Positions 1 through 64,000 of a stretch of DNA of 64,000 nt are shown here, one piece after another. The stretch comes from Nibribacter ruber. Lineage in GTDB: Bacteria; Bacteroidota; Bacteroidia; Cytophagales; Hymenobacteraceae. A program made the position numbers and the translations under genes. The stretch is taken from the NCBI RefSeq assembly GCF_009913235.1, contig NZ_CP047897.1, forward strand, positions 1,755,501 through 1,819,500. Direction: 5' to 3'. The notes under the pieces are model-generated. The model had not been told where the DNA came from, did not search any database, and saw only the letters and a program-made list of their open reading frames with translations. Each line of letters opens with the position of its first letter. Position 1 is the first letter of the stretch.

Positions 1-1815
1 CTCAACCCCGGCCTGCGCGACGTGCGCAACTACATCCAGACGGTCATCCAGGACATTGTGCAGCGCTATGACGTGGACGGCATTCACTTTGACGATTATT
101 TCTACCCCAGCGGAAGTTTTAATGATGATGCCGCCTACGCCGCAGACCCGCGCGGTTTCCAGAACCGGGCAGACTGGCGCCGTGACAACGTGAACCTGCT
201 CATTAAACAGACAGACGCCACCATCAAGCACGTGAAGCCCTGGGTCAAGTTCGGGATTTCACCGTCTGGCATTTACCGCAACAGCCTCAACCCTGCCATT
301 GGGACGCCCACCGCGGGTCTGGAGCATTACAATGAACTGTATGCAGATACCAAAAAGTGGCTGCAAGAAGGCTGGATAGACTATCTGGCGCCGCAGGTGT
401 ACTGGTACATGGGGCAGGCACGCGCCAATTACAGCCAGATTGTGCCCTGGTGGAACAACAATAACTATGGCCGGCACATGTACATTGGTTTGGGCAGTTA
501 CAAGATCAATGACCCTGCATCTGGCATCAACTGGGCTAATCCGTCGCAGATTCCTAACCAGATACGCTTTAACCGCCAGCCGGGCCACCCTAACATCCAT
601 GGCCAGATCATGTACAACACCGGCAGCATGAGCGCCAACCAAAAACACGGTTTCCGGGATTCTTTGCGGGAGAACTTCTACCAGAAGCCGGCTTTGCTGC
701 CCACCATGCCCTGGCGGGATAATACGCCGCCGGCCTCTCCTAAGAGCCTCACCGCCAGCATGGCCGCGGCAGACTCTGTCCTTCTCTCCTGGAAGGCGCC
801 CTCCAACGGCAAGACTGAATTTGATAAAGTGCGCCAATATGCCATCTACCGTTCTTCTAAGCCTCAGGTAGACTGGCAGACGGCAGACAACCTGGTGGCC
901 ATTACTGAGTCGCCCACGTTCACAGACAAGGTACCTGACACCCGCAAACCCTACTACTACCTGGTTACCGCCTTGGATCGTTATCATAATGAAAGCGTAC
1001 CCTCCAACATTACCAGCTTCTCTGTTCTGCCGGCCATTGCCCAGGTGCAAAAGACAGAAAAGGCAGCCCCAAAGAAAGACGCGCAGGAGCAGGAAAAACC
1101 GTTGTTAACCCTGGAAACCGGCGCCCCAGAGGTGGCATCTCCTATTGAAGAAACTGTGGTTGAGAAGGTGGCACCTATCATTAGCTACCGCAACGTTTCC
1201 CGCACGCTACAAAACGGATCTGTCACAATCACCCCCACTGACGTCAACGACGGTACGCAAGACAATGACACGCCCCCCGAGGACATACGGCTGTCTCTTT
1301 CCCAAACCGATTTCACCTCGGCACATCTGGGCAAAAACAACGTCACCCTCACGGCCATTGACAAGTACGGCAATACCTCCACGGCCACCGTGGTAGTGAC
1401 CATTGAATTGGTGAGCGCCGCCACTATTCCGTTTAAGTTAGAGCTGGAGAACTCCCTTAAGACTGCGCCCATCGCTCCCAAGCCCATCCCCAGGGAAGCC
1501 GCCCGGCATTTGACCGCGATTCCGGTAGATGTAACCACCCCAGATGGAAAGAAGATGAACTTTCAGGTGCTGCCCTTCCCTAACTCCAGCCAGATGATGG
1601 TGCAGTTTTCATTGGAGAAATCAGACAAGAAGACCTACCTGGAAGTCTATGACTCCAACGGGGTGAAACTGGTTTCTCTCTTCTCTGGCAAGGCCAAAGC
1701 CGACGAGCTCAACAAGTACCAAGTGAACCTAGAACCCTGGACCGGCACCCTCTTCTACGTAAGGCTCACCACCTCCAAAAAAGTCTACACCTACAGATTG
1801 GTGCGGGCTGAGTAG
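1..1815 (+). CDS. GHL10-type glycosyl hydrolase-like protein, 5' end missing
   Basis: The reading frame is open from base 1, so the true start lies upstream and the GTG at 22 is not the start. The first ~230 residues carry the C-terminal half of a GHL10 (YngK/DUF187-like) TIM-barrel: VDGIHFDDYFYP, then GISPSGIYRN and YLAPQVYWYMG, the usual family signatures. A fibronectin type III-like module follows (about residues 240-335), then a linker rich in E, P and K, a second beta-sandwich-like stretch (about 390-465), and a C-terminal ~80 residues ending GTLFYVRLTTSKKVYTYRLV, which resembles a type IX secretion sorting domain. Family members are secreted or periplasmic and act on glycans; the substrate cannot be read here. 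Likely exported by the T9SS, in keeping with porT in this window. Family call firm; sorting-domain call is inference. Confidence 0.85.
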   Translation, partial: LNPGLRDVRNYIQTVIQDIVQRYDVDGIHFDDYFYPSGSFNDDAAYAADPRGFQNRADWRRDNVNLLIKQTDATIKHVKPWVKFGISPSGIYRNSLNPAIGTPTAGLEHYNELYADTKKWLQEGWIDYLAPQVYWYMGQARANYSQIVPWWNNNNYGRHMYIGLGSYKINDPASGINWANPSQIPNQIRFNRQPGHPNIHGQIMYNTGSMSANQKHGFRDSLRENFYQKPALLPTMPWRDNTPPASPKSLTASMAAADSVLLSWKAPSNGKTEFDKVRQYAIYRSSKPQVDWQTADNLVAITESPTFTDKVPDTRKPYYYLVTALDRYHNESVPSNITSFSVLPAIAQVQKTEKAAPKKDAQEQEKPLLTLETGAPEVASPIEETVVEKVAPIISYRNVSRTLQNGSVTITPTDVNDGTQDNDTPPEDIRLSLSQTDFTSAHLGKNNVTLTAIDKYGNTSTATVVVTIELVSAATIPFKLELENSLKTAPIAPKPIPREAARHLTAIPVDVTTPDGKKMNFQVLPFPNSSQMMVQFSLEKSDKKTYLEVYDSNGVKLVSLFSGKAKADELNKYQVNLEPWTGTLFYVRLTTSKKVYTYRLVRAE

Positions 1816-1832
1816 CATTCCCTGAAAAAAAG

Positions 1833-1868
1833 AGAAGGCCTCCTGCAGAACAGGAGGCCTTCTTCTTT
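1833..1868. terminator. Bidirectional intrinsic terminator between convergent genes
   Basis: A 13-bp stem (AGAAGGCCTCCTG and its complement) with a 5-nt loop is preceded by an A-run and followed by T-rich sequence. It lies between the stops of the GHL10 gene (+) and the GH97 gene (-), so it can serve both. Confidence 0.85.
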
Positions 1869-1888
1869 TAACTGGTATGAGGTGGAGA

Positions 1889-4036
<2,148 letters not shown>

Positions 4037-4109
4037 TTAGTAACCAAAAATGCCTTGAAAAAGGCTTCTCATAGAATTTCTTCTTAAAGATGGCACCTTT
4101 CAGGCTATC

Positions 4110-4127
4110 TAGGAAATCGATTTCCTA
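4110..4127. promoter_or_regulatory. LacI-family-type operator candidate upstream of GH97
   Basis: TAGGAAATCGATTTCCTA is a perfect 18-nt palindrome with a central CG, the usual form of LacI/GalR-family operators. It lies 86 nt upstream of the GH97 start on the minus strand. No LacI gene is in the window, so the regulator would act from elsewhere. Confidence 0.5.
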
Positions 4128-4162
4128 AATTAGGCTATTTTCTGGAAAACAGGGCAAAAACG
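4125..4162. repeat. Degenerate copy of the 38-nt palindromic repeat
   Basis: The right arm (GGAAAACAGGGCAAAAACG) matches the family, but the left arm has lost its CGTTTTT end. It sits 2 nt from the stop codon of the saccharopine dehydrogenase-like gene. Confidence 0.6.
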
Positions 4163-4164
4163 CC

Positions 4165-5508
4165 TTACGCTCCCAAGGTTTCTACCCGCTCTTGAAACTG
4201 AACGCCAAAGGCTTGCAGCTCTTGCAGCACCGGCGCGTAGACCTCCGCCTGCAGCGGTACCACCACTCCTGTTTGTTTTAATTGCCCCTGCAGCAACAGT
4301 TTGGTGGCAATGCCCACGGGCAGGCCCACGGTTTTAGCCATGGCGGTGTGCACCTCGTCATCGCCTAACACCACCAGGGAAGAAGTGAGCTTGTGGCGCT
4401 GCCCATCTAATTCATATTCAAATAGATGGAGCATCACAATCATGTCTTTGTCGCCGGGGCTCAGTTGCCATTTCTGGGTGAGCAGTTTCTCCAGCGCCTG
4501 GGCGGGCGTGGCAGTGATCATGGCAATGGGCTCTTCCTCCAGCAGGCCGGCCCACTCTATCAGGTCCAATTCTGGGGCAGTTGACGGAATACCCGTGTAG
4601 GCGGCGATTCTTTCCCTGAGTGATAGGTTCTCCTGGCTCGCCGGTAAAAAGCTTTCTACTAGTTGGCGGTAGGTCATCTCCTGCGGATTGTCCAGGAAAT
4701 AGGTATCATCTGGCAGGCCCAGTTGCACTAGCACGTGCCAGGCCTGGCAGTAGCCGGGTCTACGCAAGGTACCCCGCAGCATGGTGGGGATTTCCTGCAG
4801 GCCGTACGGTTCACGGTAGCTCAGAGAGTCTCTGTTGGCGTAGCCGTCAAACAGGCCGTACCCGTCCACGGCAAAGGTCTGGGTGCGGTGAAACAGTTGT
4901 GGGTACGGAATGTATTTGTAGCTGCCGTCCTCAATGTATTTGGCGGTGCTCTGCCCCGCTAAAATCACGTTGCGCGGGTTCCAGGTGAATTTATAATGCC
5001 AAGGGTTGGTGTCAGATGCTGGGGCCATCAGTCCGCCGGTAAAAGACCTGAACGACGTGATGGTAGCGCCCTGCGCCTGCAAGTGGTGAATGATTTGCAT
5101 GGCAGACATGTGGTCAATGCCCGGGTCTAGGCCGCATTCCATCAAAAACGTGAGGCCTTTCTCCTGTGCCTGCGTGTGTAGTTGCTTAATATCTTCTGGC
5201 ACGTAGGATGCCGTAACCAGGTGCTTCTCCTGCTCCAGACACGTATGGGCCACCAAAGGATGGAAAAGCGCCGGAAGCATGGAAATGACTACATCTGCCT
5301 TGCCTACCTCCTCTTCGCGCTGCGCGGCGTCATGCACGTCAAAGGCAAAGGCCCTCACCAGCGGATTTTCTAAAAGGGAGGCCGATAAATGGTCTACGCG
5401 CACATCGCCTATGGCTAGTTGCCACTTTTCCTGAGGGGCGTTGATGACCAGGTATTCAATAAGCACTGATGCCGATCTTCCGGCACCCAACAGCAGAATG
5501 TTTTTCAT
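4165..5508 (-). CDS. Saccharopine dehydrogenase-like oxidoreductase
   Basis: 447 aa. The N-terminus MKNILLLGAGRSASVLIEYL is a Rossmann NAD(P)-binding loop (GAGRSA), followed by the saccharopine dehydrogenase catalytic region (ECGLDPGIDHMSA, SFTGGLMAP, NPWHYKFTWNPRNV). This matches the saccharopine reductase (LYS9) type, which joins glutamate and aminoadipate semialdehyde or runs the reverse reaction in lysine breakdown. No lysine-ketoglutarate reductase or other lysine degradation gene is adjacent, so pathway assignment is inference. The gene is single, divergent from cdd, and ends against a degenerate palindromic repeat. The ATG start gives the complete glycine loop directly at the N-terminus, as in relatives. 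Confidence 0.9.
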   Translation of the reverse strand: MKNILLLGAGRSASVLIEYLVINAPQEKWQLAIGDVRVDHLSASLLENPLVRAFAFDVHDAAQREEEVGKADVVISMLPALFHPLVAHTCLEQEKHLVTASYVPEDIKQLHTQAQEKGLTFLMECGLDPGIDHMSAMQIIHHLQAQGATITSFRSFTGGLMAPASDTNPWHYKFTWNPRNVILAGQSTAKYIEDGSYKYIPYPQLFHRTQTFAVDGYGLFDGYANRDSLSYREPYGLQEIPTMLRGTLRRPGYCQAWHVLVQLGLPDDTYFLDNPQEMTYRQLVESFLPASQENLSLRERIAAYTGIPSTAPELDLIEWAGLLEEEPIAMITATPAQALEKLLTQKWQLSPGDKDMIVMLHLFEYELDGQRHKLTSSLVVLGDDEVHTAMAKTVGLPVGIATKLLLQGQLKQTGVVVPLQAEVYAPVLQELQAFGVQFQERVETLGA

Positions 5509-5566
5509 AGCAGGCTAGAATAGAAGGCTCAAAATGGGCATTTTCTGCGGGACAGGCAACCTCTGC

Positions 5567-5596
5567 TTGGTTTTTCGGGCTAACTTATTAACTTTG
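5567..5596 (+). promoter_or_regulatory. Bacteroidota-type promoter for cdd
   Basis: TTG at 5567-5569 and TAACTTTG at 5589-5596 are separated by 19 nt, a full match to the Bacteroidota -33/-7 pattern. The ATG of cdd is 34 nt downstream of the box. Confidence 0.7.
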
Positions 5597-5630
5597 ACTC
5601 CCGTACGTGCTCGTGCGGAAACCGCACCTT

Positions 5631-6116
5631 ATGATCGAACAAGTACAACTTAACATTACCTATGACGTGGTGTCTTCTGAAGAAGGCCTCACCGCTCAAG
5701 AGAGACAAGTGCTCCAATTGGCCCAGAAAGCCACCTACAAAGCCTACGCCCCCTACTCCAATTTTATGGTGGGCGCCGCACTCCTACTATCAGACGGGAG
5801 TACGCACCAAGGCACCAATCAGGAAAACGCCGCCTATCCTTCTGGCCTTTGCGCAGAACGCACCTTATTGTTTGGCGTGGGCTCCAACTTCCCAGACCAG
5901 CAGATTGAGATTCTGGCCGTGACGGCCCGCCGTCGGCATGAGTCGCATTACCTGTCTGCCTGTCCTTGCGGGGCCTGCCGCCAGGTCATGGCCGAGTACC
6001 AGAACCGCCAGGGCAAGCCTTTCACGCTGCTCATGCAGAGCGAAGACGGGAAAGTGGTCAGGTTCTCCACCGCGCTGGATTTGTTGCCGTTTTCCTTCTC
6101 CAAAGAAAGTCTCTAG
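5631..6116 (+). CDS. cdd: Cytidine deaminase
   Basis: 161 aa from the ATG at 5631; an in-frame GTG at 5607 would add eight unlikely residues and sits almost on the promoter. The zinc site is present: NAAYPSGLCAERTLLF gives the first Cys and catalytic Glu (CAE), and PCGACRQV supplies the two further Cys ligands. The substrate-binding YAPYSNFMVGAAL motif precedes it. The enzyme converts cytidine and deoxycytidine to uridine forms in pyrimidine salvage, in the cytoplasm. Its own promoter lies just upstream, and the next gene begins 3 nt after its stop, so the two are probably cotranscribed. Confidence 0.95.
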   Translation: MIEQVQLNITYDVVSSEEGLTAQERQVLQLAQKATYKAYAPYSNFMVGAALLLSDGSTHQGTNQENAAYPSGLCAERTLLFGVGSNFPDQQIEILAVTARRRHESHYLSACPCGACRQVMAEYQNRQGKPFTLLMQSEDGKVVRFSTALDLLPFSFSKESL

Positions 6117-6119
6117 CCT

Positions 6120-6773
6120 TTGGCCGCGCAGCACCGCACTCTTACCGTTCCGCGCACCGCCCACTTACACCAGTTAGGCACGCTGTCAGAAACTACCCGG
6201 CAGGTATGGGTGGTCTGTCACGGCTATGGGCAACTGGCCAAGTACTTCATCCGGCATTTTCAAGGGCTGGAAGATGAGCAGACGGTAATTCTGGCGCCAG
6301 AAGGCTTGTCCAAGTTTTACCTGGAAGGCTTTTCGGGCCGCGTGGGCGCCACCTGGATGACCAAAGAAGAACGCCTGCTGGAGATTGAGGACTACGTGCA
6401 GTACCTGAATTTAGTCTGGCAACTAGTTTCAACTGAGGCACCCCATGCCCAACTCACATTGCTGGGCTTCTCGCAGGGCGCAGCCACCGTCTGCCGCTGG
6501 CTGGCGGCCTCGCCCGTGGCTTGCGCACAACTCATCATCTGGGCTGGGGCTTTCCCCGAGGACATAGACTACAGCGGCCTCACGGCCAAGCTTGCCACTT
6601 CTCCCGTATATTTGGTGCACGGTTTACAAGACAGCCTCATTACGGAAGAGCGCCTGCAGGCCCAGTTGGCCATGTTGAACGCACAGCACATTCATCCGGT
6701 GCTGGTGCCCTTTACTGGCAAGCATGAATTGAACAAAGAGGTCTTGGCGCAATTGAAAGCCGGTCTTCTCTAA
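6120..6773 (+). CDS. Alpha/beta hydrolase, phospholipase/carboxylesterase family
   Basis: 217 aa with a TTG start 3 nt after the cdd stop; no ATG is available before the conserved region, so TTG or translational coupling is likely. The catalytic triad is visible: GFSQGA (nucleophile Ser), Asp in HGLQDSLI, and His in TGKHELN. VCHGYGQLAKYF near residue 32 supplies the oxyanion-hole region. The family hydrolyses small esters or lysophospholipids; the real substrate is unknown. It lies downstream of cdd and just ahead of a DUF695 gene, with spacings that suggest a three-gene unit. Confidence 0.85.
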   Translation: MAAQHRTLTVPRTAHLHQLGTLSETTRQVWVVCHGYGQLAKYFIRHFQGLEDEQTVILAPEGLSKFYLEGFSGRVGATWMTKEERLLEIEDYVQYLNLVWQLVSTEAPHAQLTLLGFSQGAATVCRWLAASPVACAQLIIWAGAFPEDIDYSGLTAKLATSPVYLVHGLQDSLITEERLQAQLAMLNAQHIHPVLVPFTGKHELNKEVLAQLKAGLL

Positions 6774-6794
6774 AAAGAACACATCAGAAACCCC

Positions 6795-7292
6795 ATGGCG
6801 CAGGCATTTACCCCCGCATACTTGAAAGCGTTGATCACGGAAGAGGACGTCTGGTCCATCGCCGAAGGAGAGAACAATGGCACCCCTTTCTCCGTGAGGT
6901 TCAGGCCTCATTTGCAACCTTTCCTTGAAACCGGCCGCTACGCCAAACGGCTCATCATCCTCTGGAATTATACTTCTGAGGACGAATACCTATTCCCTAC
7001 TCCGGAGGACATGGATGTGATGGCAGACGTGGAGGAAACGCTGGTAGACCATTTGGAAGCAGATGCCCAAAGCGTGTTGACCTTCGTCTTCACCGGCCAG
7101 GAAAGAAGAGAATGGCACTGGTATACGTCAGACATGGCCTCGGCTCAGGAACGATTGAATGAAGCCTTGTCTCATTTTGACCGGCTACCAATTGAACTCA
7201 CCGCCGAGGATGACGCTGACTGGGCAGAATACCTTTCCATTTTAGAGAATATGGAAGAGGCGGAAGAAGAAGACTCAGAAGAAGATTTGTAG
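6795..7292 (+). CDS. DUF695-like protein with acidic tail
   Basis: 165 aa, cytoplasmic, no signal peptide. The core (YAKRLIILWNYTSEDE, DVEETLVDHLEADAQSVLTFVFTGQERREWHWYTSD) resembles DUF695 proteins, whose biochemical role is not known. The last ~15 residues are almost all Glu, Asp and Ser. It starts 21 nt after the hydrolase gene and is probably the last gene of the cdd unit. A palindromic repeat begins 13 nt after its stop. Confidence 0.8.
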   Translation: MAQAFTPAYLKALITEEDVWSIAEGENNGTPFSVRFRPHLQPFLETGRYAKRLIILWNYTSEDEYLFPTPEDMDVMADVEETLVDHLEADAQSVLTFVFTGQERREWHWYTSDMASAQERLNEALSHFDRLPIELTAEDDADWAEYLSILENMEEAEEEDSEEDL

Positions 7293-7305
7293 AAAGGGAT
7301 CATGT

Positions 7306-7343
7306 CGTTTTTGGCTTGATTTCCAGAAAATAAGCCAAAAACG
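7306..7343. repeat. 38-nt palindromic repeat
   Basis: Exact 38-nt unit, arms CGTTTTTGGCTT and AAGCCAAAAACG with an imperfect middle. The outer stem is extended perfectly to 7299-7350 by ATCATGT/ACATGAT. It lies between two convergent genes and touches the stop codon of the VOC gene. Confidence 0.9.
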
Positions 7344-7349
7344 ACATGA

Positions 7350-7742
7350 TTATTCTCCCCAAATGCCGGGCATGATGATTTCCAGCAGGTGATGGTCGGG
7401 GTCCCGGAAGTAGCAGGACTTGCGGCCCTGGGGCCAGAGTTCTTCATGTTCAATTGAGATGTTGGCCTGCAGGAGCATTTCCTTCCAAGCCTCATATTCT
7501 TCTGGTTGGCATTCAAAGGCCAGGTGCACGTGGCCAGAGCCGGAGTGGGGCGGCAGCCCGTGGTTGTTCTGGCTCTTCTCTGGGTCAAAGCACAGCAGCA
7601 CAGAGGTTCCCACCCTGAAGAACACGTAGCAGTCCTGCAACTGCCCAATCACCGGCAGCCGAAGCACCTCGGCGTAAAAATGGGTAGTACGTTTCAAATC
7701 CTGCACATACAGGCAGGTTTCTTTTATCTGGGTGAACTCCAT
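7350..7742 (-). CDS. VOC-family (glyoxalase/bleomycin-resistance fold) protein
   Basis: 130 aa from the ATG at 7742. A longer in-frame reading to 7835 only translates the upstream palindromic repeat and is rejected. FTQIKETCLYVQDLKRTTHFYAEVL begins the first beta-alpha-beta module; HVHLAFEC, and DPDHHLLEI near the end, hold the usual metal-ligand His and Glu positions. Members include glyoxalases, dioxygenases and antibiotic-binding proteins; this sequence does not allow a choice. Single gene. Confidence 0.85.
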   Translation of the reverse strand: MEFTQIKETCLYVQDLKRTTHFYAEVLRLPVIGQLQDCYVFFRVGTSVLLCFDPEKSQNNHGLPPHSGSGHVHLAFECQPEEYEAWKEMLLQANISIEHEELWPQGRKSCYFRDPDHHLLEIIMPGIWGE

Positions 7743-7790
7743 AGAAAAGGCTTTCCTATTTGAACGAAAGCGCAATTCTAAAGGATGCTT

Positions 7791-7828
7791 CGTTTTTGAC
7801 CTATTTCCTTGAAAATGAGCCAAAAACG
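7791..7828. repeat. 38-nt palindromic repeat
   Basis: Exact 38-nt unit, left arm CGTTTTTGACC, right arm GAGCCAAAAACG; the inner stem is imperfect. It lies upstream of the VOC gene and directly abuts the terminator of the SDR gene. Confidence 0.85.
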
Positions 7829-7830
7829 AC

Positions 7831-7866
7831 AACACCTCCTAAGAAAGCCTTAGAAGGTGTTGTTTC
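7831..7866 (-). terminator. Intrinsic terminator of the SDR-porT-ubiE unit
   Basis: AACACCTCCTAAG pairs with CTTAGAAGGTGTT with one mismatch. On the minus strand the hairpin is followed, after a few bases, by the T-run supplied by the neighbouring palindromic repeat. Confidence 0.65.
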
Positions 7867-7908
7867 AAACTCAGAGTCTTGAATCTTATATCTTGTATCT
7901 GTTACAAT

Positions 7909-8667
7909 CTACAACTGCTTGTGCATGACCGTGGCAGAGGCCTGGGCGGCGGGCAGGATCAGGACTTCGGCTATGTTCACGCGGGCCGGCCGGGTAAGCA
8001 TGAAGTGAATGAGATCAGCTATGTCCTCGGCCTGCAGGGCTTCATACCCTTTGTAGACGGTGGCGGCGCGCTCCTTGTCTCCTTTAAATCTTACCTCAGA
8101 GAACTCAGTCTCTACCGCGCCCGGATTTACTTCAGACACTTTCACACCTTCCTGCACCAGGTCAATGCGCATGGCTTTGGAAAGGGCGTCTACGGCAAAC
8201 TTGCTGGCGCAGTACACGTTGCCGTTGGCGTAGGCCTCTTTGCCCGCAATGGAGCCAATGTTGATGATATGGCCACTTTTGCGCGCCACCATGCCCGGCA
8301 GCACCGCCTTGATCACATACAACAGGCCCTTCACGTTAATGTCCAGCATGGCGTCCCAGTCGTCTACATCACCAGACTGAATGGGCGCTAACCCGTGGGC
8401 ATTGCCGGCGTTGTTGATTAAGACGTCAATGGTAGACCACTCAGCTGGCAAACCGGCAATGGCTTCTTGCACGGCGGCTTTGTCGCGTACGTCAAAGGCC
8501 AGGGTTTTCACGGTGCCTTGGCCAAACTGCTCTACCAGTTCCTGCAGGCGGTCTGTACGGCGGCCGGTAGCAATGATCCTGAAGCCCTGCTGGGCTAGCG
8601 TGAATGCGGTGGCTCTGCCAATGCCAGAGCTGGCCCCGGTGATGAGGGCTGTTTTCTTCTGTGACAT
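7909..8667 (-). CDS. SDR-family NAD(P)-dependent oxidoreductase, YdfG-like
   Basis: 252 aa from the ATG at 8667 (MSQKKTALITGASSGIGRAT); a further upstream in-frame start would run into porT. The cofactor motif TGASSGIG, NNAG, the Ser of IGSIAG and the catalytic YxxxK (YCASK) are all present, so it should be active. The overall pattern, including NPGAVETEFSEVRFKGD, fits the YdfG/3-hydroxy acid dehydrogenase group acting on serine-like or malonic-semialdehyde substrates, but substrate is inference. It follows porT by 10 nt and is probably cotranscribed with ubiE-porT. Confidence 0.9.
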   Translation of the reverse strand: MSQKKTALITGASSGIGRATAFTLAQQGFRIIATGRRTDRLQELVEQFGQGTVKTLAFDVRDKAAVQEAIAGLPAEWSTIDVLINNAGNAHGLAPIQSGDVDDWDAMLDINVKGLLYVIKAVLPGMVARKSGHIINIGSIAGKEAYANGNVYCASKFAVDALSKAMRIDLVQEGVKVSEVNPGAVETEFSEVRFKGDKERAATVYKGYEALQAEDIADLIHFMLTRPARVNIAEVLILPAAQASATVMHKQL

Positions 8668-8677
8668 GTAAGAAAGG

Positions 8678-9451
8678 TTACTCAAAGTTGAGGTACAAGG
8701 TGATGGTGTTGCTGCTCATGCGCTGGATGCTGTTGTTGAAGTTATTGTCAACGGGCTTGTGCAGGTCTGTGATGCCTCTGGAGAAGCGCAGCTCCGGGGC
8801 AAACTTAAAGAATGGGTAGAACATGTCCAGCCCCACGCCAAAGTCCACGCTGAAGTCTGAGGTGCCCACCTGTAGAATCTGGTTGTCCTTCTTCTGGCCG
8901 CCCACCACAATGGAGGGTTTTACGCCGGCAATGAAGTACATCTGGGTGTTCTTGCGGCGCAGAGACTCATACTTGATCAGCACTGGAAACTCGCCAGTGA
9001 AGGTATTGACCTCTTGCAAGACCGTTCCGTCTTCTGCCGTTTGCGCATTTTCTGGTGTTGGCACGTCCCCCTTGTAGGCCACAGATCTACTGTAATACCC
9101 CACGCCCGGCTGCAACCTGACCACAAAGTCTGGAGACAGGCGGTAGGCCCCTATGAAGTTCACGTTGAAACCAATGCCCATCTTGGCGTTCATGGCAATG
9201 TCATCGCTCTGGTCTGCCGTCTTCAGGCGCTCCACATAGCTGTTGGAGTGCTCCAATTGGTACCAGGACGTGTTCATGCCCAAGGAAAATCCCCACCTAA
9301 AAATCTTGCTTTCATAGCCCTGCAGGTTTTCGCCTTTGATGGTGCGTTGCGCCAGCGCCGGTTGTAGGCTGAAGGCCAGTACCACGCCCAGTGCCAGGGT
9401 TATTTTACGCCGGTGTAAATGGAGCTTATGCCAAAAGTAAGTGAATGCCAT
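8678..9451 (-). CDS. porT: Type IX secretion system outer-membrane protein PorT
   Basis: 257 aa. A signal sequence ends ALAQ at about residue 35, followed by an eight-strand type beta-barrel with RWGFSLGMNTSWY, GIGFNVNFIGAYRLSP, PVLIKYESLRRKNTQMYFIAGVKPSI and the terminal Phe-Glu of an outer-membrane strand. PorT is needed for secretion and gliding through the T9SS. Its place directly after ubiE is a common gene pair in Bacteroidota and supports the call. The only usable ATG lies inside ubiE, giving a 52-nt overlap in a different frame, so translation may be coupled. Confidence 0.88.
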   Translation of the reverse strand: MAFTYFWHKLHLHRRKITLALGVVLAFSLQPALAQRTIKGENLQGYESKIFRWGFSLGMNTSWYQLEHSNSYVERLKTADQSDDIAMNAKMGIGFNVNFIGAYRLSPDFVVRLQPGVGYYSRSVAYKGDVPTPENAQTAEDGTVLQEVNTFTGEFPVLIKYESLRRKNTQMYFIAGVKPSIVVGGQKKDNQILQVGTSDFSVDFGVGLDMFYPFFKFAPELRFSRGITDLHKPVDNNFNNSIQRMSSNTITLYLNFE

Positions 9452-10122
9452 TTTGTTTCTTTAAAACCAACTCTTTGGAAGATAGCCAGGAAATCATTGC
9501 CGTCCGGGAACGCCTGCACAGACTCGGGCAGGTAGGTGTAGGCGGCATTGTCTTTAGAAATCAGTTTGCCAAAAAGGGGAAGAATATTCTTAAAATAAAA
9601 ATTATAGCCCTGCTTCATGGGGAAGGTCTGGGGCTTGGAGAACTCCAGTATCACGGCCATGCCGCCCGGCTTCAGGACCCGGTACATCTCAGAAAGGCCT
9701 TTCTCCAGGTTCTCAAAGTTGCGCACCCCAAAGGCCACCGTGATGGCGTCAAAGTGATTGTCTGGGAACTGGATATTTTCTGAGTCTCCTACGTGCAGTT
9801 GAATCAAATGGCTGAGCCCGCGCTTCTGAATTTTTTCGCGGCCCACGGCCAGCATGCCCTCAGAGATGTCAATGCCCGTGATCTGCTGCGGTTTTAGGCG
9901 CACTGCCTCCAGAGCGAAGTCGCCGGTGCCGGTGGCAATGTCCAGAATGTGCTTGGGCTGGGCTTTTTCCAGCAGGCTTACGGCTTTCTTGCGCCATAGA
10001 ATGTCTATGCCCGCGCTCAGGAAGTGGTTAAGGAAATCATACCGCTTGGCTATGCTGTTGAACATGTTGGCCACCTGGGTCTTCTTCCCCTCGTTTTGAT
10101 CTTTATACGGTACTACTGACAT
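9400..10122 (-). CDS. ubiE: Demethylmenaquinone methyltransferase UbiE/MenG
   Basis: 240 aa. SAM-binding motif I is DIATGTGDFALEA; the family signatures YDFLNHFLSAGIDILWRKKAV and FGVRNFENLEKGLSEMYRVLKPGG are intact. It methylates demethylmenaquinone to menaquinone, the respiratory quinone of Bacteroidota, at the inner membrane surface. It is the first gene of a ubiE-porT-SDR unit and carries a TAGCTTTG -7 box 26 nt upstream of its ATG. Its 3' end overlaps porT by 52 nt. Confidence 0.95.
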   Translation of the reverse strand: MSVVPYKDQNEGKKTQVANMFNSIAKRYDFLNHFLSAGIDILWRKKAVSLLEKAQPKHILDIATGTGDFALEAVRLKPQQITGIDISEGMLAVGREKIQKRGLSHLIQLHVGDSENIQFPDNHFDAITVAFGVRNFENLEKGLSEMYRVLKPGGMAVILEFSKPQTFPMKQGYNFYFKNILPLFGKLISKDNAAYTYLPESVQAFPDGNDFLAIFQRVGFKETKWHSLTFGISSIYTGVK

Positions 10123-10147
10123 TGACTTCTCATCATGTTATGGAGGG

Positions 10148-10155
10148 CAAAGCTA
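10148..10155 (-). promoter_or_regulatory. -7 promoter box of ubiE
   Basis: On the minus strand the sequence is TAGCTTTG, a match to TAnnTTTG, 26 nt from the ubiE ATG. No clear -33 TTG is seen at the expected distance. Confidence 0.55.
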
Positions 10156-10206
10156 CTATGCTTTAACTAGAATTCCTGTAATATGTTGTACGGCCCATGC
10201 CACAAT

Positions 10207-10250
10207 AAAAAACGCCGCCCCGGCCATTGCTGGTCTGAGGCGGCGTTTTT
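10207..10250. terminator. Intrinsic terminator after the PorE-like gene
   Basis: Stem AACGCCGCC/GGCGGCGTT is flanked by an A-run and a T-run, so it can act in both directions. Its plus-strand T-run (10246-10250) is also the first arm of a 38-nt palindromic repeat. Confidence 0.85.
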
Positions 10251-10281
10251 AGGCTGGTTTCTGGAAATTAGGCCAAAAATG
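10244..10281. repeat. 38-nt palindromic repeat fused to a terminator
   Basis: Exact 38-nt unit; left arm CGTTTTTAGGCTGGTTTC, right arm GAAATTAGGCCAAAAATG. Its left end is the T-run of the adjoining terminator. It lies 5 nt beyond the stop of the PorE-like gene. Confidence 0.85.
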
Positions 10282-10286
10282 GAAGC

Positions 10287-12233
10287 TTATTGCTTAGGAG
10301 CATCACCTTTAATGATGGTGAACTCTGTGCGGCGGTTCAACTGCATGTTCTCTGCAGAGTTGTTAGGCGCAATTGGTCTGCGCTCACCGTAGCTTCTGGA
10401 GATCAGGCGGTTGGCCGGCACTCCCTGCTGAATCAGGTATTCATACGCGGCGTTGGCTCTGTTCTCACCCAGCAGCATGTTGTAAGAGTCTGGCATTCTG
10501 GAGTCTGTGTGGCCGTCTACAGAGATTCTCAAATCTGGGTTGGCTTTCATGATTCTCACAATGTTGTCCAGCTCTCTGATAGACTCAGGCCGCAGGTCAT
10601 ACTTGTCTGTGTCAAAGTAGATTTTCTTGAAAGCATAAGAAGACACGTCAATGCTGGAGCCTCCAACAAAGTCAATGTAGAAGTCTTTTTCCACCACGGT
10701 GGTATCACTCAAAGAAAGAGGCACTTCAAACTGCTCCGTGGCTAGGGTGGCACCGTCCTTAGAAAGTGTTATGGTGTACGGGCGCAAAGACAGCACGGTC
10801 ACCTGGTAGTTACCTGAGTCTGGCTTGGTCACGTCTCGGTACTCCAAAGGCGCACCGGCGGCGGTTTTACCCGTGAACACCAACTCTACGCCGGGTATGA
10901 TGGAAGAGTCACGCAAGCTATACACATGGCCACGCACAATGGCGTTTTTGATGTAGTTGATGGTGTAGATGTCTTTTTCACCGTAACCGCCCATGCGGTA
11001 AGAAGAAAGGTAGGCCAGACTTCCGTCACCGCTCAGGCGGTAATACGTGTCATCATCTGGGGTGTTGATAGGGTACCCTACGTTCACCGGACGGCTCCAG
11101 CGGCGGGCCACGGTGTCATACTTGATGGTGAAGATGTCATACCCGCCCATGGTGGTGTGGCCACGTGAGCTGAAGTACATGGTAAGGCCGTCTGGCGTGA
11201 AATAAGGGCTGTCCTCATCAAAACCAGTGTTCACCCCGTTCCCGAAGTTCTTAGGCTCTCCCCACTCGCCGTTCTTGTCGCGCTTGGCGTAGTAGATGTC
11301 CAGGTCACCGTTCTCAGAGAAGCGGTTGGTAGAGAAGTAAATGGTCTGGCCGTCTGCCGTCACATAAGCATCACTTTCAAAATCTCTGGAGTTGATGTTA
11401 CGGTTTAGTTTGGCAGGCTTGCCCCAGTCTCCGCCTTCGCGGCTAGACACAAAAATGTCACCGTTCTCATCCTGGCGGTATAACAACAACTTAGAGTCGT
11501 TGTCAATCAACTGGATAGAAGCATCATGGCCGGTACCGTTTAACACGCCGCTCAAAGAACGGGGCGTCTCCCAGGTGTCTGGTCCAAGGCGGCGGGTTTC
11601 AAAGATGTCTTCAAAGTATTCTCCGTCATCTGCCTCTTTGCCGCCGGTGGTGTTCTGGCCGCGCGAGGTAAACAGCAGGTAGTTGTTGTCTTTAGAGATC
11701 ACGGGGCTGTGTTCAGAGAAAGGAGTGTTCACCGTAGGGCCCAGGTTCTTCACAAACACGTCTCTAGGGCTGGCTACTTCTTTCTTGGCGTTACGCGCGT
11801 GCTGCACCAACAGGGTGGCTTGTTCCTTGCCTTCAATATCACGCTTGCCCAAGGTCTTCTGGTACTCCTGCGCGTGCTGGATGGCCTTGTCAAACTCATA
11901 GTTCACCAGGTCCACGCGGCCCAACCAGTACAGTACGTCATCTTCCACCCTAGGCTTTAGAGAATAGGCCTTATAGATGTACTCACTGGCTTTCTCTTTG
12001 TCAAAGGCAATTAAGCTGATACCCGCCCGGTACAAGGCTTTGGCATTGTCAGGCTCACGTTCCAATGCGCGCTCATAAAATGGAAGCGCCGCCCGGAAAT
12101 TGGTCTGCTCGAATAATTTGTCTCCGCTTCTAATCAATTGCCGCGTACTCTGCGCCATGGCAGAAGTAGCCATGAAAAGCAGCGCAAGGGCAAAAAGAGA
12201 AGATCTGAACAACCGCTTGTCTAAGTGATCCAT
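10287..12233 (-). CDS. PorE-like OmpA-family protein (TPR, propeller, CRD, OmpA)
   Basis: 648 aa from the ATG at 12233, which opens a good signal peptide ending AMAQ; a longer frame upstream has no such signal. Domains in order: TPR repeats (about 20-120), a PD40/WD40-like beta-propeller (about 150-425), a carboxypeptidase regulatory-like fold beginning near VRGHVYSLRDSS, and an OmpA C-terminal domain with FDTDKYDLRPES and DGHTDSRMPDSYNMLLGENRA, which binds peptidoglycan. This is the order described for PorE, a type IX secretion component anchored to peptidoglycan. With porT three genes away, a T9SS or gliding role is likely, though many Bacteroidota paralogues share this layout. The terminator and a palindromic repeat follow its stop. 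Confidence 0.85.
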   Translation of the reverse strand: MDHLDKRLFRSSLFALALLFMATSAMAQSTRQLIRSGDKLFEQTNFRAALPFYERALEREPDNAKALYRAGISLIAFDKEKASEYIYKAYSLKPRVEDDVLYWLGRVDLVNYEFDKAIQHAQEYQKTLGKRDIEGKEQATLLVQHARNAKKEVASPRDVFVKNLGPTVNTPFSEHSPVISKDNNYLLFTSRGQNTTGGKEADDGEYFEDIFETRRLGPDTWETPRSLSGVLNGTGHDASIQLIDNDSKLLLYRQDENGDIFVSSREGGDWGKPAKLNRNINSRDFESDAYVTADGQTIYFSTNRFSENGDLDIYYAKRDKNGEWGEPKNFGNGVNTGFDEDSPYFTPDGLTMYFSSRGHTTMGGYDIFTIKYDTVARRWSRPVNVGYPINTPDDDTYYRLSGDGSLAYLSSYRMGGYGEKDIYTINYIKNAIVRGHVYSLRDSSIIPGVELVFTGKTAAGAPLEYRDVTKPDSGNYQVTVLSLRPYTITLSKDGATLATEQFEVPLSLSDTTVVEKDFYIDFVGGSSIDVSSYAFKKIYFDTDKYDLRPESIRELDNIVRIMKANPDLRISVDGHTDSRMPDSYNMLLGENRANAAYEYLIQQGVPANRLISRSYGERRPIAPNNSAENMQLNRRTEFTIIKGDAPKQ

Positions 12234-12553
12234 AGGTAAAGGTTTAGGTATTGCTGGATGATAAGAAGTAAGCCTAACACCTTGCAGGTTAGAGAGTGAG
12301 GGGGCCACTGCCGTAGCCGGGTGCGTGCAGTGCTTACTTACTTGAAAGGACAATGATATTAAAAATTATAGATATTTTATACGTAAATCAATGCAGAACC
12401 TGTTTCATTCAGAAACATCTATATATAAAAAATATTTTTACCGCACTAATCCGACCTTCGATACTCCAAAAACAGCCTTAGGGTTACCTTTTTGCGCTTA
12501 TTACTTATCCACAGCTAAAACAGGCGGCGTTATTGCCTTGCCACATAATTTGG
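12234..12553. other. AT-rich divergent intergenic region
   Basis: About 320 nt between divergent genes. The stretch 12360-12450 is strongly AT-rich. Apart from the engB -7 box at its right end I see no hairpin or gene in it. Confidence 0.5.
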
Positions 12554-12561
12554 TAACTTTG
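12554..12561 (+). promoter_or_regulatory. -7 promoter box of engB
   Basis: TAACTTTG matches TAnnTTTG, 32 nt upstream of the engB ATG, with a TTG at 12533-12535, 18 nt upstream of the box. Confidence 0.6.
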
Positions 12562-12593
12562 TGGTTGCCGTAAAAAGTTTTGAGGGAGAACGT

Positions 12594-13211
12594 ATGAAAA
12601 TCAAAGAAGCCAAGTTTATCTGTAGCAACACCCGCGCCGACCTCTGCCCCACCACTCCTTTGCCGGAGTATGCGTTCATTGGCCGCTCCAACGTGGGCAA
12701 GTCTTCTTTGATCAACATGCTCACCAATTACTCCAAACTGGCCAAGACCTCTTCTTTCCCCGGCAAGACCCAGCTGATCAACCACTTTCTAATTAATGAC
12801 GAGTGGTACCTGGTAGACTTACCGGGCTACGGCTGGGCTAAGGTGAGCAAAGACTCCCGCGAGGCCTGGCGCAAAATGATCAATTACTACCTCAAGAGCC
12901 GGCCCAACCTGGCCTGCGTGTTTGTGCTCATAGACTCGCGCCTGCCGGCCCAGAAAGTAGATTTAGATTTTATAGAGTTGCTGGGAACCATGGAGGTGCC
13001 TTTTGTGCTTATCTTCACAAAAACAGACAAGCAGTCCGCGCCCAAGACAGATGCCAACATTGCCGCATTCATGCAGGTTTTGAAGGAGACCTGGGAAGAA
13101 CTGCCCCCGTTCATGAAAAGCTCTTCTGAGTCTAAGGAAGGCCGCGAGGAGATTCTTACCTTCATTGAACAAACCAATGACCTGTACCACAACCAAGAAA
13201 ACGCTTACTAG
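12594..13211 (+). CDS. engB: Ribosome biogenesis GTP-binding protein EngB/YsxC
   Basis: 205 aa from the ATG at 12594 (MKIKEAKFICSNT); the in-frame GTG at 12561 lies on the promoter. G motifs are complete: G1 GRSNVGKSSL, G2 region GKTQLIN, G3 DLPGYG, G4 TKTD (IFTKTDK), G5 SSESKEG. EngB is an essential GTPase for large-subunit assembly. It is followed 21 nt later by a TonB-like gene and then a DUF5606 gene, all on the same strand and probably cotranscribed. Confidence 0.95.
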   Translation: MKIKEAKFICSNTRADLCPTTPLPEYAFIGRSNVGKSSLINMLTNYSKLAKTSSFPGKTQLINHFLINDEWYLVDLPGYGWAKVSKDSREAWRKMINYYLKSRPNLACVFVLIDSRLPAQKVDLDFIELLGTMEVPFVLIFTKTDKQSAPKTDANIAAFMQVLKETWEELPPFMKSSSESKEGREEILTFIEQTNDLYHNQENAY

Positions 13212-13232
13212 TACCTTAAACGCTTAGAGAAA

Positions 13233-13616
13233 ATGAAAGCAAAACACACCATTCTGGCCGCTTTTCTGGCCTTGTTTACGGCCGGCGCCTTCGCCACCAC
13301 CACTGAGGCCCCAAAGGCAGCCGTTCAGACCACCAAGTTTCCGGTAGCCGCGCATTATGAAGGCGGCCAGGACTCACTGGTAGCCCATATCAAACGCAGC
13401 ATCCAATACCCTGCCGCCGCCAAGCGCAACAGAGTAATGGGCCAGTGCATTGTGAGCTTCCTGCTAAATGAAGACGGCTCTACCAGCAACTTCAAGATCT
13501 TGAAGGAAGTGGGCAGCGGTACCGGTGCCGAGGCCATGCGCGTGGTGCAGAACCTTAAATTCAAAGCCCCGGGCTACAGCCAGACCTACAGCCTGCCGGT
13601 GAACTTTAAACTTTAA
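13233..13616 (+). CDS. Small exported TonB C-terminal-domain protein
   Basis: 127 aa. A signal peptide (MKAKHTILAAFLALFTAGAFA) is followed directly by a TonB C-terminal-type fold: IQYPAAAKRNRVMGQCIVSFLLNEDGSTSNFKILKEVGSGTGAEAMRVV. There is no Pro-rich spacer or retained membrane anchor, so it is not a standard energy transducer; small free TonB-like domains of this type are common in Bacteroidota and have no assigned role. One Cys (GQCIV) lies in the domain. Position between engB and DUF5606 gives no functional clue. Confidence 0.8.
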   Translation: MKAKHTILAAFLALFTAGAFATTTEAPKAAVQTTKFPVAAHYEGGQDSLVAHIKRSIQYPAAAKRNRVMGQCIVSFLLNEDGSTSNFKILKEVGSGTGAEAMRVVQNLKFKAPGYSQTYSLPVNFKL

Positions 13617-13642
13617 TTTAACCCTAACCAACCTTTTTCTCT

Positions 13643-14146
13643 ATGCCATTTGACCTGAGAGAGATTGCCTCCATTGCCGGCATGCCCGGTTTATACCGTA
13701 TTATAGCCCCTACCCGTAGCGGCATTATTGTAGAAAGCCTGGCAGAGAAACCAGCGCGCAGCGTGGCCCAGGCCCGTAATCGCGTTTCTATTCTGCATGA
13801 GATCTCCATGTACACCAATGACGAGGAAAGCACCGTGCCGTTAGAGGAAATCTTTGACCGCGTGCGCACCCAGTACGGAGACACCCTGCCGGTGACTAGC
13901 AAGTCTAGCAACCAGGAGCTGGCCAAGTTCATGGAGTCTGTCCTTCCTGACTATGACCAGGACCGCGTGTATGCCTCAGACATGAAAAAGCTGGTGCAGT
14001 GGTATACCTTGGTTAGCCAGTTTGTGACGTATAAAGAAACCGCTGCTACTGAAGAGGCCGCCGTAGAGGCTCCAGCCGCCCAAGAAGAAGCCGAGGCTCC
14101 TGCCAAAGAAGCACCAAAGAAAACCAAGGCAGCCGCTAAGAAATAA
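13643..14146 (+). CDS. DUF5606-family protein
   Basis: 167 aa, cytoplasmic. The N-terminal ~125 residues (LREIASIAGMPGLYRIIAPTRSGIIVESL, then SILHEISMYTNDEESTVPLEEIF) fit DUF5606, a Bacteroidota-restricted family with no known function. The last ~40 residues are a low-complexity Ala/Glu/Lys tail ending in a Lys-rich segment, reminiscent of nucleic-acid-binding tails. It follows the TonB-like gene by 26 nt, and a strong terminator follows its stop. Confidence 0.85.
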   Translation: MPFDLREIASIAGMPGLYRIIAPTRSGIIVESLAEKPARSVAQARNRVSILHEISMYTNDEESTVPLEEIFDRVRTQYGDTLPVTSKSSNQELAKFMESVLPDYDQDRVYASDMKKLVQWYTLVSQFVTYKETAATEEAAVEAPAAQEEAEAPAKEAPKKTKAAAKK

Positions 14147-14164
14147 GCGCGCTCTCCTTTAAAA

Positions 14165-14205
14165 CAGAAAGGCCCCCGTCCATGGACGGGGGCCTTTCTG
14201 TTTTT
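14165..14205 (+). terminator. Intrinsic terminator of the engB unit
   Basis: A perfect palindrome with 18-nt arms beginning CAGAAAGGCCCCCGTCC is followed by TTTTT. The T-run doubles as the left arm of a palindromic repeat. Confidence 0.92.
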
Positions 14206-14236
14206 GGCCAGTTTTCCAGAAAACAGGCCAAAAACA
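14199..14236. repeat. 38-nt palindromic repeat fused to a terminator
   Basis: Left arm TGTTTTTGGCCAGTTTTC, right arm GAAAACAGGCCAAAAACA; the outer bases are TG/CA instead of CG/CG, a compensated change. It lies between convergent DUF5606 and fbp and shares its T-run with the terminator. Confidence 0.9.
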
Positions 14237-14245
14237 GAGGTTAGA

Positions 14246-15292
14246 TTAGTTAGCAGAGGCTTCGGTCATGGAAGACGAGAGCGCGGCAGAAGATCCTTGA
14301 GACAACAGCCGTTCTACTTCTTCCACCATCTCGGTGGAGCCAATGTAGAGCGGGCAACGCTGGTGCAGGTCTGTGGGGTAAAGTTCCAGGATGCGCTCAG
14401 AACCATTAGACGCCTTTCCGCCGGCCTGTTCTACTATAAACGCCAAGGCGTTGGCCTCATATAAAAGACGAAGTTTGCCGTTGGGCGCCTTGGTGGTGCT
14501 TGGGTACATGTAGATACCGCCCTTCAGCATGTTTCTATGGAAGTCTGCCACCAGTGAGCCAATATAGCGCGCCGAGTAATTACGGTCACGGCACAGCTCC
14601 ACGTACTGCTTAATGGCCGGCTGGAACAGGTTATAGCTTCCCTCATTGATGGAGTAAGTGGTACCCGTGGTTGGGATAGTGATGTTGGGGTGCGATAAAA
14701 AGAATTCGCCCAGGGAGGTTTCATAGGTGAAGCCGTTCACGCCATTGCCAGTGGTGTACACCAGCATGGTGCTGGACCCGTAGATGATGTAGCCGGCGGC
14801 CACCTGCTGCACGCCGCGCTGCAGGCAGTCTTCCATGGTGCCTTCGCAACCAGAGTCAGAAAGGCGGCGGTAGACAGAGAAGATGGTGCCAATAGACACG
14901 TTCACGTCAATGTTAGAAGAACCGTCCAGCGGGTCAATGGCCACTATGTACTTGCCCTTGGTATTGCCGGTCTGGATCACTTCCTCGTCTTCCTCAGAGA
15001 TGATGGCGCAGACCTCGCCGCCGTTGCGCAGTGCGCGTATGAACCGGATGTTGGCCACCACGTCCAGCTTCTGCTGATCCTCGCCCTGCACATTTTGTTT
15101 GCCGTACGCACCGCCAATATCTGTTAAACCTGCATGATTAATGGCGCGGTTTACGATCTTTGCCGCCAAGGCAATGTCACGCAACAACTGGGAAAGCTCC
15201 CCGGTGGCAAAAGGAAAGTCTTCTTGCTTGCGCATGATGAACCGGTCAAGCGTGGTACCTACCGGTAGGGCCAGATTCTCTTTAATAGTCAT
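14246..15292 (-). CDS. fbp: Class I fructose-1,6-bisphosphatase
   Basis: 348 aa. Metal- and substrate-site motifs are intact: [18 protein letters not shown], and NEGSYNLF; the C-terminal [12 protein letters not shown] is also typical. The enzyme removes the 1-phosphate in gluconeogenesis, in the cytoplasm. The N-terminal extension and Ser/Ala-rich C-terminal tail ([18 protein letters not shown]) are slightly longer than in enterobacterial enzymes. Single gene, divergent from the aspartate kinase gene. Confidence 0.96.
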
Positions 15293-15392
15293 AAGAAAGC
15301 GGTGTAAGAACGAATTAGATTACGAAAATACTACTAAATCTGTTAGAGAGGGCAATGTTTTTATAAATTCGGCAATTTTAGCAAGTCTATAA

Positions 15393-16670
15393 ATGAAAGT
15401 TTTCAAATTTGGAGGAGCTTCCGTCAAGGATGCCGCTGCGGTCAGGAACATCTTCAGAATCCTGTCTCAGCTGCCGGAAAGCGAGGAGTTGGTGGTAGTG
15501 GTTTCTGCCATGGGCAAGACCACCAATGCGCTGGAGGACGTCTATCAGAAAGCGCACCAGGGACAGGATTTTGTGCCCGCGCTGGAGGCTTGCCGCCAGT
15601 ACCATCAGGCCATTGTGCAGGAATTGTTCCCAGACCCGGGGTGCCCCGTGTACGCAGATGTGGCCGCACAGTTTCAGGAACTGGCACAAACCCTCAAAAC
15701 TCTGCAGCCTGACCACTGGGACCAGCAGTATGACCAGGTCATTAGCCGCGGTGAATTGCTCTCCAGCCTCATTCTACACCATTTTCTGCAAACGCAGGGT
15801 ATTTCTAACTTTTGGCTGGACTGCCGCACCTGCCTGCGCACCGACGCTACCTGGCGTGAAGGCCGCGTGGACTGGGACTACACAGAACAGCAAGTACAAA
15901 CCGTCCTTCGTCCCGTCTTAAAACAGCAGCTGGTGGTGACGCAGGGGTTTATTGGCGGCACCCAAGACGGCCAGACCACCACGCTAGGCCGCGAGGGCTC
16001 TGACTACAGCGCCGCCATCTTCGCCTTCTGCCTGAACGCGGCCTCGCTCACCATCTGGAAAGACGTGCCCGGCCTGCTCAACGCAGATCCCAAGCTGTTC
16101 AAAGACGTGACCCGGTACGAAGAGGTGGCCTATCAGGAAGCAATTGAAATGGCATATTACGGAGCCTCGGTCATTCACCCCAAGACGGTGCAACCCCTGG
16201 CCAGCAAATGCATTCCGCTGTATGTGAAATCGTTTCTGCACCCAGAACAGCCCGGCACCGTCATTCATGACTGTCAGCACGATAAAATTGCCCCATCCTT
16301 TATCTTAAAGCAGAACCAGTGTTTGTTGTCGTTCAAGGCCAAGGACCTGGGCTTCATCTCTGAGGAGCACTTGAGCGCCATCTTCCAGGCGGTACACGCC
16401 GTGCGGCTTAAGATTAACATGATGCAGAACTCGGCGCTGTCTTTCTCAGTGTGCTGTGACTATGACGAGGCCCGCGTGCAACAACTCAAGGAAAGCATAG
16501 GGGACCAGTTCATCATCAAGTACAACCAGCCGTTGCACCTGTTCACCATCCAGAACTATGACAAGGCCAGCATTCTGCGCTTGGTCAACGGCCGCGAGAT
16601 CCTTATGGAACAGCGTACGCGCCATACGTTCCAGTTTGTGGCCAGGCCCACTGAGACCATTGAGCACTAA
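15393..16670 (+). CDS. Aspartate kinase
   Basis: 425 aa, monofunctional. KVFKFGGASVKDA is the kinase N-terminal signature; QGFIGGTQDGQTTTLGREGSDYSAA forms the aspartate- and ATP-binding region. The kinase domain ends near residue 280, and the remaining ~140 residues are the ACT regulatory region (RLKINMMQNSALSFSVCCD). It makes aspartyl phosphate for the lysine, threonine, methionine and diaminopimelate pathways. No homoserine dehydrogenase is fused or adjacent. The spacing to the following crotonase gene (64 nt) is filled by a palindromic repeat. Confidence 0.93.
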   Translation: MKVFKFGGASVKDAAAVRNIFRILSQLPESEELVVVVSAMGKTTNALEDVYQKAHQGQDFVPALEACRQYHQAIVQELFPDPGCPVYADVAAQFQELAQTLKTLQPDHWDQQYDQVISRGELLSSLILHHFLQTQGISNFWLDCRTCLRTDATWREGRVDWDYTEQQVQTVLRPVLKQQLVVTQGFIGGTQDGQTTTLGREGSDYSAAIFAFCLNAASLTIWKDVPGLLNADPKLFKDVTRYEEVAYQEAIEMAYYGASVIHPKTVQPLASKCIPLYVKSFLHPEQPGTVIHDCQHDKIAPSFILKQNQCLLSFKAKDLGFISEEHLSAIFQAVHAVRLKINMMQNSALSFSVCCDYDEARVQQLKESIGDQFIIKYNQPLHLFTIQNYDKASILRLVNGREILMEQRTRHTFQFVARPTETIEH

Positions 16671-16678
16671 GCATTTTC

Positions 16679-16716
16679 CGTTTTTTGCCTATTTTCACCG
16701 AAACAACCCAAAAACG
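16679..16716. repeat. 38-nt palindromic repeat
   Basis: Exact 38-nt length; left arm CGTTTTTTGCCTATTTTC, right arm GAAACAACCCAAAAACG. Less symmetrical than most copies. It begins 9 nt after the aspartate kinase stop and ends 18 nt before the crotonase ATG. Confidence 0.8.
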
Positions 16717-16734
16717 ACCCCTGAATAAATAGCT

Positions 16735-17508
16735 ATGGAATTCATAAAAGTAACCGAACAGGCACGCCCCCAAGTGGCCCTCATTCAACTGAACCGCCCC
16801 AAAGAACTAAACGCGCTTAACCTGCAACTGATGGGGGAGCTGCGCGATGCCCTCAAAGAACTGGACGACAATGAGAACGTACGCGCCATCGTGCTCACCG
16901 GCAACGACCGTGCTTTTGCTGCTGGCGCCGATATTAAGCAGATGGCCGGCAAGACCGCCATTGACATGCTCAACATTGACCAGTTTTCTACCTGGGACCA
17001 AATCAAGAAAACCAAGAAGCCCATCATTGCGGCGGTGAGCGGTTTTGCCCTGGGCGGTGGTTGTGAATTGGCCATGACTTGTGATATGATCATTGCCTCA
17101 GAAACCGCCCAGTTTGGTCAGCCAGAGATTAAGATTGGCGTGATGCCCGGCGCTGGCGGCACGCAACGCCTCACTCGCGCCTTGGGCAAAGCCAAAGCCA
17201 TGGAAATGGTCTTGACCGGTAAGTTCATATCTGCTCAGGAAGCCGAAAAGCACGGCCTCATCAACCGAGTAACGCCCGTGGAATTGTACCTGGAGGAAGC
17301 CTTCAAACTAGCCACTGAGATTGCGCAACTGTCGCCGGTGGCGGTGAAGCTGGCCAAGGAGTCTGTGAACCGCTCCTATGAAACCCACCTGGACGAAGGC
17401 CTGCATTTTGAGCGCAAGAACTTCTACCTCACCTTCGCCTCTGAAGACCAAACCGAGGGCATGAACGCTTTTGTAGAGAAGCGCAAGCCTACGTTTACGG
17501 GTAGGTAG
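16735..17508 (+). CDS. Enoyl-CoA hydratase (crotonase family)
   Basis: 257 aa. The oxyanion-hole motifs AAGADIKQM and SGFALGGGCELAM are present. Both catalytic glutamates of true hydratases are found, in GGGCELAMTCDM and GQPEIKIGVMPGAGGTQRL. It hydrates trans-2-enoyl-CoA in beta-oxidation or related CoA chemistry. No other fatty acid degradation gene is nearby. The residues around MPGAGGTQRLTRALG match short-chain hydratases more than dehydratases or isomerases; the exact chain length is open. Confidence 0.93.
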   Translation: MEFIKVTEQARPQVALIQLNRPKELNALNLQLMGELRDALKELDDNENVRAIVLTGNDRAFAAGADIKQMAGKTAIDMLNIDQFSTWDQIKKTKKPIIAAVSGFALGGGCELAMTCDMIIASETAQFGQPEIKIGVMPGAGGTQRLTRALGKAKAMEMVLTGKFISAQEAEKHGLINRVTPVELYLEEAFKLATEIAQLSPVAVKLAKESVNRSYETHLDEGLHFERKNFYLTFASEDQTEGMNAFVEKRKPTFTGR

Positions 17509-17553
17509 TTTTTTGAAGCAAGACACAAGACATTCTATCAAGTAAGTCATTTC

Positions 17554-17591
17554 CGTTTTTGGGCTGTTTTCTGGAAAACAGCCCAAAAACG
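17554..17591. repeat. 38-nt palindromic repeat, near-perfect copy
   Basis: This copy best represents the family: left arm CGTTTTTGGGCTGTTTTC, centre TG, right arm exactly complementary. Pairing extends five more bases each side (17549-17596), giving a 23-bp stem. Confidence 0.95.
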
Positions 17592-17761
17592 GAAATTTTG
17601 CTTTTGTGACATTTTACATTCTTCATCCTACTCTAAGCATGATGAGTTAAGCACTCATTCGTTCTAAAAAGACAGTTCTGTTTCTGCTGATTTCTGAGAA
17701 ATGGAGAAGTTGCCAATTTGTTTCTCATAAAAATTGTTTTGCGAGGTGATGATAGAACATC

Positions 17762-17794
17762 TATAGATTCTATCAGGCATAGACAGAATCTATA
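17762..17794. repeat. 13-bp hairpin of unknown role
   Basis: TATAGATTCTATC at 17762-17774 pairs with GACAGAATCTATA at 17782-17794 with one mismatch and a 7-nt loop. It has no T-run. It lies about 280 nt upstream of the peroxiredoxin start. Confidence 0.5.
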
Positions 17795-17832
17795 ACAGCA
17801 GGAACATGGAAAGCTTTAATAATACTGCTCTT

Positions 17833-17872
17833 CTGTTTTCGCCCTGATTTACAGGAAACTGACTAAAAACGA
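17833..17872. repeat. Degenerate palindromic repeat copy
   Basis: CTGTTTTCGCCCTGATTT and AGGAAACTGACTAAAAACG retain the family ends and order but the stem is broken. Confidence 0.5.
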
Positions 17873-17887
17873 AGGAGAATAAAATCA

Positions 17888-18010
17888 TCACCAGCCTTTT
17901 TTGGTTACCTCTAGGCCACCACGCTCTCTGGCGGGCTTGGTTGTAGGGTAATCTTTTGGGTTGTACCTTTGCAGCCGCAAACGGGAAGCAGATTTACAGC
18001 GTTCCGGCAA
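17888..18010 (-). pseudogene. Short orphan reading frame, possible gene remnant
   Basis: On the minus strand an open frame of 40 codons ends YNPKDYPTTKPARERGGLEV then TKKGW and a TGA. The composition reads like real protein rather than chance, but there is only a TTG as possible start and a TAA lies just upstream of it. It overlaps the peroxiredoxin promoter. I do not recognise the sequence. It may be the tail of a decayed gene or a very small gene. Confidence 0.3.
17964..17971 (+). promoter_or_regulatory. -7 promoter box of the peroxiredoxin gene
   Basis: TACCTTTG, 68 nt upstream of the ATG, with TTG at 17941-17943, 20 nt before the box. Confidence 0.65.
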
Positions 18011-18039
18011 CTTTTAATTTACATTTTAACAATAGCATC

Positions 18040-18666
18040 ATGGCAGTATTAGTAGGTAAGAAAGCTCCTGCATTTAAGGCAACCGCCGTAGTGGACGGTG
18101 AGTTTGTAGAAGATTTTTCTTTGGAGCAGTACATCGGGAAGAAGCACGTTATTTTCTTCTTCTATCCATTGGACTTCACGTTCGTGTGCCCAACAGAAAT
18201 CATCGCGTTCCAGGACCGTATGGCAGACTTTGAGCGTAAGAACGTAGCCGTAGTAGGTTGCTCTATTGACTCTCACTTCTCACACTGGGCTTGGTTGAAC
18301 ACCCCACGCGACAAAGGTGGTATTGAAGGCGTTGCCTACCCATTGGTAGCCGACACTACCAAAACCATCGCGACGAATTATGACGTGCTGGCCGGTCACT
18401 ATGACTACAACGATGAAGGCGAAATGACCTTTGTAGGTGAGCCAGTAGCGTACCGTGGTTTGTTCCTGATTGACAAAGAAGGCGTGGTGCGTCACCAAGT
18501 AGTGAATGACATGCCACTAGGTCGTAGCATTGACGAGGCGCTAAGAATGATTGACGCCCTTCAGTACTTTGAGGTAAAAGGTGAAGTGTGCCCTGCCAAC
18601 TGGGAAGAAGGCAAAGAAGCCATGGAAGCCACCCGTGAAGGTGTTTCTAACTACCTGGCCAAGTAA
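18040..18666 (+). CDS. 2-Cys peroxiredoxin (AhpC/Prx1 type)
   Basis: 208 aa from the ATG at 18040; a longer in-frame start would overlap the promoter. The peroxidatic Cys lies in FYPLDFTFVCPTEI and the resolving Cys in GEVCPANWEEGKEAMEAT near the C-terminus. The GG.. and YF-containing C-terminal region identifies the typical 2-Cys group. It reduces hydrogen peroxide and alkyl hydroperoxides in the cytoplasm. No ahpF partner is adjacent, so thioredoxin is the likely reductant. Codon use is the most uniform in the window, fitting a highly expressed gene. It has its own promoter and terminator. Confidence 0.95.
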   Translation: MAVLVGKKAPAFKATAVVDGEFVEDFSLEQYIGKKHVIFFFYPLDFTFVCPTEIIAFQDRMADFERKNVAVVGCSIDSHFSHWAWLNTPRDKGGIEGVAYPLVADTTKTIATNYDVLAGHYDYNDEGEMTFVGEPVAYRGLFLIDKEGVVRHQVVNDMPLGRSIDEALRMIDALQYFEVKGEVCPANWEEGKEAMEATREGVSNYLAK

Positions 18667-18691
18667 TTCTTACCAGAACGTTTCTTAACCG

Positions 18692-18724
18692 GAAGCCTCT
18701 ACCCGTTGGTAGGGGCTTCTTTGT
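18692..18724 (+). terminator. Intrinsic terminator of the peroxiredoxin gene
   Basis: GAAGCCTCTACC pairs with GGTAGGGGCTTC around a CGTT loop and is followed by a T-rich stretch. Confidence 0.85.
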
Positions 18725-18827
18725 TTCAGGGCGGTGGGTAACCTAGTAAGAAAGAAAACAGGCAACGTCTAAAACCCGTTATACAGACTGGTACCAATGG
18801 AGGCAGCAGGCTATTTAAAAATACCCT

Positions 18828-18835
18828 TACCTTTG
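18828..18835 (+). promoter_or_regulatory. -7 promoter box of waaA
   Basis: TACCTTTG, 68 nt upstream of the waaA ATG; no clear -33 element. Confidence 0.55.
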
Positions 18836-18903
18836 CCTACATTGAGGAAGTCGCTAGCCAGTGGCATTCCCTAGTACAACCACAAACCGCACACGCAGAA
18901 GGT

Positions 18904-20160
18904 ATGTCATTAATTTTATACAATGCGGGCATCATGGCTTATGGAGTGGGCGCCAGACTGGCAGCTCCTTTCCATAAAAAGGCCGCGCTTTGGGTAAAAG
19001 GCCAGGACAACCTGCTGGACCGTATTGGTGCGGCCATGAAGGGCAACAAGAAGCGGGTGGCCTGGTTCCACTGCGCCAGCCTGGGCGAGTTTGAGCAAGG
19101 CCGGCCCTTGATAGAAGCCTTCAAGGAGAAGTACCCCAAATACAAGATAGTGCTCACGTTCTTTTCTCCGTCTGGGTATGAGGTCAGGAAGAACTACGCC
19201 GGCGCCGATTTCGTCTTTTACCTGCCACTGGACACCGCCGACAACGCTAAAAAGTTTGTGGCCCGGGTGCGGCCCAAGGTGGCTTTCTTCATCAAATACG
19301 AATTCTGGCACCACTATACCAAGGAACTGAAGAAGCGGCACATTCCTTTTTTCTCGGTGTCTACCATCTTCAGGCCCAACCAGATTTACTTCAGGAGCGG
19401 CGGCAGTTTCTATTGTAGAATCTTAAAGCGGTTCTCCTACTTCTTCACGCAAAACCAAGAGTCTGCCGAGTTGCTGGCCGGCATAGACATCAACAAGGTG
19501 ACCCTGGCCGGTGATACCAGAATGGACCGCGTGTTGCAAACCGCAGCCAACGCCGCGCCCATTCCGTTGGTAGATGCTTTTACCCTAGACCGCCCGGTGA
19601 TGGTGGTGGGCAGCAGCTGGCCCGAAGACATGAAGATCTTGCTGCCTTTCATACAGAAACATCTGGATCAGGTGAAATTCATCATAGCGCCGCACGAAAT
19701 CAAAGACAAGGAGCTACAGGAACTGGAGCAACAACTGGCCGGCAAAGCCATTCGGTTTTCCCAGGCCTCATCAGAGAAAGTAGGTTCGTTTGAGGTGCTG
19801 CTGATTGACAACATTGGCATGCTGAGCGCGCTGTACCAGTACGCAGATTACGCCTATGTGGGCGGGGCCTTCGGGAAGGGATTGCACAACACGCTGGAAC
19901 CAGCCGTGTTTGGCCCACCCTTGTTCTTCGGGCCCAAGTACCAGAAGTTTCAGGAGGCGCTGGACCTGGTAGAGATTGGCGCCGCGTTCCCCGTGAAATC
20001 TACGCAGGAACTGGAGGCCACCTTCAACACCTTGTTCAACAAGCCCAAGCAGCGCGCCAAAATAAAAGAAAACGTCACCCATTACATACACAAACAGGCA
20101 GGGGCCACCGGTCGTATCTTAGAAGCGCTGGAAACCTGGGTCCCCACTCCTACTACATGA
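18904..20160 (+). CDS. waaA: 3-deoxy-D-manno-octulosonic acid (Kdo) transferase
   Basis: 418 aa. An N-terminal hydrophobic anchor precedes the GT30 domain with WFHCASLGEFEQGRPL (acceptor-side motif with catalytic Glu), FFSPSGYE, LPLDTADNAKKFVARVRPKVAFFIKYEFW, and in the C-terminal half GSSWPEDMKI, IIAPHEI and YVGGAFGKGLHNTLEPA. It transfers Kdo from CMP-Kdo to lipid A precursors at the inner membrane. The last 4 nt (ATGA) overlap the rsgA start, so the two are translationally coupled. Confidence 0.95.
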   Translation: MSLILYNAGIMAYGVGARLAAPFHKKAALWVKGQDNLLDRIGAAMKGNKKRVAWFHCASLGEFEQGRPLIEAFKEKYPKYKIVLTFFSPSGYEVRKNYAGADFVFYLPLDTADNAKKFVARVRPKVAFFIKYEFWHHYTKELKKRHIPFFSVSTIFRPNQIYFRSGGSFYCRILKRFSYFFTQNQESAELLAGIDINKVTLAGDTRMDRVLQTAANAAPIPLVDAFTLDRPVMVVGSSWPEDMKILLPFIQKHLDQVKFIIAPHEIKDKELQELEQQLAGKAIRFSQASSEKVGSFEVLLIDNIGMLSALYQYADYAYVGGAFGKGLHNTLEPAVFGPPLFFGPKYQKFQEALDLVEIGAAFPVKSTQELEATFNTLFNKPKQRAKIKENVTHYIHKQAGATGRILEALETWVPTPTT

Positions 20161-21080
20161 TTGGCACCGTTATAAAATCAACCGGCTCTTGGTACTTGGT
20201 TCGCAACCACCAAAACGGGCAGTTATACCGCTGCCGGTTGCGCGGCAAGTTCAAAAACAAAGGCCTTAAGGTCAGCAATCCTATTGCCGTAGGCGATGAA
20301 GTAACCCTGGAGCTGGAAGGCAACGAAGGCCACGCAGTCATTACAGACATTGCCACGCGCCGCAACTACATCATCAGGAGGTCTACCCACAAGGCACACC
20401 ATGCCCACATTGTAGCCTCCAATTTGGACCAGGCGTTCCTGGTGGTGACGCTGGCCTCGCCGCGCACCTCCTTCGGGTTCATAGACCGCTTTCTGGTCAC
20501 CGCAGAGGCCTACCAGATTCCCACCACGCTGCTGTTTAACAAGAGTGATTTGTATGACCAAGAGGCGCAGGCGTATCTAAAACAGGTCATGGACTTGTAC
20601 GGACAGATTGGCTACCCCGGCATCAGTTGCTCGGCGCATACCGGCGAGGGCATTGACGAAATAAAAGGACTGCTCAAAGACAAAACCACCCTGCTATCGG
20701 GGCACTCGGGCGTGGGCAAAAGTACGCTCATCAACATCCTGGTTCCGGATCTGGCCCTGAAGACCTCAGAAATCTCAGCATTCTCAGACAAAGGCGTGCA
20801 CACCACCACCTTCGCCGAGATGTTTGAAGTAGAACCCGGCACCTATTTGATTGATACGCCCGGCATCAAGGAATTGGGCGTAGTGGAGATGAAGCGCGAG
20901 GAGATTGGCCACTACTTCCCCGAAATGCGCACCCGCCTGAACCAGTGCAAGTATAACAACTGCCTGCACCTCAACGAACCCGGCTGCGCCATCCAGGCCG
21001 CCGTCAAAGCCGGCAAAATCGCCCTGCCCCGCTATGAAAGCTATCTAAGTCTGCTGCAGGACGAGGACAGTCACCGGTAA
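20157..21080 (+). CDS. rsgA: Ribosome small subunit-dependent GTPase A
   Basis: 307 aa. An OB-fold N-terminal domain (GTVIKSTGSWYLVRNHQNGQLYRCRLRG) is followed by a circularly permuted GTPase: G4 NKSD, G5 SAHTGEG, G1 GHSGVGKST and G3 DTPG. The zinc site is near the C-terminus (NQCKYNNCLHLNEPGCAI: three Cys and one His). RsgA releases and checks 30S subunits late in assembly. It starts within the waaA stop codon. Confidence 0.95.
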   Translation: MIGTVIKSTGSWYLVRNHQNGQLYRCRLRGKFKNKGLKVSNPIAVGDEVTLELEGNEGHAVITDIATRRNYIIRRSTHKAHHAHIVASNLDQAFLVVTLASPRTSFGFIDRFLVTAEAYQIPTTLLFNKSDLYDQEAQAYLKQVMDLYGQIGYPGISCSAHTGEGIDEIKGLLKDKTTLLSGHSGVGKSTLINILVPDLALKTSEISAFSDKGVHTTTFAEMFEVEPGTYLIDTPGIKELGVVEMKREEIGHYFPEMRTRLNQCKYNNCLHLNEPGCAIQAAVKAGKIALPRYESYLSLLQDEDSHR

Positions 21081-21184
21081 ATGAGCCGCGAGTTCTAAGT
21101 CTTGAGTCGCAAGTCTTCCTCACAATTATCATCCTGAAAGGACCTTGTGGGCGAACTAGGTAAGCAGTGGATAGAGGAAGAACT

Positions 21185-21222
21185 CGTTTTTGGCCACTTT
21201 TCCAGAAAACAAGCCAAAAACG
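21185..21222. repeat. 38-nt palindromic repeat
   Basis: Exact 38-nt unit, left arm CGTTTTTGGCCACTTTTC, right arm GAAAACAAGCCAAAAACG; 105 nt downstream of rsgA. Confidence 0.88.
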
Positions 21223-21270
21223 GAAGCACTGCCAGTAAATCAGGCCTAAGCCAAAGATTGCAAAATTGCG

Positions 21271-21278
21271 TACCTTTG
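21271..21278 (+). promoter_or_regulatory. -7 promoter box of the cyclophilin gene
   Basis: TACCTTTG, 81 nt upstream of the ATG. The leader would carry an AGCACATCAGCA-type word repeat. Confidence 0.55.
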
Positions 21279-21316
21279 TATTGAAATTTGGTGCGCTATT
21301 GAAGGCACGCTCTTTC

Positions 21317-21356
21317 CAATAGCACATCAGCATATTTACTAATTAGCACATTATAC
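21317..21356. repeat. AGCACATCAGCACATTA-type word repeat, left copy
   Basis: TAGCACATCAGCATATT and TAATTAGCACATTA lie just before the cyclophilin ATG. An inverted copy lies downstream of the same gene. Confidence 0.7.
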
Positions 21357-21359
21357 AAC

Positions 21360-21818
21360 ATGAAAACTGCAGAAATCCATACCGCCAAAGGTGTCATGAA
21401 AGTAGAATTCTACGAGCAGGATGCCCCTAAAACCGTTGAAAACTTCACCAAACTGGCCAAAGAAGGCTTCTATGATGGTTTGGCGTTTCACCGCGTACTG
21501 CCTGACTTCGTGATTCAGGGCGGCTGCCCTAACTCCCGCGACGGCGCGAAAGGCATGGCCGGCACCGGCGGACCAGGTTACAAAATTGATTGCGAATTGA
21601 CGGGTGGCAACCAGTACCATGACCGTGGCGTGTTGTCAATGGCCCACGCAGGGCGTAACACCGGCGGTTCCCAATTCTTTATCTGCCACAGCCGCAACAA
21701 CACCGCTCACCTAGACAGAAACCACACTTGTTTCGGGAAAGTGGTAGAAGGCCTGGACGTGATTGATGAAATCAAAGCCGGTGACAAAATTGAGAAGATT
21801 GTAGTGACAGAAGCATAA
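21360..21818 (+). CDS. Cyclophilin-type peptidyl-prolyl isomerase
   Basis: 152 aa, cytoplasmic, no signal peptide. The active-site pattern FHRVLPDFVIQGGCP, MAHAGRNTGGSQFFICH and HLDRNHTCFGKVVEGLDV is complete, including the catalytic Arg (FHR) and the GSQFFI strand; the usual Trp is replaced by His (HLDRNH), as in many bacterial cyclophilins. It catalyses cis-trans isomerisation at prolines. The gene stands alone and is framed by inverted word repeats, with its own promoter and terminator. Confidence 0.93.
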   Translation: MKTAEIHTAKGVMKVEFYEQDAPKTVENFTKLAKEGFYDGLAFHRVLPDFVIQGGCPNSRDGAKGMAGTGGPGYKIDCELTGGNQYHDRGVLSMAHAGRNTGGSQFFICHSRNNTAHLDRNHTCFGKVVEGLDVIDEIKAGDKIEKIVVTEA

Positions 21819-21871
21819 GCTTTTTTAGATGCTAGTAGCTAGATTTTAGACGCTAGACTTCTTGTACATTC

Positions 21872-21909
21872 AAATAGCCGAGGGACGTTCGTTTCTCGGC
21901 TATTTTTTT
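21872..21909 (+). terminator. Intrinsic terminator of the cyclophilin gene
   Basis: AAATAGCCGAG pairs with CTCGGCTATTT, followed by a run of seven T. The T-run leads directly into a degenerate palindromic repeat arm. Confidence 0.85.
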
Positions 21910-21927
21910 GAAATCAGGCCAAAAACG
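21890..21927. repeat. Half copy of the palindromic repeat fused to a terminator
   Basis: Only the right arm GAAATCAGGCCAAAAACG is clear; the left arm is replaced by the terminator's CTCGGCTATTTTTTT. Confidence 0.6.
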
Positions 21928-21935
21928 GTATAATG

Positions 21936-21967
21936 TGCTAATGGTTGAATGTGCTGATGTGCTAATT
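21936..21967. repeat. Word repeat, right inverted copy
   Basis: AATGTGCTGATGTGCTAATT and TGTGCTAATGG are the complement of the word repeat at 21317-21356, so the cyclophilin gene is flanked by an inverted pair. Confidence 0.65.
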
Positions 21968-22020
21968 TCTGCTACTATCACGCAAACGTCGGCTTTTGCT
22001 ATGACTCCTACGCCTCTCAC

Positions 22021-22099
22021 CCTCGGCCTGTCCCCTGACAGGCCGGCGCCTCAGCCCTAAAAACATGCAATGGTTGTCCTGTCTGGGGACAGGCCGAGG
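22021..22099. repeat. 15-bp inverted repeat with nested competing hairpins
   Basis: CCTCGGCCTGTCCCC (22021-22035) and its exact complement (22085-22099) are 49 nt apart. Each arm can instead fold locally: CGGCCTGTC/GACAGGCCG (9 bp, 4-nt loop) on the left and CCTGTC/GACAGG (6 bp, 4-nt loop) on the right. The long and local forms exclude each other. No T-run follows. It lies between the 3' ends of the convergent cyclophilin and acyltransferase genes. Confidence 0.75.
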
Positions 22100-22143
22100 A
22101 GATGGTATATATAAAGCCTGAAGAGTTGGCGGTCAGGAGAAGC

Positions 22144-23121
22144 TTAATTCTTAATTAAAGAAAAGGCTTTGGCTCTAAGCTTTTGCAGCCATTGAAGGGG
22201 AGCGGGCAGGTTGTTGGCGCTCACAGAAAGAAAGTAGGTGGGTGTAGACCCAAAACTGCTGTAGAAGTCTGAGATGGGGCCTACTTCTGGGGCTTCAAAG
22301 TCATAGACCAGGTCTTGACCGGCATAGGCGTGCAGGATGTGGTCTACCAGAAAGGAAATGGCGTTGGTTTTCTTGCCTTCAGAGGTAGAGGAGTTAAAGA
22401 TGTAGATGAGCTTCTGGTTGTAGTGAAAGAGCATGATCATGGCCACCACTTCTTGCCGTGCATTCACCGCCTCGTGCATGGTCACCAAGCCTCGCGTAGA
22501 CGCTTCTGCGTACAGTTGCCGAAGCATTTTGTACTCATACTCCTCGCCAATGACCCCGTAAATCTTGTGGGCAATGTGCTCGGCAAAAATCTGAATGATC
22601 AGGTCTATGTTAACGGAAGGACGCACGATCAGCCCGGCGCGCTTGGCCTGATTGATGCGCCAGCGGCGGTCTTTCCGGTAGCCTGCCACAATGGCCGGAT
22701 ACCCTTTCTGGAGAGGCAGGTGATAGGTAGAGAAATGGGCCGTTTTAAACGAAGCCAAGCCAGTTTCCAGTAGTTGCGTGTTGCCAGTATTAAACTCGTA
22801 GCTGGAAATGACGGTGAACTGTTTCTGCAGAATCTGCCCCACCTGCTGCCATTCTTCCGGGGTGAGCGGTTCTCTGTGAAACACGCCCAGCTGCTGCGCA
22901 AAAATAGGTTGCCGTACCACCTTAAACCCGAACTTCTGGAACACCGGAATCGGCAGTATGGCCACGTATTGCCCAGCTTCTTCTTTAACGATGGCGTGCC
23001 AGCCGGGGGCTACAGTGTCCAGGTACCAGGTAAAACCATAGATGATGGCGTTGGAAGAGGCCTCCAGGCATTGATCCCACGCGGCAAAGTCAATCTCATG
23101 GTGTTGGAGGTAGCGGAGCAT
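22144..23121 (-). CDS. GNAT/FemAB-like acyltransferase
   Basis: 325 aa from the ATG at 23121 (MLRYLQHHEIDFAAWDQCLE). The two-lobe architecture of FemAB/BioF2-like proteins is suggested by WYLDTVAPGWHAIV, the PIFAQQLGVFHREPLTPEEW stretch, YRKDRRWRINQAKRAGL and the C-terminal LIYIFNSSTSEGKKTNAISFLVDHIL acceptor-loop region. Such proteins add amino acids or acyl groups to cell wall or lipid substrates; in Bacteroidota some act in capsule or lipid modification. Substrate unknown. It lies 84 nt downstream of the ZIP-like gene. Confidence 0.75.
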   Translation of the reverse strand: MLRYLQHHEIDFAAWDQCLEASSNAIIYGFTWYLDTVAPGWHAIVKEEAGQYVAILPIPVFQKFGFKVVRQPIFAQQLGVFHREPLTPEEWQQVGQILQKQFTVISSYEFNTGNTQLLETGLASFKTAHFSTYHLPLQKGYPAIVAGYRKDRRWRINQAKRAGLIVRPSVNIDLIIQIFAEHIAHKIYGVIGEEYEYKMLRQLYAEASTRGLVTMHEAVNARQEVVAMIMLFHYNQKLIYIFNSSTSEGKKTNAISFLVDHILHAYAGQDLVYDFEAPEVGPISDFYSSFGSTPTYFLSVSANNLPAPLQWLQKLRAKAFSLIKN

Positions 23122-23205
23122 GTAAAAGGTGCGTACGAACGTTCTGCGTCTTTGGTAATGCAGGACCAAGGCTCAAATTAGCAATTAGTTTTTGAGCCAT
23201 TGCTA

Positions 23206-23940
23206 TTACAGCAGCAACAAGAGCAGAGAATACGCGGCGGCTCCCACCAGAAAGGCAGAGAAAAAGCTTTTCCGCTCTTCGGGGAGCTCCTCTTTTAACA
23301 CGTTCAGGATGACGCCGCCAGCCAGGAACGCCAGCAGAAGCGCCGTGGCCGCCTCAGAGACGGCTAAGGCCAGGCCAACCATCCAACCCACCGCCAAGGA
23401 CAACACCAGGCACCAGCGCCCCACGTGGCGGTACCTTTCCTTATAGTGCTCCTTCAGCCCGAAGTCATTGACCACAAAATGCAGCGCCATGGCCACAAAA
23501 TACAGCAGCACTTCTTGCCAGTCCTGGCGTTCCCGCTGGTGCAGCAGGTAGCCAATCAAGGCGTTATAGACGGCAAACGAGAGAATATGGATCCAAAAGA
23601 CGGCCGGCGGCGGCGTGTCTGCACCGCCTTTTCCTGCTGCTCTGGACGTGATGGCCATACGTTCCAATCCGTAAAAAATCACCAGCCCCAACAGCGCCAT
23701 CAGGTACATATGGTGTTTCAGGAAAGACAGGCCCTGCTGGCGCGCCACTTCCTGCACATGTTCCTGGCCTTCCTGCAGTTCTGGGAAAAGGTGCAGAAAC
23801 ACATACGCCACCGACACGCCACCCGCCCCCGACAGCCAGATACTACGCGGCACCCCTTCCAGAAACTTGAGCTTCCCGGCAAACAGATGGACAATCATGA
23901 GACCTACCAACGGCAGCAGCGTGATGAAGAAACCAGGCAT
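23206..23940 (-). CDS. ZIP-like polytopic membrane protein
   Basis: 244 aa from the ATG at 23940. About seven or eight hydrophobic segments are visible. HLFPE at about residue 50 and a late EELPEE segment inside a Gly/Ala-rich helix (LAGGVILNVLKEELPEERKSFF) resemble the metal-binding helices of ZIP divalent cation transporters, but the classical HN..HE motif is not seen, so transport activity is uncertain. HFVVNDFGLKEHYKERY may supply further ligands. Cytoplasmic membrane. Confidence 0.6.
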   Translation of the reverse strand: MPGFFITLLPLVGLMIVHLFAGKLKFLEGVPRSIWLSGAGGVSVAYVFLHLFPELQEGQEHVQEVARQQGLSFLKHHMYLMALLGLVIFYGLERMAITSRAAGKGGADTPPPAVFWIHILSFAVYNALIGYLLHQRERQDWQEVLLYFVAMALHFVVNDFGLKEHYKERYRHVGRWCLVLSLAVGWMVGLALAVSEAATALLLAFLAGGVILNVLKEELPEERKSFFSAFLVGAAAYSLLLLLL

Positions 23941-24023
23941 GGGCAAGAGAGACAACAGGTTTGGTTCTTTTTACTCCCGTGCAGGCCTGAAAGTTTATCT
24001 GGTCCCCATTACCCCATAAATGC

Positions 24024-24059
24024 CAGAGGCCCGGGCAGCATTTACGCTCCGGGCCTCTG
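24024..24059. terminator. Strong hairpin between ZIP-like and MoxR genes
   Basis: CAGAGGCCCGG pairs with CCGGGCCTCTG around a 14-nt loop. No long T-run follows on either strand, so it may end or stabilise the MoxR transcript together with the adjoining palindromic repeat. Confidence 0.6.
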
Positions 24060-24063
24060 AACT

Positions 24064-24101
24064 CGTTTTTGGGCTATTTTCTGGAAAACAGACTAAAAAC
24101 G
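24064..24101. repeat. 38-nt palindromic repeat overlapping a stop codon
   Basis: Exact 38-nt unit: CGTTTTTGGGCTATTTTC and GAAAACAGACTAAAAACG. Its right end supplies the last two codons and the TAG of the MoxR gene. Confidence 0.9.
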
Positions 24102-25634
24102 GTCCTCGTCTTCATCGTCCTCATCTTCTTCACCCAGGCTAAAGCCGCCGCCAGAGAACATGCTGCTCAAAAGGTCTTTGAACTGCAAGCCAGCGGTGAG
24201 GCGGTTCCGGGAAATGAGGCTGTATTCGGCTAAGCCATGTAGACAGAACTCCATCCAGAAAAGATGCTCGGCCTCATTCTTGGGCGTGGGCTGAAACTTG
24301 TTCACCACCTCAGAAAGGCCCGGCACCTGGTTGAGCTCATGCTTGTATTCGGCGTCTGAGGCATCATTCAGAATGTCCAGGGTATGACCGTCAGAGAACC
24401 ACTCCGTTACCTTTTTGTACGGGTCTTTTTCCTTCTGTTTCTTGAACTTGTCTGGGTCTGGGAAATAGTGCACAAACTGCGTCCTGATGGCTTTGCCCAT
24501 CAATCTATAAGCCACGCCGCCGGCTCCCTCCTGCTCGCCTTCGTACACCAGTTCCACCTTGCCGGTCACGCTAGGTACGGCCGCCAGAAAATCAGTGACG
24601 CGCACATGCGTCTGTGATTCGCCGTTGATCAATACCCGGCGCTCGGCGGCGCTAATCACGCTTTCATAGGCAGAGATGGTCAAACGCGCTGATACTCCAG
24701 ATTTGGCATCTACATATTCACTTTCACGGGCCTCAAAGGCAATCTGCTCCACCAGGTCATGAATGAGCTCATGACCTAGCACGCGGTCTTTCTGGGCATC
24801 TGTGATGCGGGCCTCCTGCTTAGTAATGCGCTTGCCCACTTCCAGGCTCTTAGGGTAATGGGTGATGATTTGGGAATCAATACGGTCTTTGAGCGGGGTC
24901 ACAATAGAACCGCGGTTGGTATAATCCTCTGGGTTGGCCGTGAACACAAACTGAATGTCTAGGGGCAGCCTGATCTTGAAACCGCGTATCTGAATATCTC
25001 CTTCCTGCAGAATATTGAACAAAGACACCTGAATACGGGCCTGCAAATCTGGGAGCTCATTGATGACAAAAATGCCGCGGTGGGCTCTTGGTATCAACCC
25101 GAAGTGAATCACGCGCTCATCTGAGTACGGCAACTTGAGCGTGGCCGCTTTGATAGGGTCTGCATCGCCAATCAAGTCAGCCACGGATACGTCTGGCGTG
25201 GCCAGTTTCTCAGTGTAGCGCTCGGCGCGGGGTAGCCAGCCAATGGGCGTCTCATCGCCGTGGTGGGCAATCTGGTCCAGGGCGTAGCGGGAAAGCGGTT
25301 GCAGAGGGTCATCATTAAGCTCTGAGCCGGCCACCACGGGCACGTACTCGTCCAGCAGGTCTACCATGAGGCGAGCGATGCGCGTCTTGGCCTGACCGCG
25401 CAATCCCAGCAGGTTGATGTGATGACGGCTTAGGATGGCGCGCTGTAAGTCTGGAATAACGGTTTCTTCATAACCGTAGATGCCTGGAAACACTTCTTCA
25501 CCAGAGCTTAGCTTCTGGATGAGGTTGGCCCTGAGTTCTTCTTTGACGCTGCGCGGCTCATAGCCAGCGGCTTTCAGTTGTCCCAGGGTCTTTATTTTTA
25601 AAAGCTGGGCCGATGGTATATTGGTATAAAGCAT
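24093..25634 (-). CDS. MoxR/magnesium chelatase-like AAA+ ATPase
   Basis: 513 aa. The AAA+ core resembles the BchI/ChlI group: GLRGQAKTRIARLMVDLL is the Walker A loop (with Ala where Gly-Lys-Thr usually has Gly), FVINELPDLQARIQVSLFNILQEGD is the Walker B and adjacent region, and FVFTANPEDYTNRGSIVTPLKDRIDS holds sensor 1 and the arginine-finger region. The C-terminal 200 residues have no clear motif and end in an acidic EEDEDDEDEDRF tail. Partner is the vWA protein encoded 540 nt upstream, the usual chaperone-like pair. The tail's last residues come from a palindromic repeat. Confidence 0.85.
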   Translation of the reverse strand: MLYTNIPSAQLLKIKTLGQLKAAGYEPRSVKEELRANLIQKLSSGEEVFPGIYGYEETVIPDLQRAILSRHHINLLGLRGQAKTRIARLMVDLLDEYVPVVAGSELNDDPLQPLSRYALDQIAHHGDETPIGWLPRAERYTEKLATPDVSVADLIGDADPIKAATLKLPYSDERVIHFGLIPRAHRGIFVINELPDLQARIQVSLFNILQEGDIQIRGFKIRLPLDIQFVFTANPEDYTNRGSIVTPLKDRIDSQIITHYPKSLEVGKRITKQEARITDAQKDRVLGHELIHDLVEQIAFEARESEYVDAKSGVSARLTISAYESVISAAERRVLINGESQTHVRVTDFLAAVPSVTGKVELVYEGEQEGAGGVAYRLMGKAIRTQFVHYFPDPDKFKKQKEKDPYKKVTEWFSDGHTLDILNDASDAEYKHELNQVPGLSEVVNKFQPTPKNEAEHLFWMEFCLHGLAEYSLISRNRLTAGLQFKDLLSSMFSGGGFSLGEEDEDDEDEDRF

Positions 25635-25734
25635 CTTTTTATTGCTGGTTCTTAATGAATTGTTGATTGCGGGTGGTTGATTGTTCTTTCTGGACTTACG
25701 TAAAAATAGGAAAGGCTACTAGCCTGGATCTTCT

Positions 25735-25932
25735 ATGAAAAAAACGTCTGTGCCTACCTGGTTAACCGTCATTGCGCTTGTCTTGTTTGTAAGCGGGTTG
25801 CTTTTGCGTGTTTTCCATTGGGCCAGCCTCACCGTGGTGTTCACCCTCATTGGCCTTGGTCTGGTGCTACGGGTCATTGCCCGTGTCCTCCACTATCAAA
25901 ACGACCGCTCAGATTCCCAGGACCAGGACTAA
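25735..25932 (+). CDS. Small two-helix membrane protein
   Basis: 65 aa. Two hydrophobic helices (residues about 8-28 and 32-50) are followed by a charged tail NDRSDSQDQD. The first helix ends GLLLRVFHWA, a pattern also seen at the start of GldL-like proteins (KLFHWPG), but the protein is far too short for GldL. It is encoded on the opposite strand between the MoxR and vWA genes. Function unknown. A palindromic repeat begins 1 nt after its stop codon. Confidence 0.6.
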   Translation: MKKTSVPTWLTVIALVLFVSGLLLRVFHWASLTVVFTLIGLGLVLRVIARVLHYQNDRSDSQDQD

Positions 25933-25933
25933 C

Positions 25934-25971
25934 CGTTTTTAGGGTGTTTTCTGGGAAATAGGCGAAAAACG
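25934..25971. repeat. 38-nt palindromic repeat
   Basis: Exact 38-nt unit; left arm CGTTTTTAGGGTGTTTTC, right arm GAAATAGGCGAAAAACG. It starts 1 nt after the TAA of the small membrane protein gene. Confidence 0.85.
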
Positions 25972-26000
25972 ATTTGCTATTGGTAGGCACATCGGCTTTT

Positions 26001-26048
26001 GTAAACACCCCTCTACAGAGCTACGCTCAAGGGGAGAGTCTGCGCTTA
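26001..26048. repeat. GTAAACACCCC / TCAAGGGG shared intergenic block
   Basis: GTAAACACCCC, then TCAAGGGGAGAGTCTGCGCT. A matching block in the same order lies at 56407-56450. Confidence 0.55.
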
Positions 26049-26091
26049 GCCCAAGTCCTTTTCGTGTATGACAGAATGCGTGATATCATTT

Positions 26092-26178
26092 TCACATTTA
26101 CACACTCCCAATTGCACATCTCCAAATTTTCAAATCAAAAGAAATAGCACATCAGCACATTACCTAATTAGCACATTA
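26092..26178. repeat. AGCACATCAGCACATTA-type word repeat
   Basis: Words such as TTGCACATCTCCAAATTTTC and AGCACATCAGCACATTACC follow one another, then TAATTAGCACATTA. It sits 3' of the vWA gene. Confidence 0.7.
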
Positions 26179-27288
26179 GACCCGTTTCTTGCGATTGCGG
26201 CCGTAGTCTCTAAACACCAGGTCTCCTAGGCCTTGCAGACTGCTGTAGTAGGCCTGGCCATTGTTGACTTGGGTAAATTCTTCTACAAACTGTTGCAGGT
26301 AGGGGTCTGAGGCAATCATGAACGTAGTAATGGGAATGTTGAGTCTTCGGCACTGTGCGGCCAGATTGAGCGTTTTGTTCACCACTTTTCTATCCAACCC
26401 GAAACTGTTTTTATAGTACTTCAGACCTTCTTTGAGGCAGGTGGGCTTTCCGTCTGTAATCATGAAGATTTGCTTGTTGCTGGTTTTTCTGCGGCGTAGT
26501 AAGTCCATGGCTAGTTCAAGGCCGGCCACCGTGTTGGTATGGTACGGGCCCACCATCAGGTATGGCAGGTCTTTGACGGTTATCTGCCAGGCGTCATTCC
26601 CAAACACGATGATGTCTAGGTTGTCTTTGGGGTATTTGAGTTTGACCAGCTCGGCCAGGGCCATGGCTACCTTCTTGGCGGGCGTGATGCGGTCTTCGCC
26701 GTACAGTATCATGCTGTGCGAAATATCAATCATGAGCACGGTGCTGGTCTGGGTCTTGTGCTCTCGCTCGGTTACCTCCAGGTCGTTTTCTGTCAGGAAG
26801 AAGTCATCTGAGAGACCGTGGTGAATCTGGGCGTTCCTAATGGACTCGGTGAGTTCAATCTGCTCTGGCGCATCTCCGAAACGGAATTCGCGGCGGTCTG
26901 CGTTGGGCTCATCGCCTATGCCCGACTTGGGCGTGGTGTGGCTGCCGCGGCCGCCTTTCTTCAGCTTCCCGAAGATTTCCTCCAGCGCGCTCTTTCTAAT
27001 CTTCTGCTCGCCTTTGGCCTGTAGTTGGAACTGACCGTCCGGGCCTTTATCATCTATGTAGCCCTGTTTCTTGAGGTCTTCAAAGAAATCACCCATGCCA
27101 TAGGAATCGTCGGTGAGGCGGTACTTCTGGTCTAGCTGGTTGAGCCAGGACATGGCCTCCGCCACATCACCGGCGGTGAGGGTGATAATCTGCAAGAAAA
27201 TGTTGAGCAGTCCCTCAAAGCCTTTCTGGGTAGGTTCTTCGGGCACGAAATTGGTAAATCTATATCCGGCTGACATGGTAAAAGACAT
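26176..27288 (-). CDS. vWA-domain protein paired with MoxR ATPase
   Basis: 370 aa (ATG at 27276, four residues in, is an equally good start). The N-terminal ~190 residues are helical and carry a charged linker. The C-terminal vWA domain has an intact MIDAS: DISHSMIL (DxSxS), the central Thr region, and ITDGKPT. It resembles the D-type subunits of chelatase-like complexes and most likely works with the MoxR-like ATPase encoded downstream. Target unknown. Confidence 0.85.
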   Translation of the reverse strand: MSFTMSAGYRFTNFVPEEPTQKGFEGLLNIFLQIITLTAGDVAEAMSWLNQLDQKYRLTDDSYGMGDFFEDLKKQGYIDDKGPDGQFQLQAKGEQKIRKSALEEIFGKLKKGGRGSHTTPKSGIGDEPNADRREFRFGDAPEQIELTESIRNAQIHHGLSDDFFLTENDLEVTEREHKTQTSTVLMIDISHSMILYGEDRITPAKKVAMALAELVKLKYPKDNLDIIVFGNDAWQITVKDLPYLMVGPYHTNTVAGLELAMDLLRRRKTSNKQIFMITDGKPTCLKEGLKYYKNSFGLDRKVVNKTLNLAAQCRRLNIPITTFMIASDPYLQQFVEEFTQVNNGQAYYSSLQGLGDLVFRDYGRNRKKRV

Positions 27289-27290
27289 AA

Positions 27291-27440
27291 GAGGTAAGAC
27301 ACAAGATACAAGACGCAGGCAAGAACAGTTTCTTCTAGCTGGTATCCTTTTCTACACTACCCGCTTGAAAAGCCAGCTACCATTGTTCATCAAAAACCAA
27401 GAAAAATCTTGTGTCTTCTGTCTTACGTCTTGTGTCTATT
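27291..27440. repeat. Inverted words GTAAGACACAAGA / TCTTGTGTCTTC
   Basis: TAAGACACAAGATACAAGACG (27296 on) is mirrored by TCTTGTGTCTTCTGTCTTAC (27408 on), forming a loose inverted pair around ~85 nt upstream of the vWA gene. Confidence 0.5.
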
Positions 27441-27555
27441 ATAAACAACGTGTAAACGGCAATGTTCTCTATACGCACAACCTTCTTTTATTAAAAGAGT
27501 AAATAACAAAAGAGAATACAATACATTTATTTAAAAAGTGATATTAATACCGAGT

Positions 27556-27861
27556 ATGCGTGCCATTTGGAAAAACACTATTATTGCAGAGAGTGAGCAG
27601 ACCGTGGAGATAGAAGGCAATCATTATTTTCCGCCCAGTTCCTTGAAATGGGAATTTCTACAGCCTAGCACCCGCCAGTCCTTTTGCCCCTGGAAAGGAG
27701 AAGCTTCTTACTTTTCTGTGAAAGTAGGACTATTTGAAAACAAAGACGCCGCCTGGACTTACTCCAATACCCTAGAGCAAGCCAAACCCATTGAAGGGTA
27801 CATGGCCTTCTGGAAAGGAGTGCAAGTTGTCCATAGCCACCCGTCTCCCGTACATGAATAA
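27556..27861 (+). CDS. DUF427-family protein
   Basis: 101 aa from the ATG at 27556 (MRAIWKNTIIAESEQTV). The compact beta-rich sequence with VEIEGNHYFPPSSL, CPWKGEASYFSV, AAWTYSNTLEQAKPIEGYMAFW fits the DUF427 family of small single-domain proteins found across bacteria and fungi. No enzyme activity is assigned to most members. The gene is single, divergent from vWA, and ends in its own terminator. Confidence 0.88.
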   Translation: MRAIWKNTIIAESEQTVEIEGNHYFPPSSLKWEFLQPSTRQSFCPWKGEASYFSVKVGLFENKDAAWTYSNTLEQAKPIEGYMAFWKGVQVVHSHPSPVHE

Positions 27862-27879
27862 TGGTGAAGTTGGTAAAAG

Positions 27880-27910
27880 AAACGCCCCGCTGCAAAGTGG
27901 GGCGTTTTTG
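27880..27910 (+). terminator. Intrinsic terminator of the DUF427 gene
   Basis: AACGCCCCGC pairs with GTGGGGCGTT (one G-T pair), followed by TTTTT. Confidence 0.88.
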
Positions 27911-27955
27911 TGTGTAGAATTTAAATAGATTTCTGTGACTGCAACGCTTAAAATC

Positions 27956-27987
27956 AAAAACGCCCCGCTTTCCAGCGGGGCGTTTTT
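27956..27987. terminator. Bidirectional terminator of the desaturase gene
   Basis: AAAAACGCCCCGCT and its complement AGCGGGGCGTTTTT enclose TTCC. The plus-strand T-run is also the left end of a palindromic repeat. Its stem is nearly the same as the terminator 70 nt away. Confidence 0.88.
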
Positions 27988-28018
27988 AGGTTATTTTCTG
28001 GAAAAGAGGCCAAAAACG
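27981..28018. repeat. 38-nt palindromic repeat fused to a terminator
   Basis: CGTTTTTAGGTTATTTTC and GAAAAGAGGCCAAAAACG; 38 nt. Lies 9 nt beyond the desaturase stop codon. Confidence 0.85.
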
Positions 28019-28027
28019 GCTCTTCGC

Positions 28028-29011
28028 TTATACTTCAATCCACTTGAATTTGTACTGTAATTCTGGAACGCGTAAACGCTCAGCCACGCGACGGAGGCGG
28101 TTAGGCAGTTGCATGATGTAGTCACGGGCGCGTTCGCCGTTTTCATTGAGGCCCGTGATGGTGGAGATTTTCCACTCCCGTATCAAGGTCTCCATGATTT
28201 CTACATAGTCGGTAGACGTGTATACACCAATGCGCTGGGCTGCGTCTGTAAAGTGCCCGAAGGTCTGGCCTTGGTCAATGCCCAGTTCGCGCAGGTAATG
28301 AGCCGGCATTACAATCTTTTTGCGCATCATGTCTTCAAAGGCGATCATCATTTCAGACGGGTCTACTTCAAAGATTTTTTTCACAAAGGTTTTGTAGGCC
28401 AGGGCGTGGCGTCCTTCATCTGCGGCAATAAAGTTACAGATACGGGACAAGGTGGTTTCGCCTACTTTCTTGGCCAGGGCACCTACTCTACGGTGAGACA
28501 CGTTGGTAGCCGTCTCCTGGAAAGAGGTGTACACAAAGCTGCGGTACGGGTCATTGTCAGTCTTAATGTCCATGCCGTCAGCAATGAGGTACTGCGTAGA
28601 AGCCTCCATCTGGCGCATGTCAATGCGGCCGGTCAGGTAGAGGTAGCGGTTGAGCAAATCGCCGTGGCGGTTCTCCTCAGAGGTCCAGCCTCGGTTCCAC
28701 TTCATCCAGGCGCTGTGCTCGTCATTGTTGATGTCATGAATGCTCATGATCCAGCTTTCATAGGTAGGCAGGGCCTCCTCAGTGATGGTGTCCCCAATAA
28801 GTACCGCCAGCAAATCATAAGAAAGTTCTTTGGCCCGCTCTTGCAGGTCTTTTATCTCAGAGAAGAAATTGTCGAAACGGGCGTCAGGCAAAAAATCTGC
28901 CGGTTGCCAGCTGTCTTCCACTGATTTGAGGAACTCCGGAAGCTTCTGTTCCAGAAAATTCTCCAGGTATTTCATCACCTCAGAACGGGTGGCCGTGAGC
29001 GTTGAGATCAT
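28028..29011 (-). CDS. Acyl-ACP desaturase (ferritin-like di-iron)
   Basis: 327 aa from the ATG at 29011. The two di-iron half sites EENRHGDLLNRYLYLTG and DEGRHALAYKTF (ExxH pattern) are intact, with the further Glu ligands in helix positions before them (DTITEEALPTYESW). It introduces a cis double bond in acyl-ACP and adjusts membrane fluidity, needing oxygen and ferredoxin. Single gene with its own TATATTTG promoter box directly upstream. Confidence 0.93.
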   Translation of the reverse strand: MISTLTATRSEVMKYLENFLEQKLPEFLKSVEDSWQPADFLPDARFDNFFSEIKDLQERAKELSYDLLAVLIGDTITEEALPTYESWIMSIHDINNDEHSAWMKWNRGWTSEENRHGDLLNRYLYLTGRIDMRQMEASTQYLIADGMDIKTDNDPYRSFVYTSFQETATNVSHRRVGALAKKVGETTLSRICNFIAADEGRHALAYKTFVKKIFEVDPSEMMIAFEDMMRKKIVMPAHYLRELGIDQGQTFGHFTDAAQRIGVYTSTDYVEIMETLIREWKISTITGLNENGERARDYIMQLPNRLRRVAERLRVPELQYKFKWIEV

Positions 29012-29032
29012 ACGTGTATCTATATGGAATGT

Positions 29033-29040
29033 CAAATATA
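29033..29040 (-). promoter_or_regulatory. -7 promoter box of the desaturase gene
   Basis: TATATTTG on the minus strand, 21 nt upstream of the ATG, so the leader would be only about 15-18 nt. Confidence 0.6.
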
Positions 29041-29189
29041 CTAGTTTTCAGGCATTCCACCCGACTCTTGGCCTAATAAAGAAAGAGTTACCGCAAGGAG
29101 AAGGGAGGAACTGTTACCTACGTAAAGCGACCGGTAAAGGTGTCAGTATTAATAACGCCGCACATGCGGATAAAATACGTTGGGCTGTG

Positions 29190-29197
29190 TATCTTTG
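29190..29197 (+). promoter_or_regulatory. -7 promoter box of the methyltransferase gene
   Basis: TATCTTTG, 19 nt upstream of the ATG at 29217; the leader would be about 15 nt. Confidence 0.6.
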
Positions 29198-29216
29198 ATT
29201 GGTACACTCTCAAACC

Positions 29217-29984
29217 ATGTTTTTGCTCAAAGCTCTTCTGCCCGTTCAAACCCGTTTACGCCTGCGCAGTTACTCCTGGTGGGCCAGGGGTTGGTTTTAC
29301 CGAGGCAAGGAAGTGTATTGCCCCCTGTGCCAGGGATCTTTTCAGAAGTTTCTGGCTTTCGGGGTAGAAAAAAGGCCTCACGCGCTCTGTCCCAAATGCC
29401 ATACCCTGGAGCGGCACCGCCTGCTGTGGCTGTACCTGCAGGAGCAAGTGCAGATTGAGCACCAGCCCCTAGCGGTCTTGCACATGGCACCAGAACCCGT
29501 GTTGCAGGAGAAACTCAAACGACTGCCCAACCTCCAGTACCGAAGCGCAGACCTTACCTCGCCGCTGGCTATGGACCAGGTAGACATTCAGGCTTTGCCC
29601 TACCCAGACGCCTCTTTTGATTTGATTCTCTGCTCGCATGTGTTGGCGCACGTACCCGATGAAACAAAGGCGTTGCAGGAGCTCCGGAGAGTACTTACCC
29701 CCCAGGGCAAACTCTTGCTCCAGGCAAGAATCTTCACAGACCTGCCACTCACCCTGGAAGAAGCCCAAGCCACCACCCCCCAGCAACGCCTGCAAGCCCA
29801 CGGCCAAGCAGACCGCTTCAGAAAGTACGGGCTGGATTTTGCGCACCGAGTTTCTGCCCAGGGATTTTCCGTGGAGTCTGTAGAATACGCCAAGACCAGA
29901 ACGCCGCAGGAGCAGCGGCACCTGGGCCTGGCCCAGCAGGAAATCATATTTGTGGCCACCCCTTCTCCTCATGGCGCTCCTTAA
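29217..29984 (+). CDS. Zinc-ribbon SAM-dependent methyltransferase
   Basis: 255 aa from the ATG at 29217. The N-terminal ~70 residues carry a CPLC...CPKC pair (CPLCQGSFQKF, then LCPKCHTLERHR), a zinc-ribbon-like knuckle. The C-terminal class I methyltransferase fold has LHMAPEP in place of the usual DLGCG-like motif I, then IQALPYPDASFDLILCSHVLAHVPDETKALQELRRVLTPQGKLLL. Substrate unknown. It overlaps the following gene by 14 nt, so the two probably act together. Confidence 0.8.
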   Translation: MFLLKALLPVQTRLRLRSYSWWARGWFYRGKEVYCPLCQGSFQKFLAFGVEKRPHALCPKCHTLERHRLLWLYLQEQVQIEHQPLAVLHMAPEPVLQEKLKRLPNLQYRSADLTSPLAMDQVDIQALPYPDASFDLILCSHVLAHVPDETKALQELRRVLTPQGKLLLQARIFTDLPLTLEEAQATTPQQRLQAHGQADRFRKYGLDFAHRVSAQGFSVESVEYAKTRTPQEQRHLGLAQQEIIFVATPSPHGAP

Positions 29985-31446
29985 CCATTTTCTGAAGGCG
30001 TTCCCGGCGTTGTTACCTTGGGTGCTCAAGGCAGCGGGACCGTTACGGCATGCCTGGTGGCGTTGGCGATTAACGCCGCCTACGGCTCCAGACCCAGTGA
30101 CTCCAGACATGGTGCCGCAATCGTTACAGGGTTACACAGACCAACTTTTTTACCTGCCCGGCCAGATGGTGCAATTCCATTTGCGGGCCCTGCAACCAGG
30201 CAACCAACTCCTGCTACAGCATAGAACCTCCGCCCACTCCTGGCACTTGATAGCTGAGCATTCCTTTGATAAGATTCAACAGTCAGATACCTTAGACGAA
30301 GCTCAACAAGGCTGCCATTGGACTGTGGGGTGGTCGTTTGAGTTACCCGTTACTTTGCCCCAGGGTTATTACCGGGCGCTTCTGCTGAATGCAGAACTTG
30401 ATTTATCTTCTGAGATTCATTTTCTGGTAGGCACAGCCGCGCCCTCGGGCAAAGTAGCGGTATTGGCGCCAGTCACCACCTGGCAGGCGTACAATGCCTA
30501 CGGCGGCCAGTCTTTGTACCGAAACGCCTTTGCCCCAGAGCAGGTGACCTTGGTTTCTACGCTTCGGCCCAACACTGCACTCACCTACGCCAGAACCAAC
30601 AGCCATCAGCATGACCTGCGCATTGAGACCAACATTTACCATTGGTTTGACGAGCGCTACCGGGCAGACCTCCTTCCTGATTATTGGCTGGAGGCGCATC
30701 CTGAGCAGTTGGCTTCGTACCAAGTGTTGGTGTTGGCTTATCACGCCGAGTACTTCTCAGAAGCCATGTACCAAACGCTCCAGAAACTAGTCTGGCAACA
30801 AGGCAAGTCCCTGCTCTCTTTAGGCGGCAACCAGGTCTACTGGCAAGTGCGCTGGTACCAAAACTTCACGCAGTTGGAATGCCCGAAAAACGGCACTTTT
30901 TTCCAAAACAGCCCAAAACGTGGCGGCCTCTGGCGGCATTCTTCCCTCCCAGAAAGTCAGTTGCTAGGCGCCCAGTTCACCGAAGCCGGCATGGGCACTT
31001 ACGCTCCCTACCAGGTATTGGCACCAGACCATTGGTTGTTTGAGAATTGCCAGGTACAAGCAGGCCAATTTTTCGGAGAGAAGGGTCTGGACGGCCTCCC
31101 CCTCAGCGGCGATGAAACGGACACAAGCACCTGGAGCAGCCCACAAAATACCATCGTGTTGGCAAGAGGTGTGAACAAGGCGCAGGCCTCCCAGGAAACT
31201 GACATTTACGAGGCTGCAGACAAGAATTGGAATGGCGCTGGCGGGGGAGAAATCACCTTCACTCCGTTCTCAGAGCAGCACGCCGTCTTGGCTACAGGCT
31301 CCATCCAAAGCGGCGCGGGACTGGGCATAGATAAAGTATTTACCCAGATTATTGAGAATTTTATGCAGCGGTACCTTCATAGCGCCACTGGTAATACCAG
31401 CGCCGCAAAAACTGCAAGGGCACCCGTTTCTGGGTTAACCAAGTGA
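29971..31446 (+). CDS. N,N-dimethylformamidase beta subunit-like protein
   Basis: 491 aa from the ATG at 29971 (MALLNHFLKAFPALLPWVLK), overlapping the preceding gene by 14 nt. An N-terminal hydrophobic stretch suggests a membrane anchor or signal. The body matches the large (beta) subunit-like family: YLPGQMVQFHLRA, APVTTWQAYNAYGGQSLY, LVLAYHAEYFSEAMYQTLQKLVWQQGKSLLSLGGNQVYWQVRW, then NEITFTPFSE-like C-terminal segments. Real activity is unknown in such homologues. Residues about 305-318 (PKNGTFFQNSPKRG) look like a translated palindromic repeat copy. Its 3' end overlaps the convergent glycosyltransferase gene by 86 nt. Confidence 0.75.
   Translation: MALLNHFLKAFPALLPWVLKAAGPLRHAWWRWRLTPPTAPDPVTPDMVPQSLQGYTDQLFYLPGQMVQFHLRALQPGNQLLLQHRTSAHSWHLIAEHSFDKIQQSDTLDEAQQGCHWTVGWSFELPVTLPQGYYRALLLNAELDLSSEIHFLVGTAAPSGKVAVLAPVTTWQAYNAYGGQSLYRNAFAPEQVTLVSTLRPNTALTYARTNSHQHDLRIETNIYHWFDERYRADLLPDYWLEAHPEQLASYQVLVLAYHAEYFSEAMYQTLQKLVWQQGKSLLSLGGNQVYWQVRWYQNFTQLECPKNGTFFQNSPKRGGLWRHSSLPESQLLGAQFTEAGMGTYAPYQVLAPDHWLFENCQVQAGQFFGEKGLDGLPLSGDETDTSTWSSPQNTIVLARGVNKAQASQETDIYEAADKNWNGAGGGEITFTPFSEQHAVLATGSIQSGAGLGIDKVFTQIIENFMQRYLHSATGNTSAAKTARAPVSGLTK
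30883..30920. repeat. Degenerate palindromic repeat within a coding sequence
   Basis: CGAAAAACGGCACTTTTTTCC followed by AAAACAGCCCAAAACG keeps the order and most bases of the family and is read in frame as PKNGTFFQNSPKRG. Confidence 0.45.
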
Positions 31447-32329
31447 GCAACCGGTAAGGCCCGGAAGTGCCACCCTCTTCTTCCAGCACATTTAAAAGCA
31501 CCATTGCTTCTGGGTAGTTTCCGGTAAAGTAGGCATGGCGTGCTTCGTACTTGATTCTGTTGACCAGCGCTTGTCTCTCTGCAGGAGTTTGTATTAACAG
31601 CCTGGCTTTCTGAATGATTTGGATGGTAGATTGTAGTTGTCGGTCTCCAACGGTATACACTTGCCTGGACAAAGAAGCGGCGTGCATTCTTCGCTGGCAG
31701 AGCACCTGGTCCAGAAAGTGATAGCGCCAGTGGCGGGCAGACCGGACCCAGAAATCAAAGTCTTCATAGGCTAAGGAAGAATCATATCCGCCAAGTTCTT
31801 CCAGCACCGCCCGTCGCACCATCATGGTAGGCGGGCAGATGAAGTAGCGGCCTAGCACATCAGCAAAGACATCTCCCTGGGCTGGAAAAGGCTTCAACTG
31901 GCCATTGGCAGAACGCTGGTAGAATTTTCCTAAGGAATTGGATTGCTCGTCTATCAGTTCTGCATCGGTATAGATGACTCCCACCTGGCTGGGCAACGAC
32001 TGGAATGCCGCCACCTGTTTGGCCACGCGCTCTGGGTGCAACACATCATCCGTGGCGAAATCAATGATGAACTCTCCCTTGCTGATTGCAAACGCCTCAT
32101 TAAAAGACCGACAATTGCCTTGGTTTTGGGTATGCTGTATAAACTGGATGTGTGGATAGCGGGCTACGTATTCTTCAATGATGGCTACACTGTCATCTTG
32201 GCTGAGGTCATCTACTATTATGACTTCAATTTGCGGGTAGGTTTGGGCCAGAACAGAATCCAGGGCCTGCCGAAGGAAGCGGGCGTGGTTGTAGCACAAA
32301 CAGATGATGGAAACCAGCGGAAGGGTCAT
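31361..32329 (-). CDS. Family 2 glycosyltransferase
   Basis: 322 aa. GT-A fold: LVSIICLCYNHARFLRQALDSVLAQTYPQIEVIIVDDLSQDDS, the DXD-like FATDDVLHPERV, and DAELIDEQSNSLGKF. It transfers a sugar from a nucleotide sugar to a growing surface glycan. Its ATG overlaps the stop of the flippase gene by 4 nt, so it belongs to the surface-polysaccharide unit (34.8 to 31.4 kb, minus strand). Its last ~28 codons are antisense to the end of the dimethylformamidase-like gene. Confidence 0.92.
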   Translation of the reverse strand: MTLPLVSIICLCYNHARFLRQALDSVLAQTYPQIEVIIVDDLSQDDSVAIIEEYVARYPHIQFIQHTQNQGNCRSFNEAFAISKGEFIIDFATDDVLHPERVAKQVAAFQSLPSQVGVIYTDAELIDEQSNSLGKFYQRSANGQLKPFPAQGDVFADVLGRYFICPPTMMVRRAVLEELGGYDSSLAYEDFDFWVRSARHWRYHFLDQVLCQRRMHAASLSRQVYTVGDRQLQSTIQIIQKARLLIQTPAERQALVNRIKYEARHAYFTGNYPEAMVLLNVLEEEGGTSGPYRLLTWLTQKRVPLQFLRRWYYQWRYEGTAA

Positions 32330-33612
32330 TTCTTCTCAGCAAAAAAGTAGGACCGGAAAAGCCACACGTGGAACAACAGAAAAATACCCCAGTCCAGGGC
32401 ATACGCCCACAACAAACCCTGCAACCCATACAACGGCAATAACCACAGCACCAACAGAAAATAAATAGCCGGCGACACCAGGTGAATCCCCACGTACAAC
32501 CGCACCTGGGCGCGTACCGTGATGACGTAAGACAGCACCCAGGCCGTCATCTTCAGGAAGTCTCCCAGCAGTTGGTACGTAAACAACGACTGGGCTGGCA
32601 GGAACTCGTCATTGAAAAACAGCAGCAACAGGTACTGCCGCAACACATACACCAAACCTAGCCCTACGGCAATAAGCGGAAGGAGCGTAAAAAAAATGGT
32701 TCGCACGTATTTCCTGAGTTCTCCTGCCTCTTGGTGGAGCAGGGCGGCAATACGCGGATAATACACCATGCCCAGCACCGATGTATACACCAGCGTGTAG
32801 GAATCTGAGACCTTGACCACGGCCTGCCACATTCCCGTCTCATGAAGTGAAAAATGCCGGATGGCCAGCTCCCGCACCAGGAATTCAGCGAGCTTACCCC
32901 CCACCAGCATGGCCACCGCCATGATGACGAACTTCCCCAGATCTGGCAAGGTGCCTTTAGTGAACTGGCTGCGCCAGGCTGGAACTAGCTTTTTACCAAA
33001 GCACACGAAGGTAGCAACCACCCCGGTCACCGCCTGCGCACCCAAAAACAACAGCAACACCAGCGGAAGGCTCATGTTGCCCACCGTCGCCCAGGTAATG
33101 GCCATGGTAAGAAGGCTGGCCAGCAAACCCAACCCTACATAGGCCTTCAGGGCCTGCCTTGCCAGCAGCAGAGACATACAGAACAGGTGCACCAGCACCA
33201 GCAGAAAAAGCCCTACCCCTGCCACCCAGTACCAAGAATGCAACGCCAGAAACTCCTGCATGCCAAAGCGCTCAAAAAAGAACGAAGGGAACAGCAAAAG
33301 CCCGCCCAGAACCGCAAAAAACGAGAAAAAGTTGAGCCCCAAACCGGCCCAGAAGTAGGACTGGTATTCGCTTTCCGGCGGCTGCCCCTTGGCTAAATAG
33401 CGAATGAGGCCCACATTCACGCCGCTGTTGGGCAAGGTGGTGAGAATGGCAATGAGGCTCTGGAAATGAGCCAGCAGCGTAATGCCGCTGGGACCATAGG
33501 CCAAGGCAAACAGCTTGTTCACCACCAGAGAAGCCAGTGCCCGAACCACGGTAAACATACCAGACCAGAGAGAACCTCCCAGAAATTGATGGATGTGCCG
33601 CTTTTGAGCCAT
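32326..33612 (-). CDS. O-antigen/polysaccharide flippase (Wzx-like)
   Basis: 428 aa with about twelve hydrophobic segments. The N-terminus (GGSLWSGMFTVVRALASLVVNKLFALAYGPSGITLLAHFQSLIAILTTLPNSGVNVGLIRYLAKG) is typical of O-antigen translocases of the WzxE/polysaccharide-export superfamily. It flips lipid-linked sugar units across the inner membrane. Overlaps the GT2 gene by 4 nt and lies 109 nt downstream of the aminotransferase gene, separated by a palindromic repeat. Confidence 0.88.
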   Translation of the reverse strand: MAQKRHIHQFLGGSLWSGMFTVVRALASLVVNKLFALAYGPSGITLLAHFQSLIAILTTLPNSGVNVGLIRYLAKGQPPESEYQSYFWAGLGLNFFSFFAVLGGLLLFPSFFFERFGMQEFLALHSWYWVAGVGLFLLVLVHLFCMSLLLARQALKAYVGLGLLASLLTMAITWATVGNMSLPLVLLLFLGAQAVTGVVATFVCFGKKLVPAWRSQFTKGTLPDLGKFVIMAVAMLVGGKLAEFLVRELAIRHFSLHETGMWQAVVKVSDSYTLVYTSVLGMVYYPRIAALLHQEAGELRKYVRTIFFTLLPLIAVGLGLVYVLRQYLLLLFFNDEFLPAQSLFTYQLLGDFLKMTAWVLSYVITVRAQVRLYVGIHLVSPAIYFLLVLWLLPLYGLQGLLWAYALDWGIFLLFHVWLFRSYFFAEKK

Positions 33613-33644
33613 GCTGCAAACTACAAAGATTGGCGCAGGATTCC

Positions 33645-33682
33645 TGTTTTTGGCCTCTTTTCGGGAAAACAGGCCAAAAACG
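33645..33682. repeat. 38-nt palindromic repeat within the polysaccharide unit
   Basis: TGTTTTTGGCCTCTTTTC and GGAAAACAGGCCAAAAACG. It separates the flippase gene from the upstream aminotransferase gene; both are on the minus strand. Confidence 0.88.
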
Positions 33683-33721
33683 AGGTTGCCCTAAATCGAG
33701 TACAGAGATGAATTAGCGCTG

Positions 33722-34825
33722 TTAAGAGAAGAACTTTTTAATGGCTATAATCACGGCTGCTTGCTCTTGAGAGGTCATGCCCGGGAAAAGCGGCAGACTC
33801 ACACTGGTCAAGGCCAGCTCTTCCGTCAAGGGCAAATCGCCTTTGGCGAGGCCCAGGTGCGCGTAAGAAGCTTGCAAGTGCGCTGGCACCGGGTAATGGA
33901 TCAAAGTGGTAATTCCTTGGGTTTGCAAGTACTGTTGCAGCTGGTCTCTACGCGCGGTTCTCACCACAAACAGATGGTACACGTGGCCGCAGCCCGCCTG
34001 AGTTTCGGGCAGAATCAAATCACCTACCTCTTGTAACTCTTGCAGATAGATGCCCGCCAGCAGCTGCCGCTCTGCGTTGAGCGCCTGCAAGTGCTGCAGT
34101 TTAACGGAGAGCACCGCCGCCTGCAGAGAGTCCAGCCGAGAGTTCACGCCCACTACCTCATACAAGTACCGCTCTGACTGACCGTAGTTTCTGTATTGCC
34201 GCAGGAAAGCCGCCACTTCGGGATTGTTTGTGGTCACAGCCCCGCCGTCTCCTAGGGCTCCCAGATTCTTGGTTGGGTAAAAGCTGAAGGCGTTGGCCTG
34301 CCCAAACGTGCCTACTTTCTGGCCGCCTACCTCGGCTCCGTGGGCCTGGGCGCAGTCTTCTACCACCAGCAAACCATGCTCCTGCGCAAACTGCATCAGG
34401 GTGGGCATGTCGCAGGTCTGGCCGTACAGGTGCACGGGCAAGATGGCTTTCACGTTTGGCGTAAGGGCTTCTTGCAGACCTGTAAGGGATAGGTTGTAGG
34501 TACTGGCATCTGGCTCAACCAGGACGGGTTTGGCACCCACCTGCTGCACCGCGTTGATGGTGGCAATGTAAGTGTTGCCCGGCAGAAGCACTTCGTCCCC
34601 GGGGCCAATGCCCAGGGCCTTCAAAGAAAGTACCAGCGCGTCATAGCCGTTGCCTACGCCTACCGCCTGCGGCACCTGTACATAAGCGGCAAAGGCTTCC
34701 TCAAAGGCTTCAACCGCCGGCCCCAGCACGAAGCGTTTTTCGGCCAGCTCCGCCATCACTTTTCCCTGGATGGCGGCTTCTATTCCCACCGGGAAGTCTC
34801 TCAACTCAAAAAAAGGTACGGGCAT
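33722..34825 (-). CDS. DegT/DnrJ/EryC1-family sugar aminotransferase (FdtB-like)
   Basis: 367 aa. The PLP lysine is in SFYPTKNLGALGDGGA; other family motifs are GNGYDALVLSLKALGIGPGDEVLLPGNTYIAT, LPVHLYGQ and VEDCAQAHGA. It transaminates a keto sugar nucleotide. The neighbouring gene encodes an FdtA-like 3,4-ketoisomerase, so a dTDP-3-amino-3,6-dideoxyhexose (Fuc3N or Qui3N type) is the probable product. No matching N-acetyltransferase is encoded nearby. Confidence 0.92.
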   Translation of the reverse strand: MPVPFFELRDFPVGIEAAIQGKVMAELAEKRFVLGPAVEAFEEAFAAYVQVPQAVGVGNGYDALVLSLKALGIGPGDEVLLPGNTYIATINAVQQVGAKPVLVEPDASTYNLSLTGLQEALTPNVKAILPVHLYGQTCDMPTLMQFAQEHGLLVVEDCAQAHGAEVGGQKVGTFGQANAFSFYPTKNLGALGDGGAVTTNNPEVAAFLRQYRNYGQSERYLYEVVGVNSRLDSLQAAVLSVKLQHLQALNAERQLLAGIYLQELQEVGDLILPETQAGCGHVYHLFVVRTARRDQLQQYLQTQGITTLIHYPVPAHLQASYAHLGLAKGDLPLTEELALTSVSLPLFPGMTSQEQAAVIIAIKKFFS

Positions 34826-34860
34826 GGCTGGACGCAGAGATAGGGTGAAGGGATTTGTGA

Positions 34861-35277
34861 CTAGGCGTTTGAATGGGCTTGGATGATCTTTTGGAACTCG
34901 GCATACTCGCGCATATAATCAGCCTCCTCATAGACCGTTGAGGCCAGGCAGCAGAGAATAGCGTCTGGCGTTGGGAATACCTTGATCCAGCAATACGGCG
35001 GAATGTACAACCCCACGGTGGGCGAGTCCAGCAGAAAGGAATCTTTGCCCTGGGCGGTTTCGGTTTCAATGCGGACTGCGCCTTTCAGAACTGCCATGAG
35101 TTCCTGGGTGGTATGGTGCGCATGGCCGCCGCGCTCAGAATCAGGCGTGGTGTGCATAACCCAGAAAGCCCGCTTGGCAGTAAAAGGCAGCCCTTCTGCG
35201 TTCTGGGTAGAAATAAGAATGCCTTCCACGTCATTGATCTGCTGAAACGAAAGTAAGTGCGGCGCCGGGTACTTCAT
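34861..35277 (-). CDS. Sugar 3,4-ketoisomerase, FdtA/WxcM-like cupin
   Basis: 138 aa. A single cupin with RGGHAHHTTQELMAVLKGAVRIE, the metal-less active-site His pair of this family, and DSPTVGLYIPPYCWI. It converts dTDP-4-keto-6-deoxyglucose to the 3-keto sugar, the step before FdtB-type transamination. It is the first gene of the minus-strand set fdtA-fdtB-wzx-GT2, 35 nt before the aminotransferase gene. Confidence 0.9.
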   Translation of the reverse strand: MKYPAPHLLSFQQINDVEGILISTQNAEGLPFTAKRAFWVMHTTPDSERGGHAHHTTQELMAVLKGAVRIETETAQGKDSFLLDSPTVGLYIPPYCWIKVFPTPDAILCCLASTVYEEADYMREYAEFQKIIQAHSNA

Positions 35278-35405
35278 GTGCCCAAGTTACGCAATGCGCC
35301 GCAATTGGTGACAACCCTTAGTTTCCTGCGCGTGTCTTGGTAGATTTTCATAATGCGTTTAGGTGCTCCGCTTGCCGTTGTGAGCAGGTGCTTAGACTTG
35401 GATTC

Positions 35406-35443
35406 CGTTTTTAGACAGTTTTCCAGAAAAGAGCCCAAAAACG
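35406..35443. repeat. 38-nt palindromic repeat in a divergent region
   Basis: CGTTTTTAGACAGTTTTC and GAAAAGAGCCCAAAAACG. Unlike most copies it lies between two 5' ends (fdtA-like and PAP2 genes). Confidence 0.85.
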
Positions 35444-35480
35444 GGGGTGCCTTTACAGATGCTACTTTCCTGAAACTTTG

Positions 35481-35488
35481 TATTTTTG
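35481..35488 (+). promoter_or_regulatory. -7 promoter box of the PAP2 gene
   Basis: TATTTTTG, 45 nt upstream of the ATG at 35534. Confidence 0.5.
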
Positions 35489-35533
35489 AGAAAGCCCGGC
35501 ACTAACCGCAGATTTCGTCCCCTTAGCCTTCAA

Positions 35534-36325
35534 ATGAAAAATCATTTCCGTCAGCATAAATCCTCCCTCCTGTTATCTGGGGGCATGTGGCTTTTACTGG
35601 TGCTGGTCTTGTGTACTTTTCCGGTGGCGTTCAGTGGTTATCTGGCCTCAGACCTAGACACCAATTTCTGGTACTGGCTCTCAGAATCGGGGGGAGTGTT
35701 TGGGACTACGGCGCTGGCTGTGCTGCTCTGTGGTTTAGCGGCCGCGCAACAAAAGGGCCTCAGGAGGAAGTTTGCTTCGTTTTCAGTGGCTTTTGGGTTT
35801 CTGCTGGTCACGCTGGGCGGCATTGCGGCGGTGAATGAGTATTACATCAAGCCGCTCACGCAGATTCCAAGGCCCAGCCACTTGTTTCTGTTACAACCCA
35901 CCCACCAGATAGAGAAGTTCTACCTGCAAGACGTACCTGCAAGGCAAGCATTTTTGCAACGATTCATACAAGAGAATCCTACCCTGTCAGCTGATGTTTC
36001 ACCGTTGGTGCTGGCCCACTGGGTGCAGGAATGCGGGTATTCGTTTCCGTCTGGCCATTCATTGAACGTCTTTTTACTGGGCACCATGCTGGCGCTGTTC
36101 CTGGGCTGGCAGCTGCCCCGAAAAAAGCAGTTGTGGCTGTTGGTCCCGCTGGGCTGGGCCCTGTTGGTGTGCTTGTCCAGGGTGGCGCTGGGCGTTCATT
36201 CTGAATGGGACGTGGCCCTGGGTTCTGCCGTTGGGTTTACCGTGGCGTATCTGCTTTCTGTTTCTGGTATATTGCACCGCGTCTTCAAGGCAGCCGCCTC
36301 TACGCACTCAGACAACTCATTATGA
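35534..36325 (+). CDS. PAP2-family membrane phosphatase
   Basis: 263 aa from the ATG at 35534. The three phosphatase motifs are present: KPLTQIPRP (KxxxxxxRP), PSGHS, and SRVALGVHSEWDV (SRxxxxxHxxxD). Six hydrophobic helices. It removes phosphate from a lipid phosphate such as undecaprenyl diphosphate or phosphatidate at the membrane. The insertion between motifs 1 and 2 (about 65 residues) is rather long. Its TGA overlaps the next ATG (ATGA), so it is coupled to the glycosyltransferase. Confidence 0.9.
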   Translation: MKNHFRQHKSSLLLSGGMWLLLVLVLCTFPVAFSGYLASDLDTNFWYWLSESGGVFGTTALAVLLCGLAAAQQKGLRRKFASFSVAFGFLLVTLGGIAAVNEYYIKPLTQIPRPSHLFLLQPTHQIEKFYLQDVPARQAFLQRFIQENPTLSADVSPLVLAHWVQECGYSFPSGHSLNVFLLGTMLALFLGWQLPRKKQLWLLVPLGWALLVCLSRVALGVHSEWDVALGSAVGFTVAYLLSVSGILHRVFKAAASTHSDNSL

Positions 36326-37392
36326 AAATTTTATACGGAGTGCCCGGCGAGGGCATGGGCCACGCCACGCGCAGCAAGGTCATCATCACCCATTTACTGG
36401 CTCAGGGCCATGATGTGCAGGCGGTTTCCAGCGCCCGGGCGCACCAGTTTCTGAACAAGGCGTTTCCTGGGCGGGTGCAGGAGATTAAGGGCTTTCACAT
36501 TGCCTACCGTGAGGCCGCCGTCTCTAAACTGAACACCGCCCTGCTTACATTGTCCACCGCACCCGAAAGTCTCAAAATGAATTTCAACCGCTACCGGGGC
36601 CTTATGGAGAGCTTCCAGCCCGAGGTGGTGATTTCAGACTTTGAGTCGTTTACGTTTCTGTTTGCCAAGCACCACCGCCTGCCCATCATCAGTATTGACA
36701 ACATGCAGGTAATGAACCGGTGCCAGCTGGCCATTCCCATTCCCAAAGAGGAGCGCGGCAGCTACCAGGTGGCCAAAAACATTGTAAAGGCCAAAGTGCC
36801 CCGCGCCGCGCATTATCTGGTTTCTTCTTTTTTTGAGGCGCCCGTCCATAAAGAGAACACCACCGTGGTGCCGCCCATCATTAGAGAAGAGATTCTCAAA
36901 GCCAAGCCTAGCCAGGGAAGCCACGTGCTGGTGTACCAGTCCAGTGCCAACCAGAAGAACTTATTGGAGGCCCTGCAGCAGCTACCTCAGGAGACGTTTT
37001 ATGTGTACGGCTTCAACAAAGAGGAACAGCACGGCAACGTCCAGCTCAAGGCCTTCAGCGAAGATGGTTTCATCCAGGATTTGGCTTCTGCCAAGGCCGT
37101 GGTGGCCAACGGCGGTTTCTCGCTTCTCAGTGAGGCAGTGTATTTGCAGAAGCCCATCTGCTCAGTGCCCATTCCCAAGCAGTTTGAGCAGTATTTGAAT
37201 GCTGCGTATGTGCAGCAGCTGGGTTACGGCCGGTACTTCCCAGCCTTCACGGCAGACGGGTTAAAGGCCTTTTTGTACGATGTTCCTTTGTTCCAGGAGC
37301 AGCTGCGCAAATACCAGCAAGACGGCAATACGCTTCTGTTCCAGGCACTAGACCAACAACTTGCCCAGGTCACTTCGTCCGCTTTGGCGTAA
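36322..37392 (+). CDS. GT-B glycosyltransferase (MJ1255-like)
   Basis: 356 aa from the ATG at 36322. YGVPGEGMGHATRSKVIITHLLAQGHDVQAVSS is the N-terminal signature of the GT28/MurG-like and MJ1255-like group. The C-terminal nucleotide-sugar site includes VVANGGFSLLSEAVYLQKPICSVPIPKQFEQYLNA. Together with the coupled PAP2 phosphatase it suggests lipid-linked sugar or glycolipid synthesis. Acceptor unknown. Confidence 0.88.
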   Translation: MKILYGVPGEGMGHATRSKVIITHLLAQGHDVQAVSSARAHQFLNKAFPGRVQEIKGFHIAYREAAVSKLNTALLTLSTAPESLKMNFNRYRGLMESFQPEVVISDFESFTFLFAKHHRLPIISIDNMQVMNRCQLAIPIPKEERGSYQVAKNIVKAKVPRAAHYLVSSFFEAPVHKENTTVVPPIIREEILKAKPSQGSHVLVYQSSANQKNLLEALQQLPQETFYVYGFNKEEQHGNVQLKAFSEDGFIQDLASAKAVVANGGFSLLSEAVYLQKPICSVPIPKQFEQYLNAAYVQQLGYGRYFPAFTADGLKAFLYDVPLFQEQLRKYQQDGNTLLFQALDQQLAQVTSSALA

Positions 37393-37395
37393 CGT

Positions 37396-37433
37396 CGTTT
37401 TTGGGCTGTTTTCTGGAAAATAGCCCAAAAACG
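37396..37433. repeat. 38-nt palindromic repeat
   Basis: CGTTTTTGGGCTGTTTTC and GAAAATAGCCCAAAAACG; starts 3 nt after the glycosyltransferase stop. Flanks CGT/ACT are partly paired. Confidence 0.92.
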
Positions 37434-37462
37434 ACTGCGGCCTGCGTTTCTATTTTCCTGTG

Positions 37463-37470
37463 TACCTTTG
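37463..37470 (+). promoter_or_regulatory. -7 box directly before the IMPACT-family start
   Basis: TACCTTTG ends 5 nt before the ATG at 37476. With normal spacing the transcript would start at or within a base or two of the ATG, so the mRNA may be leaderless. Confidence 0.5.
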
Positions 37471-37475
37471 CCTGC

Positions 37476-38072
37476 ATGGAGGACAAGTACCGCACCATAG
37501 CCCAACCAACCCAAGGCCTGTACAAAGAGAAAGGCAGCAAGTTCATTGCCCGGGCGTACGCCGTCTATTCTGAAGAAGAAGTAAAGGAGGTGTTGCAGGC
37601 GCTTCGGGAAGAATACTTTGATGCCCGCCACCACTGCTACGCCTACCTTCTGGGCGCCGACCGGTCCACCTACCGCGCCAACGACGACGGGGAACCCAAC
37701 CACTCGGCCGGCGATCCCATTCTGGGCCAGATCAAATCGGCGGGACTGAGCAACGTGCTGGTCGTGGTGATTCGGTATTTCGGGGGAACGAAGCTGGGCG
37801 TGAGCGGCCTCATCCATGCCTACAAAACCGCCACCGCAGAAGCCTTGGCCGCTGCCGAGGTCATAGAACGCCATGAAACGGCCCTTCTCACCATTCAGTT
37901 TGGCTACGAGCAGATGAACGAAGTCATGAAGCTGGTCAAAGACCAGGACCTGCCCGTGCGCCAGCAAGACTTCCACCTGGACTGCCGCCTCACCCTGGAA
38001 GCCAGAAAAGGCTTACTCCCTCAACTTCAAGAGCAATTCTCTAAATTGGGCGAGGTAATGATTAATGACTAA
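37476..38072 (+). CDS. IMPACT/YigZ-family protein
   Basis: 198 aa from the ATG at 37476 (MEDKYRTIAQPTQGLYKEKGSKFIARAY); a longer frame only translates the palindromic repeat. N-terminal UPF0029 domain: YLLGADRSTYRANDDGEPNHSAGDPIL, VIRYFGGTKLGVSGLIHAYKTA. The C-terminal ~65 residues form the DUF1949-like ferredoxin fold. Bacterial homologues are linked to translation control; the eukaryotic IMPACT protein binds GCN1. The ATG lies almost on a promoter box. Confidence 0.92.
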   Translation: MEDKYRTIAQPTQGLYKEKGSKFIARAYAVYSEEEVKEVLQALREEYFDARHHCYAYLLGADRSTYRANDDGEPNHSAGDPILGQIKSAGLSNVLVVVIRYFGGTKLGVSGLIHAYKTATAEALAAAEVIERHETALLTIQFGYEQMNEVMKLVKDQDLPVRQQDFHLDCRLTLEARKGLLPQLQEQFSKLGEVMIND

Positions 38073-38098
38073 TGATTAGTGACCAATGAATAATGAAA
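38053..38098. repeat. AATGATTAATGACTAATGA word repeat, left copy
   Basis: Repeated ATGA/TAATGA words run from the end of the IMPACT gene into the start of the next gene. The complement recurs at 38618-38657. Confidence 0.6.
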
Positions 38099-38554
38099 AC
38101 TAAAGCTGACATAACTATCCCTTGTGTCATCATAGGATATAGCTGTGTGTTTACTCTCCCACTGATAATAAAATCACCTTTACATTTTACAGAGTTTGGT
38201 TGGCTTTGGATTGGTTTCTGGTCGTTAGTTGCCTTATTCGGGATTTGGAAGATTGAGTATTATGAAATTACGGACAGCATCCTTACCAGGCGAAACTTCT
38301 TAGGAGCCTTCAGCACCAAGCGAGACCTGAAAAATTTGATTAAATACTCTAAGAAAAACCTGGATACTGATTTTCCGACTAATCCTTTCAACATCGTTAA
38401 GCCCTTCACAAATAAGACTAAATATTTAAAGTTTCAGGAGATAAAACTAGAGTTCAAAAATCAATCAGTATTGAAAATAGATGAAAGAACTGTAGATAGC
38501 GTAGATTATCCAATTCTATTTAAGCAGCTGAAGAAGTTTAAAACTAATTGCTAA
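38093..38554 (+). CDS. AT-rich orphan membrane protein
   Basis: 153 aa. Two hydrophobic helices (about residues 8-27 and 34-54) precede a C-terminal ~95 residues rich in Lys, Asn and Phe (IEYYEITDSILTRRNFLGAFSTKRDLKNLIKYSKKNL), which recalls the PH-like bYdcR/YcxB type domains but is not a firm match. Base composition is clearly more AT-rich than the genes on either side, and words such as AATGATTAATGA flank it in inverted order. It may be a recently acquired cassette. Function unknown. Confidence 0.6.
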   Translation: MKTKADITIPCVIIGYSCVFTLPLIIKSPLHFTEFGWLWIGFWSLVALFGIWKIEYYEITDSILTRRNFLGAFSTKRDLKNLIKYSKKNLDTDFPTNPFNIVKPFTNKTKYLKFQEIKLEFKNQSVLKIDERTVDSVDYPILFKQLKKFKTNC

Positions 38555-38617
38555 TGATGTGCCAACAATGTGAAAGGCCAGCGTTCTTGCAAACTGTTTA
38601 CACGCTATTACTCCCAA

Positions 38618-38657
38618 TTCATTAATCACTAGTCATTACTCGTTATCCATTATAAAA
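38618..38657. repeat. Word repeat, right inverted copy
   Basis: ATTCATTAATCACTAGTCAT and TACTCGTTATCCATTAT are the loose complement of the left copy; together they frame the AT-rich gene. Confidence 0.55.
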
Positions 38658-38658
38658 A

Positions 38659-39774
38659 ATGACACCTCCGCAGAACAGACAGCCCGGTATTAGCATCTTG
38701 GAAAGGAAAGTTGGTCAGAAGCCTGGCTCTCTCATCATATCAGAGAAGGCTTTGCCGCCTAGGTTGTTTTTGGTTTCGTTTGATGAGGAATACTACCAGG
38801 AGCAGGAATTTGAGCGGTACGAGGATATGTTCCAGGCGTTTATTGCCAAGCCCCTCGCCCGCCACTGGATAGACGTGCGCGGCTACCGCAACCTGGAGAT
38901 GCTGGAAAAGTTCATGGTAGATTTTCAGATTCATCCGTTGCAGATGGAAGACGTTTTGAATGATTACCAACGCCCCAAGATAGAGGAAGACCAACAGCGG
39001 CTGTTCATCATTTCGCGCATGCTCATGTTCACCCCAGAGCATGAGGTAGACGATGACCAGCTTTCCCTGTTCACGGGCGCCAATTACGTGCTTACTTTTC
39101 AAAGCGATTACGAAGACTGCCTGAACCCCTTGCGCGAGCGCATTAGAGTAGGCAAGGGCAGCATTCGGAAGAAAGCGCCGCTGTACATGGCTTACGCCAT
39201 CATGGATGTGGTTCTGGACCATTACTTCCCGGCCATGGCGCAGCTAGGCGAATACGCCGAGGAACTGGAGGACTGCTTGTTTGAGAACCCCAGCAAAGAA
39301 CTGCTCAGCAAGATTCTGGACCTAAAGCGCGAAGTGGTGAAAATACGCCGCATCATCTGGCCGGAGCGCGACAAAATCAATGAGATTCTGCGCATGGATG
39401 AGACCCTGTTGCCGCATGACCTCAGAATCTACTTTAAAGACATCTATGACCACGCCGTCCAGCTCATTGACCTGGTAGACAACTACCGCGAAACCACCAC
39501 CAGCCTCACAGATTTGTACCTCTCCAACGTGAGCAACCGCATGAACGAGGTCATGAAAGTATTGACCATCATCTCCACCATCTTCATTCCCCTGAGCTTT
39601 ATTGTGGGCTTGTACGGCATGAACTTCTCCCGGCAACAGCCAGACGGCGACATAAACCCCCTCAACATGCCCGAGCTGTACCAGCCGTACGGGTACGTGA
39701 CGCTGCTGGGCTTCATGGGCCTGGTGGTCATTGGCATGGTGTACTACTTCTACCGCAAAGGCTGGCTGAGCTAA
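38659..39774 (+). CDS. corA: CorA-family magnesium/cobalt channel
   Basis: 371 aa. The N-terminal cytoplasmic domain is followed by two C-terminal helices; the first is preceded by the stalk helix and ends with the selectivity motif YGMNF. The C-terminal tail is short and basic (YYFYRKGWLS). It lets Mg2+ or Co2+ enter through the inner membrane as a pentamer. The gene is single, 103 nt after the AT-rich gene, and is followed by a palindromic repeat. Confidence 0.94.
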   Translation: MTPPQNRQPGISILERKVGQKPGSLIISEKALPPRLFLVSFDEEYYQEQEFERYEDMFQAFIAKPLARHWIDVRGYRNLEMLEKFMVDFQIHPLQMEDVLNDYQRPKIEEDQQRLFIISRMLMFTPEHEVDDDQLSLFTGANYVLTFQSDYEDCLNPLRERIRVGKGSIRKKAPLYMAYAIMDVVLDHYFPAMAQLGEYAEELEDCLFENPSKELLSKILDLKREVVKIRRIIWPERDKINEILRMDETLLPHDLRIYFKDIYDHAVQLIDLVDNYRETTTSLTDLYLSNVSNRMNEVMKVLTIISTIFIPLSFIVGLYGMNFSRQQPDGDINPLNMPELYQPYGYVTLLGFMGLVVIGMVYYFYRKGWLS

Positions 39775-39784
39775 ATAAAAAAGT

Positions 39785-39822
39785 CGTTTTTAGGCTGTTT
39801 TACCAAAAATAGCCTAAAAACG
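39785..39822. repeat. 38-nt palindromic repeat
   Basis: CGTTTTTAGGCTGTTTTA and AAAATAGCCTAAAAACG; G-to-A and C-to-T changes at paired positions keep the stem (AGGCT/AGCCT). Extended by AAGT/ACTT. It is 10 nt after corA. Confidence 0.9.
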
Positions 39823-39949
39823 ACTTTCAGGAAAATTAAGCTGCGAAGGATTACTTCTGGGCTACCCAAGCAAATTGGCCCGATATGTAAAAATCCATAA
39901 ACGCCTTGCACCAATAACCCTTGCTAGGTGTCTAGACCGCTCTAAATTA

Positions 39950-41380
39950 CTAGCGAAAAGCCTCCATGCTGCCCACCGACCATTGCAGGTAATATTTGGC
40001 CTTGCCATATTTGGCTCTGAGCTCATAGAGTTTCATCTGGTGGCTCAAGAGATTCATCTCCCGGGTATTGATTAGAAACAAAGAGCTTTCACCATCATTG
40101 AAGCGCTGTTGCTCCCCTTGTTGCAACAGGCGGCTGTTGGCCACAATCTGCTCTTGCAGCTGAATCTGTTCTTCCAGCATCTGCCGTTCATTGTACGCGG
40201 CCTGTACCATGTTTAGACGCTCCCGGGTGCTCTGCTCCAACTCAAGCTGCACCGCGTTGAGCTTGAGTTTGGTCAGCTGCAGCTTGCCCCGCTCTTCCCG
40301 CAAGAAAAGCGGTACGCTAAAACTGGCTCCCAGCTTGTAGTTGTTTGTAAGGTACCTCTCTTCCAGCCACTGGTTACTGCCGGTACCATTGGTCCTTAAG
40401 ACATTGTACTCCAGGTTGACCTTGGGCAATAACTTGTTTTGCGTGAAACGGCGGTCTATCTCCAGCTGTCTTAATTTTATCTGCAGTTTGGTCAGGTCTG
40501 GGTGCCGCTCTTGGGTCAAAGACCGCAAAGCGGCCAAATCTTCCGAAGCCATAGGTTCTGGGTCTGTACCTAGCAGTGATGGCCTTACTTGGTTGGGCAA
40601 CTCCAGAGGAGAGTTGTTTTCTCCCCATAGAAAGTTAGAGACCAGTAGGGCTGCGTTCTGGCTCTCTAGTAGAGCCTGGCGCAAAAGCGCGCTTCGGTTC
40701 TGGACTTCAATCTGTGCTTCTACAGAGTCTATGGCTGCCAAGTCTCCCTGGCTTATTCGTTCTTTCACCGCCTGCAGTCGCACATTGGCTAATTGCTGTC
40801 CCTGTTCCAGCAACTGCCACCTATGGTAAGCATAGGCCCATTCCCAGTACGCTTTGGAAGCCTCTAGCAGCAGTTTGTTTATGTTTTTCACCTTGTCTGC
40901 CTCTGCTAGCTCTAAGCCTTGTTTGGCCTGTTGCAAAGTGGCCCTTCGTTCATCTATCAACAATCCCTGCCCCAGAGGCACAGAGATGCCCACATATTGT
41001 AGACCATCAGAAGGCGTGATGTTTTCATTGTTTACATTGGTGCCCCGGTTGCGCTCATAGCCTGCTTTAAGTTCTCCAATCCAAACGGGCACTTTCAACG
41101 CATTGTCCCATAAGGTGTAGTAGGTTTTACCACCCAACTCTTTCTGGTAGAACTTGGAAGCTACCACAGGGTCAAAGGCGCCTCTGGCCATGCGCAACTC
41201 CTGCCTGGCCTGCTCAGAGAGTTGGGCGGCCTGCTTGACTATCGGGTGATGCACCGCCATTTGAACCATTAAATCCTGAATGGTAAAAACAGAGATGGTG
41301 TCTTGCGCCCGGCTCTTATTACTCACCAGCAGCAAGGCACCGGCCAGGATTATGCAAAAAATGATGCCATACCTTTTCAT
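39950..41380 (-). CDS. TolC-family outer-membrane efflux protein
   Basis: 476 aa from the ATG at 41380, which opens the signal peptide (MKRYGIIFCIILAGALLLVSNKSRA). Long amphipathic helices rich in Gln, Leu and Glu (QLSEQARQELRMARGAFDPVV, EQAKQGLELAEADKVKNINKLL, LQLTKLKLNAVQLELEQSTRERL) form the two halves of the TolC barrel-tunnel. It is the outer-membrane exit duct for the operon tetR-ABC-hlyD-tolC. ATGA overlap with hlyD couples translation. Confidence 0.9.
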   Translation of the reverse strand: MKRYGIIFCIILAGALLLVSNKSRAQDTISVFTIQDLMVQMAVHHPIVKQAAQLSEQARQELRMARGAFDPVVASKFYQKELGGKTYYTLWDNALKVPVWIGELKAGYERNRGTNVNNENITPSDGLQYVGISVPLGQGLLIDERRATLQQAKQGLELAEADKVKNINKLLLEASKAYWEWAYAYHRWQLLEQGQQLANVRLQAVKERISQGDLAAIDSVEAQIEVQNRSALLRQALLESQNAALLVSNFLWGENNSPLELPNQVRPSLLGTDPEPMASEDLAALRSLTQERHPDLTKLQIKLRQLEIDRRFTQNKLLPKVNLEYNVLRTNGTGSNQWLEERYLTNNYKLGASFSVPLFLREERGKLQLTKLKLNAVQLELEQSTRERLNMVQAAYNERQMLEEQIQLQEQIVANSRLLQQGEQQRFNDGESSLFLINTREMNLLSHQMKLYELRAKYGKAKYYLQWSVGSMEAFR

Positions 41381-42747
41381 TTCACTTCCTTGTCTGATGC
41401 CTTCCCTGTTCCTTCTTGCTGCTGCCCCCCTGGCTGACCTACATAATCTGGCGGAAAGGCATTTAACTGGCGCCATAGTTCATACCAGATAGACACATCC
41501 TGCAGCATTACCCAGCCATAGGCACCTGAGCCCACGCGCACTGGTTCTGGCCAAGGGCTCTCATCTGGGTCTGGCACCACCAGAATGCGGTATTTGCCTT
41601 GGCTGTCAATGTTGTCTATGACGGCTACGCGGCCCCCGAAGGTGCCAAACCCCATATTGGGCCAGCCAGAGAATACCAAAGCCGGCCATCCTTCAAATTG
41701 CAAACGCACAGGACGTCCCATTGCCAGCAAAGGCACATCCATGGGATTGACGTACAACTGCACGGCCAATTCTGGATTGGCCGGCATGATGCTGCAGACG
41801 GGTTCACCTTCTTTCAAGGTTTCGCCTAAACCAGACTTCAAAGCTCTTACCACGTACCCGTCCTGCGGGGCGGTTATCTGGTAGAAAGAACTCCTGATCT
41901 GGGTATTAGCGTACTCGTTTTTAATTTTGGAGATTTCGCCACGGCTGTCATTTACATAGGCCAGGGTGGCATTGAGGTCAGACTGAGCCTTGGAAATCTT
42001 GTCCTGATACTCAGACTCCAAAGAAGAGAGCTCCAGGCGGGCGTTCTGCTTTTCGTTTCTGCTGATGGTAACCTTGTTCTGCACGCTTTGCAGCTTGGCT
42101 CGCACTTCCTGAAACTTAAGTTTGCGGCTTTCCAATTCAGTCAATGATTTGAGCCCTTGCTGGTAGAGTTTTTCCTGACGGGCGTACTGGGCCTGGGCCA
42201 CATCATACTCGGCGCGCAGGGCTACCAAATCTGCGCTGTCACTCTGCACTTTCAAGCCCGCCTGCGTTATTTTGTTGCGGGCTTTCTGCAAACTAAACTG
42301 CAGGCCTTCTTGCAGCGCCGCTATTTGCTTGTTCAACGCATCTGCTTTGGCCTGGGTGGCGGCCAGACTGCCTTCCTTGGCCTGTACCTGCTCTTCAAGG
42401 CGGTCTAGCAACTGGGGGTCAAAGTATTTCTCCTTCACCTCAGAGAGAACTACCAGCGTGTCACCTTTCTTTACTTTCTGCCCCTCCTGCACCTGCCACT
42501 TTTCAATGCGGCCGGCAATGGTGCTGTGCACGGTTTGGGGCCTGTCTTGCGCTTGCAGCGTAGTCACTGATCCGGTGGAACGTATGTTCTGGGTCCAGGG
42601 CAGCCACAAGGTTATGAACAGCAGCGTAAAAATACCCACGGTCCAGTAGGCCAATACTTTTGACAGCCTGGGTTTGCTTACCAGCTGGAAGGAATGGAAT
42701 TGTTCCCACTCTTCGTACACGGGATGCTGTTTTGTCTGTTTAGCCAT
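41377..42747 (-). CDS. HlyD-family periplasmic adaptor
   Basis: 456 aa. One N-terminal membrane helix (AYWTVGIFTLLFITLWLPW) is followed by a biotinyl-lipoyl half (STIAGRIEKWQVQEGQKVKKGDTLVVLSEV), a long coiled-coil hairpin (about 125-290), the second lipoyl half (ITAPQDGYVVRALKSGLGETLKEGEPVCSIMP) and a beta-barrel domain. It links an inner membrane ABC protein to TolC. The C-terminus is Gln/Gly/Lys-rich. It overlaps ABC by 1 nt and tolC by 4 nt. Confidence 0.93.
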   Translation of the reverse strand: MAKQTKQHPVYEEWEQFHSFQLVSKPRLSKVLAYWTVGIFTLLFITLWLPWTQNIRSTGSVTTLQAQDRPQTVHSTIAGRIEKWQVQEGQKVKKGDTLVVLSEVKEKYFDPQLLDRLEEQVQAKEGSLAATQAKADALNKQIAALQEGLQFSLQKARNKITQAGLKVQSDSADLVALRAEYDVAQAQYARQEKLYQQGLKSLTELESRKLKFQEVRAKLQSVQNKVTISRNEKQNARLELSSLESEYQDKISKAQSDLNATLAYVNDSRGEISKIKNEYANTQIRSSFYQITAPQDGYVVRALKSGLGETLKEGEPVCSIMPANPELAVQLYVNPMDVPLLAMGRPVRLQFEGWPALVFSGWPNMGFGTFGGRVAVIDNIDSQGKYRILVVPDPDESPWPEPVRVGSGAYGWVMLQDVSIWYELWRQLNAFPPDYVGQPGGQQQEGTGKASDKEVK

Positions 42748-44471
42748 TACACAACTTGGTTAAATCCTTTGGCAACCGCTTCCTGGCCGGTCACTACCTG
42801 CGTCACCTTTCCTTTTTGAACCAATGCCACTCTAGTACATAGGCGCATGACCTCTTCATCATTAGTGATGACCACCACTGTCCAGGGCATTTCTGGGCTA
42901 AAGAGCTTGTGCGCGATTCGGGCCCGCAGCGGCTTGTTCACAAGGGGTAGAAAGTTATCTAACAACAAGAGCTTGGGTCTCCTGGCAATGCTGCGCGCCA
43001 GCGCCAACCGTTGCGACACTCCACTGGGAATTCCCGGAGAGTTACTACGAATCATGGTGTACAGGCCGTCTGGTTTGCTTTGCACGTAGTCAGACAGTTC
43101 AACCGTTTGCAAGGCCCATAACACGTCTTCCAGGGTTACATTGGGTTGGCCTAGCGTGATGTTCTCCAGAATAGACCCCTCAAACAAAAGCGCTGGAAGC
43201 AAAAAGAACCCAATCTGCTCATGCAAGGCCTCTGGCTGGTAATCCTTTAAAGACAGTTCATTATACGCTACCATACCCGCATAGTCAGAATGGATGCCCG
43301 CCAGAATTTGCAGCAAGGTAGACCGGCCGGCTTCTTCTGCCCCAGTCAAACAAAGCTTTTCGCCGGAGGCCACTGCCAGGTCTATGCCCTGCAGGGCAGG
43401 CGTTTGGGCGTTGGCATACCTGAACTCCAGGTTTTTAACTTCTACTGAAACCCCTTGGTAGGTAGATGGCATCTGGCGGGCAAGGCCATTGCTTTCTTCC
43501 ATGGGCAGGTCTGTTACGGCGCCTAGTTTCTCTAAACTGGTCAAGACATCATACACCACGTCCAACTTCACCAGCAGCTTCTCTACTGCGGTAATAATGA
43601 GAATGATGATGATTTCTGAAGCAACAAACTGGCCTAGGTTGATCTCTTGGTTCAACAACAACCAACTGCCCATCAACAGTAAACTGGCGGTGATGACGGT
43701 TTTAAATCCAATGAAGCCCACATACTGGGCAATGAGCACCTTAAAGTGTGCGCCTCTGGCCTTTAGGTAGCCGCTGGTTAAATAGTCTGTCTTCTCAAGG
43801 GACAGCTTCTCCTGGGAGGCTGACTTGAAAATGGGAAGGCTTTGGGCCAGCTCTTCTAACCAATGCACCAATCTATACTTGTACTTTGACTCTTCCAAGC
43901 TGGTGCGCATGCCTTTGGGACTAGTGAATTTGATGATTAAGACCAGCATCACTACCAGCACCAAACCAAAGAAAATGAAGTACGGATGGTAAAACGAAAG
44001 AAGAATCACCCCGAACAGGATTTGGATGGCGGCCGCCGAAAAGTCTGTCAGCATTTTGGCCAGCCCCTTCTGTAAGGAAACCACATCAAAAAAGCGGTTC
44101 ATCAGTTCAGGCAGGTTGTGCTTAGCCATCTGACTACTCTTTAACTTTGTTAGGTGCGTAGTGAACTGGAACGCCTTAGTGGCAAAGATGCGCTGCTGAA
44201 TGTGCTCTACCAGGTAGAGCTGCATGACCTGCAAGCCCCCTACCACCAAAACCCCTATAATGATTAAGATGATGAGAATGGTAACAGAGGTAACCATCTG
44301 CCCGCTAGAGACAAACCCAATCAAGCTCTGGATGCCCAAAGGCAGAGACAGACTGACCAGGCCAGAGAAGATGGCATATAGGTAAATGTAGCCAATGACC
44401 TTTCGCTCTGTAGAGAGCAGGTCTACAAAGCGTTTGAACGGGGTGATCGTGCTGTTGTGCTGAACCGCCAT
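42747..44471 (-). CDS. ABC transporter-like protein with degenerate ATPase domain
   Basis: 574 aa: an exporter-type membrane domain (about six helices, residues 20-320) fused to an ABC fold (350-574), without a peptidase domain. The nucleotide-binding residues are mostly lost. Walker A is GAEEAGRST (377-385) with Arg383 for the Lys; the Q-loop Gln is Leu425; the signature reads PSGVS instead of LSGGQ; after Walker B Asp505 the catalytic Glu is Asn506; the switch His is Asn537. The fold and helices are otherwise well conserved, so this looks like a maintained pseudo-ATPase rather than decay. It sits in an operon with tetR, hlyD and tolC. Either it moves substrate without hydrolysis, or it needs another ATPase. 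Confidence 0.88.
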   Translation of the reverse strand: MAVQHNSTITPFKRFVDLLSTERKVIGYIYLYAIFSGLVSLSLPLGIQSLIGFVSSGQMVTSVTILIILIIIGVLVVGGLQVMQLYLVEHIQQRIFATKAFQFTTHLTKLKSSQMAKHNLPELMNRFFDVVSLQKGLAKMLTDFSAAAIQILFGVILLSFYHPYFIFFGLVLVVMLVLIIKFTSPKGMRTSLEESKYKYRLVHWLEELAQSLPIFKSASQEKLSLEKTDYLTSGYLKARGAHFKVLIAQYVGFIGFKTVITASLLLMGSWLLLNQEINLGQFVASEIIIILIITAVEKLLVKLDVVYDVLTSLEKLGAVTDLPMEESNGLARQMPSTYQGVSVEVKNLEFRYANAQTPALQGIDLAVASGEKLCLTGAEEAGRSTLLQILAGIHSDYAGMVAYNELSLKDYQPEALHEQIGFFLLPALLFEGSILENITLGQPNVTLEDVLWALQTVELSDYVQSKPDGLYTMIRSNSPGIPSGVSQRLALARSIARRPKLLLLDNFLPLVNKPLRARIAHKLFSPEMPWTVVVITNDEEVMRLCTRVALVQKGKVTQVVTGQEAVAKGFNQVV

Positions 44472-44475
44472 GTTA

Positions 44476-45219
44476 TCAAGATTTTACCACCAAAGGAACC
44501 GGTGCGGAGTCTATTGCAGAAAAAGCCAGGTGCCGTAAAAAATAGACCAGGCTTTTTTCCTCCTCCTTCTGCAGCCTCACTTCTGTGAGCGAAGGCAGAT
44601 GCTGGGCAAAGAATATGTGTTTGCGGGTGGCTTCAAAGAGGGTACTGATCAATGCATGCGAGAAAGGATATGCTGGATTGATTTCCAGCACCACTTGGGC
44701 CATCTTGTGGCAGATGGCCTTGTAGTCCTGGAATAAGCCATCTTTGTTGTCAGAATCAACTTCTTTGGTCAAATAGGCTTTAGAAGCCTCTAGAATCACA
44801 ACCCTGGATAAGGCGGTTACATCTAACGGAGGAGCCAATGCGTCCGGTGATTGCCCTTCAGCAAGAATCTCAATAAAAATCTCTAGTCGCTTTCTGGCGC
44901 TGGTAACGTTGTGGGTATGATAGTTCAACTTATAGTCCAGCCAATTCCAGTACCAAGACACCAGATACAGCAAGAGCTTATGCTTGTTTTCAAAATAACG
45001 ATAAACGGAGGCTTCTGTTGAAGAAAGGCTTTGCGCAAGTTTTTTAAAGGTGAAATGCTCAAAGCCCAGCGCATCTATCAGCTTAATGCTCTCCCGTACC
45101 AAGCCTCTCCCCAATTCTGTTAGCTGCGGGTCTCTGATAAAAAGCTTGTCATTTAAGGTGACGTTAATAGTGGTACTCACGGTGTATCTGTTTAACGGGA
45201 AGGTGAAATAATTGAACAT
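44476..45219 (-). CDS. TetR-family repressor of the efflux operon
   Basis: 247 aa from the ATG at 45219 (a GTG at 45180 giving VSTTINVTLNDK is also possible). The HTH lies in LIDALGFEHFTFKKLAQSLSSTEASVYRYFENKHKLLLYL, the standard TetR form. The C-terminal ligand domain is about 150 residues. The gene is first in a minus-strand operon, 4 nt before the ABC gene. A 17-nt perfect palindrome lies 8 nt upstream of the ATG and is the likely autoregulatory operator. Confidence 0.88.
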   Translation of the reverse strand: MFNYFTFPLNRYTVSTTINVTLNDKLFIRDPQLTELGRGLVRESIKLIDALGFEHFTFKKLAQSLSSTEASVYRYFENKHKLLLYLVSWYWNWLDYKLNYHTHNVTSARKRLEIFIEILAEGQSPDALAPPLDVTALSRVVILEASKAYLTKEVDSDNKDGLFQDYKAICHKMAQVVLEINPAYPFSHALISTLFEATRKHIFFAQHLPSLTEVRLQKEEEKSLVYFLRHLAFSAIDSAPVPLVVKS

Positions 45220-45227
45220 CTCACCTT

Positions 45228-45244
45228 TGATAGTATTACTATCA
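45228..45244 (-). promoter_or_regulatory. Candidate TetR operator
   Basis: TGATAGTATTACTATCA is a perfect 17-nt palindrome (8+1+8) 8 nt upstream of the tetR ATG. Confidence 0.6.
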
Positions 45245-45374
45245 TGCAAACAACAACCACTACCAATAATTGTTATGGATGAGTTATGTTTTTTTCTCCC
45301 AAAAGACAGACCATCCTCAACTTGACAGGGGCCTTCTGCTTTGAGTGAGACAAACGCTTGAGGCGAAGCACAAA

Positions 45375-45422
45375 AAAAGGCCGGATGGCGAGAGCGTTCT
45401 GCTCTCACCATCCGGCCTTTTC
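45375..45422. terminator. Bidirectional terminator after yceI-like gene
   Basis: AAAAGGCCGGATGG pairs with CCATCCGGCCTTTT; GAGAGC/GCTCTC continues the stem inside. A-run and T-run flank it. It ends the YceI gene on the minus strand. Confidence 0.9.
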
Positions 45423-45437
45423 AATAAAAAGGAAGGA

Positions 45438-46028
45438 TTACTTCTGGGCTACCAGGTTCACGTTCAAGGTGAACTCGTTGTCAATGGCTTTGTCGCCTAG
45501 GTTGTCAAAGAAGCTACCAGAACCATACTTGATGTCATAAGCTGTTCTGTCCACTTTGATGGCTGCTTTGGCTTTGATTTGGTTGCCGGCGTGCGTGATG
45601 GTGGCAGGGAACGAGATGGGTTTCTTAATGCCTTTGATGGTAAGGTCACCGTTGATTACGTATTGGCCGTTTTTACCGCCGGTTACCTTTGTGATGGCCA
45701 AGGTAGAAGTTGGGTATTTTTCAGTAGAGAAGAAATCATCGCTTCTCAAGTGGCCTACCAACTGCTGGTTGTATTTGGCGTCTGTGATGTCTGTGTTGGA
45801 GATAGAGGTCATGTCCATGGTGAACGTACCGCCCGTGATGGCTTTACCGTTGCTTACCAGTTTACCTTGAGAGATTTTGATGGCGCCTGAGTGCTCACCC
45901 GTTACCTTCTTCCCTACCCAAGTTACGTTAGACTGTCCGTTTACTACTTTGTAGTCAATGCCTTTGCCGGCAAACGAGAATGTTACAAAAGCCACTAAGG
46001 CTACTAATAAGGTGCTATTCAATTTCAT
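45438..46028 (-). CDS. YceI-family periplasmic lipid-binding protein
   Basis: 196 aa with a signal peptide ending SFAGKG. The lipocalin-like YceI barrel is evident (DYKVVNGQSNVTWVGKKVTGEHSGAIKI, HLRSDDFFSTEKYPTSTLAI, GDLTIKGIKKPISFPATI, KVDRTAYDIKYGSGSFFD). Members bind isoprenoid chains such as polyprenyl or quinone precursors. Single gene with a TACATTTG promoter box upstream and a strong terminator downstream. Confidence 0.94.
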   Translation of the reverse strand: MKLNSTLLVALVAFVTFSFAGKGIDYKVVNGQSNVTWVGKKVTGEHSGAIKISQGKLVSNGKAITGGTFTMDMTSISNTDITDAKYNQQLVGHLRSDDFFSTEKYPTSTLAITKVTGGKNGQYVINGDLTIKGIKKPISFPATITHAGNQIKAKAAIKVDRTAYDIKYGSGSFFDNLGDKAIDNEFTLNVNLVAQK

Positions 46029-46056
46029 GGTTATGGTGTTTTTTGTTTCGATGTTA

Positions 46057-46064
46057 CAAATGTA
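46057..46064 (-). promoter_or_regulatory. -7 promoter box of the YceI gene
   Basis: TACATTTG on the minus strand, 28 nt upstream of the ATG. Confidence 0.6.
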
Positions 46065-46074
46065 TAAACAAATG

Positions 46075-46090
46075 ATGTATATACATATGT
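46075..46090. promoter_or_regulatory. Overlapping palindromes at the YceI promoter
   Basis: ATGTATATACAT (46075-46086) and ACATATGT (46083-46090) are perfect palindromes in the spacer or -33 area of the promoter, suitable for a dimeric regulator. Confidence 0.4.
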
Positions 46091-46158
46091 TCCATTGAAA
46101 AATATTTTTTAATCCTTTGCCAAGCCGGGCCTGGACAGGTAGAAAAAGGCATTTCTCC

Positions 46159-46196
46159 CGTTTTTGGGCTGTTTTCTGGAAATAAGCCCAAAAACG
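46159..46196. repeat. 38-nt palindromic repeat
   Basis: CGTTTTTGGGCTGTTTTC and GAAATAAGCCCAAAAACG; 80 nt beyond the stop of the DUF3352-like gene. Confidence 0.9.
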
Positions 46197-46276
46197 AAGG
46201 ATGGGTTACCCTAAAGAAAAATATAAAGGATGAATGGCAGAAGGTGTCTGGCCACCTGTTTCAAGGATAGTTTAGG

Positions 46277-48982
46277 CTAGTCTCTGCCCTGCACAATAAC
46301 CTTTTGGACGGTATTCCTAAAAGGCGCAAAGACCGTGTACTGGTTCTGCACTTCATTGTACCGCACCGTCACGGGCGCGCTGGCATTGATAGGTTCCTGG
46401 CCCAGAGGCTGGGCCTGCACGTCATATAGGTAAGCTTTGCGCGGCCCGGTCTCCGTGATCACGTACAGCTTGCGGTCTCCCCCGAAATGAAAATACTGAA
46501 TCTCTTTTCTGGACGAGGTCACAAAGCGGCGATCCAGGAGCAGTTTCAATTCCTGACTGTACAGCGCCACCCGGCCCGGGTCTACCCTGGCAATGATAAA
46601 GGACTTGCCGCCTACCTCCGGCACCAGTTCAAAGGTGCTGTTTCTGTTGGTGCGCAGCAACTGCTGCCGGTCCGTCACCTCCCCCGTCAAGTCAAAGGTC
46701 ACCACTTGGCCGTCTTGCGTAACGGTGGTGAAAGATGACCTCCTGAACGAGATGCCTGGTTTGGCATACACGCCAGAGCGCAGGTTCTTTTCTAAATTAA
46801 GCGGGAAGCCCGGATAGGTTTCGCCCTGCGGCGTGAAGGCGTACACAAACCCGTTTTCCAGAATGACCAGAATCACGTCCCGGCCGTTGACTCTGTGGTG
46901 CTGCGGCGGCGCGGCCAACCTGCCATCCAACCGCATGGGGCTCCAGCCGCTCTGCAGGTTGCCCTGCATGTCTACCATGAAAATATTGCCCAGGTGGTCG
47001 TCGGCGGCCAGCAGGTAGTTGTTGTTCTTGCTGTAGTCAAAGACCGTGAGGTGCCGCAGCCTGAGCGTGTCCCCCAGATTGAACGGGAAACTGTTCACGT
47101 CTTTACCGTTCTTGTCTATGCAGTAAATGCGGTTGGGTGTGGCGAAGAGGTATTTCAAGCGTTTGTCTTCGCCAAAGGCCAGTTGCTGCACCTGCCCCAC
47201 CACCGGGCCGTCCAAGGAGTCTGCCCAGTTCTTCTTGCCGCTCTGGGCGCTCAGGCCCTGGAGCACAAAAGCCGAGTCCTGCACCACCACCTCGTCTGAC
47301 TGGTCTACCGGATATTGCGTCAGGAAGGCCATCGTAAGCACCTGGCTCCTGAGGTTGAAGACGTCCTCCTGCCGGAAGCCCTCGCTGGCCAGCACCGCCT
47401 TCACCGATGACTCCTCCTGGTGCCGCATGAGCAGGCTGGTGTAGTACTGCTGTTCTCGGGCGCTGAACTGAAAGCTAAAGTGGTTAAATTTCTTGATGAT
47501 GGAGCTGTGGCGTACCAGAGCCGTCTGCTTCTCTGGGTTCATGCCGCGCAGCAGCAGGTTCCAGGCGTTGGCGGTGTTGATGAACAGCCCCACGTTGTCT
47601 TCTTGCTGCATCTGTTCCAGCATGGGCGCCAGGGCCTCAGACTTGCTCCAGACCTTGCCGGCCTCTACCTCCTTTAACAAGGTGCGCATGGTCTGCACAT
47701 CGTCTGTAAACAAGATATAGTCCTGCAAGGTGGTGTAATAGACCTGCTCAAACCCCCTGAACAACTCCCCGAACAACTGTTCTGGCAGTTCACGCGTGGT
47801 CAGAAGCCTAATCATGTTCTTGCCGTGACGCTCTTCGGTACCGTTGGTGCGGCCCGGCTGCAAGCGGTTCAACAGCGCTGATGTGTACGCGGGATTGCTG
47901 GCCTGGGCAAACAGGACTTTCTCCGTAGCGATCTTGGTGTTGTAAGACTCCAGGTAGCACAGCCCCAGCTCACCGGCGAAGGAGTTGGCCAGCGTGTCTG
48001 CGAAGGAAGGCCCGCCTTTGCCGGGAGTGCCGCGCAGGGTTCCCATCTTGTCCAGCCCCATGTGCAGGACCACCGCCGCGCTGTTGGGCAGAAAGTCCTT
48101 CATTTTAAAGGTTTTGGGCTTGTGCCCTTTGAGGCGGCTGTAGAGAGAACCGTCAATGGTTTCTGGCAGTGAGAAGCCGTTCATGAACAGGCGGTTGTTG
48201 TCTAGCTTGAGCTCCAACAGGCTGCTTCGGCAGAGGCTGGAAATGAGGTTCACGTCGCCCTGCAGGTCTTTGCGCAAGAAAACGCCCAGCATGTCTGGCA
48301 CGTGCTGGTAGTTGATGAACACGTTGGCGTACACGTCTGGCTGGCTCAGGTAATTGGTGTTCTTGTAATCCTTGGCCGGCGACTCCAGCTTGCCTCTGTT
48401 GATCTTTCGGATGATTTCCTCAATCAAAACCGGACTGGGGCTGATGATGAGGTTATTGTGGTAAGAGAAATAAGAAAGTCCTTCTTTGTTGCGTTGGTGA
48501 ATGATGTCTGTGATCTGGAAGCCCTGGTACTCGCGCAGCTCCTGGCGGTACTCTTTGTTGCGGGCCAGGTTCTCCACCAGGGTGCGTATGTAGCGGTGCT
48601 CCACCACGGTGTTCACGGGCACGTAGTAGATGAAGTCAAACTCCTCACGGCCCAGCACGTGCATAGACACCAGTACGTTCTTCTTGGTAAGGAAGCCTTT
48701 GAGTTTCTCACGCCCCGCCGCCATGGTGTCTAGCAAGACCAGCTGGTCCTCTAGCCTGAGCACGTACGGCATTCTGGAGACGGTAGCCCAAAGGTCTGTC
48801 TGCTGCAGGTGCTCAACAAACCGGGGAGCGTTGTTGGTCTCCACCACGAAGACGGCGTCATCGGGTACAACCGTCCAGAGATCCACTTTCTCGCGGGCCT
48901 CCTGCCATTTGGTAAATCCGTAAAACCCCAGCGCAACCAGCACCAACAAGCCACACAGCCAGTAAATCGTCTTTTTCGGCAT
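46277..48982 (-). CDS. DUF3352-like membrane-anchored protein with C-terminal propeller
   Basis: 901 aa from the ATG at 48982 (MPKKTIYWLCGLLVLVALGFYGF, one N-terminal membrane anchor); the GTG at 49003 is less likely. The first ~560 residues (VPDDAVFVVETNNAPRFVEHL, LPNSAAVVLHMGLDKM, YTTLQDYILFTDDVQTMRTLL, QEDNVGLFINTANAW) resemble the DUF3352 family. From about residue 590 a repetitive beta region follows (YLFATPNRIYCIDKNGKDV, YLLAADDHLGNIFMVDMQGNLQSGW, FVYAFTPQGETYPGFP), like a PQQ/quinoprotein-type propeller. Function unknown; likely periplasmic. Single gene. Confidence 0.78.
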   Translation of the reverse strand: MPKKTIYWLCGLLVLVALGFYGFTKWQEAREKVDLWTVVPDDAVFVVETNNAPRFVEHLQQTDLWATVSRMPYVLRLEDQLVLLDTMAAGREKLKGFLTKKNVLVSMHVLGREEFDFIYYVPVNTVVEHRYIRTLVENLARNKEYRQELREYQGFQITDIIHQRNKEGLSYFSYHNNLIISPSPVLIEEIIRKINRGKLESPAKDYKNTNYLSQPDVYANVFINYQHVPDMLGVFLRKDLQGDVNLISSLCRSSLLELKLDNNRLFMNGFSLPETIDGSLYSRLKGHKPKTFKMKDFLPNSAAVVLHMGLDKMGTLRGTPGKGGPSFADTLANSFAGELGLCYLESYNTKIATEKVLFAQASNPAYTSALLNRLQPGRTNGTEERHGKNMIRLLTTRELPEQLFGELFRGFEQVYYTTLQDYILFTDDVQTMRTLLKEVEAGKVWSKSEALAPMLEQMQQEDNVGLFINTANAWNLLLRGMNPEKQTALVRHSSIIKKFNHFSFQFSAREQQYYTSLLMRHQEESSVKAVLASEGFRQEDVFNLRSQVLTMAFLTQYPVDQSDEVVVQDSAFVLQGLSAQSGKKNWADSLDGPVVGQVQQLAFGEDKRLKYLFATPNRIYCIDKNGKDVNSFPFNLGDTLRLRHLTVFDYSKNNNYLLAADDHLGNIFMVDMQGNLQSGWSPMRLDGRLAAPPQHHRVNGRDVILVILENGFVYAFTPQGETYPGFPLNLEKNLRSGVYAKPGISFRRSSFTTVTQDGQVVTFDLTGEVTDRQQLLRTNRNSTFELVPEVGGKSFIIARVDPGRVALYSQELKLLLDRRFVTSSRKEIQYFHFGGDRKLYVITETGPRKAYLYDVQAQPLGQEPINASAPVTVRYNEVQNQYTVFAPFRNTVQKVIVQGRD

Positions 48983-49196
48983 CCGTACAGAGTTCAGAAC
49001 CACAAAAATAACGGAAAAAGCTCCGCTTCAGCGTTTAGGCCCCGGCAATTTGCAGGATGTGGGTTTCTGGCGCTTCGGGTGCGGTTTTCTTTTTAACTTG
49101 CCGTTGGTCCATGTGCAAAAGGAGAAGGTGCTGATGTGCTTTTTCTTGATTTGAAATTTTGGAGATGTGAAAATGAGGAGGTAATAGATAATTTTC
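48983..49196. other. Intergenic region between divergent DUF3352-like and dtd genes
   Basis: No gene is convincing. Its right half holds a word repeat. Confidence 0.4.
49118..49180. repeat. Word repeat, left copy before dtd
   Basis: GGTGCTGATGTGCTTTTTC, TTGATTTGAAATTTTGGAG and ATGTGAAAATGAGG are the complement of the words at 49855-49922. Confidence 0.65.
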
Positions 49197-49234
49197 TGTT
49201 TTTGGCCTGTTTTCTGGAAAATACGCCAAAAACA
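49197..49234. repeat. 38-nt palindromic repeat upstream of dtd
   Basis: TGTTTTTGGCCTGTTTTC and GAAAATACGCCAAAAACA; the outer pair is TG/CA. Lies in the dtd leader region. Confidence 0.88.
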
Positions 49235-49301
49235 GATCTTGCAAGAAGTACCTACTTTTACTCCATTCTTTCTTATTGGCTTTTATAGAAAAACAGATAG
49301 T

Positions 49302-49754
49302 ATGCGCGTAGTGATACAACGAGTGAGCCAGGCATCAGTGGTGATAGACGGCCAAGTAAACGGACAGATTGAACAAGGCCTGTTGGTACTGGCCGGATTC
49401 ACGCCCACAGACACTCAGGAAGATTTACAGTGGACGGCCAAGAAGATTGCCCAGCTGCGCATCTTCTCAGATGACCAGGACAAGATGAACCTGAGCGTGC
49501 AGGACGTAAACGGCGGCATTCTGCTCATCAGTCAGTTTACGCTCTATGCCAACACCAAGAAGGGCAACCGTCCTTCTTACATTGACGCCGCCCCGCCCGC
49601 CGTGGCCATTCCTTTGTATGAGCAGTTCCACCAAATACTAGAGACAGAACTAGGCAAACCCGTTCCTACAGGAATTTTTGGGGCAGATATGAAAGTGAGC
49701 CTGCTCAATGATGGGCCCGTCACCATCACCATTGATTCTCAGAATAGGGTTTAA
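49302..49754 (+). CDS. dtd: D-aminoacyl-tRNA deacylase
   Basis: 150 aa from the ATG at 49302. Both Dtd signatures are intact: SQFTLYANTKKGNRP and FGADMKVSLLNDGPVTI (with the cis Gly-Pro). It hydrolyses D-amino acids from mischarged tRNA. The MazG-like gene follows, 170 nt downstream, an arrangement seen in other Bacteroidota. The gene is flanked by inverted word repeats and by palindromic repeats on both sides. Confidence 0.95.
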   Translation: MRVVIQRVSQASVVIDGQVNGQIEQGLLVLAGFTPTDTQEDLQWTAKKIAQLRIFSDDQDKMNLSVQDVNGGILLISQFTLYANTKKGNRPSYIDAAPPAVAIPLYEQFHQILETELGKPVPTGIFGADMKVSLLNDGPVTITIDSQNRV

Positions 49755-49794
49755 TTGTTGGTTGTCGATTGATGATTGTTGATAGGCATGTTCT

Positions 49795-49832
49795 CGTTTT
49801 TAGGCTGTTTCTTAGGAAACAGCCTAAAAACA
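49795..49832. repeat. 38-nt palindromic repeat after dtd
   Basis: CGTTTTTAGGCTGTTTC and GAAACAGCCTAAAAACA; AGGCTG/CAGCCT stem shows compensated changes. 40 nt after dtd. Confidence 0.9.
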
Positions 49833-49854
49833 AAGTCTGCTTACCTCCACCCAT

Positions 49855-49922
49855 TTCTTCATCGCCAAATTTTCAAATTAATCATTAGCACATCAGCACA
49901 TTACTTTATTAGCACATTACAA
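49855..49922. repeat. AGCACATCAGCACATTA-type word repeat before mazG
   Basis: CGCCAAATTTTCAAATTAAT, CATTAGCACATCAGCACATT and TTATTAGCACATTAC run up to the ATG of the MazG-like gene. Confidence 0.7.
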
Positions 49923-49924
49923 CC

Positions 49925-50254
49925 ATGACCTTAGACGAAGCACAACAGACCGTAGACACCTGGATCAAGGACGTGGGCGTGCGGTATTTCTCTGAACTGA
50001 CCAACCTGGCCATCCTCACTGAAGAAGTAGGCGAAGTTGCCCGCATCATAGCCCGCCGCTACGGTGACCAGAGCTTTAAGAAAAGTGACGAGGACGTGAA
50101 CCTGGGGGAAGAGCTGGCAGATGTGCTGTTCGTGCTCATTGCGCTGGCCAACCAAACCGGCGTGAACCTCACCGAAGAGTTTGAAAAAGGCCTAGCCAAA
50201 CGCACCAAACGAGACAAAGACCGTCACCAGAATAACCCAAAATTGAAAGACTAA
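49925..50254 (+). CDS. MazG-like nucleotide pyrophosphohydrolase
   Basis: 109 aa, one MazG domain. The Mg-binding EExxE-type motifs are ILTEEVGEVARIIARRYGD and NLGEELADVLFVLIALA (ExxxD). It hydrolyses NTPs or modified dNTPs as a house-cleaning enzyme, cytoplasmic. The short length matches the RS21-C6/iMazG-like group. Basic C-terminal tail. It is followed by a palindromic repeat and strong terminator. Confidence 0.9.
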   Translation: MTLDEAQQTVDTWIKDVGVRYFSELTNLAILTEEVGEVARIIARRYGDQSFKKSDEDVNLGEELADVLFVLIALANQTGVNLTEEFEKGLAKRTKRDKDRHQNNPKLKD

Positions 50255-50261
50255 GCCAAAT

Positions 50262-50299
50262 CGTTTTTAGCCTGTTTTCTTAGAAATGGCCCAAAAACG
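50262..50299. repeat. 38-nt palindromic repeat fused to a terminator
   Basis: CGTTTTTAGCCTGTTTTC and GAAATGGCCCAAAAACG. Its A-run (50293-50297) is the A-run of the following terminator. 7 nt after the MazG-like stop. Confidence 0.88.
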
Positions 50300-50340
50300 G
50301 AAGAGGCAGTTACCCAACAGTAACTGCCTCTTCCGTTTTT
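50293..50340. terminator. Perfect bidirectional terminator
   Basis: A 21-bp perfect stem (AAAAACGGAAGAGGCAGTT and one AC pair, with its complement) around a CCAACA loop, with A-run and T-run. It can end the MazG-like (+) and lipoprotein (-) transcripts. Confidence 0.9.
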
Positions 50341-50433
50341 AAATAATGATACTCAACTTATTCAGCTTAATGCAATACTCCCGCACTTACTATCTTGCTT
50401 TGGTTGAATTAGTATTTCCAATATAAGGGGAAA

Positions 50434-50853
50434 CTATCTTTTTCCTTCTTTGTATCGGAAACCCAATTTGTAAGCAGTCTTAGCTGTATTTAATACTTTA
50501 TAAGAAAGTCTGTAGTAAATAACTTCTGTACATAAGACATCTTCTTTTAACCCATACAGCAAAATCAAAGAATCTTTGCGGTAAGCTAGGTCTCCGAACA
50601 TACTCGCACAACCATCCCATGGAAAATCTACTGTTATGTACAGAGTGTCACCATTCTGCTTTTCAATTATTTCTTTTTTAAACTTCCTTCTTCCAGATGT
50701 ATAATCCTCAAACTCTTTTTCAGTTAAATCTCTAAAATGCTCTTGGTCAAAATAAATCAGATTTTTATGATGTTCTACCTTAGACTTACAAGAAGGAAAT
50801 ATTGCAGAAAGCAGAATCATTAAAAACAGCCAAGATTCTTTCTTCACTATCAT
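50434..50853 (-). CDS. Small AT-rich lipoprotein
   Basis: 139 aa. A lipoprotein signal ends at SAIFPSCKSK. The rest is a hydrophilic, charged sequence (FRDLTEKEFEDYTSGRRKFKKEIIEKQNGDTLYITVDFPWDGC) that I do not recognise; two further Cys could pair. Base composition is more AT-rich than its neighbours. It starts 10 nt after comB and may be the second gene of that transcript. Confidence 0.65.
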   Translation of the reverse strand: MIVKKESWLFLMILLSAIFPSCKSKVEHHKNLIYFDQEHFRDLTEKEFEDYTSGRRKFKKEIIEKQNGDTLYITVDFPWDGCASMFGDLAYRKDSLILLYGLKEDVLCTEVIYYRLSYKVLNTAKTAYKLGFRYKEGKR

Positions 50854-50863
50854 CCTCTAACGA

Positions 50864-51571
50864 CTACTGGGCAACTACTAGAAACTCGCCTTCCAGCACC
50901 GGCACAACGTTGTACACATCATGCTGTAGGCAGAACTCAATATCTGGCAGAATGTGTAGACGCTCTAAGCGTTGCACGTGGCTTGACTTGGACAGGTAAC
51001 CCATTAAATCTCCCTTGGCTACTTGGTACATGGAATGAGCGGCCAGCGTAGCATCGTGGTTCAAAGAGAAGTCGCCTTCCAGGCGTTCGGCTAAGGCTCC
51101 AGCGAACAAGGTATCTTCTAGATTAAACAAGCCTTTCCAGCCGGCGCACACCACAACCACGTCTTTATTGGCTTTACGCAGGTAATCAGCGACGGCACCC
51201 AGATTAAGGAAGGCGCCCACCAGCACGGCGTCTGCGGTGCGGGAGCGGTTGATGGCTTGGGTGCCGTTGGTGGTGGTGATAGCCAGGAAGCGTCCTTTCA
51301 CGCTGTCTTCGCGGTAATGGAACGGCGAGTTTCCCAAGTCAAACCCTTCGGCCTTGACGCCGTCCCGCTCTGCCGCCACCAGGTAATTTTTCTCTTTGTA
51401 GGCCAGGCATTCGTGCAATTCACTTACCGGGGCAATGTGCGTGACGCCATGCGCCAAGGCAGTGACCATGCTAGAAGTAGCGCGCAACACATCAACGGCC
51501 ACGGCAATCTTTCCTTTTAAATCATACAGGGGCAACAGCTCGGGGCTGAAGCAAACGTCTATAGAAGGCAT
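50864..51571 (-). CDS. comB: 2-phosphosulfolactate phosphatase family (ComB)
   Basis: 235 aa. The N-terminal motif AVDVLRATSSMVTAL, TTNGTQAINRS and CAGWKGLFNLEDTLFAGAL are typical of ComB, a Mg-dependent phosphatase acting on 2-phosphosulfolactate in methanogen coenzyme M synthesis. Many bacteria that lack coenzyme M carry homologues; in Bacteroidota a link to sulfonate metabolism is possible but unproved. It lies 165 nt downstream of gcvT. Confidence 0.88.
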   Translation of the reverse strand: MPSIDVCFSPELLPLYDLKGKIAVAVDVLRATSSMVTALAHGVTHIAPVSELHECLAYKEKNYLVAAERDGVKAEGFDLGNSPFHYREDSVKGRFLAITTTNGTQAINRSRTADAVLVGAFLNLGAVADYLRKANKDVVVVCAGWKGLFNLEDTLFAGALAERLEGDFSLNHDATLAAHSMYQVAKGDLMGYLSKSSHVQRLERLHILPDIEFCLQHDVYNVVPVLEGEFLVVAQ

Positions 51572-51577
51572 TTTTTT

Positions 51578-51614
51578 TGAGTCTTGAGTCGCGAGTTATG
51601 AGTCTCGAGTCATG
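51578..51614. repeat. GAGTCTTGAGTC word repeat, left copy
   Basis: GAGTCTTGAGTCGCGAGTT and GAGTCTCGAGTC. The complement recurs on the other side of the palindromic repeat. Confidence 0.65.
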
Positions 51615-51628
51615 TTAAAAAAGTTTGG

Positions 51629-51666
51629 CGTTTTTGGCCTGATTTCTAGAAATCAGGCCAAAAACG
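51629..51666. repeat. 38-nt palindromic repeat, fully symmetrical copy
   Basis: CGTTTTTGGCCTGATTTC, centre TA, and its exact complement. With flanks TTGG/CCAA the whole 46 nt (51625-51670) is a perfect palindrome. Confidence 0.95.
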
Positions 51667-51694
51667 CCAATTAGATTTTCTGTGTCTTGAATCA

Positions 51695-51740
51695 CCAAAA
51701 CATCCTGACTCAGGACTCTGGACTCAAGACTCAGAACTAT
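51695..51740. repeat. Word repeat GACTCAAGACTC, right inverted copy
   Basis: GACTCAGGACTCTGGACTC then AAGACTCAGAAC. Inverted relative to the copy at 51578-51614. Confidence 0.65.
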
Positions 51741-52831
51741 ACGGTTGGTTTGTAGAACGGCAGTTTCACTACTTGGGCTTTCAACTGCTTGTTGCGGACT
51801 TTGATGAAGATGTCTGTGCCCGGGGCAGTGAACTCGGTCTGCAGGTAGCCCAAGCCCACGCCTTTGCCCAAAGACGGCGACATGGTGCCAGAGGTTACTT
51901 CGCCAATGGTAGCGCCTTCTGCGTTTACAATCTCATAATGGCTGCGCGGAATGCCCTGCTCCATCATCTCAAAGCCAATCAGTTTGCGGCTCACGCCTTG
52001 CTCCTTCTGGGCTTTCAGGTTGTCTGCGTTGGTGAAGTCCTTGCTGAACTTGGTGATCCAGCCCAGACCGGCTTCTAGTGGCGAGGTTGAGTCTGTGATG
52101 TCATTGCCGTACAGGCAGAAACCCATTTCCAGACGCAAGGTATCACGGGCACCCAAACCAATCGGCTTGATACCATACGGCTCGCCGGCCTGCATGATTT
52201 TCTCAAACACTTCTTTGGCGTTCTCATTGGGCACGTAGATTTCAAATCCGCCAGAGCCGGTGTAACCCGTAGCTGAAATGATCACGTTGGGTACGCCCGC
52301 AAAGGTGCCTTTGTCAAAAGTATAATACACCATGTTGGGCAGGTCTACCGGCGTGAGAGACTGTAGCGCCTCGGCGGTTTTAGGACCTTGCACGGCAAAC
52401 AGGGACATCGCATCAGAGATGTTCTCCAGCTTCACGTTACCGGTGTTGAATTGATTGATCCAGTTCCAGTCTTTTTCAATGTTAGAGGCGTTTACCACCA
52501 GCATGTATTCTTCCTCAGCAAGGCAGTACACCAACAGGTCATCCACAATACCGCCATCTTGGTTAGGGAAGCAGGAGTACTGGATTTTGCCCGGCGTGAG
52601 CTTAGAGGCGTCATTGGTGGTGACGCGCTGAATCAGATCCAGGGCACCAGGGCCGGTCACCATGAACTCGCCCATGTGCGACACGTCAAAAATACCCACC
52701 GCCTTGCGCACGGTGTGGTGTTCTTCCAGGTCTGAAGAGTAGCGAACCGGCATGTTGTACCCGGCAAAAGGGACCATCTTGGCGCCTAGGGCCTCATGCA
52801 CATTGTTTAGGGCAACTTTCTTTAATTCCAT
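51737..52831 (-). CDS. gcvT: Glycine cleavage system T protein (aminomethyltransferase)
   Basis: 364 aa. The folate-binding signature [14 protein letters not shown], with [18 protein letters not shown] and [18 protein letters not shown], identifies gcvT. It transfers the aminomethyl carbon from the H protein to tetrahydrofolate. gcvP and gcvH are not in the window. A -7 box is upstream; no glycine riboswitch is visible. Confidence 0.95.
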
Positions 52832-53292
52832 ATATGTCTCAGTTAGAAGGAATAACTTTACTAATAGGGCAAAAGTACAGATTTGGGGCGGGTTAAAAAA
52901 TCAACCTTCCGCAAGTTTTCTCTTAGTTGGCAACCAGACCGCCCCGCCTATTTTCCACCATTGAGCGCCCATTTTGTTCCATGATAGCTCGTCGGCCCGC
53001 CGAGATTCTTCTTTTATTCTCCTTAAATAGGCTTGCAAAAGTTGATTCTATTTTGAGTACAGCAATCTTCGCATAAGGTCCAAAACCCAAGTTGAAAAAA
53101 GGGCGTACTGCCCTTGGCTAGCAGTTGCCCTCAAGTGACAACGTTGAGCCAAGAATCTTTTTGAACGAGGTGGCCAAAGTCAATCTTCTTAGCATAACCA
53201 CCTGTCTGCCATTTACATACAAAATACCTTACGCCTATTTACAACTTGCTCCCTTAACTGCTTTTCTCCCGAGGCAGGTTAATAAATTTTTC
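52832..53292. other. Divergent intergenic region between gcvT and the histidine kinase
   Basis: About 460 nt. It contains the gcvT promoter box and a short hairpin (TCGGCCCGCCGA, about 52990-53001). No gene or repeat of the families above is visible. Confidence 0.5.
52870..52877 (-). promoter_or_regulatory. -7 promoter box of gcvT
   Basis: TACTTTTG on the minus strand, 38 nt upstream of the ATG. Confidence 0.5.
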
Positions 53293-53300
53293 TATTTTTG
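53293..53300 (+). promoter_or_regulatory. -7 promoter box of the histidine kinase
   Basis: TATTTTTG, 86 nt upstream of the ATG. Confidence 0.45.
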
Positions 53301-53386
53301 CACAGATGCCTCTGGAACGCAGAGGAATTTCTGTTTCTGTTTTGGACTCCCGGCGGTGGTTTAAGCGCCATCTATAAACGCAACAC

Positions 53387-54883
53387 ATGAAATTATCTAC
53401 CAAGCTCTTCGCTGGTTTTGTTCTTATCTCGTTTTTGTTCACAGCCGTGGGGGTGGTCAATTACCGCCTCTCAGAAGACGTGATTGAAAACTCCAAGTTC
53501 GTCTCAGAGTCGCAGAACATCATCCGTAACTCGTCTTCCCTGCAGCGGAACATCATTGACATGGAGACGGGTATGCGCGGGTTCCTGCTCACGGGCAATG
53601 AAGAATTCCTGCAACCCTATCACACGGCAGACCGCCTCATGCCGGCCCTCTTCACCGACCTCAAGAAACTGGTAGACGACTCGCCGGAGCAGCTCAAGAA
53701 GGTGCAGGAGATTGAGGAGCTCCAGATTAAATGGGAAAATGACTTCGCTGAAATGCTCATTGCCGAAAAGCGCAAGGAGAACGAGTCTGGAGTGAGCATT
53801 AGGGGCATTAGAAACCTGGACCATGGCTACCTGGTGATCAATGAGGAGGGCAAGCGCCTCACCGACCAAATGCGGATTTACTTTAGGGCGTTCAACAGCA
53901 TTGAGTACCAGGTGCGCGAGGTACGCCGCGACCGCCTAGACCAGAGTATCAATGAGACGCGCCGGGTGTCTACGGCCCTCACCATCATTTCTGTGATGCT
54001 CGGCCTTACCTGGGCCTATTACATTACCCGCCTCATCTCGCGCCGCATCATGAAGATGGTGAACCTGGCAGACCGCATTGCCAAGGGAGAATACAAGACC
54101 GCCATTCAGGATGACGCCCATGATGAGCTTACGCTTCTCTCAGACTCCCTCAACCGCATGGCCAGCACCATTGACAAGACCTTTACCGAGCTGGACAGCA
54201 AGAACAAGGAGCTGGACCAGTTTGCCTACGTGGTTTCCCATGACCTGAAAGCCCCGCTGCGCGGCATTGAGAACGCCTCTAAGTGGGTGGAGGAAGACAT
54301 GGGCAAAGAGTTGCCCCATCACATACAAGAGTACCTGCTCATGATGCGCGCCCGCGTGCACCGCATGGAAAACCTTATCAACGGCATTTTGGCCCTGGCC
54401 CGCGTGGGCAGAGCCAAACTGCAGGAAGAGACGGTGAACGTGCAGCACTTGCTTTTTGACGTGATAGACATGCTCAACCCGCCCGCCGGCTTCCAGATCA
54501 ACCTGCCAGACAAGCTCCCCGTGCTGCGCGCCGCCAAAGTAGAGCTGCAGCAGGTGTTCAGCAATTTGATTGGCAACGCCATCAAGTACCACCACCAGGA
54601 CCAAGGCCAGGTAACCATTACCCACCAGGAGTACCCAGACTACCATGAGTTTTCTGTGGCAGATGACGGCCCGGGCATTGAACCTGAGTACCATGAGAGA
54701 ATTTTTGTCTTATTTCAAACATTACAGGAGCGTGATGCCGTAGAAAGCACGGGCGTGGGACTGTCTATCGTGAAGAAGATCATAGAGCGGCAGGGCGGCA
54801 AGATTGCCGTCGCCTCTACCCCGGGCAACGGATCTGTGTTTACCTTTACCTGGCCCAAGGCCCGGGCCACCGAGATGGCCTAA
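53387..54883 (+). CDS. CHASE3-HAMP sensor histidine kinase
   Basis: 498 aa. Membrane helix (about 5-27), periplasmic CHASE3 domain (IRNSSSLQRNIIDMETGMRGFLLTGNEEFLQPYHTADRL), second helix (about 195-215), HAMP, HisKA with YVVSHDLKAPLRGIENASKWV (phosphorylated His) and HATPase with FSNLIGNAIKYHHQDQG, DDGPGIEPEYHERIF and GVGLSIVKKI. The ligand is unknown. The receiver gene is 38 nt downstream. The close resemblance of the kinase core to bacteriophytochrome-type kinases fits the Rcp1-like receiver. Confidence 0.94.
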   Translation: MKLSTKLFAGFVLISFLFTAVGVVNYRLSEDVIENSKFVSESQNIIRNSSSLQRNIIDMETGMRGFLLTGNEEFLQPYHTADRLMPALFTDLKKLVDDSPEQLKKVQEIEELQIKWENDFAEMLIAEKRKENESGVSIRGIRNLDHGYLVINEEGKRLTDQMRIYFRAFNSIEYQVREVRRDRLDQSINETRRVSTALTIISVMLGLTWAYYITRLISRRIMKMVNLADRIAKGEYKTAIQDDAHDELTLLSDSLNRMASTIDKTFTELDSKNKELDQFAYVVSHDLKAPLRGIENASKWVEEDMGKELPHHIQEYLLMMRARVHRMENLINGILALARVGRAKLQEETVNVQHLLFDVIDMLNPPAGFQINLPDKLPVLRAAKVELQQVFSNLIGNAIKYHHQDQGQVTITHQEYPDYHEFSVADDGPGIEPEYHERIFVLFQTLQERDAVESTGVGLSIVKKIIERQGGKIAVASTPGNGSVFTFTWPKARATEMA

Positions 54884-54921
54884 TTCAAGTTGAAACCATT
54901 CAAGTACCTTAATTATAGATT

Positions 54922-55365
54922 ATGAGTGAGACGCAAGCCAGTATTTTGTTAGTAGAGGATGATTACCTTGATGCGATGAGCGTGGAGCGGGAGCTTCGTA
55001 AAATCAAGGTGATGGTGCCTTTACACAAAGCCAAAAACGGACGCGAGGCCCTGGCCATGCTCCGCGGCGAACCAGGCACTCCCAAATTAAATCCCCTGCC
55101 AACGGTTGTCCTTTTAGATATAAACATGCCCCGCATGAACGGCATAGAGTTTTTGCAGGAGATTCGCAGAGACCCGGCCTTCACCAACCTGAACGTGTTC
55201 ATCATGACCACTTCCAACGAAGACTCTGACCGCCACGCGGCCCAGGACCTGCGCGTGAGTGGCTACATTGTAAAGCCCCTGTCGTTTGACTCTTTTGGCG
55301 AAGGCGGTTCTGGCATTGACTCTTTCAGCCTGTTCCTGGACCTTCTTAAAATGAAACCCCAGTAG
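54922..55365 (+). CDS. Single-domain response regulator (Rcp1-like)
   Basis: 147 aa, receiver domain only. Acidic pocket LLVEDDYLDA, phospho-acceptor Asp in VVLLDINMPRMNGIEFLQ, Thr in FIMTTSNED and Lys in YIVKPLSF. The insert GEPGTPKLNPLPT is typical of Rcp1-like receivers that pair with CHASE/phytochrome-type kinases. No output domain, so it passes phosphate or binds partner proteins. Cotranscribed with the kinase gene. Confidence 0.93.
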   Translation: MSETQASILLVEDDYLDAMSVERELRKIKVMVPLHKAKNGREALAMLRGEPGTPKLNPLPTVVLLDINMPRMNGIEFLQEIRRDPAFTNLNVFIMTTSNEDSDRHAAQDLRVSGYIVKPLSFDSFGEGGSGIDSFSLFLDLLKMKPQ

Positions 55366-55384
55366 GCACAGGTCTTCTGCTTTA

Positions 55385-55440
55385 TAAAAAAATGCGTTTT
55401 TGGGCTATTTACTGTGAAATAGCCCAAAAACGCATTTTTA
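55385..55440 (+). terminator. Palindromic repeat extended into a terminator
   Basis: The 38-nt repeat at 55395-55432 is lengthened by AAAAAATG/CATTTTT, which gives it a flanking A-run and T-run. It lies between the convergent receiver and rnhB genes. Confidence 0.75.
55395..55432. repeat. 38-nt palindromic repeat
   Basis: CGTTTTTGGGCTATTTAC and GTGAAATAGCCCAAAAACG; GGGCTA/TAGCCC is a compensated variant of GGGCTG/CAGCCC. Confidence 0.92.
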
Positions 55441-55461
55441 CTTTTAGCCAGGTTCTTACAA

Positions 55462-56061
55462 TCAGGAAAGCTCCAGGGCTTCTTCAGCGAGGAGCTTGAA
55501 CGTAAGCCGATGATGGGCCGTGGTGCCGTATTGCGCTATGGCCGCACGGTGCGCCTTGGTGGGATAGCCCGCATTCTGCTGCCAGCCATAGAACGGATGA
55601 GCGGAGCCCAATTTCCGCATGATCTCATCTCTGTGCGTCTTGGCCAGAATAGACGCCGCGGCAATGCTAAAATACCGCCCGTCTCCCTTGATCATGCAGG
55701 CGTGCGGCACTTCCTTGTACCCCTTAAACCTATTCCCGTCTACTAGTAAATACTCTGGCACTACCGGCAGTTGGTCCACGGCGCGGTGCATGGCAGCAAA
55801 AGAAGCGTTTAAGATGTTGATCTGGTCAATCTCCTGCGGAGAGACTTCGGCCACGGCCCAGTGAAGGGCCTCCCGGCACACTTCTTCGCGCAGCAACTCC
55901 CGCTGCTTGGCAGACAATTGCTTGGAGTCTGTGAGCAGGGCATGATGATAGTCTAAGGGCAAAATGACGGCCGCCGCTACCACCGGCCCGGCCAGACAAC
56001 CTCTCCCCGCCTCGTCTAAGCCCGCTTCCAGTAATTTCCCGCTATGGTTGGCAATGAGCAT
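55462..56061 (-). CDS. rnhB: Ribonuclease HII
   Basis: 199 aa. The DEAGRG motif with catalytic Asp and Glu ([21 protein letters not shown]), [20 protein letters not shown] and [24 protein letters not shown] are complete. It removes ribonucleotides from RNA-DNA hybrids. A TATCTTTG box lies 60 nt upstream. Confidence 0.95.
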
Positions 56062-56121
56062 GTATTTCTTTGTGATATGTGTCTGTGAAGGAAACAGCGC
56101 GTAGGCTTAAATAATTCTGGA

Positions 56122-56129
56122 CAAAGATA
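56122..56129 (-). promoter_or_regulatory. -7 promoter box of rnhB
   Basis: TATCTTTG on the minus strand, 60 nt upstream of the rnhB ATG. Confidence 0.5.
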
Positions 56130-56178
56130 CGGAATTTGAGTGCTGCGTTCAGCGGCTAGAATCTGGCGTCTGGAAATT

Positions 56179-56215
56179 CGTTTTTGGGCTGTTTTCCCGG
56201 AAATAGGCCGAAACC
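56179..56215. repeat. Palindromic repeat, altered right arm
   Basis: CGTTTTTGGGCTGTTTTC and GGAAATAGGCCGAAACCG; 37 nt, the only full copy that departs from 38 nt. Confidence 0.75.
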
Positions 56216-56406
56216 GGTCCTTGGCGCAGACGCTCGCAGGTCCTGCCGGACGCTACGAGGTCTCTTGAGCAGCTGCTGTTCTAACTTGCAGACCACTTCG
56301 CCATCCCGGGCCTTCAAAGGGGACGCAATGCGTGAAGAAAATGTGCGTACTGGGCTGAACCTGTCCATCCACGCCTTGCCCTCTTCTTTTGGGATTACCT
56401 GCTGAT

Positions 56407-56450
56407 GTAAACACCCCACTTCGCCCCCCCTCAAGGGGGAATCCGCACTT
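56407..56450. repeat. GTAAACACCCC / TCAAGGGG shared block
   Basis: GTAAACACCCC, then TCAAGGGGGAATCCGCACTT, matching the block at 26001-26048 in order and spacing. Confidence 0.55.
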
Positions 56451-56459
56451 GGCGAAGGA

Positions 56460-56900
56460 TGATGCACCGGTTCTCCACCGGAAGAGGTTTGAGGCTGATG
56501 CCTCAGGGCAGTCTCAGACTGCCCGCCACGGTGGGTCCAAGTCATAAACTTGAACCAGACGCGGGAAAGCAGATAAAAAAGCCGTGCCTTGGCACGCGTG
56601 ACTCTGCATCGACAGCCATGGCCATTGCCTGAAACCAGCTAACCAAGCATCAAACCGCAGCAGGAAGGAACCCAAACCAGTCCTGGTCCTGAGCGCCTCT
56701 GGTGTTTGTGCGCCGCGGCCAGCGGCGGCAGGGACAAAGTCCCACAAACAACAGCAGCGCGAAGGGCCCGGACGGGGCCCCGCGGCCGTGAGCGCTTACC
56801 GGAGCCAATGAAACAAGGCAGGTAGTGCGCACCGGAACAAGCGGCCAATACGAAGGAATCGCCAACGGAAGTTCCCCAAACTGCACTAAAACCTCAAAAC
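56460..56900. ncRNA. Candidate structured RNA region, no protein gene
   Basis: About 440 nt, GC-rich, no convincing reading frame. Hairpins crowd it: CCGGT/ACCGG (56467-56481), GAGGC/GCCTC, a perfect GGGCAGTCT/AGACTGCCC (56506-56524), CGTGCC/GGCACG (56583-56596). At 56703-56749 outer arms TGTTTGT/ACAAACA enclose GCCGC/GCGGC and GGGAC/GTCCC hairpins, giving a three-way junction; GGGCCC/GGGCCC follows at 56764-56780. I cannot match it to RNase P, tmRNA, SRP, 6S or group II intron domain V. Strand unknown. It could be a long non-coding RNA or a structured repeat. Confidence 0.4.
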
Positions 56901-56955
56901 AGTCAGAAAGAATAGAGCCTGCTTAAGATCAGGAACGGCATATAACAGTAAAATC

Positions 56956-56993
56956 AGTTTTTTGGGTATTTCCCAGAAAACACACAAAAAACG
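56956..56993. repeat. Diverged 38-nt palindromic repeat upstream of acs
   Basis: AGTTTTTTGGGTATTTCC and GAAAACACACAAAAAACG. Length is kept though several pairs are lost. Confidence 0.65.
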
Positions 56994-57080
56994 CCCCCAT
57001 CCTTCATTCTATCCTTCTTATCCTTGGTCCTTTCCTGAGAAAATCTAACTTTAAGCACCCAACCACCACCTGACAAACAC

Positions 57081-58979
57081 ATGGACTACCGCATTAGATC
57101 ACTGGAAGAATACCAGACCGCCTACCAGAAAAGCGTGGAACAGCCAGAAGAATTCTGGGCCGGCATAGCCGAAAACTTCACCTGGCGCCAGAAATGGGAC
57201 AAGGTATTGAACTGGAATTTTGAGGAACCGCGCGTGGAATGGTTTGTGAACGGCAAGCTCAACATCACCGAGAACTGCCTGGACCGCCACCTGGAGAAGC
57301 GCGGCAACAAGCTGGCCCTCATCTGGGAACCCAACGATCCCAAGGAGCGCTTCATTAGATACACCTACCGCGAGCTGCACGAAAAGGTCTGCCAGATGGC
57401 CAACATCTTAAAGAGCAACGGCGTGCAGAAAGGCGACCGCGTCTGTATTTACATGCCCATGATTCCCGAGCTGGCGTTTTCTGTGCTGGCCTGTGCAAGA
57501 ATCGGTGCGGTGCACTCGGTGATTTTTGCCGGTTTCTCGCATACGGCCATGGCCGATAGAATCAACGACGCCCAAGCCAAAGTAGTCTTAACCTCAGACG
57601 GTTTGAACCGCGGGCCCAAGCAGATACCTGTCAAGCGGGTAGTGGACGAAGCCCTGGAAACCTGTCCCAGCGTAGAGAAAGTGATAGTGGTAGACCGCGT
57701 GGGCTGGGCGGTGAACATGGTAGAAGGCCGCGACGTCTGGTACCATGAGGAACTGGAGCAGGTAGACAAGCACTGCCCCGCTGAGGAAATGGACGCTGAG
57801 GATTTGCTGTTCATTCTGTACACCTCGGGCTCTACCGGAAAACCCAAAGGCGTGGTGCACACCTGCGGCGGCTACATGGTCTACACAGATTATACCTTTA
57901 GAAACGTCTTCCAGTACGAGGAGAGTGATATTTACTGGTGCACGGCAGACGTGGGTTGGATAACCGGTCACTCCTATCTGTTGTACGGGCCGCTTTTGTC
58001 TGGGGCAACTACGCTCATGTTTGAAGGCGTGCCCACGTTCCCAGACCCAGGCCGTTTCTGGCAGGTAATTGACAAGTTTGGCGTGAACATTTTCTACACT
58101 GCTCCTACCGCCATCCGGTCTCTCATGGCCTCTGGTTTGGATCACGTCTTGTCGTATAGTCTGGACTCCTTAAAGGTGCTGGGCTCTGTGGGTGAACCTA
58201 TCAACGAGGAGGCCTGGCATTGGTATCATATTCACGTGGGCAAAGAGCGCTGCCCGGTGGTAGACACGTGGTGGCAGACAGAGACGGGCGGCATCATGCT
58301 CAGTTCCTTGGCCAACATCACGCCTACCAAGCCCAGCCATGCCGGTTTCGCGTTGCCTGGCGTGCAGCCCATCTTGATTGACCAGGAAGGCAAAGAAATC
58401 ACAGAAAATGAGCAGGAAGGCTACTTGTGCATGAAGTTTCCGTGGCCGGGCATGATACGCACCACCTACGGCGACCATGAACGCTGCCGCCAAAGCTACT
58501 TCAGCACCTATCCCAATCTCTACTTCACAGGTGACGGCGCCAAGCGCGACAAGAACGGACTCTGGCGCATCATTGGCCGCGTAGATGACGTGATCAACGT
58601 GTCGGGGCACCGCTTTGGCACCGCCGAGATTGAGAACGCCATCAACCAGAACAAGCATATTGTGGAGAGCGCCGTGGTGGGCTATCCGCATGACGTGAAA
58701 GGCCAGGGCATTTACGCGTTTGTAGTCTGCGGCGAGGAAGCCCCCACCAACCAGGAGAACCTCCGTGCCGAAGTCATTGAAACCGTGGTAGACCAGATAG
58801 GCAAGATTGCCAAACCAGACAAGATTCAGATAGTGAGCGGCCTGCCCAAGACCCGGTCGGGCAAGATCATGCGCCGCATCTTGCGCAAAGTGGCCGAAGG
58901 AGACACCTCTAACCTGGGTGACACCAGCACGCTGTTGGATCCACCCATTGTTGACGAAATTGTAAAAGGGGCCTTGTAG
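57081..58979 (+). CDS. acs: Acetate-CoA ligase
   Basis: 632 aa, the usual length. N-terminal ACAS_N region, then AMP-binding motif YTSGSTGKPKGVVHT, WCTADVGWITGHSYLLYGPL, DTWWQTETGGIM, TGDGAKRDKNGLWRIIGRVDDVINVSGHRFGTAEIE, and the C-terminal acetylatable Lys in PKTRSGKIMRRILR. It makes acetyl-CoA from acetate, ATP and CoA, in the cytoplasm. Single gene. An 82-nt spacer to the upstream repeat holds a weak TAACTTTA -7-like box. Confidence 0.96.
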   Translation: MDYRIRSLEEYQTAYQKSVEQPEEFWAGIAENFTWRQKWDKVLNWNFEEPRVEWFVNGKLNITENCLDRHLEKRGNKLALIWEPNDPKERFIRYTYRELHEKVCQMANILKSNGVQKGDRVCIYMPMIPELAFSVLACARIGAVHSVIFAGFSHTAMADRINDAQAKVVLTSDGLNRGPKQIPVKRVVDEALETCPSVEKVIVVDRVGWAVNMVEGRDVWYHEELEQVDKHCPAEEMDAEDLLFILYTSGSTGKPKGVVHTCGGYMVYTDYTFRNVFQYEESDIYWCTADVGWITGHSYLLYGPLLSGATTLMFEGVPTFPDPGRFWQVIDKFGVNIFYTAPTAIRSLMASGLDHVLSYSLDSLKVLGSVGEPINEEAWHWYHIHVGKERCPVVDTWWQTETGGIMLSSLANITPTKPSHAGFALPGVQPILIDQEGKEITENEQEGYLCMKFPWPGMIRTTYGDHERCRQSYFSTYPNLYFTGDGAKRDKNGLWRIIGRVDDVINVSGHRFGTAEIENAINQNKHIVESAVVGYPHDVKGQGIYAFVVCGEEAPTNQENLRAEVIETVVDQIGKIAKPDKIQIVSGLPKTRSGKIMRRILRKVAEGDTSNLGDTSTLLDPPIVDEIVKGAL

Positions 58980-59080
58980 GCCCTTTTTCTTGTAAGCTAG
59001 TTTATCCCGCACCCAAGGCTAACCTTTTGCCGGCAATGTGGTACAACTTAGTCGCATTGATATACCTTACTCACACAACC

Positions 59081-59347
59081 ATGACCTTAGACATAAAACA
59101 CGACAAAGAAAACCAGCAGTTCACGGCTTTTCTGGAAGACCAGGAGATTGGAGAACTGGCCTATGCCCTGCCAGAAGATGGCGTCATGGATTTTCAGCAT
59201 ACGTTCATTGAACAGGAATACCGTGGCAAAGGCCTAGCCGACCAACTCATACAACACGGCCTGGACCATGCCAAGAACAACGGCTTCAAAATTGTGGCCA
59301 CCTGCACGGCCGTCGCCAAGTACCTGGAAAGACACCAACAGGCGTAG
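59081..59347 (+). CDS. Small GNAT-type N-acetyltransferase (YjdJ/GCN5-like)
   Basis: 88 aa from the ATG at 59081. A truncated GNAT core: FTAFLEDQEIGELAYALPEDGVMDFQHTFIEQEYRGKGLADQLIQHGLDHAKNNGFKIVATCTAVAKYLERH, with the acetyl-CoA loop EYRGKGLA. The family of ~90-aa proteins (GCN5-related, YjdJ) has few known substrates. It follows acs by about 100 nt, which could hint at use of acetyl-CoA, but that is only suggestive. It ends 60 nt before a composite terminator. Confidence 0.88.
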   Translation: MTLDIKHDKENQQFTAFLEDQEIGELAYALPEDGVMDFQHTFIEQEYRGKGLADQLIQHGLDHAKNNGFKIVATCTAVAKYLERHQQA

Positions 59348-59390
59348 CCTTTTCCGTTGGCAAACGAGCTTCTTCACTTCACGGCCAACT

Positions 59391-59466
59391 AACCTGCCCC
59401 GCTTCTCGTTTTTGGCCTGTTTTTCAGAAAACAGCCTAAAAACGAGAAGCGGGGCAGGTTTTTTAT
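59391..59466 (+). terminator. Composite terminator with a palindromic repeat as its tip
   Basis: AACCTGCCCCGCTTCT (59391-59406) pairs with its complement (59445-59460), followed by six T. The 38-nt repeat occupies the whole region between the two arms, so the combined stem is about 34 bp. Confidence 0.85.
59407..59444. repeat. 38-nt palindromic repeat inside a terminator
   Basis: CGTTTTTGGCCTGTTTTT and AGAAAACAGCCTAAAAACG, framed by a 16-bp GC-rich stem. Confidence 0.9.
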
Positions 59467-59473
59467 AGGGCAT

Positions 59474-59509
59474 AAAAAAAGAGCCTCGGTGTATTACCGA
59501 AACTCTTTT
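59474..59509 (-). terminator. Terminator of the LysM gene
   Basis: AAAAGAGCCTCGGT pairs with ACCGAAACTCTTTT with a small internal bulge. On the minus strand it is followed by T-rich sequence. Confidence 0.75.
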
Positions 59510-59538
59510 CTAACAAACCAACAAAGAAGGTCTTCTGC

Positions 59539-59829
59539 TTATCCTCTAGGAATGACCAGCTTCTGCCCCGGGTGGATTAGGTTCGGGTCTTTGATCTGGT
59601 CTGTGTTGGCCTGATGGATTTTGTGCCACTGCTGGGCATCGCCGTACACGTGCTTGGCAATTTTTGAAAGGGAGTCGCCGCTCTGTACGGTATAGTATTC
59701 TTGGGCGCCTTGTGCAGGCTGTGCCGGTTGCGCCGCTACGTTGGGGTTATTCTTGAAAAAATCATTATTGGCGGCAGGCTTGGCAGCCGGCTTTTCTTCG
59801 CCTTTCTTTAAAAAATCAAACAGTCCCAT
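59539..59829 (-). CDS. LysM peptidoglycan-binding protein
   Basis: 96 aa. N-terminal MGLFDFLKKGEEKPAAKPAA, a Pro/Ala/Gln spacer, then one LysM domain (YYTVQSGDSLSKIAKHVYGDAQQWHKIHQANTDQIKDPNLIHPGQKLVIP). This resembles the LysM half of YgaU/Kbp-like proteins, but the BON half is missing. No signal peptide, so it probably stays in the cytoplasm or binds glycan after lysis. Single gene with its own terminator. Confidence 0.92.
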   Translation of the reverse strand: MGLFDFLKKGEEKPAAKPAANNDFFKNNPNVAAQPAQPAQGAQEYYTVQSGDSLSKIAKHVYGDAQQWHKIHQANTDQIKDPNLIHPGQKLVIPRG

Positions 59830-60029
59830 AGTTGTATCTCTAGTTTAGTTGGCATGGCCTCAGGACGGTCTTTTAGCGAGCACCCTGGCCTATACCATTT
59901 TACTTACGAATCCGCTTGTCCTTTGTTAATCTTATTTAGCTGAACTGTGAGGTAAATACCACGTAAGAAGTACGAGTTTGCCATTTCAGCAAGCCATGAC
60001 CTGAATAAAAAAACCAGAACCTAACAACT

Positions 60030-60455
60030 ATGAAAAAGACAATTGCAACCCACCTTCAACCTTTGTTCACCTTGGTGTTCGTTCTCACGCTGAGCGCCTT
60101 CACGTTTAGCTGCAGCGGCAACAAAGAAAGCGGCGGCGACTCCAGCATGATTGCCGGCACCACCAGCAAAATCTGGAAAGCCGACAAGGAAACCAATGCC
60201 GCCGGCGACAAGGACAAGTTGACTTCTGCAGAGAAAGAAGAGCAGATTCAGTTCTTCGCCAACGGAAACTTCACCCAGACATCTAGCAGCCAGTCGGCCA
60301 ACGGTACCTGGACCTATGACGCCAGCACCAAGACCTTGAGCCTTACCTACGCCAACAACAACGTAAGCGAGAACTTCAAGGTAAACGAACTCACCAAAAA
60401 CGACCTGAAACTACAAGCCCCAGACGGTTCTACCCTGGAACTAGAGGCTGAATAG
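60030..60455 (+). CDS. Lipocalin-like lipoprotein
   Basis: 141 aa. Lipoprotein signal (TLSAFTFSCSGN), then IAGTTSKIWKADKETNAAGDKDKLTSAEKEEQIQFFANGNFTQTSSSQSANGTWTYDASTKTLSLTY, the pattern of the lipocalin-like small lipoproteins common in Bacteroidota. Probably at the outer membrane. Ligand unknown. Ends at a strong terminator. Confidence 0.85.
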   Translation: MKKTIATHLQPLFTLVFVLTLSAFTFSCSGNKESGGDSSMIAGTTSKIWKADKETNAAGDKDKLTSAEKEEQIQFFANGNFTQTSSSQSANGTWTYDASTKTLSLTYANNNVSENFKVNELTKNDLKLQAPDGSTLELEAE

Positions 60456-60472
60456 TTTAAAATCACCTTAAG

Positions 60473-60510
60473 AAAAGCCCGCTCTGTTTGTGTACAAGGC
60501 GGGCTTTTTT
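60473..60510 (+). terminator. Intrinsic terminator of the lipocalin-like gene
   Basis: AAAAGCCCGC pairs with GCGGGCTTTT, followed by more T. Confidence 0.9.
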
Positions 60511-60590
60511 AATGAGTGAATGAGTGATTGAATGAATGAGAGAATGTGGTTTAATGTGCTGATGTGTTTTTCGATTTGAAGATGTTGTTT
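60511..60590. repeat. Word repeat, left copy
   Basis: AATGAGTGAATGAGTGATTG, then TTTAATGTGCTGATGTGTTT and CGATTTGAAGATGTTG. Complementary words follow on the other side of the palindromic repeat. Confidence 0.65.
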
Positions 60591-60597
60591 GGTCATC

Positions 60598-60635
60598 TGT
60601 TTTTGGGTTATTTTCTGGAAAACAGGCTAAAAACG
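60598..60635. repeat. 38-nt palindromic repeat
   Basis: TGTTTTTGGGTTATTTTC and GAAAACAGGCTAAAAACG, between two inverted word repeats. Confidence 0.88.
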
Positions 60636-60660
60636 CCATCTTTCTCTCCGTGCGCTTACA

Positions 60661-60727
60661 TCTGATTAGATTAATTTACATTTTCACATCTGCACATTTC
60701 CAAATCTTCAAATCTCCACATCACTCA
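60661..60727. repeat. Word repeat, right inverted copy
   Basis: ACATTTTCACATCTGCACAT and TCCAAATCTTCAAATCTCC, then ACATCACTCATT. Leads directly into the methyltransferase ATG. Confidence 0.65.
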
Positions 60728-60733
60728 TTGAAC

Positions 60734-61516
60734 ATGAACAAACGTTGGCATCTGTTTGAGTTGGAAGACCAGAACTGGTTTCCGCATGTGGTGCGGCAAG
60801 GGATGATGGATGTGCTGCGGTTTTTGATTACAGTACTTGGCATGTATAAACCCATTGTACCGCTGTTGCGGCAGGGGTTACAGCAAACGGGCCAGCGGCA
60901 GATCATTGACTTGTGCGCGGGGGCGGGTGGCGGCATTTTGCAGGTGTGGCAGGAGCTGGAAAAGCAAAGCGGGCAGCCGGTGCAGGTTACGGTCACTGAC
61001 AAATTCCCGAACGTAGCGGCCTATTCTTACCTGCAGGCGCAATCCAATGGGGCCATTGACTATGCAGAACAGTCTGTGGATGCGACGGCGGTTCCGGCAG
61101 AATTAAAGGGCTTCCGGACGGTTTTCTCGGCGTTTCATCATTTCAAGCCAGCCATGGCGCAGGCCATCTTGCAAGACGCCGTGCGGCAAAACCAAGGCAT
61201 TGGGGTGTTTGAGGGCGCCAGCAAGAAGTGGCATGAACTGCTGCTGGTGTGGCTGGTTTTCCCCTGGGTGATTTTGTTGATTACGCCGTTCATCAGGCCG
61301 TTTACCTGGAGCAGGTTGTTCTTCACGTATGTGTTGCCCTTGATTCCTTTGGGCGTGGTCTGGGACGGTACAGTGTCTATTTTAAGGATGTACACGCCAG
61401 AGCACCTGCAGGCCATGGTCCAGAAGCTAAATGCGCCTCATTATACTTGGCAGATAGGACGGGCCAAGCACTGGAGCGGCACGGGCGTGTTGTATTTAAT
61501 AGGTTATCCTTTGTAA
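60734..61516 (+). CDS. Membrane-associated SAM-dependent methyltransferase
   Basis: 260 aa from the ATG at 60734. SAM motif IIDLCAGAGGGILQVW, then VTVTDKFPN, VDATAVPAELKGFRTVFSAFHHF and GVFEGASKKWHELLLVWLVFPWVILLIT, with a membrane pair at about residues 170-215. It lies 9 nt before a UbiA-type gene, so methylation of a prenylated or polyketide-like lipid is probable. The true substrate cannot be read from sequence. Confidence 0.8.
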   Translation: MNKRWHLFELEDQNWFPHVVRQGMMDVLRFLITVLGMYKPIVPLLRQGLQQTGQRQIIDLCAGAGGGILQVWQELEKQSGQPVQVTVTDKFPNVAAYSYLQAQSNGAIDYAEQSVDATAVPAELKGFRTVFSAFHHFKPAMAQAILQDAVRQNQGIGVFEGASKKWHELLLVWLVFPWVILLITPFIRPFTWSRLFFTYVLPLIPLGVVWDGTVSILRMYTPEHLQAMVQKLNAPHYTWQIGRAKHWSGTGVLYLIGYPL

Positions 61517-61525
61517 ACTGCGGCC

Positions 61526-62410
61526 ATGAACCCTTCCCTGTCCAGCGCCTGGCGCTTGTTGCGCATTCCGTTCTCCTTGTTTTTGATGCCTATCTTCTGG
61601 TTCGCGGTAAGTGCCACGCCGCAAGTCTCTTTCTGGCGGGCGGCGGGGGTGTTCTTTATTTTGCACGCCCTGGTCTACCCGGCCAGCAACGGCTACAACT
61701 CTTACTATGACCGGGACGAGGGCAGCATTGGCGGCCTCAAAAATCCGCCCAAGGTCACCGAGGCTTTGTACTGGCTGGTTCTGGCGTTTGATGTGCTGGC
61801 GGTAGGTTTGTCTTTGCTCCTTTCCTGGCAATTCGCCGTTCTGGTGTTGGGGTATCTGCTGGTCTCCAAGGCGTACAGTTATGAGGGAATTCGGTTGAAA
61901 AAATATCCTTTCCTGAGCACGCTGGTGGTGGTGGTGTTTCAGGGGGCGTTTACGTTTCTGATGGTGCAAGTGGGCAGTGGTGTGCCTTTAGAAGAGATTC
62001 AATCTTACTCCAATCTGCTGCTGGCCTTGGTAAGCTCCCTGTTTTTGTGTGGCTCTTACCCCCTCACACAAGTGTACCAGCACCAGGAAGACGCCCGGCG
62101 CGGCGACAAAACCCTGAGTCTTCTCTTAGGCCTGCAGGGCACTTTTCTGTTTGCCGGACTAAGCCTGCTCCTGGCCGCAACTGCACTGTTCTTTACTTAC
62201 TTTTTAAGAAATGAGAATACGCACAGCCTGCTTTTTCTGGTGGGTACGTTTCCGGTGGTGTTGGTTTTTAGCCGATGGGTGCTGCGTGTAAGAAAAGACC
62301 CAGACGCAGCCGATTTTGAGAATACCATGCACATGAACAAAGTCTCCAGCCTGAGCATGAGCTGTACGTTTGCGCTAATTCTGGCCTGGCAGGTGTGGCA
62401 TCTTTCGTGA
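61526..62410 (+). CDS. UbiA-family prenyltransferase
   Basis: 294 aa, about eight to nine hydrophobic segments. The two Asp-rich sites are NGYNSYYDRDEG (NxxxxxxD xD) and YQHQEDARRGDKTL (DxxxD). Members attach prenyl chains to aromatic or other acceptors. Not UbiA/MenA proper, since the flanks differ. The gene follows the methyltransferase in a likely two-gene unit; a lipoprotein gene is 58 nt downstream. Confidence 0.88.
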   Translation: MNPSLSSAWRLLRIPFSLFLMPIFWFAVSATPQVSFWRAAGVFFILHALVYPASNGYNSYYDRDEGSIGGLKNPPKVTEALYWLVLAFDVLAVGLSLLLSWQFAVLVLGYLLVSKAYSYEGIRLKKYPFLSTLVVVVFQGAFTFLMVQVGSGVPLEEIQSYSNLLLALVSSLFLCGSYPLTQVYQHQEDARRGDKTLSLLLGLQGTFLFAGLSLLLAATALFFTYFLRNENTHSLLFLVGTFPVVLVFSRWVLRVRKDPDAADFENTMHMNKVSSLSMSCTFALILAWQVWHLS

Positions 62411-62468
62411 TAAGGTGAACGGCCCCGTGCCAACTGCGTACAAGCTTCTTTACCCTGTTTACACCCAC

Positions 62469-63065
62469 ATGCGCACCCTCCCTTTTATTTGCCTATTGTC
62501 TTTACTGATAGCCTGTGAGCAAGCACCAAAAGACACCACCAACAGCACTAAGCCTTCTGAGGTTTCTGAGACACCAAAGGGCGGCAAAAAAGGCAAAGCC
62601 CCGGTTTTGAAAATAGTCCAGCGTACGCACGCCTTTTCTTCTAATACTCAGCCAGATTACTTCAGGCTTGTGCTCACCGGTGACTCTGTGACTAACGGCC
62701 ACGTGACGTTTACCATCACCTCAGCAGATGGGAAGAAGTTGTTTGAAGAGAAGTTTGCTGCCGCAGAGTTAGAAGCATCCATGGTGTATGAAATGAAAAC
62801 GCCCACCGCCCCTACAAGAGACCGCCAAGCTTACATTCTGCGCCGAATGGATGAATTTGTGCAGGAAAGTGATTTTGTAAAGCCCGCCATTCCAGCTTCT
62901 ACTCCTGCAGACACGGCCTTTGTCTCCCTGGCAACCTTTCAAACTATTCAGGCCAATCCTTCAGCCATCGGGTTTAAGTATTTGCTGGGCAAGGAAGACG
63001 GCCGCCTGCTGGTATATGATCCCAACCAGAAAAAGGTGGTGCGTTACGGAAGTTTTGGCGGTTGA
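62469..63065 (+). CDS. Lipoprotein of unknown function
   Basis: 198 aa from the ATG at 62469. Signal lipobox LLIAC. Body rich in Lys, Thr and Pro, with FRLVLTGDSVTNGHVTFTITSADGKKLFEEKFAAAELE. I do not recognise a family. Probably outer-membrane anchored. It may be cotranscribed with the UbiA gene. Confidence 0.7.
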   Translation: MRTLPFICLLSLLIACEQAPKDTTNSTKPSEVSETPKGGKKGKAPVLKIVQRTHAFSSNTQPDYFRLVLTGDSVTNGHVTFTITSADGKKLFEEKFAAAELEASMVYEMKTPTAPTRDRQAYILRRMDEFVQESDFVKPAIPASTPADTAFVSLATFQTIQANPSAIGFKYLLGKEDGRLLVYDPNQKKVVRYGSFGG

Positions 63066-63107
63066 AATACCTAGCAGTAGCGGTGCAATGAGTTGATGGT
63101 TTATCTT

Positions 63108-63854
63108 TTACAATTGGTAGAAGATAAAGTATATCATAGACACGTTAAAACCAGCATGACTGGCAATTGCACCTAGTAAAGAACCCGTCATTTTCTTACA
63201 CTGGATAAAGACTAAACTTGTCATGAACATCCCTACTACCCATAGAAGGGAGGGCACCAGCAGAAACTGCCAACGGCCAAAGAGGTAGACAAAGCCAAAA
63301 TGGGCCAAGTGGGTCAAGGCAAAAGAAAGGCTGTCTATGAGGGTGGCTTTGTTTTCTCCCAGACTGGCTCTCAAACTGGCATGCACAATTCCTCTGAAAA
63401 ACAACTCCTCCCCGATAGGGCTAAAACACATCCCCGTCACAGCAAAAATCACGAAGTAGATAAGCCTGTCCTGGGCTGTTAAGTCTGCGCTTATATGATA
63501 GGACTTGCCAATGTATACATACCAGTTACTCATTGAGTTAGTGTATAACAGATACCCTACTGCAAAAAGAAGCGTGCTGATGGCAATACCCAACAGAAAG
63601 GAGTACAGAATCCATGCTTTGCTTTTAGGTTTCTTAATCCCAATCTCTCGTCGTCCTTCTTTGGACAGGAAGATGAACGGGATAAGAGCAGAAACAGTCA
63701 TTATAATACCTATGCTACTGTAATCACCGGTTTCGTTTGCCTGTAACACCATCCAAAACCTGGGCACACAGACAGCTAACAGCAAAATCAAGCCAAATAC
63801 CCAATTGAATTGCAGTACTCTATTCCAGGTAAATCTAAGTTCAGTAGTGACCAT
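63108..63854 (-). CDS. CPBP-family intramembrane metalloprotease
   Basis: 248 aa from the ATG at 63854; a TTG at 63863 is less likely. Several hydrophobic helices. The catalytic motifs GEELFFRGIVHASLR (EExxxR), FALTHLAHFGF (FxxxH) and ASHAGFN (HxxxN/D) are intact. The family includes CAAX-type proteases and bacteriocin-processing or immunity proteins. No bacteriocin gene is seen nearby. Cytoplasmic membrane. Confidence 0.9.
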   Translation of the reverse strand: MVTTELRFTWNRVLQFNWVFGLILLLAVCVPRFWMVLQANETGDYSSIGIIMTVSALIPFIFLSKEGRREIGIKKPKSKAWILYSFLLGIAISTLLFAVGYLLYTNSMSNWYVYIGKSYHISADLTAQDRLIYFVIFAVTGMCFSPIGEELFFRGIVHASLRASLGENKATLIDSLSFALTHLAHFGFVYLFGRWQFLLVPSLLWVVGMFMTSLVFIQCKKMTGSLLGAIASHAGFNVSMIYFIFYQL

Positions 63855-63920
63855 GTAGTGCAAAGATTTCAGACAATGTTACGTGCGTGGAGCTTGCCGA
63901 CTTTTAAGTAGCTATGCTCT

Positions 63921-64000
63921 TTATGAATTTATTGGTCTTGCAGTTTTTTTTAATTCAGATTCAATATTCACCCAGTTGACTTTCCATTTCTGGTTGGTAG
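63921..64000 (-). CDS. Possible 3' end of a gene continuing beyond the window
   Basis: On the minus strand an open frame runs from the window edge to a TAA at 63921-63923, reading NQKWKVNWVNIESELKKTAR then PINS. It looks protein-like (W, N, K-rich) but is only about 26 codons. No family can be named. An alternative frame is also open for about 12 codons, so support is weak. Confidence 0.3.
   Translation of the reverse strand, partial: TNQKWKVNWVNIESELKKTARPINS

Follow-up and report, generated by a model that had tools for sequence, protein, structure and literature searches.

A 38-nt palindrome family behind gene ends in Rufibacter, possibly an ancient double-stranded DNA site

The 64,000-nt stretch of DNA analysed here (the window; contig NZ_CP047897.1 of Nibribacter ruber, genome G000 below) contains 27 copies of a 38-nt palindromic repeat, detected with an ungapped 38-column weight matrix. 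Scores reached at least 40 bits for 24 copies, at least 30 bits for 26 and at least 25 bits for all 27; no further copies appeared between 25 and 15 bits, and a reversed control on a 400-kb sample gave 0 matches at 15 bits. An earlier note on this DNA had counted about 24 full and 4 degenerate copies; a 28th, a look-alike at ~30884-30921, scores below 15 bits and was left out. With a strict consensus and up to 3 mismatches, 5 matches were found in the window against 0 in 100 shuffles. According to genes predicted with our own dicodon caller, 9 copies lie in convergent gaps, 14 in tandem gaps (one overlapping a stop codon) and 4 in divergent gaps. A stop codon is overlapped or no more than 15 nt away in 11 of the 27 copies, and the placement at gene 3' ends, as originally described, is supported.

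The highest score belongs to the consensus copy at 17554-17591 (64.2 bits), which has perfect 18-bp arms and 5-nt palindromic flanks. Convergent gaps hold the copies at 7306-7343 (57.5 bits, 8-nt palindromic flanks), 21890-21927 (44.9 bits, with private changes common to the related genome G142) and 25934-25971 (52.0 bits, stop codon 1 nt before). Tandem-gap copies were located at 7791-7828 (48.3 bits), 16679-16716 (46.4 bits, stop 8 nt before), 21185-21222 (57.0 bits), 33645-33682 (57.9 bits), 37396-37433 (63.4 bits, stop 3 nt before), 46159-46196 (57.1 bits), 49795-49832 (51.4 bits) and 60598-60635 (57.5 bits), and divergent-gap copies at 35406-35443 (52.3 bits), 49197-49234 (54.8 bits), 56179-56216 (48.9 bits) and, in degenerate form, 56956-56993 (35.1 bits). 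Two further degenerate copies are found at 17834-17871 (33.2 bits) and at 4125-4162 (29.6 bits), the latter 2 nt from a stop codon and present in the same degenerate form in G142. The copy at 24064-24101 (59.0 bits) covers the stop codon of a minus-strand gene, and G140 and G143 show the same overlap. Ten nucleotides after a stop codon lies the copy at 39785-39822 (50.7 bits), which is lost in G142 and kept in four of the six other relatives bearing the orthologue. The remaining seven copies are described below.

Each half of the palindrome contains two GTTTT boxes 11 bp apart. Of 203 inverted half-site pairs in 504 kb of G000, 200 had a spacing of exactly 2 bp, confirming the fixed 38-nt length noticed in the window, and isolated half-sites were rare. 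Both ends read YGTTTT around a 2-bp centre with no tail; the flanking letters are C or T at -1 and A or G at +1, with no GTAG. In the sense of the transcript the centre reads CA 66 times and TG 53 times, showing no strand bias, and when copies are oriented by the CA centre the arms are nearly alike, with the largest differences at positions 10 and 18. When subfamily structure was looked for, 12 of 153 position pairs had z >3, most of them close to the centre or inside a single arm; pairs 13-26 and 17-22 are also linked, but towards fewer Watson-Crick pairs. The element carries 51.6 bits of information, and by our arithmetic ~11-12 bits would be enough to mark 1,750 sites in G000. This is far beyond the need of an ordinary binding site and rather resembles a copied element, which counts against recognition by a protein. 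At position 7, T is present in 95% of copies in G000 and 82% in G142, compared to 17-36% in the other six sampled genomes. Copies of a single lineage have sharpened their consensus together, which is what a shared reader would produce.

The 4.35-Mb genome contains 968 close copies (at most 3 mismatches; backwards control 0), and scaling up from the 504-kb sample gives a total of ~1,730-1,805, in line with the hundreds to thousands anticipated from the window. The search with a covariance model that the earlier note had proposed recovered the repeat in 16 of 16 Rufibacter genomes and in 9 of 188 other genomes of the family, with 1-3 sites each. Density was 3.6-7.2 copies per 10 kb in all eight sampled Rufibacter genomes, with 0 in reversed controls. 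The palindrome family is a Rufibacter trait. Several of the rare copies in other genera adjoin palindromes that we take, from the motif, to resemble integron attC sites; an Rfam search of these gave no match, and no partner gene common to the rare copies was seen. Two matches in G126 span 70 bp and look spurious. Only 4 of 187 copies in G000 are inside called genes. Copies per intergenic kb number 3.16 in convergent, 2.36 in tandem and 1.18 in divergent gaps, and within tandem gaps 214 copies are closer to the upstream stop and 80 to the downstream start. GC-poor 5-kb windows of G000, G142 and G136 are nearly free of copies (the four below 0.40 had 0 and the seven at 0.40-0.44 together had 2, versus ~2 in each window above 0.48). 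One such island carries a phage-type integrase and another an arm-DNA-binding-domain protein with a DNA methylase, but copy-free stretches are not all islands, as three of 10-16 kb have a GC content of 0.49-0.50.

To follow individual sites between species, copies behind orthologous stop codons were compared. The repeat was retained at 38 of 42 sites from G000 to G142, two genomes whose fourfold sites are only 0.586 identical, i.e. at near-saturated divergence. Retention to five more distant genomes was 0.55-0.81, compared to 0.13-0.41 where G000 has no copy; the excess was modest for G136 (0.55 vs 0.41), and for G145 retention was barely above background (0.57 vs 0.50, 15 genes). In a simulation of neutral decay, 0-0.8% of copies would stay recognisable. 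Over 31 pairs of copies, the T-tract positions 4, 5, 6, 15 and 16 were changed in 1.6% and degenerate positions in 31.7%, figures biased towards conserved pairs by matrix detection of both members. Orthologous copies of G000 and G142 were 0.820 identical versus 0.752 for random pairs; identity was also slightly above random for G140, G143 and G138, but not for G135 and G136. Among sites differing between G000 and G142, six look like losses (two with divided outgroups) and none is a clear gain. Two could not be polarised, and two differences, 0_84 and 1_10, could be gains, with one outgroup genome each lacking the repeat. As to the target-site duplications and empty sites in relatives that mark a MITE, no clean 38-bp insertion was noticed among the alignments listed, and differing sites were mostly losses.

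A minority of copies is built into terminators, either by sharing the T-tract with an adjoining GC-rich terminator or by capping a longer hairpin. In the window, the T-tract is common to the upstream GC-rich terminator hairpin at 10244-10281 (49.0 bits; hairpin score 16.7), to a GC-rich terminator at 14199-14236 (55.3 bits; hairpin score 25.5; same arrangement in G140) and to the terminator hairpin 27958-27987 at 27981-28018 (58.3 bits; hairpin score 18.0), while at 50262-50299 (50.6 bits) the right A-tract is common to the terminator hairpin of the facing gene (score 25.7). The copy at 51629-51666 (59.6 bits) pairs perfectly and is flanked by TTGG/CCAA followed by a T-run, with similar flanks in G142 and G143; the one at 59407-59444 (60.6 bits) has 16-bp perfectly complementary flanks, then a T-run. 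At 55395-55432 (49.4 bits) a terminator-like, bidirectional hairpin has the copy as its tip, and the palindromic flanks are kept in five species with different stem letters (the others being G142, G143, G135 and G136). Across eight genomes, 68 of 519 copies (~13%) have palindromic flanks and thereby form the tips of longer hairpins; G000 has 24 among 187 copies against 1.3 expected. A T-run ends 25 of the 68, compared to 64 of 451 controls. Sharing of the T-tract with an adjoining hairpin was seen on 16 sides in the 187 copies versus ~0.7 expected, although two of these hairpins have long loops and are doubtful. T-runs within 20 nt were found downstream of 34 and upstream of 28 of 144 copies. 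A GC-rich hairpin followed by a U-tract, as in an intrinsic terminator, is therefore not the general arrangement but occurs in the minority with palindromic flanks. The polarity opposite to a terminator, as first described, holds for the core alone and not for the copies built into terminators. Ordinary terminators number 18-35 per 100 kb in Rufibacter and 10-35 in sister genera, and terminators and repeat are neither exclusive nor associated. A role of the repeat in ending transcription is accordingly only putative, and the idea that it replaces ordinary terminators found no support.

Differences between the arms had been described as paired, which did not hold up statistically. The 24 window copies gave 14 double-change cells versus 11.5 after shuffling, a count reached by 110 of 500 shuffles. 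Across 206 copies of G000, pairing equalled the independent-column prediction at 17 of 18 pairs and was lower at pair 13 (z -2.4). Weak signals were present in G136 (pairs 1, 6, 7 and 18; z 2.5-3.6) and G142 (pair 7; z 3.1). A mixed-species alignment gave 120 double-change cells versus 69.5 shuffled, a count inflated because the consensus differs between species. For copies without palindromic flanks, observed and expected pairs were 2170 and 2217.5 in G000, 1276 and 1265 in G142, and 942 and 921 in G136. On the transcribed strand of 296 tandem copies from eight genomes, the core had 330 G.U and 350 A.C, indicating no strand bias. Apart from these weak signals, neither the compensatory change nor the preference of G.U over A.C typical of structured RNA was found, and an RNA hairpin with covarying arms was rejected for most copies. 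Copies with palindromic flanks do have better paired cores (2.4 versus 4.65 unpaired of 18), which counts against a pure DNA site, as this needs no pairing. Their flanking stems have 17 G.U against 3 A.C, a figure set aside because the stem score favours G.U.

Rigid half-site spacing, independent arms and a conserved core, the properties of a protein-binding palindrome, were all found. Together with the genus-wide retention at near-saturated divergence and the decay simulation, they lead us to read the repeat as an ancient cis-acting site in double-stranded DNA, not visibly spreading and maintained at the ends of genes through purifying selection, a reading to which we give an even chance. It is quite unlikely that the repeat is instead an RNA hairpin of the 3' UTR, acting as part of a terminator or as a block to 3' exonucleases. 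The palindromic flanks, their terminal T-runs, their preservation with different letters at 55395 and the shared T-tracts all speak for such a hairpin, but most copies show no selection for pairing, G.U equals A.C in the sense strand, downstream T-runs barely exceed upstream ones, and the rigid 2-bp centre is not like an RNA loop. Somewhat less improbable is that the same double-stranded site serves chromosome folding or topology, with a nucleoid protein, gyrase or an SMC-type partner, the place at gene ends being merely harmless; this we regard as possible, though on the unlikely side. The T-tracts lie one helical turn apart within each arm, divergent gaps are depleted of copies, and spacing in G000 is even (mean 2.2-2.5 kb; CV 0.76-0.78, the exponential value being 1), but larger samples gave CVs of 1.24 (G142) and 1.04 (G136).

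Many copies of a short extragenic palindrome with so much common sequence could also be a mobile family of the REP or MITE type, mobilised by a RAYT or another transposase and with copies of different age. As had been noted, the window is free of genes for a Y1 transposase (PF01797), the nearest being 16 kb and 42 kb outside. G000 has three such RAYT-like genes, each with a repeat copy downstream (and, for the gene at 1739310, upstream as well), and 15 of 16 Rufibacter genomes have genes of this kind. However, the repeat is equally dense in G142, where PF01797 gave no match, the three RAYT genes of G000 adjoin different palindromes of their own, and repeat copies also follow many other genes, so a RAYT partner was rejected. 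A search of 824 kb from G000 and G142 likewise revealed no parent transposon bounded by half-sites. One exact degenerate pattern gave 0 matches in IMG/VR contigs, and one consensus query no match in PLSDB plasmids. Although 0_84 and 1_10 could be gains, the loss-like differences and the nearly copy-free islands also argue against mobility, which we hold to be unlikely.

The repeat agrees with the broad definition of REPs as extragenic, palindromic, short and multicopy with a common consensus, as given in the available part of PMC12306157. Judging by the portions available of PMC2817692, PMC3116915, PMC3733652 and PMC12306157, it differs from RAYT-linked REPs in having neither a GTAG tag at one end nor a specific RAYT association, in its equal density without a Y1 match, and in sites conserved between species with no clear gains. 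Short palindromes without a dedicated transposase, which the repeat resembles in this respect, are described in the accessible part of PMC3733652 as CGTC-tagged REPs, Bacteroidetes included; in these, CGTC marks a single end, the loop measures 4-5 bp and a tail stays unpaired, whereas the Rufibacter repeat has CGTT at both ends, a 2-bp centre and no tail. Unlike in DNA uptake sequences, which are common as single units and also in genes, half-sites are rare and copies mostly extragenic. Intrinsic bidirectional terminators occupy the same places, and some copies share their T-tracts or form their tips, but the repeat has its T-tract inside the 5' arm, a fixed sequence and independently varying arms. 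Sites of chromosome architecture, among them matS, parS and those of SlmA and Noc, are palindromic protein sites with many copies and conserved sequence. The repeat differs from them by far more copies, a greater length, its place behind genes and a reader that is only putative. As suspected from the window, the family appears to be undescribed: Rfam 15 gave 0 matches in the window at gathering scores, and no description was found in the literature searched, with most subscription papers outside its reach.

Under the reading as a double-stranded DNA site, the repeat probably arose by a burst of amplification in the common ancestor of Rufibacter and was later put to use. From its symmetry we infer a putative DNA-binding protein, either a dimer of two-headed subunits or a tetramer. 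The bound protein might mark the boundary of a transcription unit, obstruct read-through and separate neighbouring or facing genes; this is the least certain step. Such a role would be exerted together with ordinary terminators, with a minority of copies lending a T-tract or a hairpin tip. DNA-bound proteins can halt RNA polymerase or aid termination (PMC10310618, PMC4132739, PMC4337669), and in the available portions of these papers a dedicated genome-wide palindrome behind genes was not seen. We tentatively propose, as a rather unlikely extension, a genus-specific gene-end boundary in which ~1,750 copies and a dedicated putative protein would form bidirectional roadblocks insulating genes, a domesticated repeat burst whose sequence preference shifted in step with its reader.

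Extragenic palindromes in bacteria are usually taken as mobile parasites or RNA hairpins. In contrast, this family of ~1,750 copies keeps its sites at near-saturated divergence and varies like a protein site, and RNA pairing is not favoured. Should a protein read these sites, they would constitute a chromosome-wide bacterial gene-end mark, and Rufibacter and its sister genera would offer a sharp before-and-after comparison.

Twenty-seven copies of the 38-bp inverted repeat, with its 2-bp centre, were found in the window, which covers positions 1,755,501-1,819,500 of the contig. Hundreds to thousands per genome had been anticipated in the earlier note, and this was borne out: the single-contig genome of Nibribacter ruber (4,352,178 bases; treated here as a Rufibacter) holds 968 copies at three or fewer mismatches, with 0 in the backwards control, and a weight matrix found 209 copies in 504 kb, which scales to ~1,730-1,805 for the whole genome. 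The Rufibacter-wide consensus is YGTTTTNGGNCTGTTTTCNNGAAAACAGNCCNAAAACR, with a pair of GTTTT boxes in either half, spaced 11 bp. The half-sites are 2 bp apart in 200/203 cases, and about nine of ten copies are flanked, immediately outside the 38 bp, by a pyrimidine (C or T) at the left end and a purine (A or G) at the right end.

Exact matches to a near-consensus pattern across 84,980 species, a search that may have omitted records of the window itself or those closest to it, comprised 17 stretches under three names only (Rufibacter ruber, R. sediminis and Rufibacter sp. XAAS-G3-1), on which the assignment to Rufibacter rests. Among 204 family genomes, a strict pattern matched in 15, all of one genus (g1). 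Its counts were uneven (0 to 968 copies per genome) because the consensus has drifted: species-adapted matrices found 3.6-7.2 copies per 10 kb in all eight sampled Rufibacter genomes and 0 in reversed controls. Matches above 30 bits numbered 204/209 in N. ruber (G000) and, in the other Rufibacter, 122/130 (G142), 86/94 (G136), 20/34 (G135), 21/21 (G140), 32/43 (G143), 17/18 (G138) and 6/8 (G145). A covariance model of 82 copies from eight genomes matched all 16 Rufibacter genomes (25-33 of 33 scored candidates each) and 9 of the 188 other family genomes, at 1-3 sites each. An order-wide search of 390 genomes (E <= 1e-5) gave matches only in the seven Rufibacter, and nothing similar was seen in 40-80 kb samples of seven genomes from five sister genera (top matrix score 9.1). 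Rare copies in other family genera (L142, L144, L145, L146, L147, L151) adjoin other palindromes, which we take to resemble integron attC sites, as if carried in gene cassettes.

The repeat sites are old, retained and hardly mobile. Of 65 orthologous gaps compared with G142, 33 had the repeat in both genomes, 28 in neither and 2 in each genome alone. Behind orthologous stops, copies were retained in 38/42 cases in G142 (background where N. ruber has no repeat, 17%), 13/16 in G140 (19%), 17/22 in G143 (33%), 18/26 in G135 (38%), 10/15 in G138 (13%), 18/33 in G136 (41%) and 4/7 in G145 (50%), the contrast being weak for the last two. Fourfold-site identity to six tested relatives is 43-59%, and a neutral-decay simulation left 0-0.8% of copies recognisable. 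Yet changes at T-tract positions affected between 1.6% (G142) and 13.6% (G135) of aligned copies, against 32-49% for degenerate positions. Among sites differing between N. ruber and G142, six were loss-like (outgroups split for two), two were possible gains, each resting on one outgroup genome, and for two the direction of change could not be assigned. Copies are almost absent from low-GC windows in three genomes, and one such window contains a phage-type integrase; three stretches without copies, however, have ordinary GC.

The repeat is not mainly an RNA element. In N. ruber the two arms vary independently, pair 13 even falling below expectation, and the paired differences claimed earlier did not hold up, double changes in window copies being no commoner than in shuffles. 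Weak pairing signals occurred in G136 (pairs 1, 6, 7, 18) and G142 (pair 7); a mixed-species alignment gave more, but consensus types are mixed there. In transcription sense, G.U numbered 330 vs 350 A.C (296 tandem-gene copies, eight genomes): 132/105 in N. ruber (p 0.09), 60/89 in G142 (p 0.02), 59/64 in G136 and 79/92 in the other five combined. An RNA role is the least probable reading. A minority of copies is tied to terminators: 68 of 519 have palindromic flanks, with better-paired cores (2.4 vs 4.65 unpaired of 18, p 2e-13) and a terminal T-run in 25/68 vs 64/451 controls. At 55395..55432 such flanks are retained in five species with differing letters. Copies without them paired no better than expected.

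In N. ruber the T-tract is common to the repeat and an adjoining GC-rich hairpin on 16 sides in 187 copies (~0.7 expected; two of the 16 doubtful). Two near-identical GC-rich terminators lie 78 bases apart at 27880-27909 and 27958-27987, the latter sharing its T-tract with the copy at 27981..28018. Ordinary terminators were unrelated to repeat presence in tandem (OR 0.92, p 0.87) and convergent gaps (OR 1.52, p 0.39), and are not rarer in Rufibacter than in sister genera.

The repeat falls within the broad REP definition quoted in PMC12306157, the main text of which names neither Rufibacter nor Hymenobacter, and outside the GTAG/RAYT and CGTC definitions as they appear in PMC3733652. It has no Rfam match, and no description was found in the literature searched. 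A mobile REP-like family is improbable, if less so than an RNA role. Three RAYT-like genes lie at 1739310, 1861595 and 4297876 of the N. ruber contig (L080, L082, L083), each adjoining its own, different small palindrome family (GAGTCT..AGACTC, GGGGATT..AATCCCC and CTCGCC..GGCGAG). A second, AT-rich repeat family with units GCACATCAGCACATTA and TTAGCACATTA occupies window positions 21320-21358, 26145-26183 and 49886-49924, and, in reverse complement, lies near 21922-21967 and 49125-49175; two copies stand immediately upstream of start codons. The short motif GAGTCTTGAGTCGCGAGTC, common to N. ruber and G142, recurs in gaps behind genes (window 51572-51736; contig 1736201-1736357).

T at position 7 is found in 95% of half-sites in N. 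ruber, 82% in G142 and 17-36% in the other six genomes. That this position was altered in step at many old sites points to one reader shared by them, or to their renewal through copying. Our estimates are for four readings that overlap, and their total may differ from one. A role in chromosome folding is doubtful, if slightly better placed than a REP-like family. Most likely, at about an even chance, the repeat is a DNA site read by a putative protein. The strongest argument against this is the excess of information: each element in N. ruber carries 51.6 bits, where by our arithmetic ~11-12 would be enough to mark the sites. For such a protein-read site, we favour a use as boundary or roadblock, which the putative protein would provide at the 3' ends of genes.
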